DNA of 64,000 nt from Lachnospiraceae bacterium (GTDB lineage Bacteria > Bacillota > Clostridia > Lachnospirales > Lachnospiraceae): the NCBI GenBank assembly GCA_014239155.1, contig JAAZZQ010000035.1, forward strand, positions 1 to 64,000, in the 5' to 3' direction. Positions 1-64,000 of this stretch are shown here, piece by piece (within the stretch, counting starts at the first letter, position 1; every line of letters begins with the position of its first letter). The translations under genes and the position numbers were made by a program. The notes beneath the pieces were generated by a model. That model did no database searches. It saw nothing but the letters and a program-made list of their open reading frames with translations, and was not told the DNA's origin.

Positions 1-186
1 CGGATTTCTGCCTTTGGCAGAGTAAGCCTGATACAACAGAGTGTAATCTAATTCCTCCAATTCGTGGCTCAGCAGTCTGACGGAATCATCATCGGGAACA
101 ACACCTTCCAAACTTAATGGCAAAACCAGTTGATAAGTTGCACCAAGTTCGGTATAATTTTTATGGTATTTTAATTTACTTAACAT
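1..186 (-). CDS. IS1182-family-like transposase, N-terminal fragment
   Basis: The frame opens with ATG at 186-184 (MLSKLKYHKNYTELG...) and stays open to the window edge, giving 62 residues. The segment LVLPLSLEGVVPDDDSVRLL followed by LEELDYTLLYQAYSAKGRNP matches, from memory, the N-terminal DUF772-type region of IS1182/IS4-like DDE transposases. The DDE catalytic residues would lie beyond the window. Intactness cannot be judged. The frame is not in the supplied ORF set because it has no stop within the window. Confidence 0.7.
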   Translation of the reverse strand, partial: MLSKLKYHKNYTELGATYQLVLPLSLEGVVPDDDSVRLLSHELEELDYTLLYQAYSAKGRNP

Positions 187-191
187 ATCTT

Positions 192-197
192 ATTATA
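192..197 (-). promoter_or_regulatory. Extended -10 promoter of the transposase
   Basis: The minus strand reads TGGTATAAT, a TGN plus consensus -10 hexamer, only 5 bases before the ATG. No good -35 is seen. The transcript would be almost leaderless, as is common for tightly limited transposases. Confidence 0.5.
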
Positions 198-205
198 CCA
201 CACAT

Positions 206-237
206 AGCAGGTTCTTTGGAGCCTGCTTTTCTGTTTT
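206..237 (+). terminator. Hairpin with T-rich tail inside the IS end
   Basis: A 9-bp stem (206-214 with 219-227, one G-T pair) around the loop TTTG is followed by TTTTCTGTTTTT. It would stop transcription running rightwards through the IS towards the tail gene. Confidence 0.5.
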
Positions 238-321
238 TGGACATAAAAAGGAGCTATTGCTCTAGTAGTGTGATTATTCATCTACTTTTGCAACAGCCCC
301 TTTGTATATGGAGGTGATTTT

Positions 322-3198
322 ATTAACGCAGCAATAAAAACAAGCAAACTTAGTTTCTATAATGAATTGGGCATTTTAACTTTCAATGCAAAACAATTTG
401 ATACTGGGCGAATTTTTGTATTTTATATTATGGATAATGATGAACCATATGATATTAGAGGCTGTAAAACATATATACGCATACAAAAAGCAGATGGAAC
501 ACAATTTCAGAGTAATGTCTGTTGTAAAATTGATGGTATAAATAGCATTATCGTTGATACATCTATTGGAAATGGAAATCAAATTCTTGCTGCCTCTGGA
601 ATTAATCAATGTGAATTGCATCTTGAAGATGATAAAGGTCTCTGCCTTACTACATGGACATTTAACATTTATGTTGAGAAACGCGTACATAATGCTGAAA
701 ATTTATCTTCACATGATTCCTTTGATGTAATTGACAATATAGTTGCTGCGGAAAAAGATAGAATTGAAAGCGAAAAAATTCGTAAGCAGAATGAAGAACA
801 ACGCATTATTAACGAAAGTCAGCGCATTGATGAGGAAAATCTACGCCGAAGCAATGAAAATACAAGAAAAAATAATGAAGTTAATCGGGAAAATAACGAA
901 AATCAGCGCATTGATGAGGAAAATCTACGCAACCAGGCAGAACAGACACGTAATAATAACGAGAATACTCGTATCCTTCATGAAGATCTACGTATTGATG
1001 ATGAAACACAGAGAAAAGCTGAGGAAAAAATAAGACAGGATAATGAAAATGACAGAAAGAAGACATTTAATACAGTTTTATCCCAAGCACAAACGTATGC
1101 TACTTCTGCTTCTATTTCCGCTTATAATGCAAAAGATAGTGCAAAAATCGCTAAACTAAATGCAGATATTGCTATTGATAACAATATCTCATTGACAGCA
1201 TATGCTACTTCTGCCGAAAATTATATGGAAACTGCTAAAAGTTATGCTATTGGTACAAATAATGTTACTCGTCCAAATGATAATAAGGATAATAGTAAAT
1301 TTTATTCCGAATTAGCAAGACAGCTTACAGACAAAGCACAGAAGCTGTTAGAACAGGCGCAAAAGATAATAGCAGCGGCGTCAAGCGGGGCACTAATACC
1401 ATCTGGAACGGTTACATTTGAAAATTTGCCAACAGAACCACAAATTGGATATATGTACAATATCAGTAATGATTTTACAACAGATAACCATTTTATTGAA
1501 GGTGCGGGTATATTTTATCGTGCAGGCGCAAATGTTTATTGGACAAAAGACAACAGATGGGACATTATGGTTGGGGTACAAGTAACAGGCGTAAAAGGGG
1601 AAGCAGAAAGTATATATCATACCGGAAATGTAAATATTACGAAAGCAAATGTAGGATTAGGAAGTGTAAACAACACATCAGATAAAGATAAACCTATATC
1701 TACAGCACAACAAACAGCTTTAAATAACAAAATAAGCAAAACCGGAGATACAATGACAGGCGTGTTTACTTTACTTGGGAACCAATATACAGATGCTTTA
1801 AGAGCCGGAGGAATGAATGCTAATAATTCAAATATATATGCAATAAACAGTTTAATATTTAGGGACCTGTCTGAAAGTGCAACTGAAGGCATACAATTTT
1901 ATCGTGATGACTCACATGCTGACACATTGTATGGAAAAAACGGAGTGTTGTATTGGACTCTAAATAGAGCTTTTGGCACTCATGGTACAGACAGAATTGT
2001 CCTTACCAGTGAAAATTATGCTTCTTATGCCTTGCCAAAAGCAGGAGGTACAACAACAGGAAATTTAACCAGCCCAACATTTACAGCTAATACACCAATG
2101 ACCTTAACTAAAGGATTAGTGGACGGGCTTGGCAATGGAACGACAAAAGTATTTTCTAATGGCATAGCAATTTCAAATCGTACAATTAGAAGTGATTTAG
2201 GGTTTATACGGGTGACAGGAACCGGCGAAAGTGACACTGTGTTAGAAATTGCAACTGGCGATGATGGTGGCGTAGGCGAACGAATAGTGGCGCGACAGTA
2301 TAATACATCAAATGCAGTCGCTCATGAGCTTGTTTTATTAGGTAATAGTGGACAGACAGAATTTAATCAATACATAAAAGTTAATACACCTAATGGTACA
2401 GATGGAGAAGTACGTATTTTTCGCAATGGTAGTCAAAAAATGTATTTAGGTGTTGGAAGTGGAAATATCAATCATGGGATATGGGATAATGTTTTGAATA
2501 AATGGATGGTCTATTCAGATAATTCCAATACCTATTTAAATGGAACGGCTCAAAGTTCAAACACTATAATGATGCTTAATCAAAATGAAACAAAGATCCA
2601 AGGAAGATTTCACAATGATATATTGAGAAACTCACCCTTTACCATAATGGGTTGGGATAACGATGGCGATATTCATGGTTACGCATCTAGCAATCTTATT
2701 GTTAGGCGTGCTAGTGAAGCATTGGAAGATATTAACAACGATAGAATCGATAAATTTTATGCTAAATCAACTAGGCTTTTTGAATATTTTGGCAAGAATG
2801 GATTGGATAAACTATTAACCAGCGGAACGTTATACAACATATTTTCAACTAATTTGTCTTTACCTGCTGCGAATAAAGTAGCTAACTGTGTAGTGTCTGG
2901 AAATATCGGAGTGTACCTATTTCGCAATTCTACTAGTGCCGCTGTCACTAATAAATATATGGAAATTACTCTAGACGTAACCGATTCAAATAATAATGAA
3001 ATATATTACCAGACTTTTAACGCGCTAATGCCAAATACAGGCGTGCTTGGAAGAGTACATACAATAAGTTATAGCTTTCCCATACCAACAATAGCACAGG
3101 GTGTACTTACGTTTGCAATAAGTATTATGCAAAAAACAGGATCATCTATGTATTTATCAGAAAGCAAATCTTATTTGTATGCAAATGCATTTCTTTAA
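322..3198 (+). CDS. Phage baseplate upper/tail-fibre protein (BppU-like)
   Basis: This is a long phage receptor-binding or tail-fibre protein. The first about 120 residues (after a start like xNAAIKTSKLSF) resemble the BppU baseplate domain. About residues 140-240 form a long coiled coil of repeated heptads such as RIDEENLR and NNENTR. A collar-like segment follows, then stretches with PKAGGTTTGNL-type repeats and a C-terminal region likely to bind the host surface. The only canonical alternative start, TTG at 367, has no ribosome binding site. A strong GGAGGTG at 310-316 sits 7 bases before an in-frame ATT at 322, which restores the expected N-terminus. So the gene either uses ATT or has a mutated ATG. 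It is flanked by an IS and by a broken lysozyme gene, so the prophage is probably defective. Confidence 0.75.
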   Translation: MNAAIKTSKLSFYNELGILTFNAKQFDTGRIFVFYIMDNDEPYDIRGCKTYIRIQKADGTQFQSNVCCKIDGINSIIVDTSIGNGNQILAASGINQCELHLEDDKGLCLTTWTFNIYVEKRVHNAENLSSHDSFDVIDNIVAAEKDRIESEKIRKQNEEQRIINESQRIDEENLRRSNENTRKNNEVNRENNENQRIDEENLRNQAEQTRNNNENTRILHEDLRIDDETQRKAEEKIRQDNENDRKKTFNTVLSQAQTYATSASISAYNAKDSAKIAKLNADIAIDNNISLTAYATSAENYMETAKSYAIGTNNVTRPNDNKDNSKFYSELARQLTDKAQKLLEQAQKIIAAASSGALIPSGTVTFENLPTEPQIGYMYNISNDFTTDNHFIEGAGIFYRAGANVYWTKDNRWDIMVGVQVTGVKGEAESIYHTGNVNITKANVGLGSVNNTSDKDKPISTAQQTALNNKISKTGDTMTGVFTLLGNQYTDALRAGGMNANNSNIYAINSLIFRDLSESATEGIQFYRDDSHADTLYGKNGVLYWTLNRAFGTHGTDRIVLTSENYASYALPKAGGTTTGNLTSPTFTANTPMTLTKGLVDGLGNGTTKVFSNGIAISNRTIRSDLGFIRVTGTGESDTVLEIATGDDGGVGERIVARQYNTSNAVAHELVLLGNSGQTEFNQYIKVNTPNGTDGEVRIFRNGSQKMYLGVGSGNINHGIWDNVLNKWMVYSDNSNTYLNGTAQSSNTIMMLNQNETKIQGRFHNDILRNSPFTIMGWDNDGDIHGYASSNLIVRRASEALEDINNDRIDKFYAKSTRLFEYFGKNGLDKLLTSGTLYNIFSTNLSLPAANKVANCVVSGNIGVYLFRNSTSAAVTNKYMEITLDVTDSNNNEIYYQTFNALMPNTGVLGRVHTISYSFPIPTIAQGVLTFAISIMQKTGSSMYLSESKSYLYANAFL

Positions 3199-3221
3199 CA
3201 AAAAAGATTTAGGAGGGGACC

Positions 3222-3312
3222 ATGAAAGGAATCGATATTGCAAATTGAAACGAGATAAGCAGTTAACAGTCAGGTAGTAAAAGATGTAGGTGTAGAGTTT
3301 GCTTGTTTTCAA
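3222..3312 (+). pseudogene. Remnant of a phage GH25 lysozyme (endolysin)
   Basis: A good site (AGGAGGGG) precedes ATG AAA GGA ATC GAT ATT GCA AAT TGA, that is MKGIDIAN and then a stop where the family normally has Trp. About 17 bases later, in the +1 frame, NSQVVKDVGVEFAC (3265-3306) continues the expected beginning of a GH25 muramidase. The order tail fibre then endolysin is standard for phage. Everything downstream is missing, so this is a deleted and frameshifted fragment of about 30 codons. Confidence 0.6.
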
Positions 3313-3333
3313 TAAAATTGCTATTTAATGAAC

Positions 3334-3397
3334 TAGGTTCTTTAATCAGTGATGTTGTAAAATTATATACTTACAGCATCACTAACTAAAGAACCTA
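3334..3397. repeat. 64-bp imperfect inverted repeat
   Basis: Two 27-base arms (3334-3360 and 3371-3397) match at 24 positions in inverted orientation around a 10-base loop. The arms start with TAGGTTCTTTA. There is no T-tract, so it is not an ordinary terminator. It lies just beyond the lysozyme remnant and may mark a deletion junction or a small mobile element. Confidence 0.7.
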
Positions 3398-3598
3398 TAT
3401 TCAACTATTTAAGCTTAATAACATATAAAGACTGTCTCCATTTACAAATTGAAAAATCTCCAGTTTGTCTCCACACATGTCACAAACTACATTAATTTAT
3501 ACTAACTTATAACAAGTTATTGCGAAATTGTCATCACATATAAATACTTGAAACCACACGCTCTATCCCTAATAAACACAGCATTTTCAAGCATTTTG
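3398..3598. other. Intergenic spacer, prophage edge to metA
   Basis: Together with the lysozyme remnant and the inverted repeat this completes the 400-bp gap between the tail gene and metA. I see no further ORF, clear promoter or terminator in it. Confidence 0.5.
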
Positions 3599-4504
3599 TT
3601 ACCACTCATAAGGTGTCGCTTGGTACACGTAATAATTTAACCAATTCGTATATAAATTATTACTGTGAGAGCGCCATTGCAGATTCGGTTTCTGGGTTGA
3701 ATCGTCATTTGGATAATAATTTCTAGGAATATGTATTGGCAATCCTTTGTTTATGTCTCGCTTATATTCTGCGTCAAGCGTATATCTGTCATACTCTGGA
3801 TGTCCATTTACAAATATTTTCTTGCCATTCTCAGCATATGCAAGAAATACACCAGCCTCATTTGATTCGGCAAGCACAGTAATCTTATCGCAATTATGAA
3901 TATCAGAAGCGGGCGTCTCTGTGTGACGACTGTGTGGTGCCAGAAAATAATCATCAAAACCGCGCACAAGGGGTACTTTTCTATTCTGTACCTTATGGGA
4001 ATATAATCCAAACAATTTTTCGGAAAGTTGGCGTTTTTGAATGCCATAATAATAATAGAAACCTGCCTGAGCACCCCAACATATGTGAAGGGTAGAAGTC
4101 ACATGCTCTTGTGCCCAATCCATAATAGCACACACTTCCGCCCAATAGTCAACTTCTTCAAAAGGAATATCTTCCACTGGTGCACCTGTGATAATCAAGC
4201 CATCAAACCGTTTGTTTTGAATCTGCTCAAATGTTGTGTAAAATCGATTTAAATGATTCGCTGATGTGTTAAGGGACACATGACTTGTTACCATAAGGAA
4301 TGTAACGTCTACCTGTAGTGGTGTATTGGACAGTGCGCGCAGAAGTTGCAACTCTGTATCTTGCTTCACAGGCATTAAATTTAGGATACATACCTGCAAA
4401 GGTCTAATGTCCTGATGCATAGCACGATTTTCATCCATTACAAATATATTTTCATTTTCAAGTATTTCTTTTGCTGGCAAGTCACTTTGTACTTTAATTG
4501 GCAT
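3599..4504 (-). CDS. metA: Homoserine O-acetyltransferase (MetA family)
   Basis: This cytoplasmic enzyme acylates homoserine, the first committed step of methionine synthesis. Length (301 residues) and sequence match the MetA family throughout. The catalytic cysteine is Cys142 in HICWGAQAG and the His-Glu pair is His235/Glu237 in NGHPEYDRY. Residue 111 is Glu (GAPVEDIPF). In this family Glu111 is associated with acetyl-CoA and Gly111 with succinyl-CoA, so acetyl-CoA is the predicted donor. An AGGAG site lies 9 bases before the ATG. Only 52 bases separate it from ligA upstream, so no methionine riboswitch fits there; it is probably cotranscribed with ligA. Confidence 0.93.
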   Translation of the reverse strand: MPIKVQSDLPAKEILENENIFVMDENRAMHQDIRPLQVCILNLMPVKQDTELQLLRALSNTPLQVDVTFLMVTSHVSLNTSANHLNRFYTTFEQIQNKRFDGLIITGAPVEDIPFEEVDYWAEVCAIMDWAQEHVTSTLHICWGAQAGFYYYYGIQKRQLSEKLFGLYSHKVQNRKVPLVRGFDDYFLAPHSRHTETPASDIHNCDKITVLAESNEAGVFLAYAENGKKIFVNGHPEYDRYTLDAEYKRDINKGLPIHIPRNYYPNDDSTQKPNLQWRSHSNNLYTNWLNYYVYQATPYEW

Positions 4505-4556
4505 ATTTCTACACTCCTGTCTAAATAGTTGTTACAATTCAGCTATCATCTTGTTT

Positions 4557-6533
4557 CTACACTTCCATATCCAAATACTCTTTCATAAACTGTTCTTCTG
4601 TGACAATAGAAACGTTAAGTTCTTTTGCCTTTTTATTTTTTGAGGAATTGGAAGTGCTGTCATTGTTGATTAGGCAAAGCGTTTTTGAGGATACACTTCC
4701 TGCTACTTTTCCACCTTTTTTCTCAATCAAATCTTTTAATTCATTTCTGCTGCCAAAATGATTTAGATTTCCAGTGATTACAAAGGTCTTTCCCTCAAGT
4801 GTCTGCTCTTCCTCATTTATCTCCTCTTTCTGGATATGAACTTCCGTTAAAAGATTCTCAAATCTTTTATTGTTTTCCTCATTAGAAAAATAATCGACAA
4901 ACGCTTTTGCAATCACTTCTCCAATACCATCAATCATCGCAAGCTCTTCCACTGTTGCACAGCGCAGACTATCTAAATTAAAATCATAGAATCGACAGAT
5001 AACCTTTGCGTTTGCCAAACCAATATTTGCAATCCCTAAACTAAAAATTAACTTGGGCAACTCCACGTCTCTGGCGGTTTCTATGCTGTTGATTAACTTT
5101 TTATAAGAACGTTCTCCAAAGCCTTCCATTGCCACAATATCAGCCTTATATCTATCAAGGTGGAAAATGTCCTGATATTGATGAATAAATCCCTTTGCAA
5201 TAAATTTCTCAAGTGTTGCCTCTGATAAGCCATCAATGTTCATGGCATCACGACCTACAAAATGTGTAAACGACTTTATTTTCTTCGCATCACAGTCAGG
5301 ATTGGAACAGTATAGTGACTGCACTTCATTTACCGCGCGTATCTCTGTCGCGCCGCCACAGACAGGACAGACAGACGGTATCTCTATATTCTCACTTCCA
5401 GTAAGATTTTCAGCAATCTGGGGAATAATCATATTTGCCTTGTAAACAGTAATCTTATCTCCAATACCTAATTTGAGTGTCTTCAAGATACTAATATTAT
5501 GAACAGATGCCCTGCTCACAGTAGTACCTTCTAATTCAACTGGCTCAAAAATAGCAACTGGATTAATCAGTCCTGTGCGACTTGGGCTCCATTCAATTTC
5601 TTTCAATATAGTCTCCCGAATTTCATCTGCCCACTTAAATGCAATGGAATCGCGTGGAAACTTTGCGGTTCTTCCAAGGGAACGACCATAAACAATATCA
5701 TCATAAATCAATACCAATCCATCTGACGGAACATCATAAGTTTTAATACGTTCTTCATAATCAGATACAGCCGCAACAATATTACTGGCATTTACTTTTA
5801 CGTATGCAACAACATCAAATCCTTGACTAGAAAGAAATTCAAATTGCTTTTCCCGCGAGTTCTCAAAGTCGACACCCTCAGCCTTCACCAGTGCAAATGC
5901 ATAAAATCTTACATTTCGCTCTGCAGTAATCTGATTATTTAACTGTCTAACTGAGCCCGAACAGAGATTTCTTGGGTTTTTATATCTAGCTTCCACATCT
6001 TCAATATGACTGTTGATTTCCTCAAAATCCTGATATGTAATAACCGCTTCGCCTCTGAGAATCAACTCGCCCTGAAACTGAATTTTTAATGGAATATTTT
6101 TAAATACTTTTGCATTGTTGGTAATGACTTCCCCCACTTCACCATTTCCGCGCGTAACCGCCTTTAACAATTCTCCATTTTGATAAGTTAATACAATTGT
6201 AAGACCATCTAATTTCCAACTAAGCAGCCCTTCTTTGTCACCGAGCCAATCTTTTAGCGCTTCACGTTCCTTGGTTTTATCAAGAGAGAGCATTGGACTT
6301 TCGTGAGCTTCCTTGGGCAACTCATCCACAGCCTCGTATCCCACACTAATTGTAGGGCTACCTGCAAGAACCATGCCTGTTTCCTGCTCAAGAGACACCA
6401 ACGCATCATATAAGGTATCATACTCCAAGTTGCTCATAATTTCCCTGTCTTGCGTATAATATGCCTTTGAAGCTACTCTTAATTTCTCCACAAGTGCTTT
6501 CATCTGCTGTATTTTTTCAGTGTTTGCTTCCAT
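4557..6533 (-). CDS. ligA: NAD-dependent DNA ligase
   Basis: LigA seals nicks in DNA during replication and repair using NAD. The 658 residues contain, in order, the adenylation domain with the AMP-accepting lysine in SWKLDGLTIV (Lys107), an OB-fold region, a four-cysteine zinc finger (CPVC...CSNPDC), helix-hairpin-helix repeats (EGFGERSYKKL, IDGIGEVIAKAF) and a C-terminal BRCT domain (EGKTFVITGNLNHFGSRNEL). The usual ExKxDG motif reads SWKLDG here, so the sequence is a divergent LigA. GGAGGAAGT precedes the ATG. metA follows on the same strand. Confidence 0.95.
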   Translation of the reverse strand: MEANTEKIQQMKALVEKLRVASKAYYTQDREIMSNLEYDTLYDALVSLEQETGMVLAGSPTISVGYEAVDELPKEAHESPMLSLDKTKEREALKDWLGDKEGLLSWKLDGLTIVLTYQNGELLKAVTRGNGEVGEVITNNAKVFKNIPLKIQFQGELILRGEAVITYQDFEEINSHIEDVEARYKNPRNLCSGSVRQLNNQITAERNVRFYAFALVKAEGVDFENSREKQFEFLSSQGFDVVAYVKVNASNIVAAVSDYEERIKTYDVPSDGLVLIYDDIVYGRSLGRTAKFPRDSIAFKWADEIRETILKEIEWSPSRTGLINPVAIFEPVELEGTTVSRASVHNISILKTLKLGIGDKITVYKANMIIPQIAENLTGSENIEIPSVCPVCGGATEIRAVNEVQSLYCSNPDCDAKKIKSFTHFVGRDAMNIDGLSEATLEKFIAKGFIHQYQDIFHLDRYKADIVAMEGFGERSYKKLINSIETARDVELPKLIFSLGIANIGLANAKVICRFYDFNLDSLRCATVEELAMIDGIGEVIAKAFVDYFSNEENNKRFENLLTEVHIQKEEINEEEQTLEGKTFVITGNLNHFGSRNELKDLIEKKGGKVAGSVSSKTLCLINNDSTSNSSKNKKAKELNVSIVTEEQFMKEYLDMEV

Positions 6534-6623
6534 ACTTCCTCCATTCTTTTTTACAACTTATCAAAATCTTCTCGCGCAACAATAGATATTATAATAAATA
6601 CTATAATTTTTGCTACTTTGACA

Positions 6624-6652
6624 GTTACAGCTCAGCCCTGCTAAACTGTAAC
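6624..6652. repeat. Minimal 29-bp palindromic mobile element (copy E5)
   Basis: The element starts GTTACAG and ends CTGTAAC and folds into a single hairpin. It is flanked by perfect 8-bp direct repeats CTTTGACA (6616-6623 and 6653-6660). It belongs to the same family as the larger elements at 12646, 45535, 48300, 51472 and 51623. It overlaps the last codons of the pseudouridine synthase gene. Confidence 0.75.
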
Positions 6653-7360
6653 CTTTGACATTCCACATGCACAATAAAGTTTTGACAGCTCTTCCCCGCT
6701 AAGTTCTCGATATTCACCACATTTTAATCCAGCAAGTTCAATATTCATCACTCTAATACGCGTAAGGGACCTTACGCCATATCCAAAACATGCACACATA
6801 CGTCGAATCTGTCTGTTTAATCCTTGCGTCAATATCATTTTAAATGTATATTTTCCTATGTACTCTACACTGCATGGTCGTGTTGTCTCATGCAACTCTT
6901 TTAAATATACTCCCCTTGACAGTTTATCCAAAAATTCTTTCGTTATTTCCTTGTCCACCTTGACAAGATATTCCTTTTCATGATGGTTTGCACCTTTCAT
7001 CATTTGCTGTATCAATGTCCCATCATTTGTCATAAGAATCAATCCCTCAGATTCTTTGTCAAGGCGCCCCGCATAGGTAAGCCTTACGGGGTAATTGATT
7101 GCCTCCACAATTGTCTTTTCTGCATGTCGGTCTTTTTCTGTGCAAGTGATTCCGACTGGCTTATAATATGCAAGTACCACCTTTGCAGAAACTGGCTGTA
7201 TGCGCTTTCCATTCACTTCCACACAGTCTGATGTACACACTTGCATACCACTGACTGCCTTATTGCCATTGACTGTTACGCTTCCTTGCGCAATTAATTT
7301 ATCTGCATTTCTTCTGGAACAGATACCACATTCTGCAAGGTATTTATTTAATCGGGTCAT
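6641..7360 (-). CDS. rluF: 23S rRNA pseudouridine synthase, RsuA/RluF type
   Basis: The protein has an N-terminal S4 RNA-binding domain (TRLNKYLAECGICSRRNADKL) and a pseudouridine synthase domain with the catalytic Asp in GRLDKESEGLILMTNDG and the conserved LNRQIRRMCACFGY. It isomerises uridine in ribosomal RNA; RluF-type specificity is likely but not certain. The start is ATG at 7360, with GAGAGGA 6 bases upstream; an upstream in-frame ATG at 7393 has no good site. The final residues Val-Thr-Val and the stop codon come from an inserted 29-bp mobile element; without it the protein would end three residues earlier. Confidence 0.88.
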   Translation of the reverse strand: MTRLNKYLAECGICSRRNADKLIAQGSVTVNGNKAVSGMQVCTSDCVEVNGKRIQPVSAKVVLAYYKPVGITCTEKDRHAEKTIVEAINYPVRLTYAGRLDKESEGLILMTNDGTLIQQMMKGANHHEKEYLVKVDKEITKEFLDKLSRGVYLKELHETTRPCSVEYIGKYTFKMILTQGLNRQIRRMCACFGYGVRSLTRIRVMNIELAGLKCGEYRELSGEELSKLYCACGMSKVTV

Positions 7361-7389
7361 TTTGTTCCTCTCAATAAAATCATTTCTAA

Positions 7390-7821
7390 TCACAAAAATT
7401 TTTTTAATCTGTTAATTGTTTTTTCTTCAAATGCAACCAGTTCTCGAGCAACTTCCATTGATGTATTTCCAGAATTTTGATGGCGATTCATTGATTTCCA
7501 CATATTGGTAATGCCCTTGTTGCTGCCCTGTATCATAATCTCTGCAATTTTACTTGTACTGCAATTTGTAAGTGTGTTCATTTGAATACTGCCTTTGAGC
7601 ATCATGTCCTGCACGCTACTGGCATGATACCCCTCCGCCCGCTCGCGTTGTAATCGGTCTGTTGCCTTGTTTTGTATTACAGAATACAAAAGCTTTTCCT
7701 TGGAAAGCTCCTGCAACAGCTCATCATTGTGAACCATCTGAGATACTGTTTCAATCGCATTAATTGCCATACTGGAATTTTTCTGAACCTCTTTTAAAAT
7801 CTCCTGATCATCTTTTTTCAT
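7390..7821 (-). CDS. Small helical protein of unknown function
   Basis: I do not recognise this 143-residue protein. It is predicted to be almost entirely alpha-helical and charged, without signal peptide or membrane segment. It contains the stretch KATDRLQRERAEGYHA and several Met/Asn-rich helices. Three ATGs lie close together; the one at 7821 is preferred because AAAGGATG is 8-9 bases upstream, whereas the first (7830) overlaps that site. It ends about 30 bases before the start of the pseudouridine synthase gene and is probably cotranscribed with it. Confidence 0.7.
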   Translation of the reverse strand: MKKDDQEILKEVQKNSSMAINAIETVSQMVHNDELLQELSKEKLLYSVIQNKATDRLQRERAEGYHASSVQDMMLKGSIQMNTLTNCSTSKIAEIMIQGSNKGITNMWKSMNRHQNSGNTSMEVARELVAFEEKTINRLKKFL

Positions 7822-7883
7822 AGCCATCATCCTTTCTTTCTAAACGATTCGTGATAGCTATATTATCACCAGTATTTAACAGC

Positions 7884-8939
7884 TTATGCCTGTATATCCG
7901 TATTCTCCCATACTGTGTTTTCCACTTCGCCTGTCAGAACTTCCAATTTTTCTTTTTCCTGCTCAAAAGGATATACAACGCCCCACTGTGCGCGCAATTC
8001 ATCCATCTGTTTCATAATGCGAATTATCTCATTATGCGGCATTTCCCAGCACTCTTTCTCTCCTTTTTCAATGGCTTCAAGGCTAGAATATACTTCATAT
8101 TCATAGCCTGTAATCTGTTTGGGCGCTTTGATTGTCTTTCCCGCCTTACATTCTGCATCGTACACTGTAATGGACTCAAAATTATTAATATTTTCTATTA
8201 CAATATATCCTTTTGGTCCATATATCACACCTCTTCTGTCACTATATCCATACATTGTACTGTTGAGCACTGCCATCTTACCATCTTTGTAAGTAAGCGT
8301 AATACTTTCCGAAGCATCTACTCCAGAATCTGTCAAAATACAGGAAGAATCCATTCGCTCAACTTCTTTTCCAAACATCATCGCCGCAAAATTTAGTACA
8401 TACACACCCAAATCAAGCAATGTTCCACCTGCAAGTGCAGGCTCTATTAGTCTTTTTTTATCAGAAATAGCATAGCTCAAATTGGCTGTCAACATTGTTG
8501 GCTCTCCAATTATGCCCGAATTAATAACGCCTTTAATGGTGGTAAGCATTGGCATATACCGAACCCACATTGCCTCTGTCACAAATACATTTTTTTCCTT
8601 TGCAAGCATTAAAATTTCCTCTGCCTGTGCTGCATTTGCAGTAAAAGCCTTCTCACACAGTACGTGTTTGCCATTTTCTATACACAATTTCATATTTGCA
8701 TAATGTTCTGAATGTGGCGTTGCAATATAAACCAAATCAATTTTATCATCTAATACCAACTCTTCATAAGAAGTATAAGCTACTTTAATACCATATTCAT
8801 TCGCAAATTTCTGTGCGCGTTCCTCACTTCTTGACGCTACACCATAGCACTTTACATTTTTCATTTTTTTGATAGTGTTCGCCATAACGCCTGCAATTTT
8901 ACCGGTTCCCAAAATACCGATACGCTTTTGTTTAAACAT
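7884..8939 (-). CDS. Gfo/Idh/MocA-family NAD(P)-dependent oxidoreductase
   Basis: The N-terminus carries a Rossmann nucleotide-binding motif (RIGILGTGKIAGVMA) and the protein continues with the dimerisation/substrate fold of this family, including the EKAFTANAAQAEEIL region with its conserved Lys (CEKAF). Members oxidise or reduce sugars, inositols or related alcohols; the substrate cannot be told from sequence. The start is ATG at 8939, preceded by AAGGACACAAGC; the longer frame to 9023 covers a hairpin repeat and has no ribosome binding site. No operon partner is obvious. Confidence 0.85.
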   Translation of the reverse strand: MFKQKRIGILGTGKIAGVMANTIKKMKNVKCYGVASRSEERAQKFANEYGIKVAYTSYEELVLDDKIDLVYIATPHSEHYANMKLCIENGKHVLCEKAFTANAAQAEEILMLAKEKNVFVTEAMWVRYMPMLTTIKGVINSGIIGEPTMLTANLSYAISDKKRLIEPALAGGTLLDLGVYVLNFAAMMFGKEVERMDSSCILTDSGVDASESITLTYKDGKMAVLNSTMYGYSDRRGVIYGPKGYIVIENINNFESITVYDAECKAGKTIKAPKQITGYEYEVYSSLEAIEKGEKECWEMPHNEIIRIMKQMDELRAQWGVVYPFEQEKEKLEVLTGEVENTVWENTDIQA

Positions 8940-8966
8940 GCTTGTGTCCTTACCTTTCCTATTCAA

Positions 8967-8983
8967 GAATACCGTTGGTATTC
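8967..8983. repeat. Short hairpin, GAATACC-GTT-GGTATTC
   Basis: A perfect 7-bp stem upstream of the oxidoreductase start. A related hairpin with a compensating base-pair change (GAATGCC-ATC-GGCATTC) lies at 40471-40487. Both are preceded by CAA. Confidence 0.5.
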
Positions 8984-9002
8984 CTTCTGAATGAAACGAA
9001 AG

Positions 9003-9026
9003 CCCATGCAGCACAAAGCTCATGGG
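9003..9026 (-). terminator. Hairpin downstream of the SH3 gene
   Basis: CCCATG pairs with CATGGG about 40 bases past the SH3 gene stop. The minus-strand tail is only moderately T-rich (CTTTCGTTT), so this is a weak terminator call. Confidence 0.4.
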
Positions 9027-9065
9027 TCTTCATTTTTTATGATTTGTATATAGCGTCTCAAGGTA

Positions 9066-10463
9066 TCACTCAAAAAATTCAGCTTTTACATATCCAACTG
9101 TACCATTATAGTTAATCTTGTACCACTCACCTTGGTCCTCCAACAACTCATAAGAATTTCCTCCTTGGGCAGTTCCAAGTTTTGCAGATTCCTGATTCGC
9201 TTGACTTCTAACATTTACATTTGTCGCGGCCTTTACTGTTCCAATTGGAGATGTGGAAGATTCAGATTGTGTGGTTACTACCTCCAGATAATCGCTCTTA
9301 ATATAAGCCTCTTTTCCATCAAATATTACCTTGCTCCATCCGTTCACTCTGTCTTCAATTTTGGTAAGTTGTGTTCCTGTCTCCGCCTTGCCAATCTTGT
9401 CCGCCTCCTCACTGTCAGAAGAACGCACATTCACGGTCGCTGTAGTCTTTACAATCTGATTGACAACTTGATTTTGAAGTGGTGGTTCCTCACTTTCTGC
9501 TGGTGTCTGTGTCTCAGTTGTGGGAACATCAGTTTCTGGTGCTTCCGGCGTCTGTGTCTCAGTCTCTTCCTGCGCCTCAAGCTGTGCTAACGCCTCACCG
9601 ACAGAAGTCTTAATGGTCGCTGGCAGCGATTCCATAAATTGCCCCAATGCATCATCAGACGCAATTGCTCTTTTATAGTTTACATCAATTTTGTTATATA
9701 AGTCAACCACATCATATTGACTGGTAACAAGTTTAAATGCTGCTGTAATATTCTCCTCAGTATCTCCGTCAATTTTAAGATTTCCATCTTCCGCTGTATA
9801 AACATAGAACGCATTGAGTCCTGGTGCTTTCGTCTCAATATCTTTAATCTTGACTGCATATGTCACATATACAAAATAAGAATTTTCCTCCACACCAGAC
9901 TTGGTATAACACTTAATATCGTCATACCCTTCAATAAATTCACTTTTCTTTTCATAAGTGATAAGATCCTTGTCACTGCTGTAATCCTTGACAGATTTTA
10001 CTGTTTCCAAATCACCGTCTGCAAGCGCTTTATAAAACTTGCTCATTAACTCATTGACATCTGTATGTGCATTTTCAGCCAACGGGTCTTCTTTTAACGC
10101 AGGAATCTCTGTTGTCACACTTGTTGGAGGCGTTACATCAGAGGTTTCTGTAGGTGGCTCTTTTGGCTTTCCTACAGAGGAAAAAATCACAGTAATTACA
10201 ATGGCACACGCTGCAACTGGAAGCAACACTTTTAGTGCCTTAATAGCAATTGGTCTAATATTATTTGCGTCAAAATCCATATCCAAACGCACTGCTTTCC
10301 TTTTAGGTTCTGTCTTTTCATTGTTCTGTGTGGTATTGCTGTCAAAATGTACATCTGACGAATTGTTTTCTTGATTCTTTATATTTTCTACTGTTGTATC
10401 TAACGTATTTCGTTCTGTGTTCTCTATATTTTGTACTTCTTTATTTGATTTCTTTTTATCCAT
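9066..10463 (-). CDS. Membrane-anchored protein with two bacterial SH3 domains
   Basis: The protein has an Asn/Glu-rich N-terminal cytoplasmic tail of about 70 residues and one membrane segment (about 74-97, IKALKVLLPVAACAIVITVIF). An extracellular NTF2-like region (about 110-260) follows, then a Thr/Glu/Pro-rich linker (about 290-335) and two SH3b repeats (about 340-395 and 405-465, with ATVNVRSSDSEEADKIG and TNVNVRSQANQESAKLG). Bacterial SH3 domains usually bind cell-wall peptides, so a wall-linked structural or sensing role is likely. No catalytic domain is visible. Confidence 0.82.
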   Translation of the reverse strand: MDKKKSNKEVQNIENTERNTLDTTVENIKNQENNSSDVHFDSNTTQNNEKTEPKRKAVRLDMDFDANNIRPIAIKALKVLLPVAACAIVITVIFSSVGKPKEPPTETSDVTPPTSVTTEIPALKEDPLAENAHTDVNELMSKFYKALADGDLETVKSVKDYSSDKDLITYEKKSEFIEGYDDIKCYTKSGVEENSYFVYVTYAVKIKDIETKAPGLNAFYVYTAEDGNLKIDGDTEENITAAFKLVTSQYDVVDLYNKIDVNYKRAIASDDALGQFMESLPATIKTSVGEALAQLEAQEETETQTPEAPETDVPTTETQTPAESEEPPLQNQVVNQIVKTTATVNVRSSDSEEADKIGKAETGTQLTKIEDRVNGWSKVIFDGKEAYIKSDYLEVVTTQSESSTSPIGTVKAATNVNVRSQANQESAKLGTAQGGNSYELLEDQGEWYKINYNGTVGYVKAEFFE

Positions 10464-10500
10464 TTTTTGCTCCTATCTATTATAAACCCGCAAAATATAC

Positions 10501-10523
10501 AAACCACGCAACAAGTGCGTGGT
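10501..10523 (-). terminator. Probable terminator after tRNA-Arg
   Basis: A perfect 9-bp stem AACCACGCA/TGCGTGGTT with a 5-base loop is followed on the minus strand by TTGTATATTTTG. It lies about 110 bases beyond the tRNA and in front of the SH3 gene. Confidence 0.55.
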
Positions 10524-10636
10524 TCTGATTGTAAGTTCTTAATAACTTTTACAGTAAACTTCCATCATGAAATTCCTGCACTCTTGCAGACTGTAACCTA
10601 TATAACACACATCTGCATCAAACTTTTTAAAGAAAA

Positions 10637-10708
10637 TACACCCGACAGGAATCGAACCTGCATTAAAGGCGTCGGAGGCCTTCGTTCTATCCATTAGACT
10701 ACGGGTGC
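10637..10708 (-). tRNA. tRNA-Arg (anticodon CCG)
   Basis: A complete 72-nt cloverleaf: acceptor GCACCCG/CGGGTGT with a G-U first pair, an arginine-type D arm (GTCTAATGGATAGAAC), anticodon stem AAGGC/GCCTT with loop CTCCGAC, and T loop TTCGATT. CCG reads CGG arginine codons. The discriminator base is A and CCA is not encoded. Confidence 0.93.
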
Positions 10709-10773
10709 TTAGATTTTGCATACACTCAATGCTGTATCATGTTTGTTATCATAACATAAAATGTTTCATTTGT

Positions 10774-11235
10774 CTATAAAAATTTTGCTTCATAATACTC
10801 TTTCCATAGAAGTCGAAGCAATATTATGTCATAAAATTTATCCTTATAAAAATATCCCTGTTCTTGAACTCCTTCCAATTTGTAACCTGCTTTTTTAAAA
10901 AACCGTATTGCTTTCTTGTTAAAATCTGTTATTTGCACGGAAATTCGCTGATATGCAAGAACATCAAAAATATACTTTTCCAAGAGTTCTAGTGCTTCCA
11001 TACCATATCCTTTTCCACGTTTTTCCTCATTGTGAATTACAATCTGCAACTGGGTATTTTTCCATTCTGGATGACAATGTACCATTCCAATTCTACCAAT
11101 TGGCTGTGCTTCTTCTTTGCAAACAATCAAATACCATACATTTATCGCTTCCCCTTTTGAAATTGGACATAGCTGAATCCTCTCGGATTCTAAATATTTC
11201 CCACAAATACATTTATCATTTACCATAGCTGTCAT
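10774..11235 (-). CDS. GNAT-family N-acetyltransferase (RimJ/RimL-like)
   Basis: The 153-residue protein has the GNAT fold: WYLIVCKEEAQPIGRIGM, the acetyl-CoA-binding loop RGKGYGMEALELL and the ISVQITDFNKKAIRFFKKAGY strand-helix typical of RimJ/RimL-type enzymes. It would transfer an acetyl group to an amine on a protein, antibiotic or small molecule; the substrate is unknown. GGGAGGG precedes the ATG by 5 bases. Confidence 0.87.
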   Translation of the reverse strand: MTAMVNDKCICGKYLESERIQLCPISKGEAINVWYLIVCKEEAQPIGRIGMVHCHPEWKNTQLQIVIHNEEKRGKGYGMEALELLEKYIFDVLAYQRISVQITDFNKKAIRFFKKAGYKLEGVQEQGYFYKDKFYDIILLRLLWKEYYEAKFL

Positions 11236-11265
11236 TTTATCCCTCCCTCACAGTTATCAATAATT

Positions 11266-12513
11266 CTACACAATCCAAACACGCTCCCCTAGATGCTTTA
11301 TATCCTTCTCTATTTTTCCAAGACAATAACATTTATGATGTTTTTTAATAATTTTTAATACCTTATCACAATATTTTTCGGGAACTGCCAATAACATGCC
11401 AATTCCAAGTGAAAAATCTTTCAAAAAACATTCTCTATCCATCATATTTAAGTCAAATATATATTGAAACAGCGGGGGCATTTGTATTGATGTAAAAGAA
11501 ATACTTGCTCCAAGACCTTCAGGAATTTGAACATAACTTTTTTTATCAAGTAATGACTTTCTAATAATAAATATGCCATGAATAAGTTTTTGCCTGTTAA
11601 GCTTGTTAATTATATTGACATAAGAAGTATTTGGTCTCATCAACTCATCTATAAAAGTATTCTCTCCTGCAAACTTTGTATTTATAATCTCAGGTTTTCT
11701 ATCAAGGATTACTTTGATAAAAGGATAGCTAAGTGATGATATACCAGCGGTATGTAATCCAATCAGCACATCACCCTCCGCAATCTCGCTTCCAGTTATA
11801 ATATCCTTTCTGTCAGAAATCCCAAACACCACAGCCCCTATTTTGTATTCGTTTGCAGGATAATTAACAGCCTGTGCTGCCACTCCCAATCCCGCAAATA
11901 AAATTCCATCGTTTTCACACGCCTCTTTCATTGATTCGCCCATAAGTAGCAACTGGCTACTGTCATTGTTTCCGCAGACGACATTTGCCAATAAAACAGA
12001 AGGTCTCACACCAAAACGCATTAAATTATTTGATGCATTCGCCACCAAATCCATACAGATTTCCCTATCATAACCATTTTTCATGGCAAAGCGCTCCTTA
12101 GACCCTGGAACATGAAGCGCAAAGGAGCATACAGGTTCCTCCATTCCTATTAAGTCTGGCTTAAAAAATACAGGAGCGGTAACAATATTTGTATAAAATA
12201 GCCTGTCATCTTGTGTAATCATATCTGCCAACCGATCCTTAACCATATGAATTTTTTTGGTGTCAAGTCCAGTGTCCATATAACTAATGCTCTTTCTCTC
12301 GCCAGAAAAACCACTCAACAAAGAATCAACAGTAGTGTCAAGAACTTGCGCAATATTATAAATCATATCTACTGATGGTAGACTAATTCCTTGTTCCCAC
12401 CTTGAAACCGCCTGATAAGACACATTCAATAAACTTGCCAATTGCTTCTGCGTCATACCCTTTATCCTTCTCTGTTCTAAAAGTGCTTTCCCAACCTTCT
12501 CTCTATCGAGCAT
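11266..12513 (-). CDS. XRE-type HTH fused to a degenerate PurM-like domain
   Basis: Residues about 6-62 form an XRE/Cro helix-turn-helix (MTQKQLASLLNVSYQAVSRW) followed by the usual VDSLL linker. Residues about 75-415 resemble AIR synthetase (PurM): a YMDTGLDTKK start, FGVRPSVLLANVVC, and LIGLHTAGISSLSYPF in place of the PurM LIGL-SSG-HSNGYSL motif. The GGETAEMP-type segment is not conserved. I infer a DNA-binding regulator that uses a former purine-enzyme domain as a sensor, not an active cyclo-ligase. An extended -10 promoter lies at 12540. Confidence 0.72.
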   Translation of the reverse strand: MLDREKVGKALLEQRRIKGMTQKQLASLLNVSYQAVSRWEQGISLPSVDMIYNIAQVLDTTVDSLLSGFSGERKSISYMDTGLDTKKIHMVKDRLADMITQDDRLFYTNIVTAPVFFKPDLIGMEEPVCSFALHVPGSKERFAMKNGYDREICMDLVANASNNLMRFGVRPSVLLANVVCGNNDSSQLLLMGESMKEACENDGILFAGLGVAAQAVNYPANEYKIGAVVFGISDRKDIITGSEIAEGDVLIGLHTAGISSLSYPFIKVILDRKPEIINTKFAGENTFIDELMRPNTSYVNIINKLNRQKLIHGIFIIRKSLLDKKSYVQIPEGLGASISFTSIQMPPLFQYIFDLNMMDRECFLKDFSLGIGMLLAVPEKYCDKVLKIIKKHHKCYCLGKIEKDIKHLGERVWIV

Positions 12514-12539
12514 TACTTTTTTTCCTCCACAATCTTTTC

Positions 12540-12545
12540 ATTATA
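12540..12545 (-). promoter_or_regulatory. Extended -10 box for the XRE-PurM gene
   Basis: The minus strand reads TGTTATAAT, 26 bases upstream of the ATG, followed by a GGAGG site. A clear -35 is not seen. Confidence 0.5.
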
Positions 12546-12645
12546 ACATTCCCCGTTATCTAAAGTTTATCACAGCACAAAGAAATTCTCAATCAACAAG
12601 CTATTGAAACCAGACACGGAACTCAACAAAATTAATATATTATTC

Positions 12646-12800
12646 GTAACAGTTCAGCCTTTGGCTTCCTGTTACGAGCATCAAGCCGTGCATAATCGCT
12701 TCGCGGTGTCAAAGCCACGTACCGTGGCTTGATGCATCTCAACTACTACGCTTTCCCACGGACTTTGCAGCGCAATGCAAAGTCCTATCTGAACTGTTAC
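12646..12800. repeat. Palindromic mobile element copy E1 (155 bp)
   Basis: The element starts GTAACAGTTCAG and ends CTGAACTGTTAC, a perfect 12-bp terminal inverted repeat. It is flanked by perfect 8-bp direct repeats TATTATTC (12638-12645, 12801-12808). Inside are three foldbacks: GTAACAG/CTGTTAC at the left end, GCATCAAGCC/GGCTTGATGC in the middle, and GGACTTTGCA/TGCAAAGTCC near the right end. No ORF. Confidence 0.85.
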
Positions 12801-12811
12801 TATTATTCCTC

Positions 12812-12848
12812 AAAAAAAGAGCAGGTCCTCACACAAAAGAACCTACTC
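12812..12848 (-). terminator. Rho-independent terminator of the galactan operon
   Basis: An 11-bp stem with two mismatches (819-829 with 838-848, window base 12000) is followed on the minus strand by seven T. It lies about 70 bases past the zinc-ribbon gene, the last gene of the operon. Confidence 0.8.
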
Positions 12849-12920
12849 CTATCTTTATTTAAAATTTATATATTTAGGAATTGCTAATACATAAAATACA
12901 ATTTATCTGTAAGCAGTTCC

Positions 12921-13139
12921 TTAATCAAAATCAAACTTTGTAAATCGTTTTGCTCTGTCAAGATAACGGAATCGTACCATCTCATTTTTTTCAAGTACGT
13001 CCTCCTCCGTTCCTCTGTACTGGCAGCGGATACAGCTATAGATTCCTGTATCTTTATTGTAAAACATATCGATGTCGAGGTCTCGCATAAAGCAGGATGG
13101 ACATCTATAATTTAATTTGCCTTTTCCAAGTTGAGCCAT
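12921..13139 (-). CDS. Small zinc-ribbon protein
   Basis: The 72-residue protein contains CPSC and CIRC, 20 residues apart, a four-cysteine zinc ribbon as found in small nucleic-acid-binding or rubredoxin-like proteins. The acidic/basic C-terminus (RYLDRAKRFTKFDFD) has no known motif. The start overlaps the end of the upstream gene by 28 bases and has a strong AAGGAGGT site inside it, so translation is probably coupled. Its role in a galactan operon is unknown. Confidence 0.75.
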   Translation of the reverse strand: MAQLGKGKLNYRCPSCFMRDLDIDMFYNKDTGIYSCIRCQYRGTEEDVLEKNEMVRFRYLDRAKRFTKFDFD

Positions 13140-14971
13140 GTTGCAAATACCTCCTTATCAGAAATTGTCTTCTTGTAGCCAAGTTTAAACATCGGTGAGA
13201 ATGCGTATCCCTCCTCAATATAGCCAAGTGCCTTATCAGAAGCAGTAAGGGAAACCTTTGTCTCAATTGCTGGAATCACTGCGCTCACTGCGCTTGCACC
13301 GTCAAGCTTCGCATCGCGGCATCTATATTCATAATTGATTGTCTCGCCGCCTTCTCCTTCACATGCAAGTGTAATACCTGTCATATCCTCAGGATACTCT
13401 GTTGTGCCATAACATGCTGTAATATATTCATCAAGTGTAATCTCAGCAGAAGGGTCGCTGATTTCAAGAATATTTCTTTCAATCTTAATATTAGAAGCGC
13501 CCTCCTCAAAATACTCTTTTGTCTGAAGCTTTACTGTAACGCCATTAAATTGAATCTCAACAGGATCAAGCGTTAAGATACGTGTCTTTTTGCCGTCAAT
13601 CACTTCCTCTGAAAAATGACTGTGTGTCGGGCAGAGGCAAAGGTCAACTTCCTCACCTTTATATGAAAGTTTTGCGCTTCTTACTGTGCCAGCTCCCGCA
13701 TAGTGTGTAAAATATCCTGCGCGGTACTTTTCTTGAATTAAAAACGGATAAGAAGCGTCTTGCACATGTGGCGTGCCAATGCCAACAGGCCAATTTAGTT
13801 TTGCCACATAAGGGCGCAAGTCCACAATTGCACCACCTTGATCCATGTTGACGCAAGCTCTCATATAAGGGTCGCAATACCAGAACAATTGTTTGTCAGA
13901 GCCATAAAGAATATCTCTCCAAGGTGCACATTCTGGCTCATTGTAATTTCCTGCGTTGACGCCCTTCTTTTCTCTATAGTAATCGGCAAACTCTGCCATT
14001 GTCATATCAATTAATTTGCCTTCTTTTTTCAAATCACCATAGTACTTACAGCCATCACTGTAGGATTTATACAAAAGCTCATACGGCTGCTCCCAGCGCC
14101 CCATTTTATTCATCCAACCCGGTCCAACAAACATCATATTATAGGAATATCCATTGTTATATTTTGCAAGGTCGCGATACTGGTCAATCAAATTGTAGAG
14201 ATATGGATACTCCCATGTTTTGGTGTCATAAATCATACCGCGAAGCACATTCTGTGGGTGCGTACCAAAGTTGGAACCATTTCCATCATAGCACGCAATC
14301 AAATCTCTGGAAAGATGCGGAATTGCAACAATCCCAGAATCCTCCTCCGCATTTGCCGCCGGTGCATGGGTATTTTGTTTTGATGGAATCCACGGTGCCC
14401 ACGGACCGCCGTCAAACAATGTGTACCAAGAGTTATTGCAGGTATGATACGCTTTTGGTCCTTCTTCCCAACAGGTCGCAACTGCACATTTTACAGTTGG
14501 GTATTTTTCTTTAATATAGTTTGTGAGTTCCGCATCCATATAGTAAGAGCCTGTTGACTCTGGATAGAAGCCAAATTTGTCATGGAATTTCTCAAAAACA
14601 TCATTGACAATTGCCTTTTTGTCCTCCATTGAGAACATCCAAATACAAAAATCCTTTGTCTTGTATTTTTCGCGAAATTCCTCACAGGGAAGTCCAAGCA
14701 AAGAAAGTGCAATCTCATCTCCGTATTCCTCATGGTCATGCTTTGCAATTTCCACTGCCTCATCATTAAATAATGAAGCATAAGTCATCTGAATTGTCAC
14801 TTTAAGACCGTTTTCATGTGCCAGTCTCTGTTGTGTCTTAAAAATATCGAGTGACTCTGTTAAGAGTGCTTTATCTCCAATATCCTCTTCCTTTCCCTGC
14901 CCCGTAACTGTGGCAGAATACTCCGGTACCATCTCCGGACGATGGATAATGTTTACAACAAATTTATCCAC
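13112..14971 (-). CDS. Unrecognised 619-residue protein, possible barrel enzyme
   Basis: I do not recognise this family. The N-terminal half (FVVNIIHRPEMVPEY, NGLKVTIQMTYASL, HDHEEYGDEIALSLLG, GFYPESTGSYYMDAEL) reads like a polysaccharide-deacetylase or GH57-like alpha/beta barrel with acidic and His residues that could bind a metal. The C-terminal third is beta-rich. No signal peptide is present, so it is cytoplasmic. The start is GTG at 14971, with AAGGAGG 8 bases upstream; the longer frame to 15016 would overlap lacZ and lacks a site. Its place 25 bases after lacZ suggests that it acts on galactose-containing oligosaccharides, perhaps as a new glycosidase or esterase; this is inference. 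Confidence 0.7.
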   Translation of the reverse strand: MDKFVVNIIHRPEMVPEYSATVTGQGKEEDIGDKALLTESLDIFKTQQRLAHENGLKVTIQMTYASLFNDEAVEIAKHDHEEYGDEIALSLLGLPCEEFREKYKTKDFCIWMFSMEDKKAIVNDVFEKFHDKFGFYPESTGSYYMDAELTNYIKEKYPTVKCAVATCWEEGPKAYHTCNNSWYTLFDGGPWAPWIPSKQNTHAPAANAEEDSGIVAIPHLSRDLIACYDGNGSNFGTHPQNVLRGMIYDTKTWEYPYLYNLIDQYRDLAKYNNGYSYNMMFVGPGWMNKMGRWEQPYELLYKSYSDGCKYYGDLKKEGKLIDMTMAEFADYYREKKGVNAGNYNEPECAPWRDILYGSDKQLFWYCDPYMRACVNMDQGGAIVDLRPYVAKLNWPVGIGTPHVQDASYPFLIQEKYRAGYFTHYAGAGTVRSAKLSYKGEEVDLCLCPTHSHFSEEVIDGKKTRILTLDPVEIQFNGVTVKLQTKEYFEEGASNIKIERNILEISDPSAEITLDEYITACYGTTEYPEDMTGITLACEGEGGETINYEYRCRDAKLDGASAVSAVIPAIETKVSLTASDKALGYIEEGYAFSPMFKLGYKKTISDKEVFATWLNLEKAN

Positions 14972-14996
14972 TTTTCTTTCCTCCTTTTTTGCATTT

Positions 14997-17900
14997 TTAT
15001 ATTCCTTTAAAATCAAAAGATAATACTAACTTTTGCGTTGCATCTAGCAAATATTCCTCATGCGTTCTTGCTCCCCAGCTATCATCACCTGCCACGCCCA
15101 TCTGTTTTAGAGCAATGCGCGCCACTGTGTAATAAACAGGCGGTAATTCATAGACATGTGCAGCATTTTCCAACTCATGTGGTGTGTACGGCAGCACATT
15201 TACGCTCAAATCGTTTCCTGTAAAACGAATACCGCGCCCCTTGTTGTCTGTGATGTCTACACTGCGCACTCCTGTGTGATTGCCGCACTCCTGCGGAACA
15301 AGATATTCTGCCAGATTATCTTTTACTTTTTTATGATATATTCCCAACTTACCACCCTTCTCACGGTCGCAGTAAGTATCCGCTGGGCCAAGCCCATACC
15401 ATGTCAGATTTTCTAAATCTGCATCAAATTTGAACAACATACCAAACTCAGGTATGTCTGTAATATTCTTTGGCGCTTCGTATTCCAATGTGGTGTTGAT
15501 TGTTCCATCTTTTGTCACTTTATAAGTCACAAAGCATTCCGATTCAGGAATTGTGGGCAGTACATAGCAATAACGAACAACGACATTTGTATCATTTTGG
15601 GTGACAACAGCCGGCTTAGACTGTTGATATAAACTTGCTGTTTTCCACTGCGCATAGCGATATGGCATTCGATTGCCGCAGTCGTTATCTGTCGGTGCGC
15701 GCCAGAAATTTGGTTTTGGAATTGCTTTTATCAGTTCTCTTCCCGCATACACATAAGAAACCAGACCTTTTCCATCTTTGTCAAACAAAGCTTCAAAGTG
15801 CATTCCGCGCACCCCAATATTATAAGTGCCATCCGCAATTTCAAACATGGGTATGTCTGCCATATTGGATTGCTCCTCTGTGTTCTTTATTGTATACACA
15901 CCCTGTCCAAAGGCAACCTCATGACCGCGTTTTGCCCAAAGCGTATCATACAATAACACAAAACTTATAGTCACAACATACTCACCACTCTTAACGGCTT
16001 TCCACCGCGCATCATCACTCCACGGCGTCATATATCCAAACACAGGCAATTTATAAACCTTTGCAGAAAGCGGTTCTACTTCTGTGATCACTGTCACTTT
16101 TGCAAGTTCCTCTCCGTCTCGTGCTAACGTGACAATACACTCATAACTTGACGTATTCGTAAACAAATTTTTGTTGATAACTTCAAAACTGTCACCTTCT
16201 ACTCGAATCTGTATATTTTGATAGTTAAACTTCACTTCCTGCATTTTAGGAGACGGCAATCTATTTCCACCATAGACAATACCATTTCCACTAAAATTAT
16301 AATCGCATGGTCTGTCGTCAAAATCACCACCATATCCAAGCACTTCATTTCCATATCTATCCTTGTGGTAAATTGACTGGTCTACGTAATCCCAAATAAA
16401 TCCTCCCTGAAACAGTGGTTCCTCATCTGTCAAATCTGTATACTTATGCATAGCGCCACAAGAATTTCCCATTGCATGTGTATACTCACACAGCAGCATT
16501 GGCTTTGTTCTGTTCTCCGCTAAAAATTTCTTAATGGAATCCACACTTGGATACATTTGACTTTCCATATCCGAAGTGTCGTTGTAGCGTCTATCATGAT
16601 AAACTCCTTCATAGTGAACAAGTCTTGTGCTATCTAATTCATGGAACTTTTGCGACATTGCATGAATAACAGAACCGCCAAACGATTCATTTCCACAGGA
16701 CCAAATTAAGATAGATGGGTGATTCTTGTCTCGCTCATACATAGACTGAACTCTGTCTAACAAGAGCGGTTCCCAATCTTTCCTATCGCCCGGAATTACC
16801 TGTTCTATTGGCAATTTCCCTCGATTAGTCATATCCCAAATTCCGTGCGATTCCAAATTGCACTCATCAATAAGATACAACCCATATTCATCACAAAGCG
16901 CATACAATTTAGAGTCATTTGGATAATGACTTGTTCGGATTGCATTGATATTGTTCTGTTTCATAGTAATAATATCTTGCAACATCTCATCATAATTTGG
17001 CACTCTGCCAAAACGCCCGCCAAACTCATGTCTGTCAACACCTTTAAACACAATGCGTTTCCCATTTAAAGTCATAATGCCATTGTCCAGCGCAAAACGC
17101 CGAAAGCCTACTTTTTGTGGTATGATTTCCACCACATTTTCATCTGCATCATACACTGTAATTAAGAGCTCATACAACATTGGAGACTCCGCGCTCCAAA
17201 GCATTGGCTTATCAACTGCTATATGAATCTCTTGATTTTCACCGTTTGTAAGCTCCACTTTTGTCTCAGCTATTTCCGTACAATCTGAAAGTGTAAGCAC
17301 TGCGCTGGCAGCTTCAGAGGTCTTTTTTATCACATTTAGAGAGACCACCAAATCTGCTTGGGTATAATCCGCATTCAAATCTGTCCGAATCTTTATATCA
17401 CGAATGTGCGTGTCTGGTATTGCATATAAATAGACACCCCGAAAGATTCCTGAAAACCGGAAGAAATCTTGGTCCTCGCACCAACTTCCACTGGTCCATT
17501 TATACACTTGAACTGCCAGTTTGTTCTCTCCCTCTCGCAATACATCTGTCAATTCAAACTCTGATGGTGTAAAACTGTCCTCACTGTATCCAATATAACT
17601 ATCATTACACCAAAGTGCAAATCCGCTCTCAACTCCTTGAAACGATATAAACACACGTTTATCCTTCAATTGCGTTGGCACTGTAAAATATTTGACATAG
17701 TTTGCTGTGGGGTTAAATCGTGTTGGAATTTCACCAGGCACAATCAACTCATGCCCATCCCACGGGTATTGCACATTCACATATTGAGGTTTATCATATC
17801 CCTCAAGCTGTATGTGTGCTGGAACATAAATATCCTCCCAGTCTCGACAATCTACCTCCGTTTTATAGAAGTCCTTTGGAGACTCTTCTATATTTTTTGC

Positions 17901-18050
17901 ATATCGAAACTTCCAAATACCATCGAAAGACTTTTTTAGACTTTGAATATTTTGTACAAATTCAGCCTCACTCACATAATACTTATGGTCAGAGTGTGCC
18001 GCTATTTTATTTTCCCCATAAAATAAGGGATTTTTCATCTTTTCTTGCAT
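14997..18050 (-). CDS. lacZ: Beta-galactosidase, GH2, LacZ type
   Basis: This is a full-length LacZ-type enzyme (1017 residues; E. coli LacZ has 1023) that hydrolyses terminal beta-galactosides in the cytoplasm. The GH2 sugar-binding, immunoglobulin-like and barrel domains are followed by the small-chain domain. The acid/base Glu lies in CNLESHGIW and the nucleophile Glu in LLCEYTHAMGNS. GAGGATAAAAA precedes the ATG. It is the fifth gene of the galactan operon and would release galactose from the oligosaccharides made by GH53. Confidence 0.95.
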   Translation of the reverse strand: MQEKMKNPLFYGENKIAAHSDHKYYVSEAEFVQNIQSLKKSFDGIWKFRYAKNIEESPKDFYKTEVDCRDWEDIYVPAHIQLEGYDKPQYVNVQYPWDGHELIVPGEIPTRFNPTANYVKYFTVPTQLKDKRVFISFQGVESGFALWCNDSYIGYSEDSFTPSEFELTDVLREGENKLAVQVYKWTSGSWCEDQDFFRFSGIFRGVYLYAIPDTHIRDIKIRTDLNADYTQADLVVSLNVIKKTSEAASAVLTLSDCTEIAETKVELTNGENQEIHIAVDKPMLWSAESPMLYELLITVYDADENVVEIIPQKVGFRRFALDNGIMTLNGKRIVFKGVDRHEFGGRFGRVPNYDEMLQDIITMKQNNINAIRTSHYPNDSKLYALCDEYGLYLIDECNLESHGIWDMTNRGKLPIEQVIPGDRKDWEPLLLDRVQSMYERDKNHPSILIWSCGNESFGGSVIHAMSQKFHELDSTRLVHYEGVYHDRRYNDTSDMESQMYPSVDSIKKFLAENRTKPMLLCEYTHAMGNSCGAMHKYTDLTDEEPLFQGGFIWDYVDQSIYHKDRYGNEVLGYGGDFDDRPCDYNFSGNGIVYGGNRLPSPKMQEVKFNYQNIQIRVEGDSFEVINKNLFTNTSSYECIVTLARDGEELAKVTVITEVEPLSAKVYKLPVFGYMTPWSDDARWKAVKSGEYVVTISFVLLYDTLWAKRGHEVAFGQGVYTIKNTEEQSNMADIPMFEIADGTYNIGVRGMHFEALFDKDGKGLVSYVYAGRELIKAIPKPNFWRAPTDNDCGNRMPYRYAQWKTASLYQQSKPAVVTQNDTNVVVRYCYVLPTIPESECFVTYKVTKDGTINTTLEYEAPKNITDIPEFGMLFKFDADLENLTWYGLGPADTYCDREKGGKLGIYHKKVKDNLAEYLVPQECGNHTGVRSVDITDNKGRGIRFTGNDLSVNVLPYTPHELENAAHVYELPPVYYTVARIALKQMGVAGDDSWGARTHEEYLLDATQKLVLSFDFKGI

Positions 18051-18175
18051 TTTTTATCCTCACGGCAGGTTTTAATAACGTGTGTAAAATCATTATAACA
18101 TCTGCCCTTTCTTTTATGTTTTTATAATCACCTTTATTTCGTGCAATTTTATTCTCTATCTTATTCTCTATCCTG

Positions 18176-19102
18176 CTACCATCCTTTTAAGGCTGATATT
18201 TTATACTCCAACAGTTTTCCTTCGTGATTGTCTGGGCGTTTTTTCCACTGATAAGGAGACGTTCCTATAACGCGCCTAAAATTCCGGTTAAACGTTGAAG
18301 GCGTGATAAATCCTACTCTTTCTGCCACATCTTCCATGCTAATATCTGTCTTATCAATCAAGTCACACGCTTTGCGAATCCGCACAAAGTTTACATACTC
18401 AACAGGTGTCATATTCATTTTTTCCTGAAAAACACGGCGAAAATGCGTCTCACTCATATGACATTCATTTGCCAAATCCGCAATCTTAAAATTATTTGCA
18501 TAATTTTTATCCACATATTCAATTGCATTTTCCAATTGCAAACTGTTGTTCTTTTCACAAGACTGCACAATCTCTTTTCCATTAAACCGCGCAATCTCAA
18601 ACAACAGCGAATACACAAGACCGCCAACACACTCCCGATAATAGGTGCTTTTATCTTGCATTTCCTCAAAAATTGCGCGAATCAAAGTCACAATCATTGG
18701 ATTCTCTTCAACTTTTATAAAGAATGCTCTGCTGTTAATTGCATCAAGAAACGCTCTAATTTCCTGTGCAGATTTGCCCTGCTGCCTTAGTATATCCGTT
18801 GGATTAATATATAGATACTCCCAGAATGCCATAATATCTGTGTCACTTCTGGTTATATGCAGAAAATTTGCTGGGATACAGGAAACCATACCCGCTCCAA
18901 AACGGTACTGATCCTCCTCAATAATCAAATCCCCATCTCCATAATGGCAGTATCCAATTTCTATTAGATTGTGAAAATGCATCTTGTCAATATTTTCGCC
19001 GTAAACCTGTATCCACTTTTTTCCCATTAACGCAAGAACTGTTTCATCCTGCGGTACTTCATAAAACCGAAACTCCACAGACCCCTTTTTCTTCTTCGCC
19101 AT
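18176..19102 (-). CDS. AraC-family transcriptional regulator
   Basis: An N-terminal cupin-like sugar-sensing region (about 1-150) is followed by two C-terminal helix-turn-helix motifs (IADLANECHMSETHFRRVF and MEDVAERVGFITPSTFNRNF), the standard AraC layout. The start is ATG at 19102, because the sequence just before it is a strong site (CTGGAGGAAATAAG); the ATG at 19129 overlaps the LacI gene. It lies between the LacI and lacZ genes, with a 125-bp gap before lacZ where it may act as an activator. Confidence 0.87.
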   Translation of the reverse strand: MAKKKKGSVEFRFYEVPQDETVLALMGKKWIQVYGENIDKMHFHNLIEIGYCHYGDGDLIIEEDQYRFGAGMVSCIPANFLHITRSDTDIMAFWEYLYINPTDILRQQGKSAQEIRAFLDAINSRAFFIKVEENPMIVTLIRAIFEEMQDKSTYYRECVGGLVYSLLFEIARFNGKEIVQSCEKNNSLQLENAIEYVDKNYANNFKIADLANECHMSETHFRRVFQEKMNMTPVEYVNFVRIRKACDLIDKTDISMEDVAERVGFITPSTFNRNFRRVIGTSPYQWKKRPDNHEGKLLEYKISALKGW

Positions 19103-19125
19103 CTTATTTCCTCCAGAAATATTTT

Positions 19126-20127
19126 TCAAAAAAGTGTGGATTCTCGAATAACCAGTTCATACCCCAGCAGTGTTTTTGACTCCACTTTTATCCCCTGAAT
19201 ATACTGTAACAATATTTTACATGTAAGTGCACCAAGCGCTCTATCGTCAAACCAAAGCGAAGTGACCGCCGGTTTTGCATGTTTTAACAATGTGCTGTCA
19301 TAGAATGATGCAATCTGCATTTGTTGTGGTACTTGAATCTTTTTTTCTGCCAAAACTTGTAATACTACAGAACAGACAAAATCATCCATGCAGACAATCG
19401 CCCCAACACCTGCCCGAACCAATTTTTCTGTCGCGGACACAACTTTTTCCACGCTGTCACAATTTTCTATACACAATGCCGCATTCTGTTCTATGCCAAC
19501 TGCCAAAAAAGCATCTTCGTATCCTTGCTTTCTGGTCCGATTGACAACATAGTTTTTGCTGCCGCCAATCAATCCAATTCTAGCAATTCCACTGTTTAAT
19601 ATACGACCTACCAAAGCACAACATCCTGCCCGATGATTATTGTCCACCTGCAAAATCTTTGCATCCCGCGAAGTTCCCATCATTACAAATGGAATCTTTT
19701 CTTCCTTTAAGAAAGCTGCGTTTGTGTCTTTTACCAGCGAGCGGCTAAGTATTACACCATCAACCTTTTTGTTTGCTATCATGCGCTCAAGATTTTCTGA
19801 GTGCCGACCAGTTACTGGCACAAGCATAACATCATAATCATTTGCAGACGCTTCCTCACAAATGCCCTGCATACTGTTCTGAAAAAATGGCATATCTACA
19901 AGGTTGCAATCCCCGGGAATCACCAACGCAATATTGTATGTTTTTTTCTGTGCAAGCCCTTTTGCAATTACATTTGGCTTAAAATCAGTCGCTTCAATAT
20001 AGGATAAAACCCGCTGCCTTGTCTCATCGCTAATACGCCCTTTGCCAGAGATTGCACGGGATACAGTGGTCTTAGAAACATGGAGCGCATCTGCCACATC
20101 CGCAATTGTAATCTTGGAATCTTTCAT
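19126..20127 (-). CDS. LacI-family transcriptional regulator of the galactan operon
   Basis: The N-terminal helix-turn-helix reads KITIADVADALHVSKTTVSRAI, followed by a hinge and a periplasmic-binding-protein-like sensor domain. The start at 20127 is chosen because it sits two bases after the galT stop, which suggests translational coupling; an ATG at 20139 lies inside galT. The palindrome at 22874, just downstream of the operon promoter, is its likely operator. The inducer is probably galactose or a galacto-oligosaccharide. Confidence 0.87.
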   Translation of the reverse strand: MKDSKITIADVADALHVSKTTVSRAISGKGRISDETRQRVLSYIEATDFKPNVIAKGLAQKKTYNIALVIPGDCNLVDMPFFQNSMQGICEEASANDYDVMLVPVTGRHSENLERMIANKKVDGVILSRSLVKDTNAAFLKEEKIPFVMMGTSRDAKILQVDNNHRAGCCALVGRILNSGIARIGLIGGSKNYVVNRTRKQGYEDAFLAVGIEQNAALCIENCDSVEKVVSATEKLVRAGVGAIVCMDDFVCSVVLQVLAEKKIQVPQQMQIASFYDSTLLKHAKPAVTSLWFDDRALGALTCKILLQYIQGIKVESKTLLGYELVIRESTLF

Positions 20128-20128
20128 T

Positions 20129-21640
20129 CTACAGACCATCTATAAACCGCTGGAATGCTGCTCTGCCAGCCGCATCTCGCTTGTAGACACCTGCGTGCTC
20201 AAGCACTTTTCCAAACACAATTCCAACTTCTTTCTGAATTATATCCATCACATTCTCTTTTGTGACTTCATGATACTTAGGTAAAAATGCATCCACCCAA
20301 TCTGCATGTTTCTCCAGCACTTCATTTTTGCGCAGGTCTTCTTTTGCAAGGATTGCATCTGCCAGCTGTTCCAACTCCAATTTTAATCTTGACGGCAGCA
20401 CTGCCAACCCCATCACTTCAATTAAACCAATATTTTCTTTTTTAATATGATGTAACTCTGCATGGGGGTGATACACACCAAGCGGATGCTCTTCTGTTGT
20501 GATATTGTTTCTAAGCACCAAATCCAACTCATAATTCTCTCCGCGCTTTCTAGCAATTGGTGTGATTGTATTGTGTGGCTCTCCATCTGTCTCAGCAAAA
20601 ATAAATACAGATTCATCTGTATAACCGCGCCACTTTGCAAGAATCACATCTGCAAGCGCTATAATTCGATTATAGTCTTTATGCGAAAGTCTGATAACAG
20701 ACATTGGCCACTTGACAATGCCTGCTGCAATATCTTCAAAACCTTTCACAGTAAATTCCTTTTCAATCGGCGCCTTTGCCATTGCAAATTCATAGTTTCC
20801 ACCCTGAAAATGATCATGGCTTAAAATAGATCCCCCCACAATTGGAAGATCTGCATTAGAACCTACAAAATAATGTGGAAACTGCTCTACAAAGTGAAAG
20901 AGTTTCACAAAGGTGTCATGCTCAATTTTCATAGGAATATGTTTGCTGTTAAATACAATACAGTGTTCATTGTAATATACATATGGTGAATACTGAAATC
21001 CCCATTGATTCCCCTGAATCGTAACTGGAATCACTCGATGGTTCTGTCGCGCAGGGTGATTTACGCGCCCAGCATACCCCTCATTTTCCATACAGAGCTG
21101 ACATTTTGGATAACCGCTCTGCTTTGCGCTTTTCGCTGCCGCAATCGCTTTTGGATCTTTCTCTGGTTTGGATAAATTAATGGTAATATCCATCACCCCA
21201 TATTCTGTGTCTGCCCTCCATTTTCTATCCCGTGCAATGCGATAGCGCCGAATATAGTCTGTATTCTGACTAAAAGTATAATACCAATCAGTCGCCGCCT
21301 TTGCTCCCTTCTCGTCATAAAGCTTCTGGAATTGTCGAATAACCTCAGACGGACGTGGAACCAGCATTCCCATAATTCTTGTGTCAAACAAATCCCGATA
21401 CACAATACTGTCATCAGGAAGGATTCCTTTTTCCACCGCATAGTCAAGCATTTGTTTCAGAAGTCCCTCCAAATCAAACTCCGCTGGATTAGCGATTGTT
21501 GTTGCACTCTCTGGCGCATCATAATCCTCTAACCCGAACAGCTCCAAAAGTGTGTTAGTCGTGTAAATCCTGTCAGCTTCCGCAAGAAGACCGGCTGCAA
21601 TTCCATAGTTTACAAGAGTTGCAATGTTTTCTGTAATCAT
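20129..21640 (-). CDS. galT: Galactose-1-phosphate uridylyltransferase, class II
   Basis: This enzyme of the Leloir pathway moves UMP between UDP-glucose and galactose-1-phosphate. The 503-residue length and motifs such as GGSILSHDHFQGG and HHIKKENIGLIEVMGLAVLP identify the Gram-positive class II GalT. It follows GH53 by 36 bases and is coupled to the LacI gene. galK and galE are not in the window. Confidence 0.93.
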   Translation of the reverse strand: MITENIATLVNYGIAAGLLAEADRIYTTNTLLELFGLEDYDAPESATTIANPAEFDLEGLLKQMLDYAVEKGILPDDSIVYRDLFDTRIMGMLVPRPSEVIRQFQKLYDEKGAKAATDWYYTFSQNTDYIRRYRIARDRKWRADTEYGVMDITINLSKPEKDPKAIAAAKSAKQSGYPKCQLCMENEGYAGRVNHPARQNHRVIPVTIQGNQWGFQYSPYVYYNEHCIVFNSKHIPMKIEHDTFVKLFHFVEQFPHYFVGSNADLPIVGGSILSHDHFQGGNYEFAMAKAPIEKEFTVKGFEDIAAGIVKWPMSVIRLSHKDYNRIIALADVILAKWRGYTDESVFIFAETDGEPHNTITPIARKRGENYELDLVLRNNITTEEHPLGVYHPHAELHHIKKENIGLIEVMGLAVLPSRLKLELEQLADAILAKEDLRKNEVLEKHADWVDAFLPKYHEVTKENVMDIIQKEVGIVFGKVLEHAGVYKRDAAGRAAFQRFIDGL

Positions 21641-21676
21641 AAAAATCCTCCTTTTATTTATATCTCTTTTTTTCTT

Positions 21677-22801
21677 TCACCCTTTATAATCTCTAATCAC
21701 TTCCAACGCGGGAAGTGCATTTCCGTCATAATCAAACAACGCTTGATTCGCCCATTCATTTCCGCCGGGTCCCACCTCTTTAATATAAGCGAGTGCCTCA
21801 TCTGTTGCCCAGCCACTTCCTGCCACTGGAAGCCAACCTGCCTCCCAGTAAAAGAAACCTCTGCACTTGTGTTCTGGCACTTTCTCAAGCACTTCAAGAA
21901 ACGCCTTTATAAATGCACACTGTCCTTCTTTTGTCATTGGAAATGGCACTTTCTCACAGAGCGCGGGTTTTGTCGCCATACCTTTTCTATTTTCTGGAGC
22001 GAGCTTCTCATAATCCGCATAATCTTCAAGTGTATGTCCCATTGAGACTTCCGCAATTACAAGTTCCTTTCCATAGCGAACCGCAATATCATTCATATTG
22101 TTTGACAAATCTTCCAGTGTCCCATGCCAGAATGGATAATAAGATAATCCAATCACATCAAAATCTGCCCCTTTGTTTACATTGATGTACTGGTCAAACC
22201 ACTCCCGATACAGCGCATTGTTCCCACCATTATCCAAGTGTATCATAATCTTTGCCGTGGGACATGCTTCCTTTACCGCCTTGATGCCTGCACTGACAAA
22301 CCGCGCAATATTTGCATAATTTGGCGTTTGCCCCTCCGGCCAAAGCAATCCATTTGACAATTCATTTCCAACTTGTACCATATCTGGCACAATTGCATCT
22401 TTTTGTAAACGATTCATTATTTCCTTAGTAAAATCATGCACTGCCTGCTCAAGCTGGTCTGCGTTAAAGTTTGCCCACGCCTTTGGCTTGCGCTGTTTAC
22501 CAGGGTCTGCCCAAAAATCACTGTAGTGAAAATCAAGCAATATGCCAAGCCCTGCCGCCTTTACACGCTTAGCCATGCGAAGCATTGTGTCATAGTCCGT
22601 ATTTCCGGCACCATATGGTTTTCCATCAGAAGATTTTGGGTCATTCCAAAGCCGCAGCCGGATATAATTCGTGCCATAATCCTTTAGAATCTGAATTAAG
22701 TCCCCCTCTTTGCCATGATCATAAAATTTTGCACCAAGCTTTTCAATCTCATCTAATGAGGAAATATCCATTCCTTTAATATAATCCAACATATCTTTCA
22801 C
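21677..22801 (-). CDS. Endo-beta-1,4-galactanase, GH53, without signal peptide
   Basis: GH53 enzymes cut beta-1,4-galactan, a side chain of pectin. The barrel runs through the whole 374 residues. The acid/base is Glu147 (MVQVGNEL) and the nucleophile Glu251 (LVIAEVSMG). There is no signal peptide or anchor, so the enzyme should act in the cytoplasm on imported galacto-oligosaccharides. Start is GTG at 22801 with GGAG 7 bases upstream; the ATG nine bases in is an alternative. It is the first gene of the operon, behind a TTGACT/TATGAT promoter. Confidence 0.92.
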   Translation of the reverse strand: MKDMLDYIKGMDISSLDEIEKLGAKFYDHGKEGDLIQILKDYGTNYIRLRLWNDPKSSDGKPYGAGNTDYDTMLRMAKRVKAAGLGILLDFHYSDFWADPGKQRKPKAWANFNADQLEQAVHDFTKEIMNRLQKDAIVPDMVQVGNELSNGLLWPEGQTPNYANIARFVSAGIKAVKEACPTAKIMIHLDNGGNNALYREWFDQYINVNKGADFDVIGLSYYPFWHGTLEDLSNNMNDIAVRYGKELVIAEVSMGHTLEDYADYEKLAPENRKGMATKPALCEKVPFPMTKEGQCAFIKAFLEVLEKVPEHKCRGFFYWEAGWLPVAGSGWATDEALAYIKEVGPGGNEWANQALFDYDGNALPALEVIRDYKG

Positions 22802-22873
22802 CCTTTTTCTCCAATCTTATTTTTTAAGCGATAGGAATCTATCTTATTGTCATACAATCGCATATAAATTGTT

Positions 22874-22891
22874 TGCGCAACCGTTTGCGCA
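22874..22891. promoter_or_regulatory. LacI-type operator TGCGCAACCGTTTGCGCA
   Basis: An 18-bp palindrome with one mismatched pair and a CG centre, typical of LacI-family operators. It lies 10 bases downstream of the -10 box, across the expected transcription start, ideal for repression by the LacI gene of this operon. Confidence 0.75.
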
Positions 22892-22900
22892 TCTGAATTT

Positions 22901-22929
22901 ATCATAACAGCACACCAAAAAGAAGTCAA
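22901..22929 (-). promoter_or_regulatory. Promoter of the galactan operon
   Basis: On the minus strand TTGACT (22929-22924) and TATGAT (22906-22901) are separated by 17 bases, a near-consensus sigma-A promoter about 100 bases before the GH53 start. Confidence 0.75.
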
Positions 22930-23052
22930 TACATCTACCTTAAATTTCTATGTGAGAAAATAACTACTTCTTTTTAGTACTTTTGTACAATAAAGAACCC
23001 TTACTTCACTATGCAAATGTGAAAAAATCTTTATTTTTTTATGAAAATGTGC

Positions 23053-23058
23053 TATAAT
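23053..23058 (+). promoter_or_regulatory. Extended -10 promoter of the ABC exporter
   Basis: TGCTATAAT lies about 135 bases before the exporter ATG. No clear -35 is seen, as expected for an extended -10 promoter. Confidence 0.55.
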
Positions 23059-23192
23059 ATCTCTATTCTCCCCTCTCTATACTGTCATAACATACAAAAC
23101 AAAAAGAAACGGTATGTAAAACATTAACATATTATTAATTCATTCTTGAATTTATCCACAGACCGTTTCGTACCAAGAAATAGGAGTACAAT

Positions 23193-25043
23193 ATGGAAAA
23201 CGAAACACAAAAATCAAAAAAGAAAAAAACCTTCACCTTTTTGTACAGTCTAAAAAGCTGGCTTTCCAAACTTTATCATGAATCTCCCCCCTTTGTCTTA
23301 CTACTTATCATGCAGGTGCCATTACAGCTTGGAATTTTACTGTTAGAAAACTATTTTCCTTCTGTGCTGGTAGCGGATATTGCAGAGCACAAGACCCTTA
23401 GTCTGATACTTGTTGATTTGATATTGCTTGGTGGTGGGCTCAATCTAATGCATATCGCACAAAACTGGGCAGAACAGACACAGGTGATTGCTGGGGAAAA
23501 ATTGCGCTATCTGCATTCTATGGAACTTACGGAAACGCTCATTGGCACTGAGTATGCCAAGACAGAAAAACCAGAACGGCAGCACGTGTTTGAAAAATTG
23601 CAGGAAATGCATATATGGTCCGATAATTTTACAAAAAAGCTTATGGACTCCCTGCGATTTGCGCTGACTGGCGTCTTTGGCATAATACTCTATGTTACCA
23701 TTCTAGCTCGAATTTCTCTATGGATTCCTTTTTTGTGCATTGGCGGAACATTACTTAACTTCTATGTGTGTGCAAGGTGCAACCGTTGGGAAGTCAACAA
23801 TCGTCATAAATGGTGGGCTCTGGACAACCAAATGCAATATCTAAGCCTTACACTTTCCTCTTATGAGTCGGCAAAAGATATACATCTGTATCATATGCCA
23901 TCATGGCTTGGAAAGCTATACCACGGAGTGCTCGCAGAACGATTGCGCTGCACAGTGCGTCAACAGGCAAACTACTATATGATGACACTCTCTTCAAGAC
24001 TTATTTGGCTTGTGACAGAAATCACTGCTTCTTTGTATCTAATTTACTGCGCAGGTCAAGGAAATCTGACTGCCGCACAATGCGTCTTTTACTTTGGAGC
24101 AGTTAACAGTTTTTCTATGTGCTGCAATGCGGTTATATGGCAATTCAAAAATCTACATGAGACAGCCTTAAATATCGAGGAGAACGAACAATATATTGCG
24201 GACCTTCAATCCAATGAAAACGATGATAACAACACGGAACTGCAACTTCCCAAAAACCACGTTCCTGAAATCCGCTTTGAAGATGTCACCTTTCAGTATG
24301 AAGGCTCCGACGAACCGATTATCCGCAATATGAATCTCACGATTAAACCAGGTGAAAATCTTGCTATAGTAGGACTAAATGGCGCAGGTAAAACAACGTT
24401 TATTAAACTTTTATGCGGCTTTTATCATCCCACATCTGGTCGAATACTAATTGACGGAATAGACCGCCGCAAGTATAGCAGTTCTTCTTGGCTTCATTAC
24501 TTTACCGGTGTTTTCCAAGATACAACATTTCTCCCATTTACGCTCCGCGAAAATCTAGTGCCAGAAAGTGATGTAAACGAGGCACAATTGTGGGAATGTC
24601 TAAAGCTAGCGAATTTGGACGAAAAAATTAGCAAGCTGCCCGATGGACTAGACACAGTGTTTGGCATGGGAATCATTGACAATGCAGTCGAATTTTCTGG
24701 CGGTGAACTTCAGAAATTAATGCTTGCGCGTGCACTCTATAAACAGGCACCGCTCATGATTCTAGATGAGCCAACAGCCGCACTTGACCCGTTGATGGAA
24801 AATGAATTATATGAACGCTACCGTGATTTCTCAATGGGTAAAACGACTGTTTTTATCTCTCACAGACTTGCCAGCACGCACTTCTGTGATCGAATCCTTC
24901 TAATGGAAAACGGTGTGATTGCGGAGATGGGAACACATAAGGAGCTCATTGAAAAAGGCGGAAAATATACTGAAATGTACCAATTGCAGAGCAAATACTA
25001 TCAACTGTCGGAAGCAGGATTGGAAGGAGAGATGGTTATCTAA
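23193..25043 (+). CDS. ABC exporter half-transporter A
   Basis: A 616-residue fused membrane-ATPase protein. Six membrane segments in about the first 330 residues are followed by an ATPase with Walker A GLNGAGKTT, signature FSGGELQKLMLAR, Walker B LMILDEPTAALD and the switch His in FISHRLAS. Its stop overlaps the start of the second half-transporter by one base, so the two surely form a heterodimer. The family exports drugs, lipids or peptides; no substrate gene is nearby. It is on the opposite strand to the galactan operon. Confidence 0.9.
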   Translation: MENETQKSKKKKTFTFLYSLKSWLSKLYHESPPFVLLLIMQVPLQLGILLLENYFPSVLVADIAEHKTLSLILVDLILLGGGLNLMHIAQNWAEQTQVIAGEKLRYLHSMELTETLIGTEYAKTEKPERQHVFEKLQEMHIWSDNFTKKLMDSLRFALTGVFGIILYVTILARISLWIPFLCIGGTLLNFYVCARCNRWEVNNRHKWWALDNQMQYLSLTLSSYESAKDIHLYHMPSWLGKLYHGVLAERLRCTVRQQANYYMMTLSSRLIWLVTEITASLYLIYCAGQGNLTAAQCVFYFGAVNSFSMCCNAVIWQFKNLHETALNIEENEQYIADLQSNENDDNNTELQLPKNHVPEIRFEDVTFQYEGSDEPIIRNMNLTIKPGENLAIVGLNGAGKTTFIKLLCGFYHPTSGRILIDGIDRRKYSSSSWLHYFTGVFQDTTFLPFTLRENLVPESDVNEAQLWECLKLANLDEKISKLPDGLDTVFGMGIIDNAVEFSGGELQKLMLARALYKQAPLMILDEPTAALDPLMENELYERYRDFSMGKTTVFISHRLASTHFCDRILLMENGVIAEMGTHKELIEKGGKYTEMYQLQSKYYQLSEAGLEGEMVI

Positions 25044-26890
25044 TGAAAGTCAAAAAAGGAAGTGCATGGTCCAGTTTAATGCGGGCATTGAAAATGCTGA
25101 TGAAAGATTCCCCGCTACTAATTCCTTGCACGTTTGTTATGGCGGCATTTGAGGCAGCCTCCCCCTATATCAGCATTCTGCTCTCGGCAGAAATCGTCAC
25201 ACAACTTACCTTGCCAGACAGAGATATAAAACATTTATTTTTTCTTGCTATTGTAATGGCAGTCGCAAACTGTATTGTTAGACTTCTACTATCATTTTTA
25301 TATCAATTTCAAGATGTGCTTAAATATCGACAAATGAAGATTATTGATGGAAAGGTCGCAGAAAAATCGTGGCAAATGGACTATGAGACCGTCTGTGATC
25401 CCAAAGTGCATGAAAAGGCAAACATTATTCCCCACTGGGGATATGAACACGGTGTACTCGCCCTCGTCAAACAAATAAGTGAAATCTTAAGCGCTTTGTT
25501 TACAATCGCTATTTCGATAATGTTGGTCATTGAATTTTTTTCACTTAAAACCACAGGAGACAGCGCGCTTTCACAGGCACTAAACCATTGGCTGTCGCTA
25601 GTGATTTTCCTTGCCTTCTTTGGGCTATCAGCATACCACAATATCTGGGCGGCTGCCAAGATACAAAAAGTGCGCTATCAAACAGACAATGATATTGAAC
25701 AACCCTTTAATCAAGTTATGAACATTTTGGAATCCTGTTGTGCAGAATACCAACACGGAAAAGACTTGCGTATGTTTCGTGCACAGGGAATGGTATGTCA
25801 TCACCTTTCAGCACTGTTTGATAAGCTTACAGCACTCCAGACAAACGCGAAAAAATATGCAAAAAAGATGATCCTTACATCATTTCTCTCAGCGCGTGCT
25901 TTTCACCTATTTACATATATTTTTGTAGGATTAAAAGCATTATATGGAGCATTTGGCGCAGGTAGCCTGCTAAAATACACAGGAATGGTAGAACAGATGA
26001 ACGACGGTATTGGCAGAATGTGCAATGGTATTCGAGATGTCTTGCAGAATATCCACTATATTGACGATTACTTTGCATATCAAGATTTGGAAAACCGCAC
26101 ATCTACAGGCACCAAACCAATCACCGAGGATATTTTAAACGATTATGTGTTTGAGTTTCGCAATGTAACTTTCACATATCCTGGCACAGAGACTCCAAGT
26201 CTAAAAAATATTAACTGTGTGCTAAGAAAAAAAGAAAAAGTCGCTATTGTTGGGCGAAATGGTTCTGGAAAAACAACATTTATCAAACTGCTTTGTCGTC
26301 TTTACGACCCGCAGGAGGGTGCAATCCTGCTAAACGGAACAGATATTCGAGAATACCGTTATGAAGACTATCTAAAATTTTTCTCCACTGTATTCCAAGA
26401 TTTCTGTATCTTTGCACTACAATTAGGTGAGAATGTAGCATCGGAGAGTGTTTATAATGAAAATGACGTAATACAGGCGCTTAAAAATGCCGGATTTGAA
26501 GAACGACTAAAAACGCTGCCAAATGGATTACAAACCCAGCTCTACAAATATTTCTATGATGATGGTGTTGAACTTTCTGGCGGTGAAAAACAGAAAGTCG
26601 CTATTGCAAGATGCCTATATAAAGATGCACCCTACGCGATTTTAGATGAACCAACAGCCGCACTTGACCCAGTGGCTGAGGCTGATATATATCAGCGAAT
26701 GAACCAATTTATCGAAGGAAAAGGAGCTATTTACATTTCTCATCGCTTGTCTAGCTGCCACTTTTGCGATTGTATTATGGTGTTTGAAAATGGACAACTT
26801 GTCGAGACTGGTACGCACGAAGCGTTGCTCGCCGCCGCTGGTCTGTATCAAAAACTATGGCACGCACAGGCAAAATATTACCAATCTTAA
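25043..26890 (+). CDS. ABC exporter half-transporter B
   Basis: A 615-residue partner with the same layout: membrane domain, then ATPase with GRNGSGKTT, LSGGEKQKVAIAR, YAILDEPTAALD and YISHRLSS. Both halves keep the catalytic Glu after Walker B, so both ATP sites look active, unlike many asymmetric exporters. Translation is coupled to gene A through a TAATG overlap. Confidence 0.9.
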   Translation: MKVKKGSAWSSLMRALKMLMKDSPLLIPCTFVMAAFEAASPYISILLSAEIVTQLTLPDRDIKHLFFLAIVMAVANCIVRLLLSFLYQFQDVLKYRQMKIIDGKVAEKSWQMDYETVCDPKVHEKANIIPHWGYEHGVLALVKQISEILSALFTIAISIMLVIEFFSLKTTGDSALSQALNHWLSLVIFLAFFGLSAYHNIWAAAKIQKVRYQTDNDIEQPFNQVMNILESCCAEYQHGKDLRMFRAQGMVCHHLSALFDKLTALQTNAKKYAKKMILTSFLSARAFHLFTYIFVGLKALYGAFGAGSLLKYTGMVEQMNDGIGRMCNGIRDVLQNIHYIDDYFAYQDLENRTSTGTKPITEDILNDYVFEFRNVTFTYPGTETPSLKNINCVLRKKEKVAIVGRNGSGKTTFIKLLCRLYDPQEGAILLNGTDIREYRYEDYLKFFSTVFQDFCIFALQLGENVASESVYNENDVIQALKNAGFEERLKTLPNGLQTQLYKYFYDDGVELSGGEKQKVAIARCLYKDAPYAILDEPTAALDPVAEADIYQRMNQFIEGKGAIYISHRLSSCHFCDCIMVFENGQLVETGTHEALLAAAGLYQKLWHAQAKYYQS

Positions 26891-26899
26891 TCTCTATCA

Positions 26900-26937
26900 A
26901 ACAAGAAAGAGGATGCATAAGCACCCTCTTTCTTGTT
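26900..26937. terminator. Convergent terminator, exporter / GH20
   Basis: A perfect 13-bp stem (AACAAGAAAGAGG with its complement, 26900-26912 and 26925-26937) between convergent genes. The exporter stops 10 bases before it and the GH20 stop codon overlaps its right arm. Confidence 0.75.
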
Positions 26938-28813
26938 AAGATAATCCTATCTCTTTTCTGCCTCGCAAGCAATCTGCATACCAAAATACAATCTCTGCAA
27001 TGTGATGCAAATCACCCTCTTTGCTAACCGCACGCCACTGCTGCTTGTATGCCATAAACCAACGTTCCATTCGAGATGCCAGCCCACATGCCTGTGCCTC
27101 ATCCCAGTTTTCTCCACGTTCCTTTACAGCAAGCATCGTTCCAATCATATTCCAGATTTGTATCGCCTCCACTGCAAGGTCAACCTCCGCAACAATTGGT
27201 CTAGTGTAGGAATCCATATTCGCAACGGTCTGTTTCATCTGGCGCATAACATCACACAACTTCTGGTTCGCTTGTGCAATATCGTCTGCATTCTGCACAG
27301 CATCTGGAACTAACTTATCATTCTCTGGCGCATGATTTAACACATAGTTCTCATAAAATACATTTGCTGCCCACCAGTCAAATTTACTATAATTTGGAAT
27401 CTGTGCCATTAATCCCACGAGCGCGCCAGAATGGTCGCCATATTCCAAACGCGAAATCTGTTCATTTATCTCATCAAAGCCTATCTCCAAAGGATTCCAT
27501 GAGAAACATGCACCGTAAATGACACCCGGCACAGAAAATGCAGGATAGTTGACATGACCACAGTCACCCCAGTCGGTATTGAGTATCCCTTCTGCGTGAT
27601 ATTTACGCGCATATCTGCACATTCTAGTAATATTTTTATAGGAATTTTCTATTAAATTCATCCATTGATTCCAACCACAGACACCAGGGCAAACATACTG
27701 TCTAGCGCCCGCTTCTGCCATGAGACGGCATTCCTCCTCGCGCTGTTCTGGCGCATAACCCCATGTCAGGCACAATGTATTCTTAGGAAGTCTATTGATA
27801 TAATCTGGATTCTTGCAGATTATATCTCCAAAAAACTGTGGCTGCTTTCCACGCTCTGTCAAAAAGACACATAGCTCGTTCACAAACCGAATATACATCT
27901 CATGAACACCATCACGCTCTGCTGTCTCCTTCGACTTCTCTTTGCCCAAATCAAACGTCTCATCAGCGCAAATATTAAACTTGTCTGAAGTAAACAGCGC
28001 ACCATACTCAGCAAGCATACTTTTAACCAATGTCAATGTTCTGTCATCGGTAACATTTAATGTGTGATGACGCATTCTGTCCCAGAAGGAGAAAGGCTCT
28101 TTCCAAGAATCCTTACGTTCACACAAATCGCCATAGCTCTTTGTAGACAAGAGCATATACAAATGGCCAAAGCTTGCCAATGCCGGAACGAGCTCAACAT
28201 GTCGTTCTCTGCAATAACGGTCCAGCTCTAAAATATCCTCCGATGTCAATGGTGTCTCATCACGCCACATCTCTGTCAAATCACGGAACAAATATGTATG
28301 CTCCACATAGAGCTGAAATTGATTCATTTTATAGCGGCTGATACGGTCCACCATACGCTTTAATCCATCAAGTGTTAATACACGGCCTCGTGTCTCGTCA
28401 AAGAAGTACCCGCGAGCCTTAATATCTGGCGCATCTGTAATTTCCACACATGATATCATACCGCCGCTCTGCGCCGCAATCTGCCCCAATGTCTGTACTC
28501 CGTAAAGCACCGCTGCGCCATCACCTCCCGCAATCACAATTCCATTTTTTGTCACGGATAGATGATACGCTTGCGCTTCAAGCGCGGTATCCTTTTTCAA
28601 CACAATGTCCCCTGCACGACCCGCACCTCTTGTCACCGCACAAGTAATCCCTGTTGCTTGCTGTAGATTATCCCGCAGAATCGTAGCGTAAACAGTTCCA
28701 TGCTCCTCTGCTGTGTCTCCAATCTCGCTGTCAACCGCAATGACACAATTCCAGCTCAGTTCATAAAATCCCTCTTTTTCTTCTACTTGTCTTGGTTTTG
28801 GCAGTATATCCAT
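26936..28813 (-). CDS. Beta-N-acetylhexosaminidase, GH20, cytoplasmic
   Basis: GH20 enzymes remove terminal beta-GlcNAc or GalNAc by substrate-assisted catalysis. An N-terminal GH20b domain (about 1-125) precedes the barrel with the paired Asp284-Glu285 in NICADETFDLG; a helical C-terminal region follows. No signal peptide. GGGAGG precedes the ATG. It is the last gene of the operon that begins with a sugar permease at 37201, and would trim GlcNAc antennae of complex N-glycans. Confidence 0.9.
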   Translation of the reverse strand: MDILPKPRQVEEKEGFYELSWNCVIAVDSEIGDTAEEHGTVYATILRDNLQQATGITCAVTRGAGRAGDIVLKKDTALEAQAYHLSVTKNGIVIAGGDGAAVLYGVQTLGQIAAQSGGMISCVEITDAPDIKARGYFFDETRGRVLTLDGLKRMVDRISRYKMNQFQLYVEHTYLFRDLTEMWRDETPLTSEDILELDRYCRERHVELVPALASFGHLYMLLSTKSYGDLCERKDSWKEPFSFWDRMRHHTLNVTDDRTLTLVKSMLAEYGALFTSDKFNICADETFDLGKEKSKETAERDGVHEMYIRFVNELCVFLTERGKQPQFFGDIICKNPDYINRLPKNTLCLTWGYAPEQREEECRLMAEAGARQYVCPGVCGWNQWMNLIENSYKNITRMCRYARKYHAEGILNTDWGDCGHVNYPAFSVPGVIYGACFSWNPLEIGFDEINEQISRLEYGDHSGALVGLMAQIPNYSKFDWWAANVFYENYVLNHAPENDKLVPDAVQNADDIAQANQKLCDVMRQMKQTVANMDSYTRPIVAEVDLAVEAIQIWNMIGTMLAVKERGENWDEAQACGLASRMERWFMAYKQQWRAVSKEGDLHHIAEIVFWYADCLRGRKEIGLS

Positions 28814-28890
28814 AATGCTTCCTCCCTTTATGATTTAAAAATCTTTATAATAAAAATCTCTGATAACAGCTAACGTTTTTGCTTTTCTTA

Positions 28891-29871
28891 CTACTCCATA
28901 CTTGCCATTAAGCGGTCAACCGTTGTAAATGCCAAACCTGTAACAGTATCTGCGCATCCATAATAAATCGCAATCCTGCCTGTGGCAGCATCTGTCAAAG
29001 TCGCACATGGAAATACCACATTGGGCACATCTCCCATGCATTCATACAATTCATGCGGTGCCAAAATATAATTTCTTGTTCTCTTTAATACCTTCCACGG
29101 CTTTTCCAAATCTAGTAGTGCACATCCCATGCGATACACATAGCCGTTACAAGTGGTAATAACACCATGATAGATTAACAGCCATCCTTCATCTGTCTCA
29201 ATTGGAACACTACCTGCACCAATTTTAGTACACTGCCATGCAGAGTAATCCCCTTTGATTGCTCCCATTACAAAGCGATGACATCCCCAATATTTCAAAT
29301 CAGGACTCTCGCTTAAGAAAATATCACCAAATGGTGTGTGTCCATTGTCACTTGGGCGACTCAACATATAGTAATTGCCGTCAATTTTTCGCGGAAACAG
29401 AACACCATTTCGATTAAATGGCAAAAATGCATTTTCCATCTGGTAAAATGTCTGAAAATCAAACGTATAACCTACCCCGATTGTAGGATACTCATGGTAT
29501 CCGTTACACCATGTAATATAATACCGATCCTCCAGAAAACAAACTCTTGGATCATAGCGAAAATCGCGCTTTGCCACCTCTGGGTCCGCACCCTGAAAAA
29601 TAATTGGGTCATCTGATATATCCCAGTGAAGACCATCTTTGCTAAATCCTACAAAAATATCCATGCTGATGGATTTGCTATCGCAGCGGAACACCCCTGC
29701 ATATCCATCTTGAAATGGAACCACTGCACTGTTAAAGATACTGTTAGAATTTTTTGTTGCAAAGCGGTCAATAATTGGGTTCTTGTCATAGCGCCACACT
29801 GGCTGCTTACTGTCTGTCGGCGACTCCTGCCACGGCATGTTGGGTAGATCTTTTCCTATTATTTTTGCCAT
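28891..29871 (-). CDS. GH130 beta-mannoside phosphorylase, copy 1
   Basis: GH130 enzymes use phosphate to split beta-mannosides. The 326-residue sequence (NMPWQESP...[40 protein letters not shown]) resembles the UhgbMP/BT1033 group that acts on Man-beta-1,4-GlcNAc, the N-glycan core. The likely catalytic Asp is Asp107 in YDPRV. It would give mannose-1-phosphate and GlcNAc in the cytoplasm. A paralogue about 88% identical by eye lies at 59767. The mannobiose/mannosylglucose enzymes of mannan pathways are the alternative, but no mannanase or epimerase is in the window. Confidence 0.88.
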
Positions 29872-29931
29872 CTTTATTTCCCTCCATTTTCATTTCCTTT
29901 ATTTTTTCTTCTTTTCCTTTGAAGTGTCAAT

Positions 29932-32070
29932 TTAGACATCAATTCTCAGCTGTTCAACCGTATGCCCTGTAAGTTGCGCACTTCTTTTATCTGGCTGCTG
30001 TCCTCCTACATAGATATTGTAATGACCGCTGCACAACTCTTTTTTCCCATTTTCGTTATATAACATAAATGCGTCTATGGGCAGATGCATTGTAATTGTC
30101 TGCTCTTCTCCTGCCTTTAATGGTAGCTTCACAATATGCTTAAGCTGTCCATGCGGCATCTTAGAATGTTCTGCATGTACATACACCTGCACAGTCTCCA
30201 CTGAGTCCATCATACCTACATTTTTCACTGTGGTTTGAATCTCTACCCCATTCTCTGTCAACGCATTTCCTGTTAAAAGCTGTGTGTCGCTATATGCAAA
30301 TGTGGTGTAAGCCAGACCATAACCAAACGGATACAGTGCTTCCTGTTCCATATAACGATAGGTTCTGCCTGTCATTGCGTAGTCCTCAAAAGGTGGAAGC
30401 TCTTCTGTGGTCCGATAAAATGTAACTGGAAGTTTTCCCTCCGGTGACACATCTCCAAACAGTATTTGTGCAATTGCTTTACCGCCTCTTGCACCTGGGT
30501 ACCATCCTTGCAAAATCGCATCCAGATGTTGATCGGCCCACGTAATTGCATGTGCGCCCCCCGACAGCACAATCAATATTACTGGTTTCCCGCTCTGTTT
30601 CGCGATTTCTAACAGTTCTTGCTGTACACCAGGCAAATTTAGATTTTGCTTATCGCCGCTTCCATACTCGTTTCCAGCATCCCCCTGTTCACCCTCTACA
30701 CTGGCGTCAAGACCCATCACAGCAATCACAACATCACTATCCGCGCACACTTGGCGCACCTCAGCAGCACGGTCATTTGCCTGCGCAAGTCCAGTAGTGC
30801 GGTCTTTATAAAGATGACCTCCCTCAGAATAAAGTACGCGCGCGCGGTCCCCCACATAATCCTGAATGCCCTCAAGCACTGTGATATAACGAGACGCAGT
30901 TCCTTCGTAATTGCCGACAAGCGCACGACGGTTATTTGCATTTGGACCAATCACACCAATTGTCTTTATTTTGGATAAATTTAATGGCAATGTCTGATTT
31001 TCGTTTTTTAGTAACACAACAGAGCGCCTTGCCACTTCCTCGTTCAACGCCTGCATCTCTTTAGAATCCACCACACTGAATGGAATCTTGTCAAATGGAC
31101 TATCTTCTTTTTGGTCAAATACCCCCAGTTTCATCCGCGCCATAAAGAGATTGATAACCGCCTCATCAATACGAGACTCGTCTACAAGCCCTGCTCTTGC
31201 AGCCTGCACTAAAAATCCAAACGTCTTTCCGCAATTTAAGTCACATCCATTGTTCATTGCCATAGCGGCAGAGTCCATTGGTGTCGCCGTTACACAATGT
31301 CTTAGATGAAAGTCTTCCAACGCACCACAGTCGGACACTACATGTCCTTTAAATCCCCATTCATCTCGAAGAATGTCTATTAGTAATCGACGATTTCCAC
31401 AACATGGAACGCCATCTATGCGATTGTATGCGCCCATTACCGCCTCAACTTTTGCCTCTTTCACACAAACCTCAAACGCTGGCAAATATGTTTCGCGTAA
31501 ATCCTGTTCACTGACATGCACATCAAACGCATGGCGTACCTCCTCGGGACCACTATGCACCGCTATATGCTTTACGCACGCGGCTGTCTTGAGATACTTC
31601 TCATCATGTCCCTGCAATCCTTCCACATAACGCAGTCCCATGCGACCAGATAAATAAGGGTCTTCCCCTAATGTCTCTTGTCCGCGCCCCCAACGTGGGT
31701 CCCTAAAAATGTTAACATTGGGCGCCCAAAAGGTTAGTCCTTTATAAATATCTGTATCATTTCCCGCCTGTTGCATATTAAATTTGGCACGTGCCTCGGT
31801 GGAAACAGCATCTCCTACTTTTTCCATTAAATTCTCATCAAATGTCGCCGCCATACCGATTGCCTGTGGAAACACTGTTGCTGTACCCGCTCTAGCAACT
31901 CCATGCAGCGCCTCGTTCCACCAATTATAGGCTTTAATTCCCAAGCGTTCTATCGCTGGAGACTGATTTTGTGTCTGTGCTACCTTCTCTTCTAATGTCA
32001 TCTGTTTTACAAGCTCTGTTGCGCGTTCCCGATACGCTTTAAGCTTCTCTTCATTTTGGTTTAGTTCCAT
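29932..32070 (-). CDS. GH3 glycosidase, beta-xylosidase/beta-glucosidase type
   Basis: A 712-residue, signal-less GH3 enzyme with the N-terminal barrel, the alpha/beta sandwich and a C-terminal FnIII-like domain. The nucleophile is Asp247 in VVSDCGAL. YNWWNEALHGVARAG near residue 50 is typical, as I recall, of the beta-xylosidase-like clade of GH3. Within this operon the substrate could be the beta-1,2-xylose of plant N-glycans; a beta-glucosidase is the plain alternative. The gene lies 31 bases after GH29. Confidence 0.88.
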   Translation of the reverse strand: MELNQNEEKLKAYRERATELVKQMTLEEKVAQTQNQSPAIERLGIKAYNWWNEALHGVARAGTATVFPQAIGMAATFDENLMEKVGDAVSTEARAKFNMQQAGNDTDIYKGLTFWAPNVNIFRDPRWGRGQETLGEDPYLSGRMGLRYVEGLQGHDEKYLKTAACVKHIAVHSGPEEVRHAFDVHVSEQDLRETYLPAFEVCVKEAKVEAVMGAYNRIDGVPCCGNRRLLIDILRDEWGFKGHVVSDCGALEDFHLRHCVTATPMDSAAMAMNNGCDLNCGKTFGFLVQAARAGLVDESRIDEAVINLFMARMKLGVFDQKEDSPFDKIPFSVVDSKEMQALNEEVARRSVVLLKNENQTLPLNLSKIKTIGVIGPNANNRRALVGNYEGTASRYITVLEGIQDYVGDRARVLYSEGGHLYKDRTTGLAQANDRAAEVRQVCADSDVVIAVMGLDASVEGEQGDAGNEYGSGDKQNLNLPGVQQELLEIAKQSGKPVILIVLSGGAHAITWADQHLDAILQGWYPGARGGKAIAQILFGDVSPEGKLPVTFYRTTEELPPFEDYAMTGRTYRYMEQEALYPFGYGLAYTTFAYSDTQLLTGNALTENGVEIQTTVKNVGMMDSVETVQVYVHAEHSKMPHGQLKHIVKLPLKAGEEQTITMHLPIDAFMLYNENGKKELCSGHYNIYVGGQQPDKRSAQLTGHTVEQLRIDV

Positions 32071-32101
32071 ACTCCATATCCTCCAAGATGAATCGTATTT
32101 T

Positions 32102-33394
32102 TTATTTCTCCGACATCATCCAGCCTTCTCCATGACCTAAATTATACGTAATTTCTCCTTCCAATTCAACTTTTAATACAGTTGCATAAGAATGCAGTTC
32201 CATGTCTTTTGCCCAAATCCATGCAGTTCCAGGAATACCACTCCACGGCAGAGAACCTGTGTAAGTAACTTTAAGCTCCTCCCCTGTATGTAACACACTA
32301 ACGCGGCGAATTGGTGTTTTAATTCCTTTCAGACACAATGCCTCCTGCGGTCTGTCATAGATAAAAAGATATAGGGTTTGCTTGTCTGCTGAGATTGTGC
32401 TTCCACCCAAAAACTGATGGTAACTCAACCCTTTTGTTGTGCCATATACCGCTTCTTTGTTATCATCAATCCAATTGCCAAGTTCTGTGAGTACATGCTC
32501 TTGGCGCTCATCAATTGTGCCGTCTTCGCGTGGTCCAATATCCAGCAGCATCCTTCCACCTAGCGTAATACAGTCACAGAACATGCGCACAATCTGTCCT
32601 GGTGTCTTGTATTCATTGTCAGAAGGTCTGTAGCCCCAAGAATCATTGATTGTTGTGCAGAACTCCCACTCGCCATCTAACCCATAAATAGGAATGCCCT
32701 GTTCTGGTGTCTGATAATCCCCGTAACCTTGCATTCTTGAGTTTAGCACCACATTTGGGTTTAACGTGTGTAGATACTCCCGAAATTCTGGCATTTTCCA
32801 CTGTTTAGGACTTCTCTCCCAGTCACCGTCAAACCACAATAAATCAACTGTGCCATATTGTGTCATTAATTCCTTTAACTGATTGTTATTAAATTCAAGA
32901 AAGCGCTCCCACTGTTCCGGTTCCTCATCTTTTCCTGCGGGCGATCCATAAATATCTTCCAGACATTCCTCTTTTGTCTTTCCCTCTGGATAAACACTGC
33001 GATAGCGTGGGTCCGACCAGTCAATCAAAGAATAATACAAACCAACTTTAAGTCCTTCCTCCTGCAATGCCTGTGTGTACTCTCGCACCAAATCCCGCGC
33101 CGCTGGCGTCTTTTTCACAACACTCAGGTCACTATATTTTGTGTCAAACAATGCCACACCGTCATGATGCTTTGTTGTCATGACCGCATATTGTGCACCT
33201 GCTTTCTTAAACAATTTTGCCCAACTGCGCATATCCAATTTAGACGCGGTAAAGCCTTCGCACTGTTTCATATAATCTTCATAAGAAATCGCACCATTAT
33301 GAAAAGACCATGACTCAGAAACATCTCCTACCGCATAAATTCCATAATGAATAAAAATTCCCAGCTTTGCATCTCGAAACCACTGCTGCATCAT
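32102..33394 (-). CDS. Alpha-L-fucosidase, GH29, copy 1
   Basis: The 430-residue cytoplasmic enzyme begins with the family motif WFRDAKLGIFIHYGIYAV and carries KHHDGVALFDTKYSD. The nucleophile is Asp189 in LLWFDGDW. A small beta domain ends the protein. It would remove alpha-fucose from the glycan core or antennae; linkage cannot be told from sequence. It is the first enzyme gene after the transport genes and stands behind an attenuator-like hairpin. Confidence 0.9.
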   Translation of the reverse strand: MMQQWFRDAKLGIFIHYGIYAVGDVSESWSFHNGAISYEDYMKQCEGFTASKLDMRSWAKLFKKAGAQYAVMTTKHHDGVALFDTKYSDLSVVKKTPAARDLVREYTQALQEEGLKVGLYYSLIDWSDPRYRSVYPEGKTKEECLEDIYGSPAGKDEEPEQWERFLEFNNNQLKELMTQYGTVDLLWFDGDWERSPKQWKMPEFREYLHTLNPNVVLNSRMQGYGDYQTPEQGIPIYGLDGEWEFCTTINDSWGYRPSDNEYKTPGQIVRMFCDCITLGGRMLLDIGPREDGTIDERQEHVLTELGNWIDDNKEAVYGTTKGLSYHQFLGGSTISADKQTLYLFIYDRPQEALCLKGIKTPIRRVSVLHTGEELKVTYTGSLPWSGIPGTAWIWAKDMELHSYATVLKVELEGEITYNLGHGEGWMMSEK

Positions 33395-33499
33395 AAAGCA
33401 AGCCCTCCCTTTGCTCTTATAATATTTATTTAAATTATAATAAGTTCATGCCCATTCGAGCAAGTATAATATCGTTAGACATGATACCATATTGATAAA

Positions 33500-33538
33500 A
33501 TAAGGGCAGGCACAGCCAAAACTGTAACCTGCCCTTAT
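33500..33538 (-). terminator. Attenuator between binding-protein and GH29 genes
   Basis: An 11-bp stem (ATAAGGGCAGG with its complement) with a T-rich minus-strand tail (TTTTATC). It sits inside the operon directly after the solute-binding-protein gene, so it probably lets the transport genes be made in excess over the enzymes. Confidence 0.65.
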
Positions 33539-33612
33539 CCAGTACAGCATTGCAGCTAACACAAATTGTCAAATTACTGCACTTTATTTCTCATAATCAA
33601 ATCAAACAACAA

Positions 33613-35265
33613 CTACTCAATAATGTTTGTAATACCGCGAATCTCAAGGTATTTGGAAAGTCCAAGACCTTCAAATCCGTCTTTGTAAGCCTGCCAAGCC
33701 GCATCATCATCCACATCCTGCTCACCAGAGATAAACAATGCCTGCTGCTGTCTAAAATAATCGTCAATTGCAGTCTTATACTCAGAATAAATTTCAACAG
33801 AATCCTGATCGACCCAAATTGACTCTACAACGTCCTTGGTCAAATATGGCTCATAAAATGTTTCAACTGCTTTCTTCTCATCATAAAGTGGCTTATCTTC
33901 AACTGGCTTCCATCCAATTGGTGTATATTTTGGTAAAGACTGTGGCCACAGATTAGACCAGCTAACCTTTTCCTGTGTCTCAGCATCCAGAGTCTTTATA
34001 TCGATTCTGCGATATGCATACTCATCTCCGCCCTCTTCTTTAAAGCATACAAGACCTACAGGTCCTACAGTACAACCAATACCATTTTCAAACGCAAACG
34101 CATTGTCAAACCATCTTGCAATAATCTCAGGATGCTCTGCATTATCTGTGATAACTGCCTGTGTTCTGTAAACAGAGTTTCCAAGTGTCGCTCTTAACCA
34201 CTTTCCACCTTTGTCTGCATTTAGAACAGGAAGGGGATCATATGGGGGTTTCTCCTCTGTCTGCTCAATTCCTGAAAATTCATTGGAACCATATGCAATG
34301 GATACACCATACATATCTCTATTGCCTTTTCCTTCCCATGTTGCAGAATCCTGTGTAAAGATTTCTGTGTCAATCAGTCCCTGCTCATACAGTTTGTTGA
34401 GCCAGCTCAAGCACTCTCTATACTGTGAACTAATACCTGCGTAGGCATTCTCACCATCCACAACTGTAATCGCCTCTTTTGACATAGGCATACCAAAGTA
34501 TCCTGCCATCGCTTCCAAAGATTTATTATTTGGATCAGTTGAGAATGGAATTTCATCATTCGGGTCACCATTTCCGTTCGCGTCCTGCGCTTTAAATGCC
34601 TTCAAAACTTCCTCAAATTCATCTGTGGTAGTTGGCATCTCCATATTGACATTCTCCAACCACTTGCTGTTAATATAGGGAGTATAGTTTACTGTGGTAT
34701 CGCCACATACATAAGGAATCGAGTAAATATGGCCATCTGGTGCAGTCATCTTCTCTCGCACACCGGGAAGATCCAAAATTGCAGAGATATTTGGACAATA
34801 CTGCTCAAAAATATCCTCAAGTGGAATAAACACGCCCTGCTCCACACCGTAGGTAAGAATCATCGAGTCAGACAAAGTCCAGCCGCCGAGCACATCTGCA
34901 TAGGAACCTGAGTTTAATGCTAGATTCAACTTCTCTGTTGCGTTCTCATAAGCATTAATCTGCAATTCAACGTCCACATTGGTCTGTTTCTTAAGCTCAT
35001 CTAACATATAGAACTCACCTGTAGCACTTGAGTCGTCACAGAAAATAGAAAAGCTGTATGTGCCCTCGTCTACAATTGGAAGTCCCTCTGCATACATAAT
35101 GCCATCAACTTTTCCGTCTGCATCCACTTCCTTTGGTGCCGCAGTTGTTGTAGAATCGGAACTGTCCTTTTTGTTAGCACTGGTATCACCACTACCTCCG
35201 CAACCTGCAAGTGTTGTTCCACACACTGCTGTTATCAGCAACATTGCCACTAACTTTTTCTTCAT
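33613..35265 (-). CDS. Sugar-binding lipoprotein of ABC importer 1
   Basis: A 550-residue extracellular solute-binding protein. The lipobox TLAGC ends at Cys22 after a KKK signal peptide, so it is lipid-anchored on the outer face. It has the large LplA/YtcQ-like fold that binds oligosaccharides; an acidic stretch DANGNGDPNDE looks like a calcium-binding loop. It follows two permease genes, and by context binds N-glycan oligosaccharides. Confidence 0.9.
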   Translation of the reverse strand: MKKKLVAMLLITAVCGTTLAGCGGSGDTSANKKDSSDSTTTAAPKEVDADGKVDGIMYAEGLPIVDEGTYSFSIFCDDSSATGEFYMLDELKKQTNVDVELQINAYENATEKLNLALNSGSYADVLGGWTLSDSMILTYGVEQGVFIPLEDIFEQYCPNISAILDLPGVREKMTAPDGHIYSIPYVCGDTTVNYTPYINSKWLENVNMEMPTTTDEFEEVLKAFKAQDANGNGDPNDEIPFSTDPNNKSLEAMAGYFGMPMSKEAITVVDGENAYAGISSQYRECLSWLNKLYEQGLIDTEIFTQDSATWEGKGNRDMYGVSIAYGSNEFSGIEQTEEKPPYDPLPVLNADKGGKWLRATLGNSVYRTQAVITDNAEHPEIIARWFDNAFAFENGIGCTVGPVGLVCFKEEGGDEYAYRRIDIKTLDAETQEKVSWSNLWPQSLPKYTPIGWKPVEDKPLYDEKKAVETFYEPYLTKDVVESIWVDQDSVEIYSEYKTAIDDYFRQQQALFISGEQDVDDDAAWQAYKDGFEGLGLSKYLEIRGITNIIE

Positions 35266-35300
35266 ATATATATCCTCCTTATTATAAAATATTTCATATT

Positions 35301-36230
35301 CTAGCCTTTCACAGAACCAATCATAACACCTTTTACAAAATGCCGCTGGATAAACGGATACAATACCAGCACTGGAATACTACTTATGATAATGAGCGAG
35401 TATTTCATAACCTCAATGAGTTCCTTCTTTTCATTGAGCGCTGCTCTTGCCTCTGCTGTTGTCGCCGCCTGTTGCAGTGCAGACTCATTTGTAATCAAAA
35501 TACTTCTCAATACGAGCTGCAATGGATATTTATTCTGATCAGACAGATAGATCAAACCAGAAAAATATGAGTTCCAATGGCCTACACCATAATACAGAAC
35601 CATAATTGCGGTAATCGCACCGGACAGTGGTAACGCAATCTGGAAGAAAAACCGTCCTTGTGTACAGCCATCAATCTCCGCCGCTTCATAAAGCTCCTCT
35701 GAAATATTGGTCTTAAAGAAAGTTCTCGCCACAATCATGTTATATACGCTTAGACATCCCGGAAGAATCAAAGCCCACATCGTATCAAGTAATTTTAAAT
35801 TTTGTACTACTAAATATGTAGGAATCAAACCACCACTAAAGAACATGGTAATTACATAAAACATTGTAATAACTTTCTTGCCTGAAAATTTATCTCTTGA
35901 GAGCGCATACGCAGTGGGAAGTGTTACAGCTAAATTTACCAGCACACCACATACCGTGTACAACACAGAGTTTAAGAAGCTTCGCACAACCGAGTCATCC
36001 TTAAATACCTCTGCATATCCCTTTAGTGTAAAACCGATTGGGTGCCAAATTACTTGACCACCAGACACAGCTTTGGGATTGCTGACAGAAGAGATAATAA
36101 CCCACCAGAGTGGATACGCGACAATCAAAAGCAAAATTGTTAAGATAATAAAGATGACTGTATCAAAAATCACATCTTCTTTGCAACGTTTGATTTTGGA
36201 TTCAACTTCCACTTCTTTTTCTTTTTTCAT
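35301..36230 (-). CDS. Sugar ABC permease, LplC/YtcP type (importer 1)
   Basis: A 309-residue inner-membrane permease with six predicted helices and the EAA loop AAEIDGCTQGRFFFQIALPLS that contacts the ATPase. It ends in GVMIGSVKG as is typical. No ATPase gene is in the cluster; such systems usually borrow a shared MsmX-type ATPase coded elsewhere. Confidence 0.9.
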   Translation of the reverse strand: MKKEKEVEVESKIKRCKEDVIFDTVIFIILTILLLIVAYPLWWVIISSVSNPKAVSGGQVIWHPIGFTLKGYAEVFKDDSVVRSFLNSVLYTVCGVLVNLAVTLPTAYALSRDKFSGKKVITMFYVITMFFSGGLIPTYLVVQNLKLLDTMWALILPGCLSVYNMIVARTFFKTNISEELYEAAEIDGCTQGRFFFQIALPLSGAITAIMVLYYGVGHWNSYFSGLIYLSDQNKYPLQLVLRSILITNESALQQAATTAEARAALNEKKELIEVMKYSLIIISSIPVLVLYPFIQRHFVKGVMIGSVKG

Positions 36231-36244
36231 GCTGCATCCCTCCT

Positions 36245-37201
36245 TTAGAATAGGCTTGTTCCGGACATCTTATCCGCAATCTTGTTGACAATTATCAGCA
36301 TGACCATATTAATCAAAGTATTAAACAGACCTATCGCCGAAGAGTAGGACATATTGTTATCGATCAAACCGACTTTATACACGTAGGTAGAAATAATTTC
36401 CGATACAGAAAGGTTCAGGTCATTCTGCAAAGCATATGCCTTCTCAAAGCCAATAGACAAAATGCTGCCGCAACTTAAAATGAGCTGAATTGTCGCTGTT
36501 GGAAGAATAGACGGAAAATCAATATAACGAATAATTTGGAATTTCGTCGCACCGTCACATTTTGCTGCCTCATGTAACTCTGGACTGATCCCAGACAATG
36601 CAGCAAAGTAAATAACGGAACTCCACCCCATGCCTTGCCAAATACCGGACCATACATACAGATGTCGCCAATATTCCTTCTTCGCCATAAAGTTGACTGC
36701 ATCACCGCCAAACATCTTAATCACTGTATTAATAATACCAACGCTCGGAGACAGAAACAGAATCAACATACCACACATAACAATGGTGGAAATAAAGTTG
36801 GGTGCATATGTAACGGTCTGGATGACTTTTCGGTAGCGTTTGTGCCGAAATGCATTCAGCATCAAAGCCAAAATAATCGGAATTGGAAATGAAACCAGCA
36901 GACCATATAGACTCAAAATCAGTGTGTTTGTGATTGTGCGTCCAAAATACGGAGATTCTATAAATCGCTGAAAGTAACGCAGACCCACCCAAGGACTTCC
37001 CCAAATTCCTTGCTTCGCATTAAAACGCCGAAATGCAATCTGCACACCATACATTGGAATATAGCTGAAAATAAATGTCAGAATAATTCCTGGCACACAG
37101 AACATATAGAGAGACGCATCTTTCTTAATCGTCTCAACGAGACTGCGCTTTTTGGTTGGAATAGCTGGTTGATTTAAACTTTTGGTTGTTTTGGTTTTCA
37201 A
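36245..37201 (-). CDS. Sugar ABC permease, LplB type (importer 1)
   Basis: The partner permease has helices throughout and the EAA loop HEAAKCDGATKFQIIRYIDFPS. The start is TTG at 37201 (MKTKTTKSLNQ...), 7 bases after an AGGGG site; the longer frame from a GTG at 37234 has no ribosome binding site. It is the first gene of the operon that continues through LplC, the binding protein, GH29, GH3, GH130 and GH20. Confidence 0.88.
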   Translation of the reverse strand: MKTKTTKSLNQPAIPTKKRSLVETIKKDASLYMFCVPGIILTFIFSYIPMYGVQIAFRRFNAKQGIWGSPWVGLRYFQRFIESPYFGRTITNTLILSLYGLLVSFPIPIILALMLNAFRHKRYRKVIQTVTYAPNFISTIVMCGMLILFLSPSVGIINTVIKMFGGDAVNFMAKKEYWRHLYVWSGIWQGMGWSSVIYFAALSGISPELHEAAKCDGATKFQIIRYIDFPSILPTATIQLILSCGSILSIGFEKAYALQNDLNLSVSEIISTYVYKVGLIDNNMSYSSAIGLFNTLINMVMLIIVNKIADKMSGTSLF

Positions 37202-37263
37202 ATAATCACCCCTCTGCTCTTTAAAGCGTAACACTAAGTTACTTTTGTTAATAGTTTCATGTT

Positions 37264-37277
37264 GACAAACGTTTATC
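37264..37277. promoter_or_regulatory. LacI-type operator GACAAACGTTTATC
   Basis: A 14-bp palindrome with one mismatched pair and a CG centre. It starts 12 bases downstream of the operon's -10 box, over the transcription start. The plus-strand LacI gene at 45908 is a candidate binder; a catabolite-response site is an alternative. Confidence 0.6.
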
Positions 37278-37288
37278 TCATTTTTATT

Positions 37289-37317
37289 ATTATACTATAA
37301 AATATTAACTTTTGGAA
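37289..37317 (-). promoter_or_regulatory. Promoter of the N-glycan import operon
   Basis: On the minus strand TTCCAA and TATAAT are separated by 17 bases, about 88 bases before the TTG start of the first permease. Confidence 0.6.
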
Positions 37318-37392
37318 GCATTTTTTTGTATTTTTTTAGTCTTTTTTTATAGCATTTTTTTCATCTATTTATTATTTCGGAAAAAATCACTA

Positions 37393-37431
37393 AAAAATAG
37401 CGGTCTTTTCTGTCAAAAGACCGCTATTTTT
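37393..37431 (-). terminator. Strong terminator after pepA
   Basis: A perfect 17-bp stem (AAAAATAGCGGTCTTTT with its complement) and a 5-base loop, with T-runs on both strands. It ends the transglutaminase-to-pepA operon and insulates the next promoter. Confidence 0.9.
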
Positions 37432-37455
37432 AATTTACATTACTCTATACAAATA

Positions 37456-38883
37456 TTAACAGCACAGCGCATACATTGTAGAAGCGCCTGCTCCAGTACC
37501 GCCATAGGCGTAGAATGCAGGGGAATTTTCAGAGTCATAAGACTCCGCAGTACCCGCAATATCCAGATGAATCCACTGACGCCCCTCTGCAAACACACGG
37601 ATAAACAACCCTGCTGTAATCGTGCCACAAGTGTCCCCACCTGTATTTTTAACATCTGCCCACTTGCTTTCAATCATGCGCTCATGTGCCTTATAAAACG
37701 GAAGTCGCACATAATGCTCGCCGGAAATATGCTGTGCACGTACAAACTCCTCGTAAAATTCCTCACCATCTGCCAGCATAGGAGCCATCTGTTTGCCAAA
37801 AGTTGTTCCTGCTGCCCCAGTCAGTGTCGCAATATCCAATACACGCTGCGCCTGCTCATGTCGAACTGCAAATGCCACTGCATCCGCCAGTATCAGACGC
37901 CCCTCTGCATCGGTATTTAATATCTCAATTGTCTTGCCACTGTAAGAAGAAATCACATCCCCTGGAAGCATGGCATCCGATGAGATACGATTCTCACACA
38001 TAGGAATCACTGCCACCGTGTTTTTCGTACCGCCAGCCTTTGCCAGCGTGTACATGGCAGCAATTACAGCGGCAGACCCCGCCATATCCCCCTTGATTCC
38101 CTCCATAGAACCTGACGCCTTTACACAATAACCGCCTGTATCCACAGTGACGCCCTTACCAACGAGCGCAGTAATCACACCGTCTTTCTGCGGCAAATAA
38201 CGAATCACTGTCAGACATGGCTCGTAGCTGCTGCCCTTTCCCACTGTCAAAAGCGCCTCCATGCCAAGTTCTACAAGCGCCGCCCGGTCGTAGATTTCTA
38301 CCTGTGCGGGCAACTCTTTAAAAAGCTTTTTCACCCGCCTTGCATACTCCATAGGACGAAGTAAATTTGACGGGCTGTTTACAGCATCACGCGCAAAATA
38401 AATTCCTTCTGTAAACGCCTTTTTTTCGTTCAATATGCGCGCATTCTCTGCGTCTGACATGACACCGCACAACACAATCTCACGCATTGTACCAGACGTG
38501 TCTGGATTCGACTTGTATTTTGCAGGCTCATAGCACGCAAGTAACAATCCCTCAAATGCTGCGCCTATAAGCTCTCGCTCCTTTCCTGCAAGCTCCTCCG
38601 CCACTTGGTCAGATGTCAGAAGCGGAATCGTCAGCGTGTCCGTATATGCTTTTGATGCGTTAACCGCCTTCGCATAAACATTCTTAACTTCCATCCAGTC
38701 TGCCACACCATCACCAACTCCAACCATCAGGCAAAAATTACCGCCAACTGCCGGAATGATACAGGTCTGTAAGTAATCGCCCTCAAAAAACTTACCATAG
38801 TTTTTTGCCTTTGCCTGCTCTTTCGTAAAAAACTGTATTTGTAACTGCTCTGGAACAGTCTCTTTCATTATAATATTTACCAT
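37456..38883 (-). CDS. pepA: Leucyl aminopeptidase, M17 family
   Basis: M17 enzymes are cytoplasmic, two-metal hexameric aminopeptidases. The catalytic C-terminal domain has GKGVTVDTGGYCVK and NTDAEGRLILADAV, which hold the metal ligands and the conserved Lys and Arg. At 475 residues it is of usual length. GGAGG precedes the ATG. As the last gene of an operon with GH29, CBM9-like, GH18 and transglutaminase-fold genes, it suggests that glycopeptides, not only free glycans, are taken in and digested. Confidence 0.92.
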   Translation of the reverse strand: MVNIIMKETVPEQLQIQFFTKEQAKAKNYGKFFEGDYLQTCIIPAVGGNFCLMVGVGDGVADWMEVKNVYAKAVNASKAYTDTLTIPLLTSDQVAEELAGKERELIGAAFEGLLLACYEPAKYKSNPDTSGTMREIVLCGVMSDAENARILNEKKAFTEGIYFARDAVNSPSNLLRPMEYARRVKKLFKELPAQVEIYDRAALVELGMEALLTVGKGSSYEPCLTVIRYLPQKDGVITALVGKGVTVDTGGYCVKASGSMEGIKGDMAGSAAVIAAMYTLAKAGGTKNTVAVIPMCENRISSDAMLPGDVISSYSGKTIEILNTDAEGRLILADAVAFAVRHEQAQRVLDIATLTGAAGTTFGKQMAPMLADGEEFYEEFVRAQHISGEHYVRLPFYKAHERMIESKWADVKNTGGDTCGTITAGLFIRVFAEGRQWIHLDIAGTAESYDSENSPAFYAYGGTGAGASTMYALCC

Positions 38884-38997
38884 AATAATCCTCCACTCAA
38901 ACTAATACAGCATTGCTTAAATAATGATGAATACAGCACCTACCATTTGCACCAGCACTGCGTTGTCGTCAGTCAACAATGCCACCGTGCCACTGTA

Positions 38998-40428
38998 CTA
39001 GCACAGACAAAATACCCTTCCAATTGGCGCCTTGTCACCTATCCACGGCTCTGCCGTAACAAGATAACCACCATTCTTGCACTCAAAAGGAAGCACCGCA
39101 CCTGTATCCAGCGCCGTAATCTGCTGCACACTGCCCTCGTAGGGAATCCAGACTGTCTCAGAAACCACGTCTGTCTCAGCTCCAAATGTCTCAATCGCGT
39201 AAACCACTTGTTCTTTTTGTGTAAAGCCAATTCCGTCTTTTTTGTATGGAGCACATGGCCGTGTACCATAAATCGCATCACCATATACATTCATCCACTC
39301 GCCAATTCCGCGCAGGCTTTCCACTGCCCCCCTTGGAAGACGCCCATCTGGTTGCGGTCCCACATTCAGCGCAAGGTTGCCACCCTTCACCACAATATCT
39401 ACCAACAGACAAATAACTTCTCGTGGTGTCTTATAGGTGTCCTCATACACAAAGGAAAACGAAGTTCCAAGTGTGATGCAGCTCTCCCACGGAATATCTA
39501 ACGGTTCGTCAGGCACGCGCTGTTCTGGCGTGACATAATTCTCATACACACCACCCACTGTCCTATCGGCACAAAGCATTCCTGGCTGAAACTTTCTTAC
39601 TCGCTCAATCACTTCACCCAAACGAATATCTTGCCCGTTTTGCGCACACACCCAGCCTGCATCAAACCACATTCCGTCAATCTGCCCATATCTACTGCCC
39701 AACTCCAGAATCTGGTTCTGTGTAAATGTAACAAAGCGCTCCCATTCCTCTGGTTTTTCCGCTGGATTATAAGATGGTCCCCTGTGTTGATAACTTCCTC
39801 TCTCAAAATTCTCACTCCAATAGCTGTCCACATGCCAATCCGCCTTTGAAAAGTATGTAATAATGCCTAAATCACGCTTGCGGAAAGACTCAAATAAATG
39901 TGCGCAAATATCTGCATAATGGTTGGTATGAAACGGACAATCTGGCGCTGTTACCTTATAGTCAGAATATTTGCTGTCCCACATACAGAAGCCATCGTGG
40001 TGCTTTGTTGTAAACAACAAATATTTTGTGCCTGCTGCCTTCGCAATATCCGCCCATTTCTCTGGCTCAAAACGAATTGGATTAAAGGTTTTGTTTAAAT
40101 CAAAATACTGTTTCTTGAACGCTTCTCCTGTCACTTCCCAGTCAATACAATGTCTTGACCAGCAAGCATCTGCGTCTGAGAGCGCCCACGACTCCACAAT
40201 GCCAAGCTGACTATAAGCACCCCAGTGCATCATCAATCCGAGCTTTTGATCACGAAACCACTCAATCTTTTGCAGCACTTTGGGATCTTTGGTCCATACA
40301 TAGCGGTCCTTTGTGCTGTAGTTATGAACACCATTTTCCACAATCTCCTTCTCCGGTTCCTGCTCACCGTTCTGCTCTGTACCAGAGAGTGTTTCCTCCA
40401 TATCCACTTCTTTCTTTAAAGCTTCCAT
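38998..40428 (-). CDS. Alpha-L-fucosidase, GH29, copy 2
   Basis: A second, distant GH29 enzyme of 476 residues with a charged N-terminal extension of about 45 residues. Motifs are WFRDQKLGLMMHWGAYSQLG, KHHDGFCMWDSKYSD and the nucleophile Asp in DGMWFDAGW. No signal peptide. The start at 40428 has AAAGGATTATAGAT in front; the upstream codon at 40452 does not. The difference from copy 1 suggests a different fucose linkage, for example core against antennary. Operon partners are CBM9-like and pepA. Confidence 0.88.
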   Translation of the reverse strand: MEALKKEVDMEETLSGTEQNGEQEPEKEIVENGVHNYSTKDRYVWTKDPKVLQKIEWFRDQKLGLMMHWGAYSQLGIVESWALSDADACWSRHCIDWEVTGEAFKKQYFDLNKTFNPIRFEPEKWADIAKAAGTKYLLFTTKHHDGFCMWDSKYSDYKVTAPDCPFHTNHYADICAHLFESFRKRDLGIITYFSKADWHVDSYWSENFERGSYQHRGPSYNPAEKPEEWERFVTFTQNQILELGSRYGQIDGMWFDAGWVCAQNGQDIRLGEVIERVRKFQPGMLCADRTVGGVYENYVTPEQRVPDEPLDIPWESCITLGTSFSFVYEDTYKTPREVICLLVDIVVKGGNLALNVGPQPDGRLPRGAVESLRGIGEWMNVYGDAIYGTRPCAPYKKDGIGFTQKEQVVYAIETFGAETDVVSETVWIPYEGSVQQITALDTGAVLPFECKNGGYLVTAEPWIGDKAPIGRVFCLC

Positions 40429-40467
40429 ATCTATAATCCTTTCTGAAATCATTCTATCATTTTATTT

Positions 40468-40490
40468 CAAGAATGCCATCGGCATTCTTG
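40468..40490. repeat. Short perfect hairpin CAAGAATGCC-ATC-GGCATTCTTG
   Basis: A 10-bp perfect stem in the 241-bp gap upstream of the GH29 gene. It is related to the hairpin at 8967 by a compensating A-T to G-C change. The rest of this gap holds two weaker inverted repeats (TATCTCAGT.../CCACTTAT...) and no ORF. Confidence 0.5.
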
Positions 40491-40669
40491 CTGCGGTGTA
40501 CGAGTCAGCTCTGCTAACAGATTACAGATTCGCACGCCTGCAATCCTACTGGAAGCTTATCTCAGTTGGAAATTGTACTCCCACTAAGATAAAATTGTAT
40601 TTTACTCACCACTTATAAAAGTGGGAAGATTCTCTGACTGAGGTAAAATCTATGCGATTGTACACATTG

Positions 40670-41689
40670 TTAATTCTTCTCATACACATAAGCTCTGCCA
40701 TCTCCCTGTACAGCAAGTTGACGTTTTTTGTCTTTGCTGTCACACCAAATTTCAAAAGTGTGGCATGTCGCTGCGTAAGATGGATTAATCGTATAATCTT
40801 TTCCGTCCATAAAGGAAGACAAGTTTTCTGGAAAATGACCATTTTCATCATAATAGCAGTTCACATCGTAATACAAGCGACGCAGCTCCCACTTATCACG
40901 TTCATCCTGTGGAATCTCATACGTCTCTGTTCCGTCTGTAAAAAATACAAATCCCCACAATTCAGGATAATGAATATTTACAACTCCGGTAGGCGCCCAG
41001 ACCCAGTTGTCCTCAGGCAATGTATTTCCATTCGCGTCACAGCGCTTTACATAGGTGTTATCCTTTATGTCCACTTTCCACTGTACGCGCGAAAAATTAA
41101 CGCGGTAATACTCGCCAGGCTTCGGGCTTCTCTTTTCTTTTGCGCACTCGTTTACAGCAGAGAATGGAATTACCACTTCCACTGACCAACGCTGATTGTC
41201 CGCAGATGGGTCATTCAACGCACCATCAATATGTACCGCGCTTCTCATACCATGCAAATCAAATCCATTAAGTGGTTTGCCACCATCGCGATAAGTTTTG
41301 GTCAGGAACAAATCCCAGACTGTATTTTTAGCGTTCATCTCAAATTCATAATACTGGTGTGTATCTGAGTCTGGATCAATAAAAATTTCAAAATCATTGT
41401 CCTGAAAAATTACGCTGTCGCGCTCTGTCAAATGTCCCCAAATTTCATTTCCCTCAAGCACCGCACCGACATAAAGATTATTGTCATCCCATAGCATCTT
41501 GGCACGTGTCACAAAACGAGGCTTCTCCCGCTTGTCTCCCTCAATATCAACAAATGCATCTGTAAACTCCGCGTCCTCCCAAAATTCCTTATCCAAACGC
41601 CCATTCAACTCGAAAGCCTTTGTGGCACGCCTACAATAATATATGGGTGGGTTAAAGCTAATATCTGGTTTTGGTATTCTATAATCCAT
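40670..41689 (-). CDS. CBM9-like carbohydrate-binding protein, cytoplasmic
   Basis: The 339-residue protein is largely a CBM9/DUF1083-like beta sandwich: LNGRLDKEFWEDAEF, VTRAKMLWDDNNLYVGAVL, FQDNDFEIFIDPDSDTHQYYEFEMNA and WSVEVVIPFSAV are all family hallmarks. CBM9 binds sugar ends, but no catalytic domain and no signal peptide are present, so its task inside the cell is unclear. It follows GH18 by 32 bases. Confidence 0.8.
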   Translation of the reverse strand: MDYRIPKPDISFNPPIYYCRRATKAFELNGRLDKEFWEDAEFTDAFVDIEGDKREKPRFVTRAKMLWDDNNLYVGAVLEGNEIWGHLTERDSVIFQDNDFEIFIDPDSDTHQYYEFEMNAKNTVWDLFLTKTYRDGGKPLNGFDLHGMRSAVHIDGALNDPSADNQRWSVEVVIPFSAVNECAKEKRSPKPGEYYRVNFSRVQWKVDIKDNTYVKRCDANGNTLPEDNWVWAPTGVVNIHYPELWGFVFFTDGTETYEIPQDERDKWELRRLYYDVNCYYDENGHFPENLSSFMDGKDYTINPSYAATCHTFEIWCDSKDKKRQLAVQGDGRAYVYEKN

Positions 41690-41721
41690 AATATATCCCT
41701 CCTAAATTTTCAATCCTTCTC

Positions 41722-42738
41722 TTATTCCTTGTCAAGCTCCTTACGCATATGAGAAACTAGCGTGCGTGTGCCGTCATCCTCGTAAACCCAAAACATAATT
41801 CCGTAAAGCTTCTGCTCCTTGAGCCATGCAATCTTGCACGAAAGAGACTCTTCGTCGTCATAGCTAATAAACCGCTCCCCATTAAAAAGCCAAGGCGCCT
41901 TGGCTTCATCATCCCAGTAGCGAGTATAGCCATTTTTATTAATAAAATCTGCCGTTAGCACATGGAATGGATGTCCTGGAACAGGACTTTTTGCATGTTG
42001 AATCAAACCATGATTTCGATCAGGAACACCTTCCCACTCCCTACTGTAAAATGCAGCGCCAATTACAATCTTGTCACGTGGCACGCCCGCCTCATGAAAA
42101 GTCCGCACAGCCTTCTCCACACAGGGGTCAAACAAATCTGTCTGGTCTGCGAACAGGCTGGTATGATGCCCTGTGAGCACCTGAAAACTTCCGCGCAGAT
42201 CATATGTCATAAGCTGTACATAATCAAGACAGGCTGCCACCTTTTCCATCTGTGTATTCTTGAGATAATAAGTATCTCCTCCCGCCGCAATTGTTAGAAG
42301 ATAACGCCCTGACTCCTCCTGCTCAAATGCCTTTCGGATCCTCTGCAACAGCAATGTGAAATTCTCCTTGTCCTCTGGCCTCGCGTCAATACCCGCAAAA
42401 TCCATGCAAGGATACTCCCAATCCAGATCCACACCATCCAGCCCATACGTTTTCACTAGCGCCACGCAATCCTTTGCAAAAGTCTCCCTTCCTTCCAGCG
42501 TACTTGCCATATCAGAGAATCCGCCCGCACTCCATCCTCCAATGGACAATACCAGTTTCACCTCAGGATGAATTGTCCGAATCCTTTCAATCGCATCACA
42601 GCACTCAGGATGTTCCCACACAACACGCCCAGAAACTATATGGCCAAACGCAATGTTAATAACATCGAGTGCTCGAACGTCCTTCTCCAGCATATTTGCC
42701 AGTTCCTTTTCGCCTACGTACCCTATCAAACGATTCAT
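41722..42738 (-). CDS. GH18 glycosidase, cytoplasmic
   Basis: A compact 338-residue GH18 barrel with SIGGWSAGG and the catalytic motif DGVDLDWEYP (Asp101 to Glu108); QLMTYDLRG and the final MFWVYEDD complete the active site. No signal peptide or binding module. GH18 includes chitinases and endo-beta-N-acetylglucosaminidases. By context it would cut the GlcNAc-GlcNAc core of imported glycopeptides or the chitobiose left on them. Confidence 0.88.
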   Translation of the reverse strand: MNRLIGYVGEKELANMLEKDVRALDVINIAFGHIVSGRVVWEHPECCDAIERIRTIHPEVKLVLSIGGWSAGGFSDMASTLEGRETFAKDCVALVKTYGLDGVDLDWEYPCMDFAGIDARPEDKENFTLLLQRIRKAFEQEESGRYLLTIAAGGDTYYLKNTQMEKVAACLDYVQLMTYDLRGSFQVLTGHHTSLFADQTDLFDPCVEKAVRTFHEAGVPRDKIVIGAAFYSREWEGVPDRNHGLIQHAKSPVPGHPFHVLTADFINKNGYTRYWDDEAKAPWLFNGERFISYDDEESLSCKIAWLKEQKLYGIMFWVYEDDGTRTLVSHMRKELDKE

Positions 42739-42766
42739 GCTTATTACCTCCTTTTTCTTCTTTAAA

Positions 42767-45181
42767 TCAACACGAAATCCGCATTAACATCTGCGCAATA
42801 CTTCCTACATTATATCCACAAGTGGCGTAGATTCCGCTACCACCTTCATCAAGTACAACCGCAAGAGGATATGTCTTCTTCGTCAACCCTGCTGCCTCCG
42901 CAATCTGCACGGCTGCTTCCGTATCATCTACATATGCAAGACGAATGTCTGGCGCGGCGTGCATAAGTTTCGCAAGTGTTCCATCCTGCTTCTGTCTCTG
43001 CCCACTCAATAAGAAAATACGCTTCTGACAATTCAACACATCTGACATACGCTCAAGCAATTCATTTAAAATATGTTCTGTAGGCTCCTCACCCTCACAA
43101 ATCCAGATACAGATCGCACGCTGTCCATCACGCAGTGACTCCAGTGTATGCATAACATTCCGTTCTGCATTTGCTAGATGCAACCTCACTTCAGGCAATT
43201 TAATACGCAGTGCATCTTGGTTTGCATTACTCCGCTCAAGTGCAATCTCCTTACGCTCTCCTGGACAAAGTGTAAAAAAGTATTCCATAAAACGTTGGCT
43301 GCCACCCGTCAAGCGCACTGTTGTTGTCACATGGTACGCTCCTGGCTCCGCCTCCAACACAAGCTGCTCCTCTTCCCAAGGGCTCTCCTCCATATCCAGC
43401 ACACGAAATGTGCCGTCTTCCATATATTCTACGCTCCAATCCGTAAGGTACACCCACTTATTTCCATTTGCTAGAAATACAATGTTGCCATATTCCTGCT
43501 CAGAACACTTATCAGAATCCATAACAGAATGGAACACACCATTTTGATAATATTGCGGCTCTCCTGTCACAGGATGCAAACGCGCCGGAATACCACAGCT
43601 CCGTGCAACTGCCACAAACAATATCTTCTGGTCTGCTGCGCTTCCTCTACCTCCTTTGAGCACTGTAAGCGGATTCATGCGAAGTGTAGGATATGCATCT
43701 TCCGTCGGAATCTTCACCTTCGCACACACTTCCTTCCAGATGCGTGCAGGCTCTTCTCTAAATGCTGGTGCGCATGCTCCCATTATTTGCTTTATGCCGC
43801 TGCGCCATGCAAAAAGTTCCTCATGTTCAATGCGTGGATTTAATATGTAGTCTACAAAAATTTGTTCCTCTATGCTGTCTTGAAACGCTAACGCTTCTGT
43901 CAGATGATCTTCTAACACTGCGGCATTTAGATCATAATAATCTTTATCTGACAATGCCTTGAGCATTTTCATACGACAAGGGTTTTTATCCTTTTCCAGA
44001 AAGCTTATCACTTCCTCAAAATTACCGCCTGCCATTTTCAAAAGTTTTTCTGCCTGTGGAAACTGTGCACCGCGCACTGCATCATAATAAGATGCAATTC
44101 GTTCTTCTCGCATTTTTTTCGCCTGTTCAAGCTCCTGCTTAAATGCATCCGGCACATGCGGATTCTCCTCTATGCTTTTATCCCCTTCCGGTGCAATAAA
44201 TTCCCCTTTTTGCCATGTATTAAAAGTGACAGGCTCCAAAACTACCCTATGTTTACCAGACTTCATCATCTGTATTATTCCCGTATAATATACATTATCC
44301 TTCACTGCACTCACTTGCACACTCCCTAGTCCGAATTGCACTTGCACCTCACCGTTTTGATTGGTGTGCAGCGTAGCAATCAAACCATAATGGGCATAGT
44401 TAAGCACTTTAAAGTGTACCTGCATATCAGCAAACAAACTGCCATCGTTAGCGCACAGCGTCAGAACTGCCGTGACAGTCTTTGCGTAATGCGCTGTGAC
44501 ATTATGATATGTAACAGCACCATTGTGAGAAATAATATCATCACCATGCTCTTGCAAACCAAAGCTTCGCGCATGCACAAGAATCGCTCTGGAGGCAGGA
44601 AGGCTAAACCACCCCTGATTGAGCACTGGCTCCGGCTCACAAGCTCCAAAATATTGCCAGCGACCTCCACAGTACACCTCCACCCATGCATGGTTGTCAT
44701 TGCAGTGCGCCCACAAAGGCGCATACACCTGACGGGCAGCAATCCCCACACTGCGCAACACAGTCACCGCAAAGGTACTTTCTTCTCCACAACGCCCAAA
44801 GCCACTCTTGTAGACCGTTACTGCATTTGCTGTGCGCGCATCTGCCTGATGATATGTCGCATTCTGGGCACACCAGAGATTTACACGCAGAATCGCTTCC
44901 TCCAAAGAAAGCCCATCCAAAACAGGCATCACCATGTCATAAAATAACTTGTAACAATCCTCAATACGCTCGCTGTTTACTCTGTATGCTGCCACATTTT
45001 CCAAAAAAATCTCTTCAGGCAGTTCACTGCACCATGCCACATGCTCCCGCAGCCAAGCCGCATGTTCCGCAAAAGCGTACAACACTTTCTCGGGTACATC
45101 AACCTTGTCACAATATGGCATCCCACTTTGGTAATACGCCAATATCCTCTCTATAAGGACTGGTGTGACCATTTGATCCAT
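42767..45181 (-). CDS. Transglutaminase-fold protein, candidate N-glycan amidase
   Basis: An 804-residue cytoplasmic protein of four parts. A helical start leads to a transglutaminase-like domain (about 95-200) with Cys131 in GRCGEESTF and His164 in DNHAWVEVY; GACEPEP (179-185) stands where the Asp of the triad is expected. A beta-rich region follows, then a second, cysteine-less copy (about 500-545, GGRGSAADQ with Ser514 in the Cys position). The last about 110 residues look thioredoxin-like. The RCGE and HxWxEVY pattern is shared with eukaryotic peptide:N-glycanase as well as with other bacterial transglutaminase-like proteins. It heads an operon with GH18, CBM9-like, GH29 and an aminopeptidase. 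Deglycosylation of Asn-linked glycans or peptide cleavage are both possible. Confidence 0.72.
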   Translation of the reverse strand: MDQMVTPVLIERILAYYQSGMPYCDKVDVPEKVLYAFAEHAAWLREHVAWCSELPEEIFLENVAAYRVNSERIEDCYKLFYDMVMPVLDGLSLEEAILRVNLWCAQNATYHQADARTANAVTVYKSGFGRCGEESTFAVTVLRSVGIAARQVYAPLWAHCNDNHAWVEVYCGGRWQYFGACEPEPVLNQGWFSLPASRAILVHARSFGLQEHGDDIISHNGAVTYHNVTAHYAKTVTAVLTLCANDGSLFADMQVHFKVLNYAHYGLIATLHTNQNGEVQVQFGLGSVQVSAVKDNVYYTGIIQMMKSGKHRVVLEPVTFNTWQKGEFIAPEGDKSIEENPHVPDAFKQELEQAKKMREERIASYYDAVRGAQFPQAEKLLKMAGGNFEEVISFLEKDKNPCRMKMLKALSDKDYYDLNAAVLEDHLTEALAFQDSIEEQIFVDYILNPRIEHEELFAWRSGIKQIMGACAPAFREEPARIWKEVCAKVKIPTEDAYPTLRMNPLTVLKGGRGSAADQKILFVAVARSCGIPARLHPVTGEPQYYQNGVFHSVMDSDKCSEQEYGNIVFLANGNKWVYLTDWSVEYMEDGTFRVLDMEESPWEEEQLVLEAEPGAYHVTTTVRLTGGSQRFMEYFFTLCPGERKEIALERSNANQDALRIKLPEVRLHLANAERNVMHTLESLRDGQRAICIWICEGEEPTEHILNELLERMSDVLNCQKRIFLLSGQRQKQDGTLAKLMHAAPDIRLAYVDDTEAAVQIAEAAGLTKKTYPLAVVLDEGGSGIYATCGYNVGSIAQMLMRISC

Positions 45182-45225
45182 TTCCGTTTCCTCCTAAATT
45201 ATAAATTATGACGAAAATTTTTTTG

Positions 45226-45283
45226 AAATGTAACTAAAATACTTTACATTTTGTTAATCATACTATAACAACTTACTTTACAT
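45226..45283. promoter_or_regulatory. Operator-like repeats around the transglutaminase promoter
   Basis: AAATGTAA (45226) and TTACATTT (45244) form an inverted repeat with a 10-base gap. ACTTTACAT occurs twice (45241-45249, 45275-45283), one copy lying in the promoter spacer. The spacing suggests a regulator binding site, distinct from the CG-centred LacI operators. Confidence 0.4.
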
Positions 45284-45290
45284 ATTGCAA
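45262..45290 (-). promoter_or_regulatory. Promoter of the transglutaminase operon
   Basis: On the minus strand TTGCAA (-35) and TATAGT (-10) are separated by exactly 17 bases, about 80 bases before the ATG. Confidence 0.65.
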
Positions 45291-45534
45291 GTAGAATTTC
45301 TTATTTCTTTTATTTTTTAGTAAATATGTCTATTTTGTGTGCGCAACGCCAATTTATCTACGCCGCTATCCCTTCAATATTTGTTACTATTCACAATTTC
45401 TATGGTATAAATAGTAATATAAAATAACAATCCTACTCTTACAAAATGTGTATTTCAACAAACATTTCTTTCTACTTTATGATTGTTTTTTCTACCTTTT
45501 TATGGTATGGTAAACATATAATATTACTACTTTT

Positions 45535-45814
45535 GTAACAGTTCAGGCAAGCTGGCCTGTTACTGCAAAAATCCATTGAAAATCGTCTTTGGCAATGGGA
45601 TTTTTGCTCTCAAACTTTATGTTGTAACAGTTCAGCCCTTGGCTTCCTGTTACAGACATCAAGCCATACAAAACCACTTCGTGGTGGTTTGATGTATCTC
45701 TGCCACTACACAGTTTTACGGACTTTGCAGTAAATGCAAAGTCTTAGACTGAACTGTATTTTACGCTTTCTTACGGTCTTTGCAAGACCTGCAAAGACCT
45801 ATCTGAACTGTTAC
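45535..45814. repeat. Composite palindromic mobile element copy E2 (280 bp)
   Basis: The outer ends are GTAACAGTTCAG and CTGAACTGTTAC, flanked by perfect 8-bp repeats CTACTTTT (45527-45534, 45815-45822). It contains two left-end hairpins (45535, 45625), a GCAAAAATCC/GGGATTTTTGC stem (45565-45607), a CATCAA/TTGATG stem, and two right-end stems (from 45720 and from 45774). This arrangement reads as one element inserted inside another. Confidence 0.85.
45625..45758. repeat. Probable inner element nested in E2
   Basis: The segment from GTAACAGTTCAG to CTGAACTGTA has the full layout of the E1/E3 type. The flanking bases (TTTATG left, TTTACG right) could be a worn target duplication, but this is weak. 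Confidence 0.5.
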
Positions 45815-45907
45815 CTACTTTTTACATTTATAAATTAATACTTGCTGCACACCGCTATTCGTGTGTTTCATTGATTAAATGATGTACCAGCAGATAGGAG
45901 TTTTTCT

Positions 45908-46915
45908 ATGGAAAAAGTGACAATGAATAATATTGCAGAGGCACTCAATATTTCGAGAGTGACTGTCAGCAGGGCATTCAATAACCAGACGGGAGTGTCC
46001 GAGATCTTAAAAGAACAAATCTTTACAAAAGCAAGCGAAATGGGATACACCAAATTTCCCTATCCGTTTGTGAAACCACCTGTCCAGAAAGAGCACACTG
46101 TTTCTCTCATTGTTTCACGACCTGATTCTACCCTATTCTGGACTAATATTATCCACCGCATGGCACAAGAACTTTTAAAATACAATATCAATCTCTTATA
46201 TACTTATGTTCCTTCCATCTACACCAAGGACTTTATGCTGCCTTCTATTTTGTTAAACGATAATGTAGATGGCATTATCACAGTAAATGTGTACGCCCCT
46301 GAAATTTTGGAGATGATTAATTGTCTGCCGATTCCTAAAATTTTTCTTGACACAGTTCCCATGCTGTCTGAACAAAAATTGACAGGGGACCTAGTCTTAA
46401 TCGAAGGATACCAAACAGAATGGAATATCACCCAAATTCTTATCCAAGAAGGACATACAAATATCGGATTTCTGGGAGATATTAATTATGCGCGCACCAA
46501 CATGGAGCGTTATCGCGGCTACTGCGACTGTATGCAAAAACATGGGCTTCCAATCCGTTCCGAATACTGTCTCACCAAGTCCATCGGTGTTTTCTCCTAT
46601 GACCGAGAACTGCGTACCTTTCTGGATTCTTTGACCATCTGGCCGACCGCATTTGTATGTGTCAACGACTATGTAGCGCACTTTGTACAGATTTACATAG
46701 ATGAGAAGTCAAAACAATTGCCACATCCGATTGTACTGACGGGCTTTGACAACACGGGTGAGTTCACCAATATCGCGGGCCGCATTATCACAGCCAATGT
46801 ATCAACCGAATTGCTCGGCAAACGCCTCGCACTACAGTTATTATTTCGCACACAACATTCAGATGCTCCCTACGAACTAACTTTTATCGCATCATCAGTT
46901 GTTCGTTTTCTATAA
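45908..46915 (+). CDS. LacI-family transcriptional regulator
   Basis: The N-terminal helix-turn-helix MNNIAEALNISRVTVSRAFN is followed by a sugar-sensing domain with VCVNDYVAHFV and LTGFDN motifs. TAGGAG lies about 9 bases before the ATG. It is the only plus-strand gene between the transglutaminase operon and the sugar kinase and is the best candidate to control the N-glycan genes. Confidence 0.88.
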   Translation: MEKVTMNNIAEALNISRVTVSRAFNNQTGVSEILKEQIFTKASEMGYTKFPYPFVKPPVQKEHTVSLIVSRPDSTLFWTNIIHRMAQELLKYNINLLYTYVPSIYTKDFMLPSILLNDNVDGIITVNVYAPEILEMINCLPIPKIFLDTVPMLSEQKLTGDLVLIEGYQTEWNITQILIQEGHTNIGFLGDINYARTNMERYRGYCDCMQKHGLPIRSEYCLTKSIGVFSYDRELRTFLDSLTIWPTAFVCVNDYVAHFVQIYIDEKSKQLPHPIVLTGFDNTGEFTNIAGRIITANVSTELLGKRLALQLLFRTQHSDAPYELTFIASSVVRFL

Positions 46916-46938
46916 AATCAAACGCCTGTGTGCAGAAA

Positions 46939-46972
46939 AAAGGAGACAACGCTATATGTCGTCATCTCCTTT
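46939..46972. terminator. Convergent terminator, LacI / sugar kinase
   Basis: AAAGGAGA and TCTCCTTT pair, with further pairing inside (ACG/CGT). It lies between convergent genes and has T-rich ends on both strands. Confidence 0.7.
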
Positions 46973-46983
46973 CATCTTGTTTT

Positions 46984-48042
46984 CTATCGATTCATTTCAA
47001 GCTGTGGTCCTGTGGCATGATGATTCCTGATGATTCCATCAATCTCTTTTAAATCAGAGGAAGGTAAGTCTCCCGGAATCGTATTTTTAACCGCTGCCGT
47101 GGCATTTCCATACTCCATTGCCTTCGTGCAGTCCATATTGTGCGCAAGCAATCCATACAGTGCACCAGATATATAGGCGTCACCGCTTCCAATCCGATCC
47201 ACCACGTCAATATTTTCATATGCTGGCTCTTGCACATAACAGTCATTGATTGCATCATAAATGCAAGAACCAAAAGAATGAACCTTTGGAGAATGCACTA
47301 TGCGCTGTGTTGATGCAACCACGCTAATCTTATAGTCCTTTGTGAAACTTTTCATCATCTCCTGCACAGTGCCTTCTTTTTTAAAGGTTAGTCTGGCAGT
47401 ATCTTCCGAACAGAAAAATACATCTACATAAGGAAGAATCTGCTCAATGCACGCTTTTGCCTCCTCACCTGTCCATAGATTTCCTCTAAAATTTACATCA
47501 AAGGAAATCAAAGTACCGTTTTCCTTAAAGCGCTTAATCATCTCAACCGCAGTATTTCTCGTCTTCTCTCCAAGTGCTAGCGTAATTCCCGTCGTGTGAA
47601 AACAACGTGCAGAAGTAAACATTTTCTCTGGAAAATCATCAATGGAAATCTCCGTAAATGCAGTATTTTTTCTGTCATAAACAACATTTGGTTTTCTTGG
47701 ATGTGCACCATATTCATAATAATAAATACCCAATCTGGAATCTTTTGTGTTATCATATACTAGATAATCGTCACTCACACCGCAAAAACGCACTCTGTTT
47801 TGAATATACCTTCCCAAATCATTTGCAGGAACCCGTGAAATAATTCCTGTCCTTAACCCTAACAGCGAAGTTCCTGACACCACATTTAATTCCGCGCCAC
47901 CCGCCTGCTTCTGAAACACATCTCCTCTAGTAAGCCGCTCGTTTACTGGCGGCGAAAGACGAAGCAAAATCTCTCCTAATGCCAGCAGGTCAAATTCTCG
48001 TCTCTTGAATACTTCCTTATTTGTATTTGCGTTTGTATCCAT
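46984..48042 (-). CDS. kdgK: PfkB-family sugar kinase, KdgK-like
   Basis: The 352-residue cytoplasmic kinase has the PfkB start (FDLLALGEILLRLSPP, GGAELNVVSGTSLLG) and the ATP/substrate signature DVVDRIGSGDAYISG with the catalytic Asp. Sequence style fits 2-keto-3-deoxygluconate kinase, but fructose or another ketose is possible. No aldolase is adjacent. A stem-loop leader lies upstream at 48085. Confidence 0.82.
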   Translation of the reverse strand: MDTNANTNKEVFKRREFDLLALGEILLRLSPPVNERLTRGDVFQKQAGGAELNVVSGTSLLGLRTGIISRVPANDLGRYIQNRVRFCGVSDDYLVYDNTKDSRLGIYYYEYGAHPRKPNVVYDRKNTAFTEISIDDFPEKMFTSARCFHTTGITLALGEKTRNTAVEMIKRFKENGTLISFDVNFRGNLWTGEEAKACIEQILPYVDVFFCSEDTARLTFKKEGTVQEMMKSFTKDYKISVVASTQRIVHSPKVHSFGSCIYDAINDCYVQEPAYENIDVVDRIGSGDAYISGALYGLLAHNMDCTKAMEYGNATAAVKNTIPGDLPSSDLKEIDGIIRNHHATGPQLEMNR

Positions 48043-48084
48043 ATGCTCAGCTCCTTATCTCTGAAACGTTCCTAGTATTTCATT

Positions 48085-48131
48085 CCGTCAGAAATTAGAA
48101 TGATACAACATACAACCTTAATTTCTGTCGG
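48085..48131 (-). promoter_or_regulatory. Stem-loop in the leader of the sugar kinase gene
   Basis: CCGTCAGAAATTA (48085-48097) pairs with TAATTTCTGTCGG (48119-48131), 12 of 13 pairs, around a 21-base loop. It lies 43 bases before the kinase ATG and could be a regulatory RNA structure or an operator pair. Confidence 0.45.
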
Positions 48132-48299
48132 GATCGGGTACTAGAATATTTCTTGCTCCTTACTGATGTAAGCTCTTACATTGTATATATTAACATACAA
48201 AAACAAAAATATCAAATAAAAATCTTTATGAATTTCACAATTTTATCACAATTAGATAACAATTGAAACACAAATTCATTTTATAGTATAACCATAACA

Positions 48300-48436
48300 G
48301 CAACAGTTCAGCCTTTGGCTTCCTGTTGCAGACATCAAGCCATGCATAATCGCTTCGCGATGGCTTGATGTATCTCTACTACTACACGTTTTTACGGACT
48401 TTACAGTAAATGCAAAGTCCTAGACTGAACTGTAAC
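48300..48436. repeat. Palindromic mobile element copy E3 (137 bp)
   Basis: It starts GCAACAGTTCAG and ends CTGAACTGTAAC. The flanks are CCATAACA and CCATAGCA, a target duplication with one change. The first hairpin is GCAACAG/CTGTTGC, a compensated change against GTAACAG/CTGTTAC in E1. Middle and right stems match E1. Confidence 0.8.
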
Positions 48437-48586
48437 CCATAGCAACGCTAATTTAAAAATGTTATTGACATTTTTGCTCGGCGTAGAAACCATGACATAA
48501 AACCAATTTGCACGCCTGCAATAAAACAGCAAAAATATTGTAATGATAAATATAACATTCTTTTAATTTTGAAGGGAGATTCTATT

Positions 48587-50104
48587 ATGTACGAAAACAA
48601 CAATAACTACTCACAGCAGTCAAATAACGCAGGAAGCACTGGCAATGGATATCCAGAGTATTATTATTCTACAGGTGCTCCAAACATCAACTACGAGCAG
48701 ACGCAGCGCCCTCCAGTAGACGCGCCAAAAATAAAACAAAAAAAGACAAACGGTTTTGGCAAAAAAGCAGTGTCTGTTGTCTGTCTTGGTCTAGTATTTG
48801 GCATTTCTGCTGGCGCAGCTTTTAGCATTCCTGCATCGATTGCCACAAAAGAATTAAAGCAAGCCAAACTTGAAATGCAGCAGATGCAAGATAGTCAGAG
48901 CGCTACTTCTAGCAAGCCATCGCTCACAACTACAGCGGACTCTCTGACAACCTCCAACGCACTTCACAACAGTAATACATCTGCTACCGTGTCTGCAATT
49001 GTTGACAGTTGTCTGCCAAGTGTTGTATCAATTACCAACAAAGGTGTAACAGAAGTTCGCACAATGTTTGGTACTTACCAACAAGATACAGAAAATAGTG
49101 GTTCTGGCATTATAATTGGCGAGAACGACACAGAACTCTTAATTGTGACAAACTATCATGTTGTGTCAGGAAGCAATGAACTGAGCGTTGTATTTAGCTA
49201 TGATGAGGACAGCGATGAACCTTCACTGGTCAGCGCACGCGTCAAAGGATATGAAGCAGACAAAGATCTTGCTGTTATCTCCGTTTCTCTTGACGACATC
49301 ACAGATGAAATGCGATCTAAAATTAAAATTGCAACTGTCGGGGATTCTTCCAATCTAGTGCTTGGGCAAGAAGTTGTAGCAATCGGTAATGCGCTTGGCT
49401 ATGGTCAGTCTGTTACGACAGGCATTATTAGTGCACTTGGTCGAAATGTCACTGTCTCCGACGATAATGGCAGCAGTATTACAAACAAACTGATTCAGAC
49501 AGATGCAGCAATCAATCCGGGTAATTCTGGCGGTGCACTCTTAAATATGAACGGAGAACTGATTGGAATCAATTCCGTAAAAGTTTCCTCTAGTTCTGTT
49601 GAAGGCATGGGATATGCAATTCCAATCTCAGATGTTCAATCCATTATTGAAGAACTTATGCTAAAGGAGACGAGAGATGTGGTTTCAGAAGAAAGGCAAG
49701 GCTATTTGGGTATTCAGCCGATTGATGTGACAAATGATATTTATGAGACTTATGGTATGCCAGTTGGTATCTATATTAACACCGTTTATGAAAACTCCCC
49801 AGCGGAAGCTGCCGGGCTTGTCAAGGGCAATATCATTACAAAATTTGATGGTCAAACCGTGAAAACCCGGGAAGAGCTGATGTCTCTGCTCACTTATTAC
49901 AGTGCTGGTGAGACAGTCGATGTCGTTGTGATGGTACAAAGTTCAGAGGGCTATGTCGAAAAAACTGTTCAGTTAACACTTGGCACAAAAGATATTTTCG
50001 GAGATGACGCCGATAACACACAATCCAATCAACAGCGTCAGGAATCCAGAGAAGACGAAAATGGATACTTTAATCCATTTGGATCATTCTGGTCAATTCC
50101 TTAA
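48587..50104 (+). CDS. HtrA/DegP-like membrane-anchored serine protease
   Basis: After an Asn/Gln/Tyr-rich cytoplasmic tail of about 55 residues comes one membrane helix (VVCLGLVFGISAGAAFSI). The trypsin-like domain follows with His in VTNYHVV, Asp in DKDLAVI and Ser in NPGNSGGAL, then one PDZ domain near the C-terminus (about 380-470). It is an envelope quality-control protease. The start at 48587 has AAGGGAG 8 bases upstream; the TTG at 48569 lies before that site. Confidence 0.9.
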   Translation: MYENNNNYSQQSNNAGSTGNGYPEYYYSTGAPNINYEQTQRPPVDAPKIKQKKTNGFGKKAVSVVCLGLVFGISAGAAFSIPASIATKELKQAKLEMQQMQDSQSATSSKPSLTTTADSLTTSNALHNSNTSATVSAIVDSCLPSVVSITNKGVTEVRTMFGTYQQDTENSGSGIIIGENDTELLIVTNYHVVSGSNELSVVFSYDEDSDEPSLVSARVKGYEADKDLAVISVSLDDITDEMRSKIKIATVGDSSNLVLGQEVVAIGNALGYGQSVTTGIISALGRNVTVSDDNGSSITNKLIQTDAAINPGNSGGALLNMNGELIGINSVKVSSSSVEGMGYAIPISDVQSIIEELMLKETRDVVSEERQGYLGIQPIDVTNDIYETYGMPVGIYINTVYENSPAEAAGLVKGNIITKFDGQTVKTREELMSLLTYYSAGETVDVVVMVQSSEGYVEKTVQLTLGTKDIFGDDADNTQSNQQRQESREDENGYFNPFGSFWSIP

Positions 50105-50105
50105 T

Positions 50106-50133
50106 CGAGTAGGGAAGTAATCTTCCCTACTCG
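50106..50133 (+). terminator. Perfect hairpin after the protease gene
   Basis: CGAGTAGGGAAG pairs perfectly with CTTCCCTACTCG around TAAT, one base past the stop codon. It lacks a T-run; the terminator at 50195 follows. Confidence 0.55.
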
Positions 50134-50194
50134 CCACACGACCTGCGCGCCACTTTAGTGGCATATTTCCTTTGCGCAGGTCTGCGCATAAAAC

Positions 50195-50221
50195 AAAAAG
50201 CAGGCTGTACGCCTGCTTTTT
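50195..50221. terminator. Convergent terminator, protease / PfkB kinase
   Basis: AAAAAGCAGGC and GCCTGCTTTTT form an 11-bp stem with T-runs on both strands. It overlaps the kinase stop codon. Confidence 0.85.
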
Positions 50222-51305
50222 ATAATTCTATTCTCGTTCTCTCCACAAGCGCAGGAATACACAATTGTGGATTTACTGCCATTTTTCCCTCGCCTGTAAT
50301 ACTCAAAGCGGCCAATCCAATTTTTGCCATCTGGCGGATACTCAAATGCTTCATATATCCAAGCACCACGCCTGCCATAAACGCATCATTTGCTCCATTG
50401 CAATGAATATGCTGTCCTCCAGAGCTATTTACCATAAACTGCTCCTCGTCACAAGCACAGTAAACACCGCCTTTTTCTGGCAGAATAAAAACATTCTTCA
50501 CACCTTTTTCCAAAATAATATCCGCCGCCCGTTCCAGCGAATCTTTATCCTGAATCCGAATACCACTCAAAACCTCTGCCTCCGCCTCATTTGCCATCAC
50601 AACGCAAAGTCTGTCAAGAACTGGAAGCAGTTTCTCCGCTCTCTTACGCGACTCTGCGGAGGCAAACACTGGCGCTCTGCACTTTTCACAAAGATATTGA
50701 ATTGTCCCTGCTGGTATATTCGTATCCAATATGATCATGCGCGACTTATTTAACAGTTCCATCTTAGAAGAAATAAATTTCGTTGTCAGCTTTTCATAAA
50801 TCCGCATATCCGATACAGAAAATTTTATATTCCCCTTTTCATCTGCTATATACAGATAAACCGGCGTGGACTCGCCGGATGTCTTTAAGGAATGTGCAAT
50901 GTCTATGCCAAGTTCCTCACAACTTTCAATAATACTGCGCGCATTGGGGTCATCGCCAATTGCGGTAATCAGTTTTACCCCTATACCAAGAAGTCTTAAA
51001 TTATGCGCTGTATTTCTTCCTGCGCCGCCAAGAGACTGTATCGCCCTTCCAGAATTAGAATCCCCTTCTGTCAGTGCTTCCTCGGGCGTTCCTCCAATAT
51101 CAATATTGGCGCTTCCAATTACTGTACAATAGCTCGGACCACTTGTGACATATCCCTTTCCAAGAATATACCCTTTTTTCATCAGATTTGAAATATGTAC
51201 TGCTGCCGATGAACGGGCAATGCCGGCCTTTGCTGCAAGTTCTTCCTGCGAGATCATTGGATTCTCTGTTATCCATTGAAATATCTGTGCCTCTCTATTT
51301 GTCAT
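50220..51305 (-). CDS. psuK: HTH-PfkB kinase fusion, pseudouridine kinase-like
   Basis: The first about 55 residues are a winged helix (MISQEELAAKAGIARSSAAVHISNLMKKGYI). The rest is a PfkB kinase with IGSANIDIGG, SLGGAGRNTAHNLRLLG and HCNGANDAFMAG. This fusion matches known pseudouridine kinases such as E. coli YeiI. The usual GAGD of the PfkB family reads GAND here. No pseudouridine glycosidase (PsuG) is next to it, so the substrate stays uncertain. Confidence 0.78.
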   Translation of the reverse strand: MTNREAQIFQWITENPMISQEELAAKAGIARSSAAVHISNLMKKGYILGKGYVTSGPSYCTVIGSANIDIGGTPEEALTEGDSNSGRAIQSLGGAGRNTAHNLRLLGIGVKLITAIGDDPNARSIIESCEELGIDIAHSLKTSGESTPVYLYIADEKGNIKFSVSDMRIYEKLTTKFISSKMELLNKSRMIILDTNIPAGTIQYLCEKCRAPVFASAESRKRAEKLLPVLDRLCVVMANEAEAEVLSGIRIQDKDSLERAADIILEKGVKNVFILPEKGGVYCACDEEQFMVNSSGGQHIHCNGANDAFMAGVVLGYMKHLSIRQMAKIGLAALSITGEGKMAVNPQLCIPALVERTRIEL

Positions 51306-51471
51306 ATAATCTCCCTCTCTGTTGTGCCTTAAAAATTATTTTCAAGTATACATTCTGCACATAAAATACAGCAAAAATACATTAAACTATCTAAATAATT
51401 GTTCGTTCTTCCTATATTGTTATCATATCACCCAAAAAAACCACTGTCAATGCAATCTATAAAGTGACTCA

Positions 51472-51605
51472 GTTACAATTCAGCCTTGCCGAATTGTAAC
51501 GCAACAAGCTATGCAAAATCGCTACGCGATGGCTTGTTGCATCTCAACCACTATGTTTTCTTACGGAATTAGCAGTAAATGCAAAGTCCTAGACTGAACT
51601 GTAAT
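51472..51605. repeat. Palindromic mobile element copy E4 (134 bp)
   Basis: It starts GTTACAATTCAG and ends CTGAACTGTAAT, flanked by perfect 8-bp repeats GTGACTCA (51464-51471, 51606-51613). The first hairpin, GTTACAATTC/GAATTGTAAC, and the middle stem, GCAACAAGC/GCTTGTTGC, both differ from E1 by compensated changes. The right stem is broken: its left arm reads GGAATTAGCAG. Confidence 0.85.
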
Positions 51606-51622
51606 GTGACTCATGCAAAAAA

Positions 51623-51755
51623 GTTACTATTCAGACAGGATTTCGCATTCACTGCTAATTCCGTGCAAAAATGTGTCACATTCAAGTAAAAATCCATCAC
51701 CAAAGGTGATTTTATATAGATTTTTACCCGTTACTGAAACGTAGTGAACAGTAAC
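51623..51755. repeat. Palindromic mobile element copy E6 (133 bp, inverted)
   Basis: Read on the minus strand it starts GTTACTGTTCA and ends CTGAATAGTAAC, the reverse orientation to E4. It has the AAAAATC-type middle stem seen in E2. The flanks GCAAAAAA and GAAAAAAT are at best a worn duplication. Its minus-strand segment 51662-51638 shares GGAATTAGCAGT with the odd arm of E4. Confidence 0.65.
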
Positions 51756-51756
51756 G

Positions 51757-51797
51757 AAAAAATCCAATACAGACCATAATCCGCATTAGATTTTTTT
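51757..51797 (-). terminator. Probable terminator of the ROK kinase gene
   Basis: AAAAAATC and AAT pair with ATT and GATTTTTT in an imperfect stem 27 bases past the ROK stop. The minus strand ends in a T-rich arm. Confidence 0.55.
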
Positions 51798-51824
51798 ATT
51801 CTGCCCCAATATATCACGCAAGCA

Positions 51825-52802
51825 CTATTCACCAGCGCCAAGCACAAGGCCTGCCGCCCCAATCATTCCTGCGTTATTTCCATTCTGAGCGATCACAACC
51901 TTTGGAATGTAGGTAACTTCACTGCCAAAACAATTTTCCTGTAAAAATTCGTTGAGCGGTTTTGTAAGTTTCTCACCCTGCGCGCACACACCGCCGCCAA
52001 GTACAATAATATCTGGCCGAAAAATATTTGCAAGGTCCGTAATGCCATCCGCCAGATAACCAATATAATGTTCCACCAATGTTTTGCCGCAACTGTCACC
52101 AGCATCCGCCGCGTCAAATGGAATCTTCGCATTCATTGTCTCCAAATCATGACCACACAACTCCCACAAAAGTGATTCTGGGTGCTGTTCTGCAAGTTTC
52201 TTTGCATCTTCAATCAGCGCCGTTGCGGACGCATATGCTTCCAGACAATCATATCTGCCGCAAGTACATCTGCGTCGCTGTGAACCACCTTTGATATGTC
52301 CCAACTCCGCACCTCCAGAATGTCCGCCTTCAAATATCTTTCCATCAATTACAATTCCACCGCCAACTCCGGTTCCAAGTGTTAGAAAAATTGCATTTTG
52401 GTATCCTTTTGCCGCCCCTTTTAACACTTCACCCAGCGTCATACAGTTCGCATCATTTTGAATATAGACTGGAACTGGAAGGTACTGTTGTAGTGTCTCC
52501 GAAAAAGGAACATGGTCCCAACGTATATTATTTGAATATAACACAACTCCATTCTTACTGTCAATAATACCCGGACTTCCCACACCAACACCACGACAAT
52601 CGGATAGTGCATACCCATTTTCTGTTAAAAGTGTGGCTGCTGTCTTTCCAATATCTGCTATAATCTCTTCATATGGCCGCTGCGCATTTGTCGGTATTGA
52701 TGTCTGCGCCAAAATTTCATAAGATGTATCTAGGATTCCCATTTTTACAGCGGTTCCTCCAAGGTCAATTGCAATGACTACCTGTTTTTTATTGTCTGAC
52801 AT
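51825..52802 (-). CDS. ROK-family sugar kinase
   Basis: The 325-residue kinase has the phosphate loop AIDLGGTAVKMG, the catalytic Asp in NDANCMTLGE, GTGVGGGIVIDG, and the ROK zinc motif CTCGRYDCLEAYAS. There is no DNA-binding domain, so it is an enzyme. ROK kinases phosphorylate glucose, GlcNAc, ManNAc or mannose. Next to GH85 and GH38, GlcNAc or mannose is the likely substrate. It follows GH85 by 52 bases in one operon. Confidence 0.9.
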   Translation of the reverse strand: MSDNKKQVVIAIDLGGTAVKMGILDTSYEILAQTSIPTNAQRPYEEIIADIGKTAATLLTENGYALSDCRGVGVGSPGIIDSKNGVVLYSNNIRWDHVPFSETLQQYLPVPVYIQNDANCMTLGEVLKGAAKGYQNAIFLTLGTGVGGGIVIDGKIFEGGHSGGAELGHIKGGSQRRRCTCGRYDCLEAYASATALIEDAKKLAEQHPESLLWELCGHDLETMNAKIPFDAADAGDSCGKTLVEHYIGYLADGITDLANIFRPDIIVLGGGVCAQGEKLTKPLNEFLQENCFGSEVTYIPKVVIAQNGNNAGMIGAAGLVLGAGE

Positions 52803-52854
52803 CGTTCATCCCCCTATATTGTCACAGCCCGGAAAACCGGGCTGTGATATAAAA

Positions 52855-55749
52855 CTATTCTAATGTTTCCTCTAAACCAAAAACTTCTACCTCATAGATA
52901 CGCGCTGCACTGTCACTTCCCTGTGTTGGTTTATTTACCACAAGTTTGACAAACTGTGCTTGAACTGGAGCAAACGCGTCATGAGTTGTTCCCGCTGTAT
53001 TTCTCGTTACACTGCGCACTTCCTCAAAAGATGCACCGTCTTCGCTAGTTAAGATTGCGTAAGATTTCGTGTTCATATCTGCGCTCTCTCCGCCTGCCTC
53101 TGCATGATACACATCCACTGCGCTGACAGTCTTTACAGAACCAAGGTCCAAAGTAATCTCATGTGGTGCACTTCCTGTAGCACACCATTTCTTTGTGTAA
53201 TCGCCGTCTACTGCAAACTGTGGCGCCTCATTATCATTGACATAGGTATCTGCTTCTGTGCCAGCACCTTGTGAGAGCAATACAAGACCTTCTGAAGCTT
53301 TCTCTGTGATAACAATGTAGCCTTCTTTTGATGTCTCACTGCTGCCAGACGCATTTTCTGCCTTAATAGAAACTGCATAGACACCCGCTTCTGGGTATGT
53401 CACAGACACACTGTTCCCCTCTGCGGTCTCTGTGTCTGATCCAGTCAAGGTCCAAGTTACTTTCTGTGTATTCTGTGAGCACAAGCTCTCAAATGTAATT
53501 GTTTCTCCCGGTGCTGCCAGTGTAATATCTGCTGTAAATGCAGCCTTTGGAATGCTGTTGTCCGGCCAATCCATTGTCGCAGTCGCGCCAGTACCTTCAA
53601 CCAGTAATTTATTCACTGGAATTACTTCAAATGTAGACTTATTTGTCTCGTCTGTACGCGGTAATGTGTTGATGTAAAAACTATCTGTATTTGATACACC
53701 TAACAATGATTTTGTTTGGTCCTGATTAATGCGATATACTTCATAGTAATCTGACGCAACATCGCTATCCCATGAAAGACGCACGCCTGCGTACATTCCA
53801 TCTTCATCAAACTCACTGTCAAGCACTTGTACATTGCTAACAGTCGCTGTCTGCACTGTATCTGCCTCAATCATTGTAATATTTCCAAAACGGAACTGTA
53901 AAGAACTGCTGTCCGCATCTGATGTCAATCTGTAGGAAATTGTTTTGATTGTCTTTCCTGCAAGGTCCGCGGTCTGATAGTTCACAGTTGTCCATTCATC
54001 TACAACCTTTTTATCACCCTCAAGTACCAGCTCAGAACCGTCATCCAAGGTCAACACTGCATCTAGTGCAACCTCTGCCCCCTTTGCCCGAGCAGTCGTT
54101 GTAAAAGTCATTTTGTCAGAGACCGGCATATCTGCACTGTACATCTTAATGGTGGAAGGTACGCCCTGCTTTACAGTACCGCGCAAAATCATGCTGTTGC
54201 CACCATAATATGCGTCGCCTATATCAAGGTCCGCTGCCAGCTTATTACCTTCGCCATCCTCAATAATATAGCGATAGGTTGGAAGCACATCAGAAATACT
54301 ACGATTGTTCCAGTCAAGCATACTGATTAGCTCTCCATTTTTATAAAAACCGTAACCATTTCCTGTAGAGAAATTTGTTACAAATGGAAGTTCTGTGAGC
54401 GCAGTACGCTCCACAACATAAGTCGATACACCTCGCCAGTCTGTATTTTCTGTCGCTTTCACATCTGCGGAAGGATCTCCTGCTCCATTTACCCACAGTT
54501 TATTTTCTTTTTTCCAGAAATCTTGCACCATCTGGGAAGAAAAATATGCCCAACTTGGACAGTAAACTCCCAAGGAAGTATAGGTTCCACCATCTGGGTT
54601 TTCAAATAAATCCCATTTGATTGGTGTGTCATAGCCATTGCTTTGTATATCAACTCCTGCGTACAAATCATATGGATCAATCTGCTTTTCTGCCGCCAAT
54701 TCTGCGGAAGTTTTTAACAGCTCTTCCGGCGCAAGGGTATCCGTTGTCCACCAGAAATTTAAGAACATGGAATCCGCTACATCAGCGCCTTCTTCCGACT
54801 TCAAATAAGCTGCATTCTCTTCTGTCAATGCATTCTGCCAGTCCATCTCACCATCCACTGTCATAGAATCATAGTACACCAGTTCTAACTCTGGTGCCTT
54901 CTCTTTATAATAAGCGAGAAATCCCTGCATCAAATCTGCATGTTCTTTTGTCAATGGTGCCTCGTCTGTTCCTTCTGTCTCCTGATTGATAAACCACCCA
55001 TCAAATCCATATGTATTTGCCACTTCAATCAGTTTATCCACAACTGGAAAGCAGCCATCCTCTGTCTGTTGTAACAAATCATCAAGCCACTCCGTCTTTC
55101 CGCCATGTGCTGCCTGCGGCATAAACACAGTGCCAATTACCTTTACGCCATTCTTGTGCCCAGCGTCCACTACATCTGGGCTAGGAGCAACGATCAATCC
55201 CTCACCGGAAGAACCCCCCCAGTACACCAGTGTGTCAACATACTGCCAGTAGGTAAAAGCGTTGGACTCCGCCTTATTCAATCCATGTGGAGAATTTCCG
55301 CTTGTACTGCCATTCATAATAGAGATAGACATCACTTTTGTCTCTTTATTCTGCGTAGAATTTACAGTTTCAAGAGAAGCAATGTCAGCGCGCTCTGCAA
55401 GTGGCACAGTACTCACATTAAAAATTAAATCCTCATCCTCTGCGGCTTCCCACTCCAATAATTGCGCTGGAAACCAATAGGAAGCCTCAGGCTGGCGTGT
55501 CATTGTAAGTTCTTTATTCTCATTCTCTCCAGTCACAGAATACTTTGTGGTCTCTGATGTGGCTGGCGGTGCCTCTGTTTCCGGTGTCGCCGCTGCCTCT
55601 GAATTTGCCTCTGTCTGAACCGGCTCCTGCGATGCGGCTGGCGGTGTATCCTGCCCTTTATTGCCTCCACAAGCCGCTAGGCTAACCATCATCGATGCCA
55701 CCAGAAGAATACTCATTATTTTCTTCCCATATATTTTTTTTCGTATCAT
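52855..55749 (-). CDS. Surface endo-beta-N-acetylglucosaminidase, GH85
   Basis: This lipoprotein cuts between the two core GlcNAc residues of N-glycans outside the cell. A signal peptide ends in a lipobox SLAAC (Cys27), followed by a Pro/Thr/Glu-rich linker (28-70). The GH85 barrel has the catalytic pair Asn255 and Glu257 in WFINQETEG. A beta-sandwich region, a PKD-like domain (about 735-820) and a C-terminal F5/8-type (CBM32-like) domain (about 830-960) complete the 964 residues. The start at 55749 has a weak site; ATG at codon 12 is possible but would drop the basic N-region. Confidence 0.92.
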   Translation of the reverse strand: MIRKKIYGKKIMSILLVASMMVSLAACGGNKGQDTPPAASQEPVQTEANSEAAATPETEAPPATSETTKYSVTGENENKELTMTRQPEASYWFPAQLLEWEAAEDEDLIFNVSTVPLAERADIASLETVNSTQNKETKVMSISIMNGSTSGNSPHGLNKAESNAFTYWQYVDTLVYWGGSSGEGLIVAPSPDVVDAGHKNGVKVIGTVFMPQAAHGGKTEWLDDLLQQTEDGCFPVVDKLIEVANTYGFDGWFINQETEGTDEAPLTKEHADLMQGFLAYYKEKAPELELVYYDSMTVDGEMDWQNALTEENAAYLKSEEGADVADSMFLNFWWTTDTLAPEELLKTSAELAAEKQIDPYDLYAGVDIQSNGYDTPIKWDLFENPDGGTYTSLGVYCPSWAYFSSQMVQDFWKKENKLWVNGAGDPSADVKATENTDWRGVSTYVVERTALTELPFVTNFSTGNGYGFYKNGELISMLDWNNRSISDVLPTYRYIIEDGEGNKLAADLDIGDAYYGGNSMILRGTVKQGVPSTIKMYSADMPVSDKMTFTTTARAKGAEVALDAVLTLDDGSELVLEGDKKVVDEWTTVNYQTADLAGKTIKTISYRLTSDADSSSLQFRFGNITMIEADTVQTATVSNVQVLDSEFDEDGMYAGVRLSWDSDVASDYYEVYRINQDQTKSLLGVSNTDSFYINTLPRTDETNKSTFEVIPVNKLLVEGTGATATMDWPDNSIPKAAFTADITLAAPGETITFESLCSQNTQKVTWTLTGSDTETAEGNSVSVTYPEAGVYAVSIKAENASGSSETSKEGYIVITEKASEGLVLLSQGAGTEADTYVNDNEAPQFAVDGDYTKKWCATGSAPHEITLDLGSVKTVSAVDVYHAEAGGESADMNTKSYAILTSEDGASFEEVRSVTRNTAGTTHDAFAPVQAQFVKLVVNKPTQGSDSAARIYEVEVFGLEETLE

Positions 55750-56292
55750 AATTTTGTGTCTGCTACTAAAAATATATACAAAAGTGTATATACTAGATGA
55801 TTCGCCACAATCTCACGATTTGTGGTTACTGTTTCCACGTGTATGCTTTCATAATTGTATCAATATACTACTCGCAAGTTCGATGTGTTTATCGAACACA
55901 TTGTACACTCCACAGTCGTAAATTCCCGACTAGCCATCGGTACATACCCATAAATCCTTTTCATGGTTAATATAGGTTTTCATCTCAAATAGCTTTTTCC
56001 TTTCCTAGATTTTATTATTTTTTGCCCTTGGTTTTTGGGACTTATCCATTGACCAACTGCACCCACAGATGTACTGCCATCTTTGTTATACTGTAATGTT
56101 TCAGCCAGTAAGGGAATCATTTCCGCAGTTTTGCCTGCTTTAAAGTCAGCACAAACTATACTCTGGATTTTGAGTACTTTTAAGTCTATTTACTTATATA
56201 TAACATTATTTTTAATTACTTAGCATATCCTCTTTTTTCTATGACAGCCTCTCAGACCTTTCCTTGCAAAAAGACCTGAAAGGCTATTATAC
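55750..56292. other. Intergenic region between GH38 and GH85
   Basis: This 543-bp gap holds the possible gene remnant at 55849-56189, a GTTCGAT/ATCGAAC hairpin near 55880 and A+T-rich sequence before GH85. No confident promoter or terminator was found, although a GH85 promoter must be here unless it is read through from GH38. Confidence 0.45.
55849..56189 (-). pseudogene. Possible decayed small gene(s)
   Basis: On the minus strand a 70-codon open frame without a proper start (56189-55980, containing FKAGKTAEMIPLLAETLQY and GQWISPKNQGQK) ends in an ATGA overlap with a second frame. The second (55983-55849) reads MKTYINHEKDLWVCTDG, then TAG, then continues in frame as SGIYDCGVYNVFDKHIEL to a TGA. 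Codon-like composition suggests an old gene broken by an amber stop, but I recognise no family. Confidence 0.3.
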
Positions 56293-59200
56293 TCATACGA
56301 GTTTTACAGTCACCACTTCGTATGGTTTCAACACCACTTCAATCTGCTTGCCTGACACAGCAGCCTCACACTCTGTCTCCTCAAGTAAGTTACAAATAAA
56401 TGCCTTTTTGAAATCCGCATTTACAGTCAATTTTGTCTTGGTATAAGCATTCTCTGACTCATACATACGAATAACTGTTCCTTTTCCGTCCTCAGCGCGT
56501 TTGATTGTCTCAACAATAACATTTGCGTTTGAGACAGACGCATAAGAAAATGCCTCTAATGCTTTCGCCTGCGATTGTACCAACAGCGGCTGATTGAGCT
56601 TATATGCCTCCGCAACAGTTCCCGCAGCACGCCATCCTTCTGCATGAGGATAAATTGCATAGATAAAATCATGCTCTTCTTGGTCTGTTGTTGGGTTTGG
56701 CTCAATTCCTGATTTAATCAGTGTAAGTGCCATGTTTGCATCTTTTACAGAATGCCCATATTTGCAATCATTTAAGAGTGATACGCCATAATGGCCTTCT
56801 GACAAATCCATCCATTTCTGTCCGCAACTCTCAAAACGCGCAACATCCCAGCTTGTATTCTGATGTGTCTTTCTTGTCAAGTTACCAAACTGCACATCAA
56901 ATGTCGCTTCATCTGTATGCACAGCAACCGGAAAATGTACTTTTAACAGTGTTTGATGTTCCTTCCAATCCACATGTGTCACAAAATCGATTCTACGGCT
57001 GTCCGCATAGAAAACGATTTTTTGCTGAATGGTAGACTGTGACGCTTTTCTAGTAATATCAAGCACTGCACGCACTGTACCAATCTCTGTCCATTCCATG
57101 TGCTCCACATTGTCTATATCCCAAAACTTCTCTGTATAATAAATATCAATGTCCCAGTTGTCAAAATAAATTGGCTTATCTTCATACATGCGCAATAGAT
57201 TTGCACGCTGTCCTTCCTGTATCACTTCACGATCATTCTCTTTGTCATAAATGCTAGTAAACATTCCCTGATCGTCAAGTTTTATTGTATAGAATGGTGT
57301 CTCCAACTGATGGACGCCAACCAGTGTAAACGGTGCCTTATCGTCTGCGCCGTTTGCTGTATCGCTCACATGGAATGACTTATAGCCCTTTGACGGCAGA
57401 CTGCGCACAAATGCGATATTTCCATCTGTAGTCTTTTGAATAGGATATACTGTTCCGTCTGTATCAATTAATGCACTTCCTTCCAAAGCACCTAGATTTA
57501 CAATATCATCTCTTATCTGACCTGTAGTATTAAAGATAGTAACTGCGTCTCCCTCTCCAGCAATTGCTTTTCTGCGCTGTGCGGTCATCTCTGCAAGCTG
57601 CGCTGCAAGCGCATCATATTCTTTCTTTGTCACCTCATAAACTTCATGAATCGAAGACCCAGGCAGAATATCATGGAACTGATTTAACAGTACAACCTTC
57701 CACATTGCATCCAAATCTTCCTGCGGATACCCCATTGTCTCCTGTGTCAAAACAGACAACAATTCCAAATCCATCAATCCCAGTTCGGATTTGCGATTAG
57801 AACGTTTGTTTCTTGCCATAGATGTCAGTGTGCCTCTGTGGTACTCAAAATAAAGTTCTCCTTCCCACACCGGAAGACGCTTGCTGTCGCCAACGCGCTC
57901 CTTTAACTCGTCAAAATAAGTACGTGCAAATTCTTGGCGCACCTTGGGAATTCCCTTCACTCCTTTTTCCATACGAATAGAAGTCTCAAGCATCTCTCTC
58001 GTTGGGCCGCCGCCGCCATCACCATAACCGTAAGAAATCAAAATATCATTGTTAATATCTTTGTTCTGATAGCGCATCCATCCACCCATAATTGCATCTG
58101 GGTGAAGCATTCCATTGTATGTTGTGAAGAAATCCTTAATTGGCTGATTTACTCCCAATGTTGTAATTAAGTGTGTCAATACTTCTGAGCCGTCAATTCC
58201 TCTCCACATCATTGTATCATATGGAATTTTATTAAACTGATTCCATGCCAGCTTGGTGGTCATAAAATAGTCAATTCCGCACTTTTTCATAATCTGTGGC
58301 AATGCACCAGAATATCCAAACACATCTGGCAACCATAGAATCCGATTGTCCACGCCAAACTCTTGTTTAAAAAAGCGCTTGCCATGCATAAACTGACGCA
58401 CCAGAGACTCTCCAGAAGTCAAATTGCAGTCCGCCTCAACCCACATGCCGCCTTCTGGCTCCCAGCGTCCTTCTTGAATGCGCTCTTTTGCCTTCTCATA
58501 AAGTTCAGGATAGCGCTCTTTTAAAAAGGCGTACAACTGTGGCTGACTTGACATAAATCTATAATTCGGATACTCTTCCATCAATTTCAGCACTGTCGCA
58601 AAGCTTCGCCCTGTCTTTTCCCTTGTCTGTGCAACAGTCCACCACCAAGCAACGTCAATATGTGTATGTCCAATACAAGTCGCAATCACATCCTGATACC
58701 CTGCCATATCAGAATACAATGCCTTGTCAATATAGTCAGATGCTTGCTGTAAAGTACGATAAAACTCCTCGGAGTACGGTGTGCGCAAATCCAGATAATT
58801 AATGGTATTATTCAAAATTTCCAAAATATCCTTGCGGTTCTTGTCATCCTCTTCCATTCTGGAAAACGCTGCAAGAGGAACCCACAAATCATAGTAAAGT
58901 TTTTCTATCAGCGCATCAATTTCCTGCATCTCTACAATTAGATTAAATTCTTTGTGCAGGATTCCGGTATAAGACTGAAGACCTATCTCCAATGTATCTT
59001 TGGCTTTTGCGGCTGTCGATAACAATACATCGCGGTGATTCATATCAATTCCTTGAATGACTTCCCCGTTTACAAACAATAAAAACTGTGGATTTTTTGC
59101 GTCGTCCCACTCGTCAATCTGCGTGCGGACATGAAGCCACATGCGCTTCCCGTCCAATTCCTGCGGCACCTGATAAGTCGTCTTAAACCAATAATGACGA

Positions 59201-59388
59201 TCTTTTCCATACCAATGCATATTCTGACAGTCAAATTTTTCCCATGCTGTAGTGTCTGCCTCGGCTTCCTCTGGGCGAATAAAATTCCCTTCCTTATACA
59301 TCCAGTTATCAATCACAAATTTCTGCTTCACTTTTAATTTTTTGAGTTCCTCGCAGATCACGTTAACCCTTTTGTCTAAAAAATGCAT
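56293..59388 (-). CDS. Alpha-mannosidase, GH38, cytoplasmic
   Basis: The 1031-residue enzyme removes alpha-mannose from N-glycans. The zinc site starts with GHTHIDVAWWW near residue 243; the nucleophile Asp is in LWLPDVFGYSGALP near 355. The helical middle domain and beta-sandwich C-terminal domains follow. No signal peptide. The start at 59388 is preceded by GGAGGGAATT; the ATG at 59400 contains that site and is rejected. The gene has its own promoter at 59543 and stands between GH85 and the second GH130. Confidence 0.94.
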   Translation of the reverse strand: MHFLDKRVNVICEELKKLKVKQKFVIDNWMYKEGNFIRPEEAEADTTAWEKFDCQNMHWYGKDRHYWFKTTYQVPQELDGKRMWLHVRTQIDEWDDAKNPQFLLFVNGEVIQGIDMNHRDVLLSTAAKAKDTLEIGLQSYTGILHKEFNLIVEMQEIDALIEKLYYDLWVPLAAFSRMEEDDKNRKDILEILNNTINYLDLRTPYSEEFYRTLQQASDYIDKALYSDMAGYQDVIATCIGHTHIDVAWWWTVAQTREKTGRSFATVLKLMEEYPNYRFMSSQPQLYAFLKERYPELYEKAKERIQEGRWEPEGGMWVEADCNLTSGESLVRQFMHGKRFFKQEFGVDNRILWLPDVFGYSGALPQIMKKCGIDYFMTTKLAWNQFNKIPYDTMMWRGIDGSEVLTHLITTLGVNQPIKDFFTTYNGMLHPDAIMGGWMRYQNKDINNDILISYGYGDGGGGPTREMLETSIRMEKGVKGIPKVRQEFARTYFDELKERVGDSKRLPVWEGELYFEYHRGTLTSMARNKRSNRKSELGLMDLELLSVLTQETMGYPQEDLDAMWKVVLLNQFHDILPGSSIHEVYEVTKKEYDALAAQLAEMTAQRRKAIAGEGDAVTIFNTTGQIRDDIVNLGALEGSALIDTDGTVYPIQKTTDGNIAFVRSLPSKGYKSFHVSDTANGADDKAPFTLVGVHQLETPFYTIKLDDQGMFTSIYDKENDREVIQEGQRANLLRMYEDKPIYFDNWDIDIYYTEKFWDIDNVEHMEWTEIGTVRAVLDITRKASQSTIQQKIVFYADSRRIDFVTHVDWKEHQTLLKVHFPVAVHTDEATFDVQFGNLTRKTHQNTSWDVARFESCGQKWMDLSEGHYGVSLLNDCKYGHSVKDANMALTLIKSGIEPNPTTDQEEHDFIYAIYPHAEGWRAAGTVAEAYKLNQPLLVQSQAKALEAFSYASVSNANVIVETIKRAEDGKGTVIRMYESENAYTKTKLTVNADFKKAFICNLLEETECEAAVSGKQIEVVLKPYEVVTVKLV

Positions 59389-59542
59389 AATTCCCTCCAT
59401 ATCTGCAATTCAATGCAGAATTTATTTTGTTTGCACTCACAACCCGTAAAATTTGCTGTGAGTATCGCGCTGGCATCTGTCAGCAGTAGCTTTGAAAATT
59501 GGTCCTCGCTTGTCAGTCCCGATTTCGCACAATCTCGTACCT

Positions 59543-59570
59543 AGTATATCACAATATTCCATCATGTAAA
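59543..59570 (-). promoter_or_regulatory. Promoter of GH38
   Basis: On the minus strand TTTACA and TATACT are separated by 16 bases, about 155 bases before the ATG. Confidence 0.6.
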
Positions 59571-59661
59571 CAGAAAATGTGTTGGCATTTTGGCTAAAAT
59601 CGCCCCTCACTTCCCAATCATGTTCCTACAAAATGCGCAGTTATCCCGATTATCCAAAAAA

Positions 59662-59727
59662 GCTGCCGCAAAAAAACACTTCAGCAACGAGAACTTTTGT
59701 TCTCTGCTTTCAATTTTTTGCGGCAGC
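59662..59727 (-). terminator. Strong long-stem terminator after GH130 copy 2
   Basis: GCTGCCGCAAAAAAA pairs with its complement (59662-59676, 59713-59727) and encloses an inner GAGAAC/GTTCTC hairpin. The minus strand continues with six T. It ends the operon of importer 2. Confidence 0.85.
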
Positions 59728-59766
59728 CTGTCAGTTTTTATATGAATTTTTCTATAAAATTCTTTC

Positions 59767-60747
59767 TCAATCCATATAATCTATCAGACGGTCTACAGTC
59801 GTAAATGCAAGCCCTGTCACAGTATCTGCACAACCATAATAAATAGCAATCCTTCCCGTTGCCGCATCTGTAAGCGCCGCACATGGGAATACTACATTGG
59901 GCACATCCCCGACACACTCATAAATTTCATGAGGTCCCAAAATATAATTCTTTGTTCTCTTTATTACTTTCCACGGCTCCTCTAAATCCAGCAACGCACA
60001 ACCCATTCGATAAACAAAACCGTTACATGTATTGATAACGCCATGATAGATAAGCAGCCATCCTTCATCTGTCTCAATTGGCACACTTCCCGCACCAATC
60101 TTTGTGCACTGCCATGCCGAGGCGTCACCCTTGATTGTCCCCATCACATAGCGATGACACCCCCAATATTTTAAGTCTGGACTCTCACTTAGGAAAATGT
60201 CCCCAAATGGCGTATGACCGTTGTCACTTGGACGGCTTAACATATAATAGTTGTTCCGAATTTTCCGCGGAAACAGCACACCATTGCGGTTAAATGGCAA
60301 GAATGCATTTTCCAACTGATAAAAAGTCTTAAAATCATAGGTATATCCCACACCGATTGTCGGATATTCATGATAGCCATTGCACCATGTAATATAATAT
60401 CTGTCCTCTATAAAGCAAACTCTAGGGTCATACCGGAAGTCCCTTTTTGCGACCTCTGGATCAGCCCCTTGAAATGTAAGTGGGGTGTCAGAGATATTCC
60501 AATGAATCCCATCTTTGCTAAATCCCGCAAAAATATCCATGCTGATTGACTTACTGTCACAGCGAAATACACCTGCATATCCATCTTCAAAAGGAACAAC
60601 GGCACTGTTAAAAATACTGTTGGAATTTTTCGTTGCAAATCGCTCTATAATTGGGTTTGCATCATAACGCCACACTGGCAGATTCTCCACATTTTTTGAC
60701 TCCTGCCAAGGCATGTTCGGCAGATTCTTTCCGATTATTTTCGCCAT
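59767..60747 (-). CDS. GH130 beta-mannoside phosphorylase, copy 2
   Basis: A 326-residue paralogue of the gene at 28891, about 88% identical by eye, with the same YDPRV Asp and the same length. Differences cluster near residues 17-24 and at the C-terminus. It directly follows the binding-protein gene of importer 2 (31 bases) and precedes a strong terminator. By context it splits Man-beta-1,4-GlcNAc left after GH38 has removed the alpha-mannoses. GAGGTG precedes the ATG. Confidence 0.88.
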
Positions 60748-60778
60748 ACTCTGACACCTCTGTCTTCCATATTATATT

Positions 60779-62299
60779 TTATTTCCCCATAAACTCGTTA
60801 ACCTGTTTCTGAGCCTCATCCATAACGTCTTGCCATCCTGCTTTTAACAGTTCCTCTTTAATCTTTGGTACAACAACTTCTGGATCTTGAACACCGGTCA
60901 TAACCTCACTCTTATAACGAAGCCAAATTTCACGACAGTTTGCAAGCTGATCGGATACAGGATTTGTATCAAATGTAAATCCAAGCATTACAGAGGATTC
61001 TGCTGCTTCATTCAGAGCCTTTACCTCATCCCACTGATTAAACTCAGCAGTATCTTCCAGAGTTACAGTAAAGAAAGAACCCTGTGTATAACCTGCAAGT
61101 GCCCAGTCATTGTTAATCTTGTGTACCTTTCCATCTGCTGTGTACTCAAAGTTTACGCCTTCCTCGCCAAAATAGAACAAGTCACGGAGTTTGGTATCAC
61201 AGTTTACCAAATCCAAAAGCTGTAAACATTTTTCAGGATACTTTGTATTGATAGAAACCATATTCAAAGAACCACGCACTGTCTCGTTGGAAAGAATTGT
61301 CTTCTCAATCTGTTGTACTACAACCTCTTTGCCCATCTGTGGTCCCCATGAGGTCACACCAGCGGACTCCCAACCCTGTGCAACACGCCACATATTATAA
61401 ACACGTCCCTCTGTCAATGTCGCTGCATCTGGATTGATAATGCCTTTCTGATACCACTCATGTATAATCTTGAGCTGGTTCATAATATCTGGCTCTTCCA
61501 AAGTGAAACATACTCTGCCTTCTTTGTCATCAAACCGCACACCAAGAATCTGTGTACCGCCGCCAATCTGATCATAAACGTCAAAGATAAAGTACAGACC
61601 ATCGTTCTTTATATAAACTGGATAATCATTTTTGTCAGCCTTCAATGTCTCAAAAGTTCCTGTCAAAGAATCCAGTGTAGTCAAAGACTTGATATCAATG
61701 CTATACTCATCAACCAGCTCTTTATCCCAGATTGCATAGTTTGTGATAGAGCTGTCCTTGTACGTAGGAACGCCATAAATCCTATCTTTTACACGAACAC
61801 CATCCCAATATTTCTCTGGCATCAATTCCATCAAACCGGGCATATTTGCATCGATTAAGTCTGTGATGTCTGCATATGCGCCCAAGTTAATATCTGCAAT
61901 ATAGTTATTGCCATTTCCAAAGATAATATCATAAGGCTCATTTGTGCTGACAATAATGTTGCGGCGGTTATCCCAGTCACCCCACGGAATAACTTCCATC
62001 TCCAGATTTACACCAATCTTCTCACCAATATAAGAATTGACAGATGCAATCCAAGAATCATAGTTTGTTGGCATACCATTTCCGATTGTCACCCATTTTA
62101 GATTCACAATCTCCCCACTGCTTGTGCTCTGAGAGTTTGAGCTGCTGCCTTGGTTGCTTGACGAAGATGTTGTATTGTCACTGCTTGCGCTTCCAGTGTT
62201 CCCTGTGCTTCCAGTGTCTCCGCCGCCACCACAGCCTGTCAACATTCCTGCCATCATCGCTACTACAAGACCCGATGCCAATACTTTTTTTAACTTCAT
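60779..62299 (-). CDS. Sugar-binding lipoprotein of ABC importer 2
   Basis: A 506-residue solute-binding protein with signal peptide and lipobox MLTGC (Cys23), then a Gly/Ser/Thr linker of about 40 residues and a large binding domain. It belongs to the LplA-like group but is clearly different from the binding protein at 33613, so the two importers may prefer different glycans. AAGGAGGAAG precedes the ATG. Confidence 0.9.
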   Translation of the reverse strand: MKLKKVLASGLVVAMMAGMLTGCGGGGDTGSTGNTGSASSDNTTSSSSNQGSSSNSQSTSSGEIVNLKWVTIGNGMPTNYDSWIASVNSYIGEKIGVNLEMEVIPWGDWDNRRNIIVSTNEPYDIIFGNGNNYIADINLGAYADITDLIDANMPGLMELMPEKYWDGVRVKDRIYGVPTYKDSSITNYAIWDKELVDEYSIDIKSLTTLDSLTGTFETLKADKNDYPVYIKNDGLYFIFDVYDQIGGGTQILGVRFDDKEGRVCFTLEEPDIMNQLKIIHEWYQKGIINPDAATLTEGRVYNMWRVAQGWESAGVTSWGPQMGKEVVVQQIEKTILSNETVRGSLNMVSINTKYPEKCLQLLDLVNCDTKLRDLFYFGEEGVNFEYTADGKVHKINNDWALAGYTQGSFFTVTLEDTAEFNQWDEVKALNEAAESSVMLGFTFDTNPVSDQLANCREIWLRYKSEVMTGVQDPEVVVPKIKEELLKAGWQDVMDEAQKQVNEFMGK

Positions 62300-62325
62300 A
62301 ATAACTTCCTCCTTCTAAGATTAAT

Positions 62326-63240
62326 TTATTCCTTCACCGAACCGATGGTTAGGCCGGAAATGAAATACTTCTGGAAAAACGGATACGTAGATGCAATCGG
62401 TACAATAATAACAATTGCTATTGCCATTCGCACGCTCTCAGTTGGCATAGAAGCCTTATACTGCTGTAAAGACAAACCGCCATAAGGGTTATTGGCAATG
62501 TATTCAATATTCTTTTGTATATTGTTCAATAAAGATTGCAGTGTCTGTAAGTTCTTATCCTGTATGTACAGGGAAGCCTGGAACCAGTCATTCCAGTATC
62601 CGAATGCTGCAAACATACCAATTGTTGCGATAACCGGCTTAGAGATTGGCATTACAATCTGAGACCAAATCCGAAACTGTCCTGCACCGTCAATCTTTGC
62701 GGACTCTATAATGGAGTCGGGCACTGTCGTTCTAAAAAATGTACGGCAGATTGTCACGCTGAAAGAAGAACATGCCAGCGGCAGAATCAATGCCCATATT
62801 GTATTACTCAGACCTAAAATATTGTTTACTACCACATAGCTTGCAAGCATACCACCATTAAAAACCATTGGTATAAATATCAGCCATGTATACAGCGTTT
62901 TCAATTTAAAATTCCTTCTGGAAACAACATATCCCATTGATGTATCCAGCGCAATTGCAATAATCGTACCAACGATTGTAACAAGCACTGACATAAATGC
63001 TGCGCGCAGAATCATGCCGCGCTCGTTCCACAAAAACGTGTAAGCGGAACCGGATAAAACGGAAGGAATCAATTGATACCCATTTGTACGCAATGCCTCT
63101 TCATCTGTAATAGAGATTGAAAATACGAACAATAGTGGAATCACACACATCACTGCCAAAATCAAAAATATAATATTGAAAATGACATTGGTGGATTGTT
63201 TTATTTGGTTTAATGACTGACCACTTTCTTCTTTTGCCAC
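62326..63240 (-). CDS. Sugar ABC permease, LplC/YtcP type (importer 2)
   Basis: A 304-residue membrane permease with six predicted helices, EAA loop ESAKIDGAGQFRIWSQIVMPIS and the usual end GLTIGSVKE. It lies 26 bases before the binding-protein gene and 15 bases after its partner permease. Confidence 0.9.
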   Translation of the reverse strand: MAKEESGQSLNQIKQSTNVIFNIIFLILAVMCVIPLLFVFSISITDEEALRTNGYQLIPSVLSGSAYTFLWNERGMILRAAFMSVLVTIVGTIIAIALDTSMGYVVSRRNFKLKTLYTWLIFIPMVFNGGMLASYVVVNNILGLSNTIWALILPLACSSFSVTICRTFFRTTVPDSIIESAKIDGAGQFRIWSQIVMPISKPVIATIGMFAAFGYWNDWFQASLYIQDKNLQTLQSLLNNIQKNIEYIANNPYGGLSLQQYKASMPTESVRMAIAIVIIVPIASTYPFFQKYFISGLTIGSVKE

Positions 63241-63255
63241 ACGAGCACCCCCTTA

Positions 63256-64000
63256 TTAGATAATTCTGTTTTCGTTGTCCAATTTGCTCACAACCCAGTT
63301 TGCCAACAAGATTGTTCCACAACTACAAATCGCCTGGAAGAATGAAGCAGCGGCTGTCTGTCCAATCGGCGCTGTTGACTGAATCGCATTGTAGATATAG
63401 GTATCAAAAGTCGATACTGTCGTGTACAATGATGCCGGAATACGTCCAGTTACTTGATAGAACAAACCGAAATCTGAGTTGAAAATCTTACCGCAGTCCA
63501 GAATCAACATCATGATAAACACTGGCTTGATCGCTGGCAGTGTAATGTGTCTAGCCTGCTGTTTCTTTGTGGCACCATCCATCACTGCCGCCTCGTAAAG
63601 GGAAGGGTCAATTCCTGTGATACTTGCCAGGTAAAGTACCATTCCATATCCCATACCTTTCCATGTATTTAGGAAAATTAGTATTGCTGGCCAGTATTTT
63701 GGCTCCTGATACCACATAATGCGCTCTCCGCCAAGAGAAGTGATAATTCCATTAATATATCCTCTCTCTGGTGTCAACAACGCATATACAAAGTAGCTGA
63801 CAACAACCCATGACATAAAATAAGGCAGAAACATCATGGTTTGATAAACTTTGGAACCCTTTTTGTTGCGCATACTGCTGAGCATCAACGCCCCTCCTAC
63901 TGCAACACTCGCACTGATAATGATAAATGCAATATTGTAAAGGATGGTGTTTCGCAGCAACATTGTAAATGAGTTGGAAGTAAAGAAATATTTAAAATTT
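63256..64000 (-). CDS. Sugar ABC permease, LplB type (importer 2), 5' end outside window
   Basis: The frame stays open through the right edge (NFKYFFTSNSFTMLLRNT at the border), so the gene starts beyond 64000; the ATG at 63963 is internal. The EAA loop YEAAVMDGATKKQQARHITLPA and several helices identify the permease. It is the first visible gene of the importer 2 operon. Confidence 0.88.
   Translation of the reverse strand, partial: NFKYFFTSNSFTMLLRNTILYNIAFIIISASVAVGGALMLSSMRNKKGSKVYQTMMFLPYFMSWVVVSYFVYALLTPERGYINGIITSLGGERIMWYQEPKYWPAILIFLNTWKGMGYGMVLYLASITGIDPSLYEAAVMDGATKKQQARHITLPAIKPVFIMMLILDCGKIFNSDFGLFYQVTGRIPASLYTTVSTFDTYIYNAIQSTAPIGQTAAASFFQAICSCGTILLANWVVSKLDNENRII

Follow-up and report, generated by a model that had tools for sequence, protein, structure and literature searches.

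Hairpin-built miniature elements with 8-bp target duplications in a Lachnospiraceae genome, probably mobilized by IS66-family transposases

Main finding

We identified a family of short, palindromic, noncoding elements in a 64,000-nt stretch of contig JAAZZQ010000035.1 of Lachnospiraceae bacterium ("the window" denotes this whole stretch). They form a new family, of a known kind, of nonautonomous mini-transposons (MITEs), and we consider it highly probable (roughly 0.88) that they are MITEs mobilized in trans by IS66-family DDE transposases, IS66 being, on sequence grounds, the most likely and best-supported partner. The enzyme would recognize ends of the GTWACWGTTCAG type, about 12 bp long, and the 8-bp duplications would result from staggered joining at intergenic, AT-rich sites; IS66 TnpC would bind and move the elements. 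The analysis links a repeat that is abundant in gut Lachnospiraceae, and had no name, to the IS66 transposase family, and this repeat offers a test system for the minimum DNA that an IS66 transposase requires.

Copies in the window

A preliminary description had listed six copies, four with perfect 8-bp flanking repeats, one with 7/8, and a sixth that was worn. All six were found at its positions, with flanks as claimed (6/8 for the worn pair), and all sit between longer open reading frames (ORFs). The smallest is a D-like solo hairpin of 29 bp (6624..6652, no strand assigned) between CTTTGACA repeats (8/8; 6616-6623 and 6653-6660). A three-hairpin, A-type element of 155 bp (12646..12800, plus strand) is flanked by TATTATTC (8/8; 12638-12645 and 12801-12808) and has 43 more matches within its own genome, where the minimum difference among A copies is 2 bases. 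Another A-type copy, of 137 bp (48300..48436, plus strand), lies between CCATAACA and CCATAGCA (7/8), and the alignment reveals a paired double change (GCAACAG/CTGTTGC) in its first hairpin. Further along are a 134-bp D-type element (51472..51605, plus strand) with GTGACTCA repeats (8/8; 51464-51471 and 51606-51613) and a 133-bp F-type element (51623..51755, minus strand) with its hairpin end at the right and flanks GCAAAAAA/GAAAAAAT (6/8). The hairpin end of the F-type element, GTTACTGTTCAC, is the same in an IS66-like element of genome G123.

The remaining copy (45535..45814, plus strand), flanked by CTACTTTT (8/8; 45527-45534 and 45815-45822), had been taken for a single element of 280 bp. 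It is instead a nested insertion, in which a B-type element of 136 bp minus its insert (the restored form being C-type) is interrupted at 45624 by an A-type element (45624..45759, plus strand). The inner copy has imperfect repeats of its own, and its end coordinate is approximate because its right end is worn. Excision in silico of the insert plus one repeat restored 136 bp, with 119/136 identical to an intact copy elsewhere.

The 12-mer GTAACAGTTCAG occurs 17 times in the window at ≤2 mismatches, whereas 100 shuffles averaged 4.9 occurrences and never exceeded 13. Positions 4531 and 14789, each 2 mismatches from the end motif, had no clear second end on reading.

Eight-base-pair duplications across the genome

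The end motif was matched 299 times genome-wide at ≤1 mismatch, against 74 for a reversed control; coordinates cover the first 100 of the 299 matches. Exact flanking repeats of length 8 were present in 33 of 111 close pairs, those of lengths 5-7 and 10-14 in none, and those of lengths 2, 3, 4, and 9 in 9, 3, 1, and 1, respectively. Among 125 candidate end pairs, 37 had 8/8 flanks and 24 had 7/8, giving 61 with at least 7/8, and 2000 flank shuffles of these pairs yielded means of 0.48 for 8/8 (maximum 5) and 0.92 for ≥7/8 (maximum 5). Inverted ends are thus combined with target duplication, as in MITEs, and the further copies with 8-bp repeats that the preliminary description had proposed to look for are many.

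We catalogued 78 elements from stretches fetched around matches (~447 kb with overlaps), a count that is a lower bound because it is limited to those stretches and that includes at least 3 composites overlapping their own parts. At 27-314 bp, the catalogued copies have no room for a transposase gene and, like MITEs, are short and without transposase coding capacity. All 78 lie between ORFs as called by a crude ORF caller.

Direct evidence of insertion

Insertion was observed directly in phage sequence. One phage contig carries a 138-bp copy flanked by CACTGTAG repeats, and 2 related phage contigs have a single CACTGTAG and no element; the joined flanks aligned with these contigs over 792 bases at 98.5% identity without gaps. 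The element has therefore inserted at an exact empty site with an 8-bp duplication. Together with the nested copy and the excess of matching flanks, this bears out the earlier claim that noncoding elements really transpose, and it supplies the empty sites then proposed as a check. A second search pattern for an empty site, built for phage contig L350, gave no match, and the A-type element used as query had none in plasmid or phage records. Over window positions 301-64000, the near relative G155 has 99.4% identity; it provided no empty site because each of the six copies is present there, five exactly, including the 8-bp flanks, and one at 151/153 bases. The phage copies suggest that phages help the elements to spread and may offer a route between hosts.

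Palindromic, intergenic, multicopy, and gene-free elements might also be REP/REPIN-type palindromes spread by a RAYT. The 8-bp duplications and the exact empty site contradict this origin, which the preliminary description had already disfavored and which we judge extremely improbable; RAYT-type elements (REPIN) are not known to leave target duplications.

IS66-like partner elements

Published accounts describe IS66 as producing 8-bp duplications and having ends that start with GTAA, namely GTAAGCG/GTAACCG (PMC11946415, PMC3281130, PMC12888890). We found five end-to-end IS66-like elements (L253, of 2251 bp, L255, L272, L334, and L340) with ends related to those of the window family and 8/8 repeats, thus having both the 8-bp duplication and the GTAA-like ends of IS66. 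Their ends start with GTTAC, and those at other loci with GTAAC. In genome G145, a remnant of IS66 tnpC (441 bp) is bounded on both sides by exact GTAACAGTTCAG and has no matching flanks, and its four closest relatives have the exact 12-mer just beyond tnpC. In G403, this 12-mer continues into CCATGC, as it does in type E; the copies there are truncated where their contigs stop. These exact 12-mers beside IS66 tnpC are the ends held in common with an autonomous element, as is characteristic of MITEs. None of the loci recovered, the G145 remnant and the G403 copies among them, is an intact IS with exact GTAACAGTTCAG as both of its ends. The search for a full IS with the same ends that had been proposed as a check thus yielded transposase elements with matching ends, none of them in the window's own genome.

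The degenerate motif GTWACWNTTCA, picked after part of the 30 loci had been inspected, was located at ≤1 mismatch beyond tnpC in 20 of 30 loci and was lacking in 10; 200 permuted motifs averaged 0.61 loci and reached at most 6. The partners carry the DDE_Tnp_IS66 domain, scoring 89.3 bits in G123, 69.7 in G403, and 25.2 in the G145 fragment (Pfam cut-off 23.1). We term them IS66-like, a divergent branch, because they fall below the 180-bit cut-off of the NCBIfam IS66 equivalog: the 571-aa G123 protein reached 167.8 bits and the 357-aa G403 piece, clipped by a contig end, 132.5 bits. An 89-aa coiled-coil ORF beside tnpC in G123 matched no family above cut-off, and tnpA and tnpB were not among the named matches.

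The IS66 profile matched 48 of 120 drawn family genomes and 18 of 38 genus genomes, and the partner came from the genus set only. None of the 30 IS66 loci fetched from the family draw had GTAACAGTTCAG at ≤1 mismatch; one of them holds an IS whose ends read GTAAGCG and whose flanking repeats match 8/8.

Profile and sequence searches of the window's own genome detected no IS66 transposase, even though some of its A copies are nearly identical to one another, which makes these copies appear orphaned; the partner may have been lost from this lineage or may merely have passed through. PF03050 likewise had no match in G155 or in G133, the richest of the five genomes counted. With IS66 and ISL3 as the families searched, the failure to detect an IS66 transposase in the own genome and G133 would fit a DDE transposase of another 8-bp family (IS1595, IS256, ISL3, or unknown), the likeness to IS66 ends then reflecting convergence or shared end ancestry only. 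We find this quite unlikely, since the exact 12-mer adjoins tnpC in each of the four nearest relatives and also encloses the G145 remnant. ISL3, one of three families named in the preliminary description, had no match in the own genome, occurred in 6 of 38 genus genomes, and showed no end motif at the loci retrieved. Mobilization in trans by a DDE transposase, as proposed there, remains the best reading, and IS66, also among the three, is best supported by matching ends.

In G133, two exact ends spanning 2750 bp were considered and rejected, having ordinary-looking genes inside and no matching flanks. The G145 IS66 fragment had no match in viral contigs and, among 55 plasmid records, only places below 60% identity.

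Hairpin plan and covariation

Most copies are built on a three-hairpin plan, and solo 29-bp hairpins with perfect repeats are also present. Of the 57 hairpin-end elements, the 50 that measure 125-175 bp were aligned; in this alignment 89.4% of stem cells were paired and 17 of 28 pairs had changes on both sides, a value as high being reached in 0 of 500 shuffles. Covarying stems, and the position of every catalogued copy between ORFs, could mean that the hairpins are kept for RNA or regulatory work, with mobility secondary. However, plus-strand mismatches within stems were 7 G-T versus 14 A-C, with no G-U excess (the other strand would read 14 versus 7, a lean too small for a claim), and strong covariation without such an excess favors a DNA-level cause over RNA. 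Inverted loops (L114; L013:1502-1655) are as expected of DNA hairpins, and no Rfam family besides a tRNA was found in the window. We therefore regard retention for RNA or regulatory work as unlikely, and single copies may have such a role.

For mobile elements moved by IS66 transposases, the match between stem arms would be kept by palindrome correction at the DNA level (template switching between arms), and recombination would swap modules. The 29-bp solos would mostly have arisen by deletion between two direct CTGTWAC repeats, one within the first hairpin and the other at the far end. A more speculative, rather doubtful idea is that the first hairpin alone (28-30 bp, transposase ends back to back) is a mobile 29-bp unit insertable by IS66 TnpC, the larger types being hairpins with captured hairpin modules, matched by repeated template switching; if true, this unit would rank with the smallest known transposable elements. 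The family is also a test system for whether DNA repair, not RNA selection, can yield covarying hairpins. If it does, methods that infer RNA from covariation could be led astray.

Relation to known systems

The likeness to IS66 lies in the partners' DDE_Tnp_IS66 domain, the 8-bp duplications, and ends starting with GTWA, whereas the window elements encode nothing and the partner proteins score below the 180-bit NCBIfam cut-off. One report describes a MITE of 161 bp adjacent to an IS66 remnant; its repeats, however, are 4 bp long (PMC12888890). We found no IS66-derived MITE family in the literature searched, which was mainly nonsubscription (including PMC9769881 and PMC3189936). MITEs of other IS families, such as MITEAba12, MITEPsy1, and the Cardinium MITE, are likewise short and noncoding, with inverted ends and target duplications, whereas the window family is distinguished by a modular plan of three hairpins with covarying stems, by solos of 29 bp, and by ends of the IS66 type.

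The pneumococcal BOX elements are modular, stem-loop-rich, intergenic repeats. They resemble the window family in these features and differ in host.

Mini-elements in the window and in the genome

By direct sequence reading, the six palindromic mini-elements reported in the preliminary description lie exactly where it had placed them, at 6624-6652 (a 29-bp solo), 12646-12800 (type A), 45535-45814 (type B with a nested type A), 48300-48436 (type A), 51472-51605 (type D), and 51623-51755 (type F), and their 8-bp flanking repeats are perfect in 4 copies, including the solo, 7/8 in 1, and 6/8 in 1. The copy at 45535-45814 is indeed an element, though not the single 280-bp unit first described, being a 136-bp B-type with an A-type inserted at 45624; removal by script of the insert and one repeat left 136 bp, with 119/136 positions equal to an intact B copy. 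The solo supplies, at 6641-6652, the stop codon of a minus-strand ORF (6641-7393). Elsewhere in the window, 28913-29871 and 59789-60747 appear, through comparison with the near relative G155, to be paralogous stretches (~80% identity), each spanning a 326-aa ORF.

Across the genome's own assembly (4.57 Mb, 89 contigs), the end motif GTWACAGTTCAG was identified 299 times at no more than 1 mismatch vs 74 times for the reversed control, and the 12646 element, used as a DNA query, returned 44 matches, including itself. Further copies with 8-bp repeats, as the preliminary description had expected, are present in this genome, with pair counts far above those of shuffled flanks. Among 111 pairs of ends (at most 2 mismatches in all, <400 bp, from the stretches fetched by then), exact flanking repeats were of length 8 in 33 and of lengths 2, 3, 4, and 9 in 9, 3, 1, and 1, respectively; none measured 5-7 or 10-14. 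In a second set of 125 pairs (at most 2 mismatches per end, 24-330 bp), 37 had 8/8 and 24 had 7/8 repeats, vs a chance mean of 0.48 and maximum of 5 for 8/8 in 2000 right-flank shuffles; the 37 perfect repeats were AT-rich (28% GC vs 41% in the window). A looser catalogue, which is a lower bound and includes a few composites, lists 78 elements whose repeats match at 6 or more of 8 positions (8, 7, and 6 matches in 39, 25, and 14).

Evidence of insertion

We identified the hairpin-end pattern in eight viral stretches, of which at least 2 (L351 and L354) resemble unrelated coding sequence. In L353, an IMG/VR contig, a 138-bp element flanked by CACTGTAG repeats lies between two ORFs (444 and 500 aa) that look like terminase and portal. 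Searching with its joined flanks revealed the kind of empty site sought, with a single CACTGTAG and no element, in contigs L358 and L359, which may be the same phage from two samples; 792/792 bases aligned without gaps at 98.5%. The joined flank of viral stretch L350 had no match in the same kind of search. In the genome itself, stretch L009 carries a C-type element (repeats TACAAATC) with an A-type (repeats ACTGTTAC) inserted in its right end, and subtracting the insert left 136 bp, identical at 127/136 and 128/136 positions to two intact C copies. These comparisons demonstrate insertion with an 8-bp duplication, as well as nesting. Viral contig L356 holds, at 11654-11683, a perfect 30-bp palindrome, GTAACAGTTCAGGCATGCCTGAACTGTTAC, equal to two ends back to back.

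Anatomy of the elements

By a simple test, 57 of the 78 catalogued elements have one hairpin end (GTAACAG...CTGTTAC, 28-30 bp); the remainder comprise 8 solos (27-42 bp) and 13 other elements. Hairpin-end copies follow one plan, with a first hairpin, long hairpin, linker, third hairpin, and far end; hairpin sequences differ among subtypes A to D and F (names coined here) while the plan is constant, and some copies mix modules (e.g., L011:1754-1889 and L080). Type E (187 bp) has a different interior. Over 50 aligned copies, pairing in the three hairpins amounted to 89.4%, and 17 of 28 pairs showed changes on both sides, a covariation reached in 0 of 500 shuffles, which ignore the relatedness of copies. 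In-stem mismatches (7 G-T and 14 A-C among 1657 pairs in 57 elements) give no hint of RNA read from the plus strand, and the counts are too small for a claim about the other strand. All 78 copies lie between ORFs (crude ORF caller, raw counts), with neighboring genes in the same direction in 54 cases, divergent in 14, convergent in 2, and unclear in 8.

Distribution in the genus

Of 38 genus genomes, 26 contain matches to the A element. Exact end motifs in five chosen genomes, G121, G140, G133, G120, and G150, numbered 47, 26, 189, 8, and 9, vs reversed controls of 3, 3, 0, 4, and 0. The richest, G133, also holds larger noncoding kin (L204-L211) that share these ends and have perfect 8-bp repeats, e.g., of 200, 304, 346, 371, and 572 bp.

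IS66-like elements as probable partner

The elements are a new family of IS66-linked MITEs, and we consider IS66 the mobilizer with a probability of about 0.88; a search of open-access literature revealed no MITE family derived from IS66. The IS66 transposase domain (PF03050) matched in 18 of 38 genus genomes. Among 30 loci fetched from the genus search, a 2251-bp IS in G123 has ends GTTACTGTTCAC and 8/8 repeats GCTGCTTT, and its 571-aa protein carries the IS66 DDE domain (89.3 bits vs a cut-off of 23.1) and misses the NCBIfam IS66 cut-off (167.8 vs 180), so it represents a divergent IS66 branch. Verdicts on function and on family membership agree, with that branch's position below the cut-off as the reservation. 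Other end-to-end IS66-like elements with 8/8 repeats occur in the genus at L255 (TATCAATA; one stop in the transposase gene, tnpC) and L272 (AAGAATAG) and outside it at L334 (GCCGGAAT) and L340 (CAAAGCCC).

Judged from sequence, the mini-elements and IS66-like elements were shown to have ends in common. In the F-type copy (51623-51755), one end is identical to the 12 bp of the G123 ends, and GTAACAGTTCAG is the end of types A, B, C, and E. A 441-bp remnant in G145, with the last part of IS66 tnpC within exact GTAACAGTTCAG ends and nonmatching flanks, is at the sequence level the link from these ends to IS66. It matched in 26 of 397 family genomes, and the best four loci (two in G403, one each in G338 and G351; 74-79% identity) all have GTAACAGTTCAG directly beyond tnpC, followed in G403 by CCATGC, as in type E. 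The motif GTWACWNTTCA, selected after part of the 30 loci had been seen, occurred (at most 1 mismatch, within ~130 bp of the match) at 20 of them and was absent at 10, with a permuted-motif mean of 0.61 and maximum of 6 (200 permutations). In two genera the IS66 end is bordered by an identical 8-bp sequence, GATTTCCG (L306:1446-1453 and L330:1446-1453, in G351 and G403), which hints at a shared insertion site or transfer. In G135, L249:326-1201 (876 bp) has IS66-like ends and nonmatching flanks and retains just the final portion of tnpC; it is perhaps an intermediate from IS to mini-element.

Against IS66 stands the lack of any PF03050 match in the genome itself, in G155, or in G133; two weak fragments of an IS66-like remnant with ends GTTACTTTTCAC are present in G155, whose assembly has an estimated completeness of 86% and contamination of 7%. 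Differences between the genome's A copies go down to 2/137 bases, so these copies are young and must have come from a partner that was lost or left unassembled, or from transfer. The full IS with the same ends that had been anticipated was found in part, as IS66-like elements with related ends; no intact IS with exact GTAACAGTTCAG on both sides was found, the G403 copies reaching contig ends.

Under IS66 mobilization, TnpC would recognize the ends and move the mini-elements in trans, and phages may spread them. Recombination would swap modules between copies, and template switching between palindrome arms may maintain the stems, which is consistent with inverted loops in L114 and L013:1502-1655 and a paired double change in the stem of the 48300 copy. 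Deletion between CTGTWAC repeats would yield solos. The 29-bp hairpin may itself be mobile: L031 and L081 are separate sites whose perfect repeats differ and whose solos share all 29 bases, a pattern that two full-copy deletions would also give; repeats matching at 6/8 or 7/8 flank 4 further solos, each 27 or 29 bp long.

ISL3, the sole other 8-bp family searched, had no match in the genome itself and matched in 6 of 38 genus genomes. The ISL3-like transposase of G121 (L187, L192-L202) has its DDE domain split over two ORFs of about 338 and 289 aa, and both parts were identified at six places.
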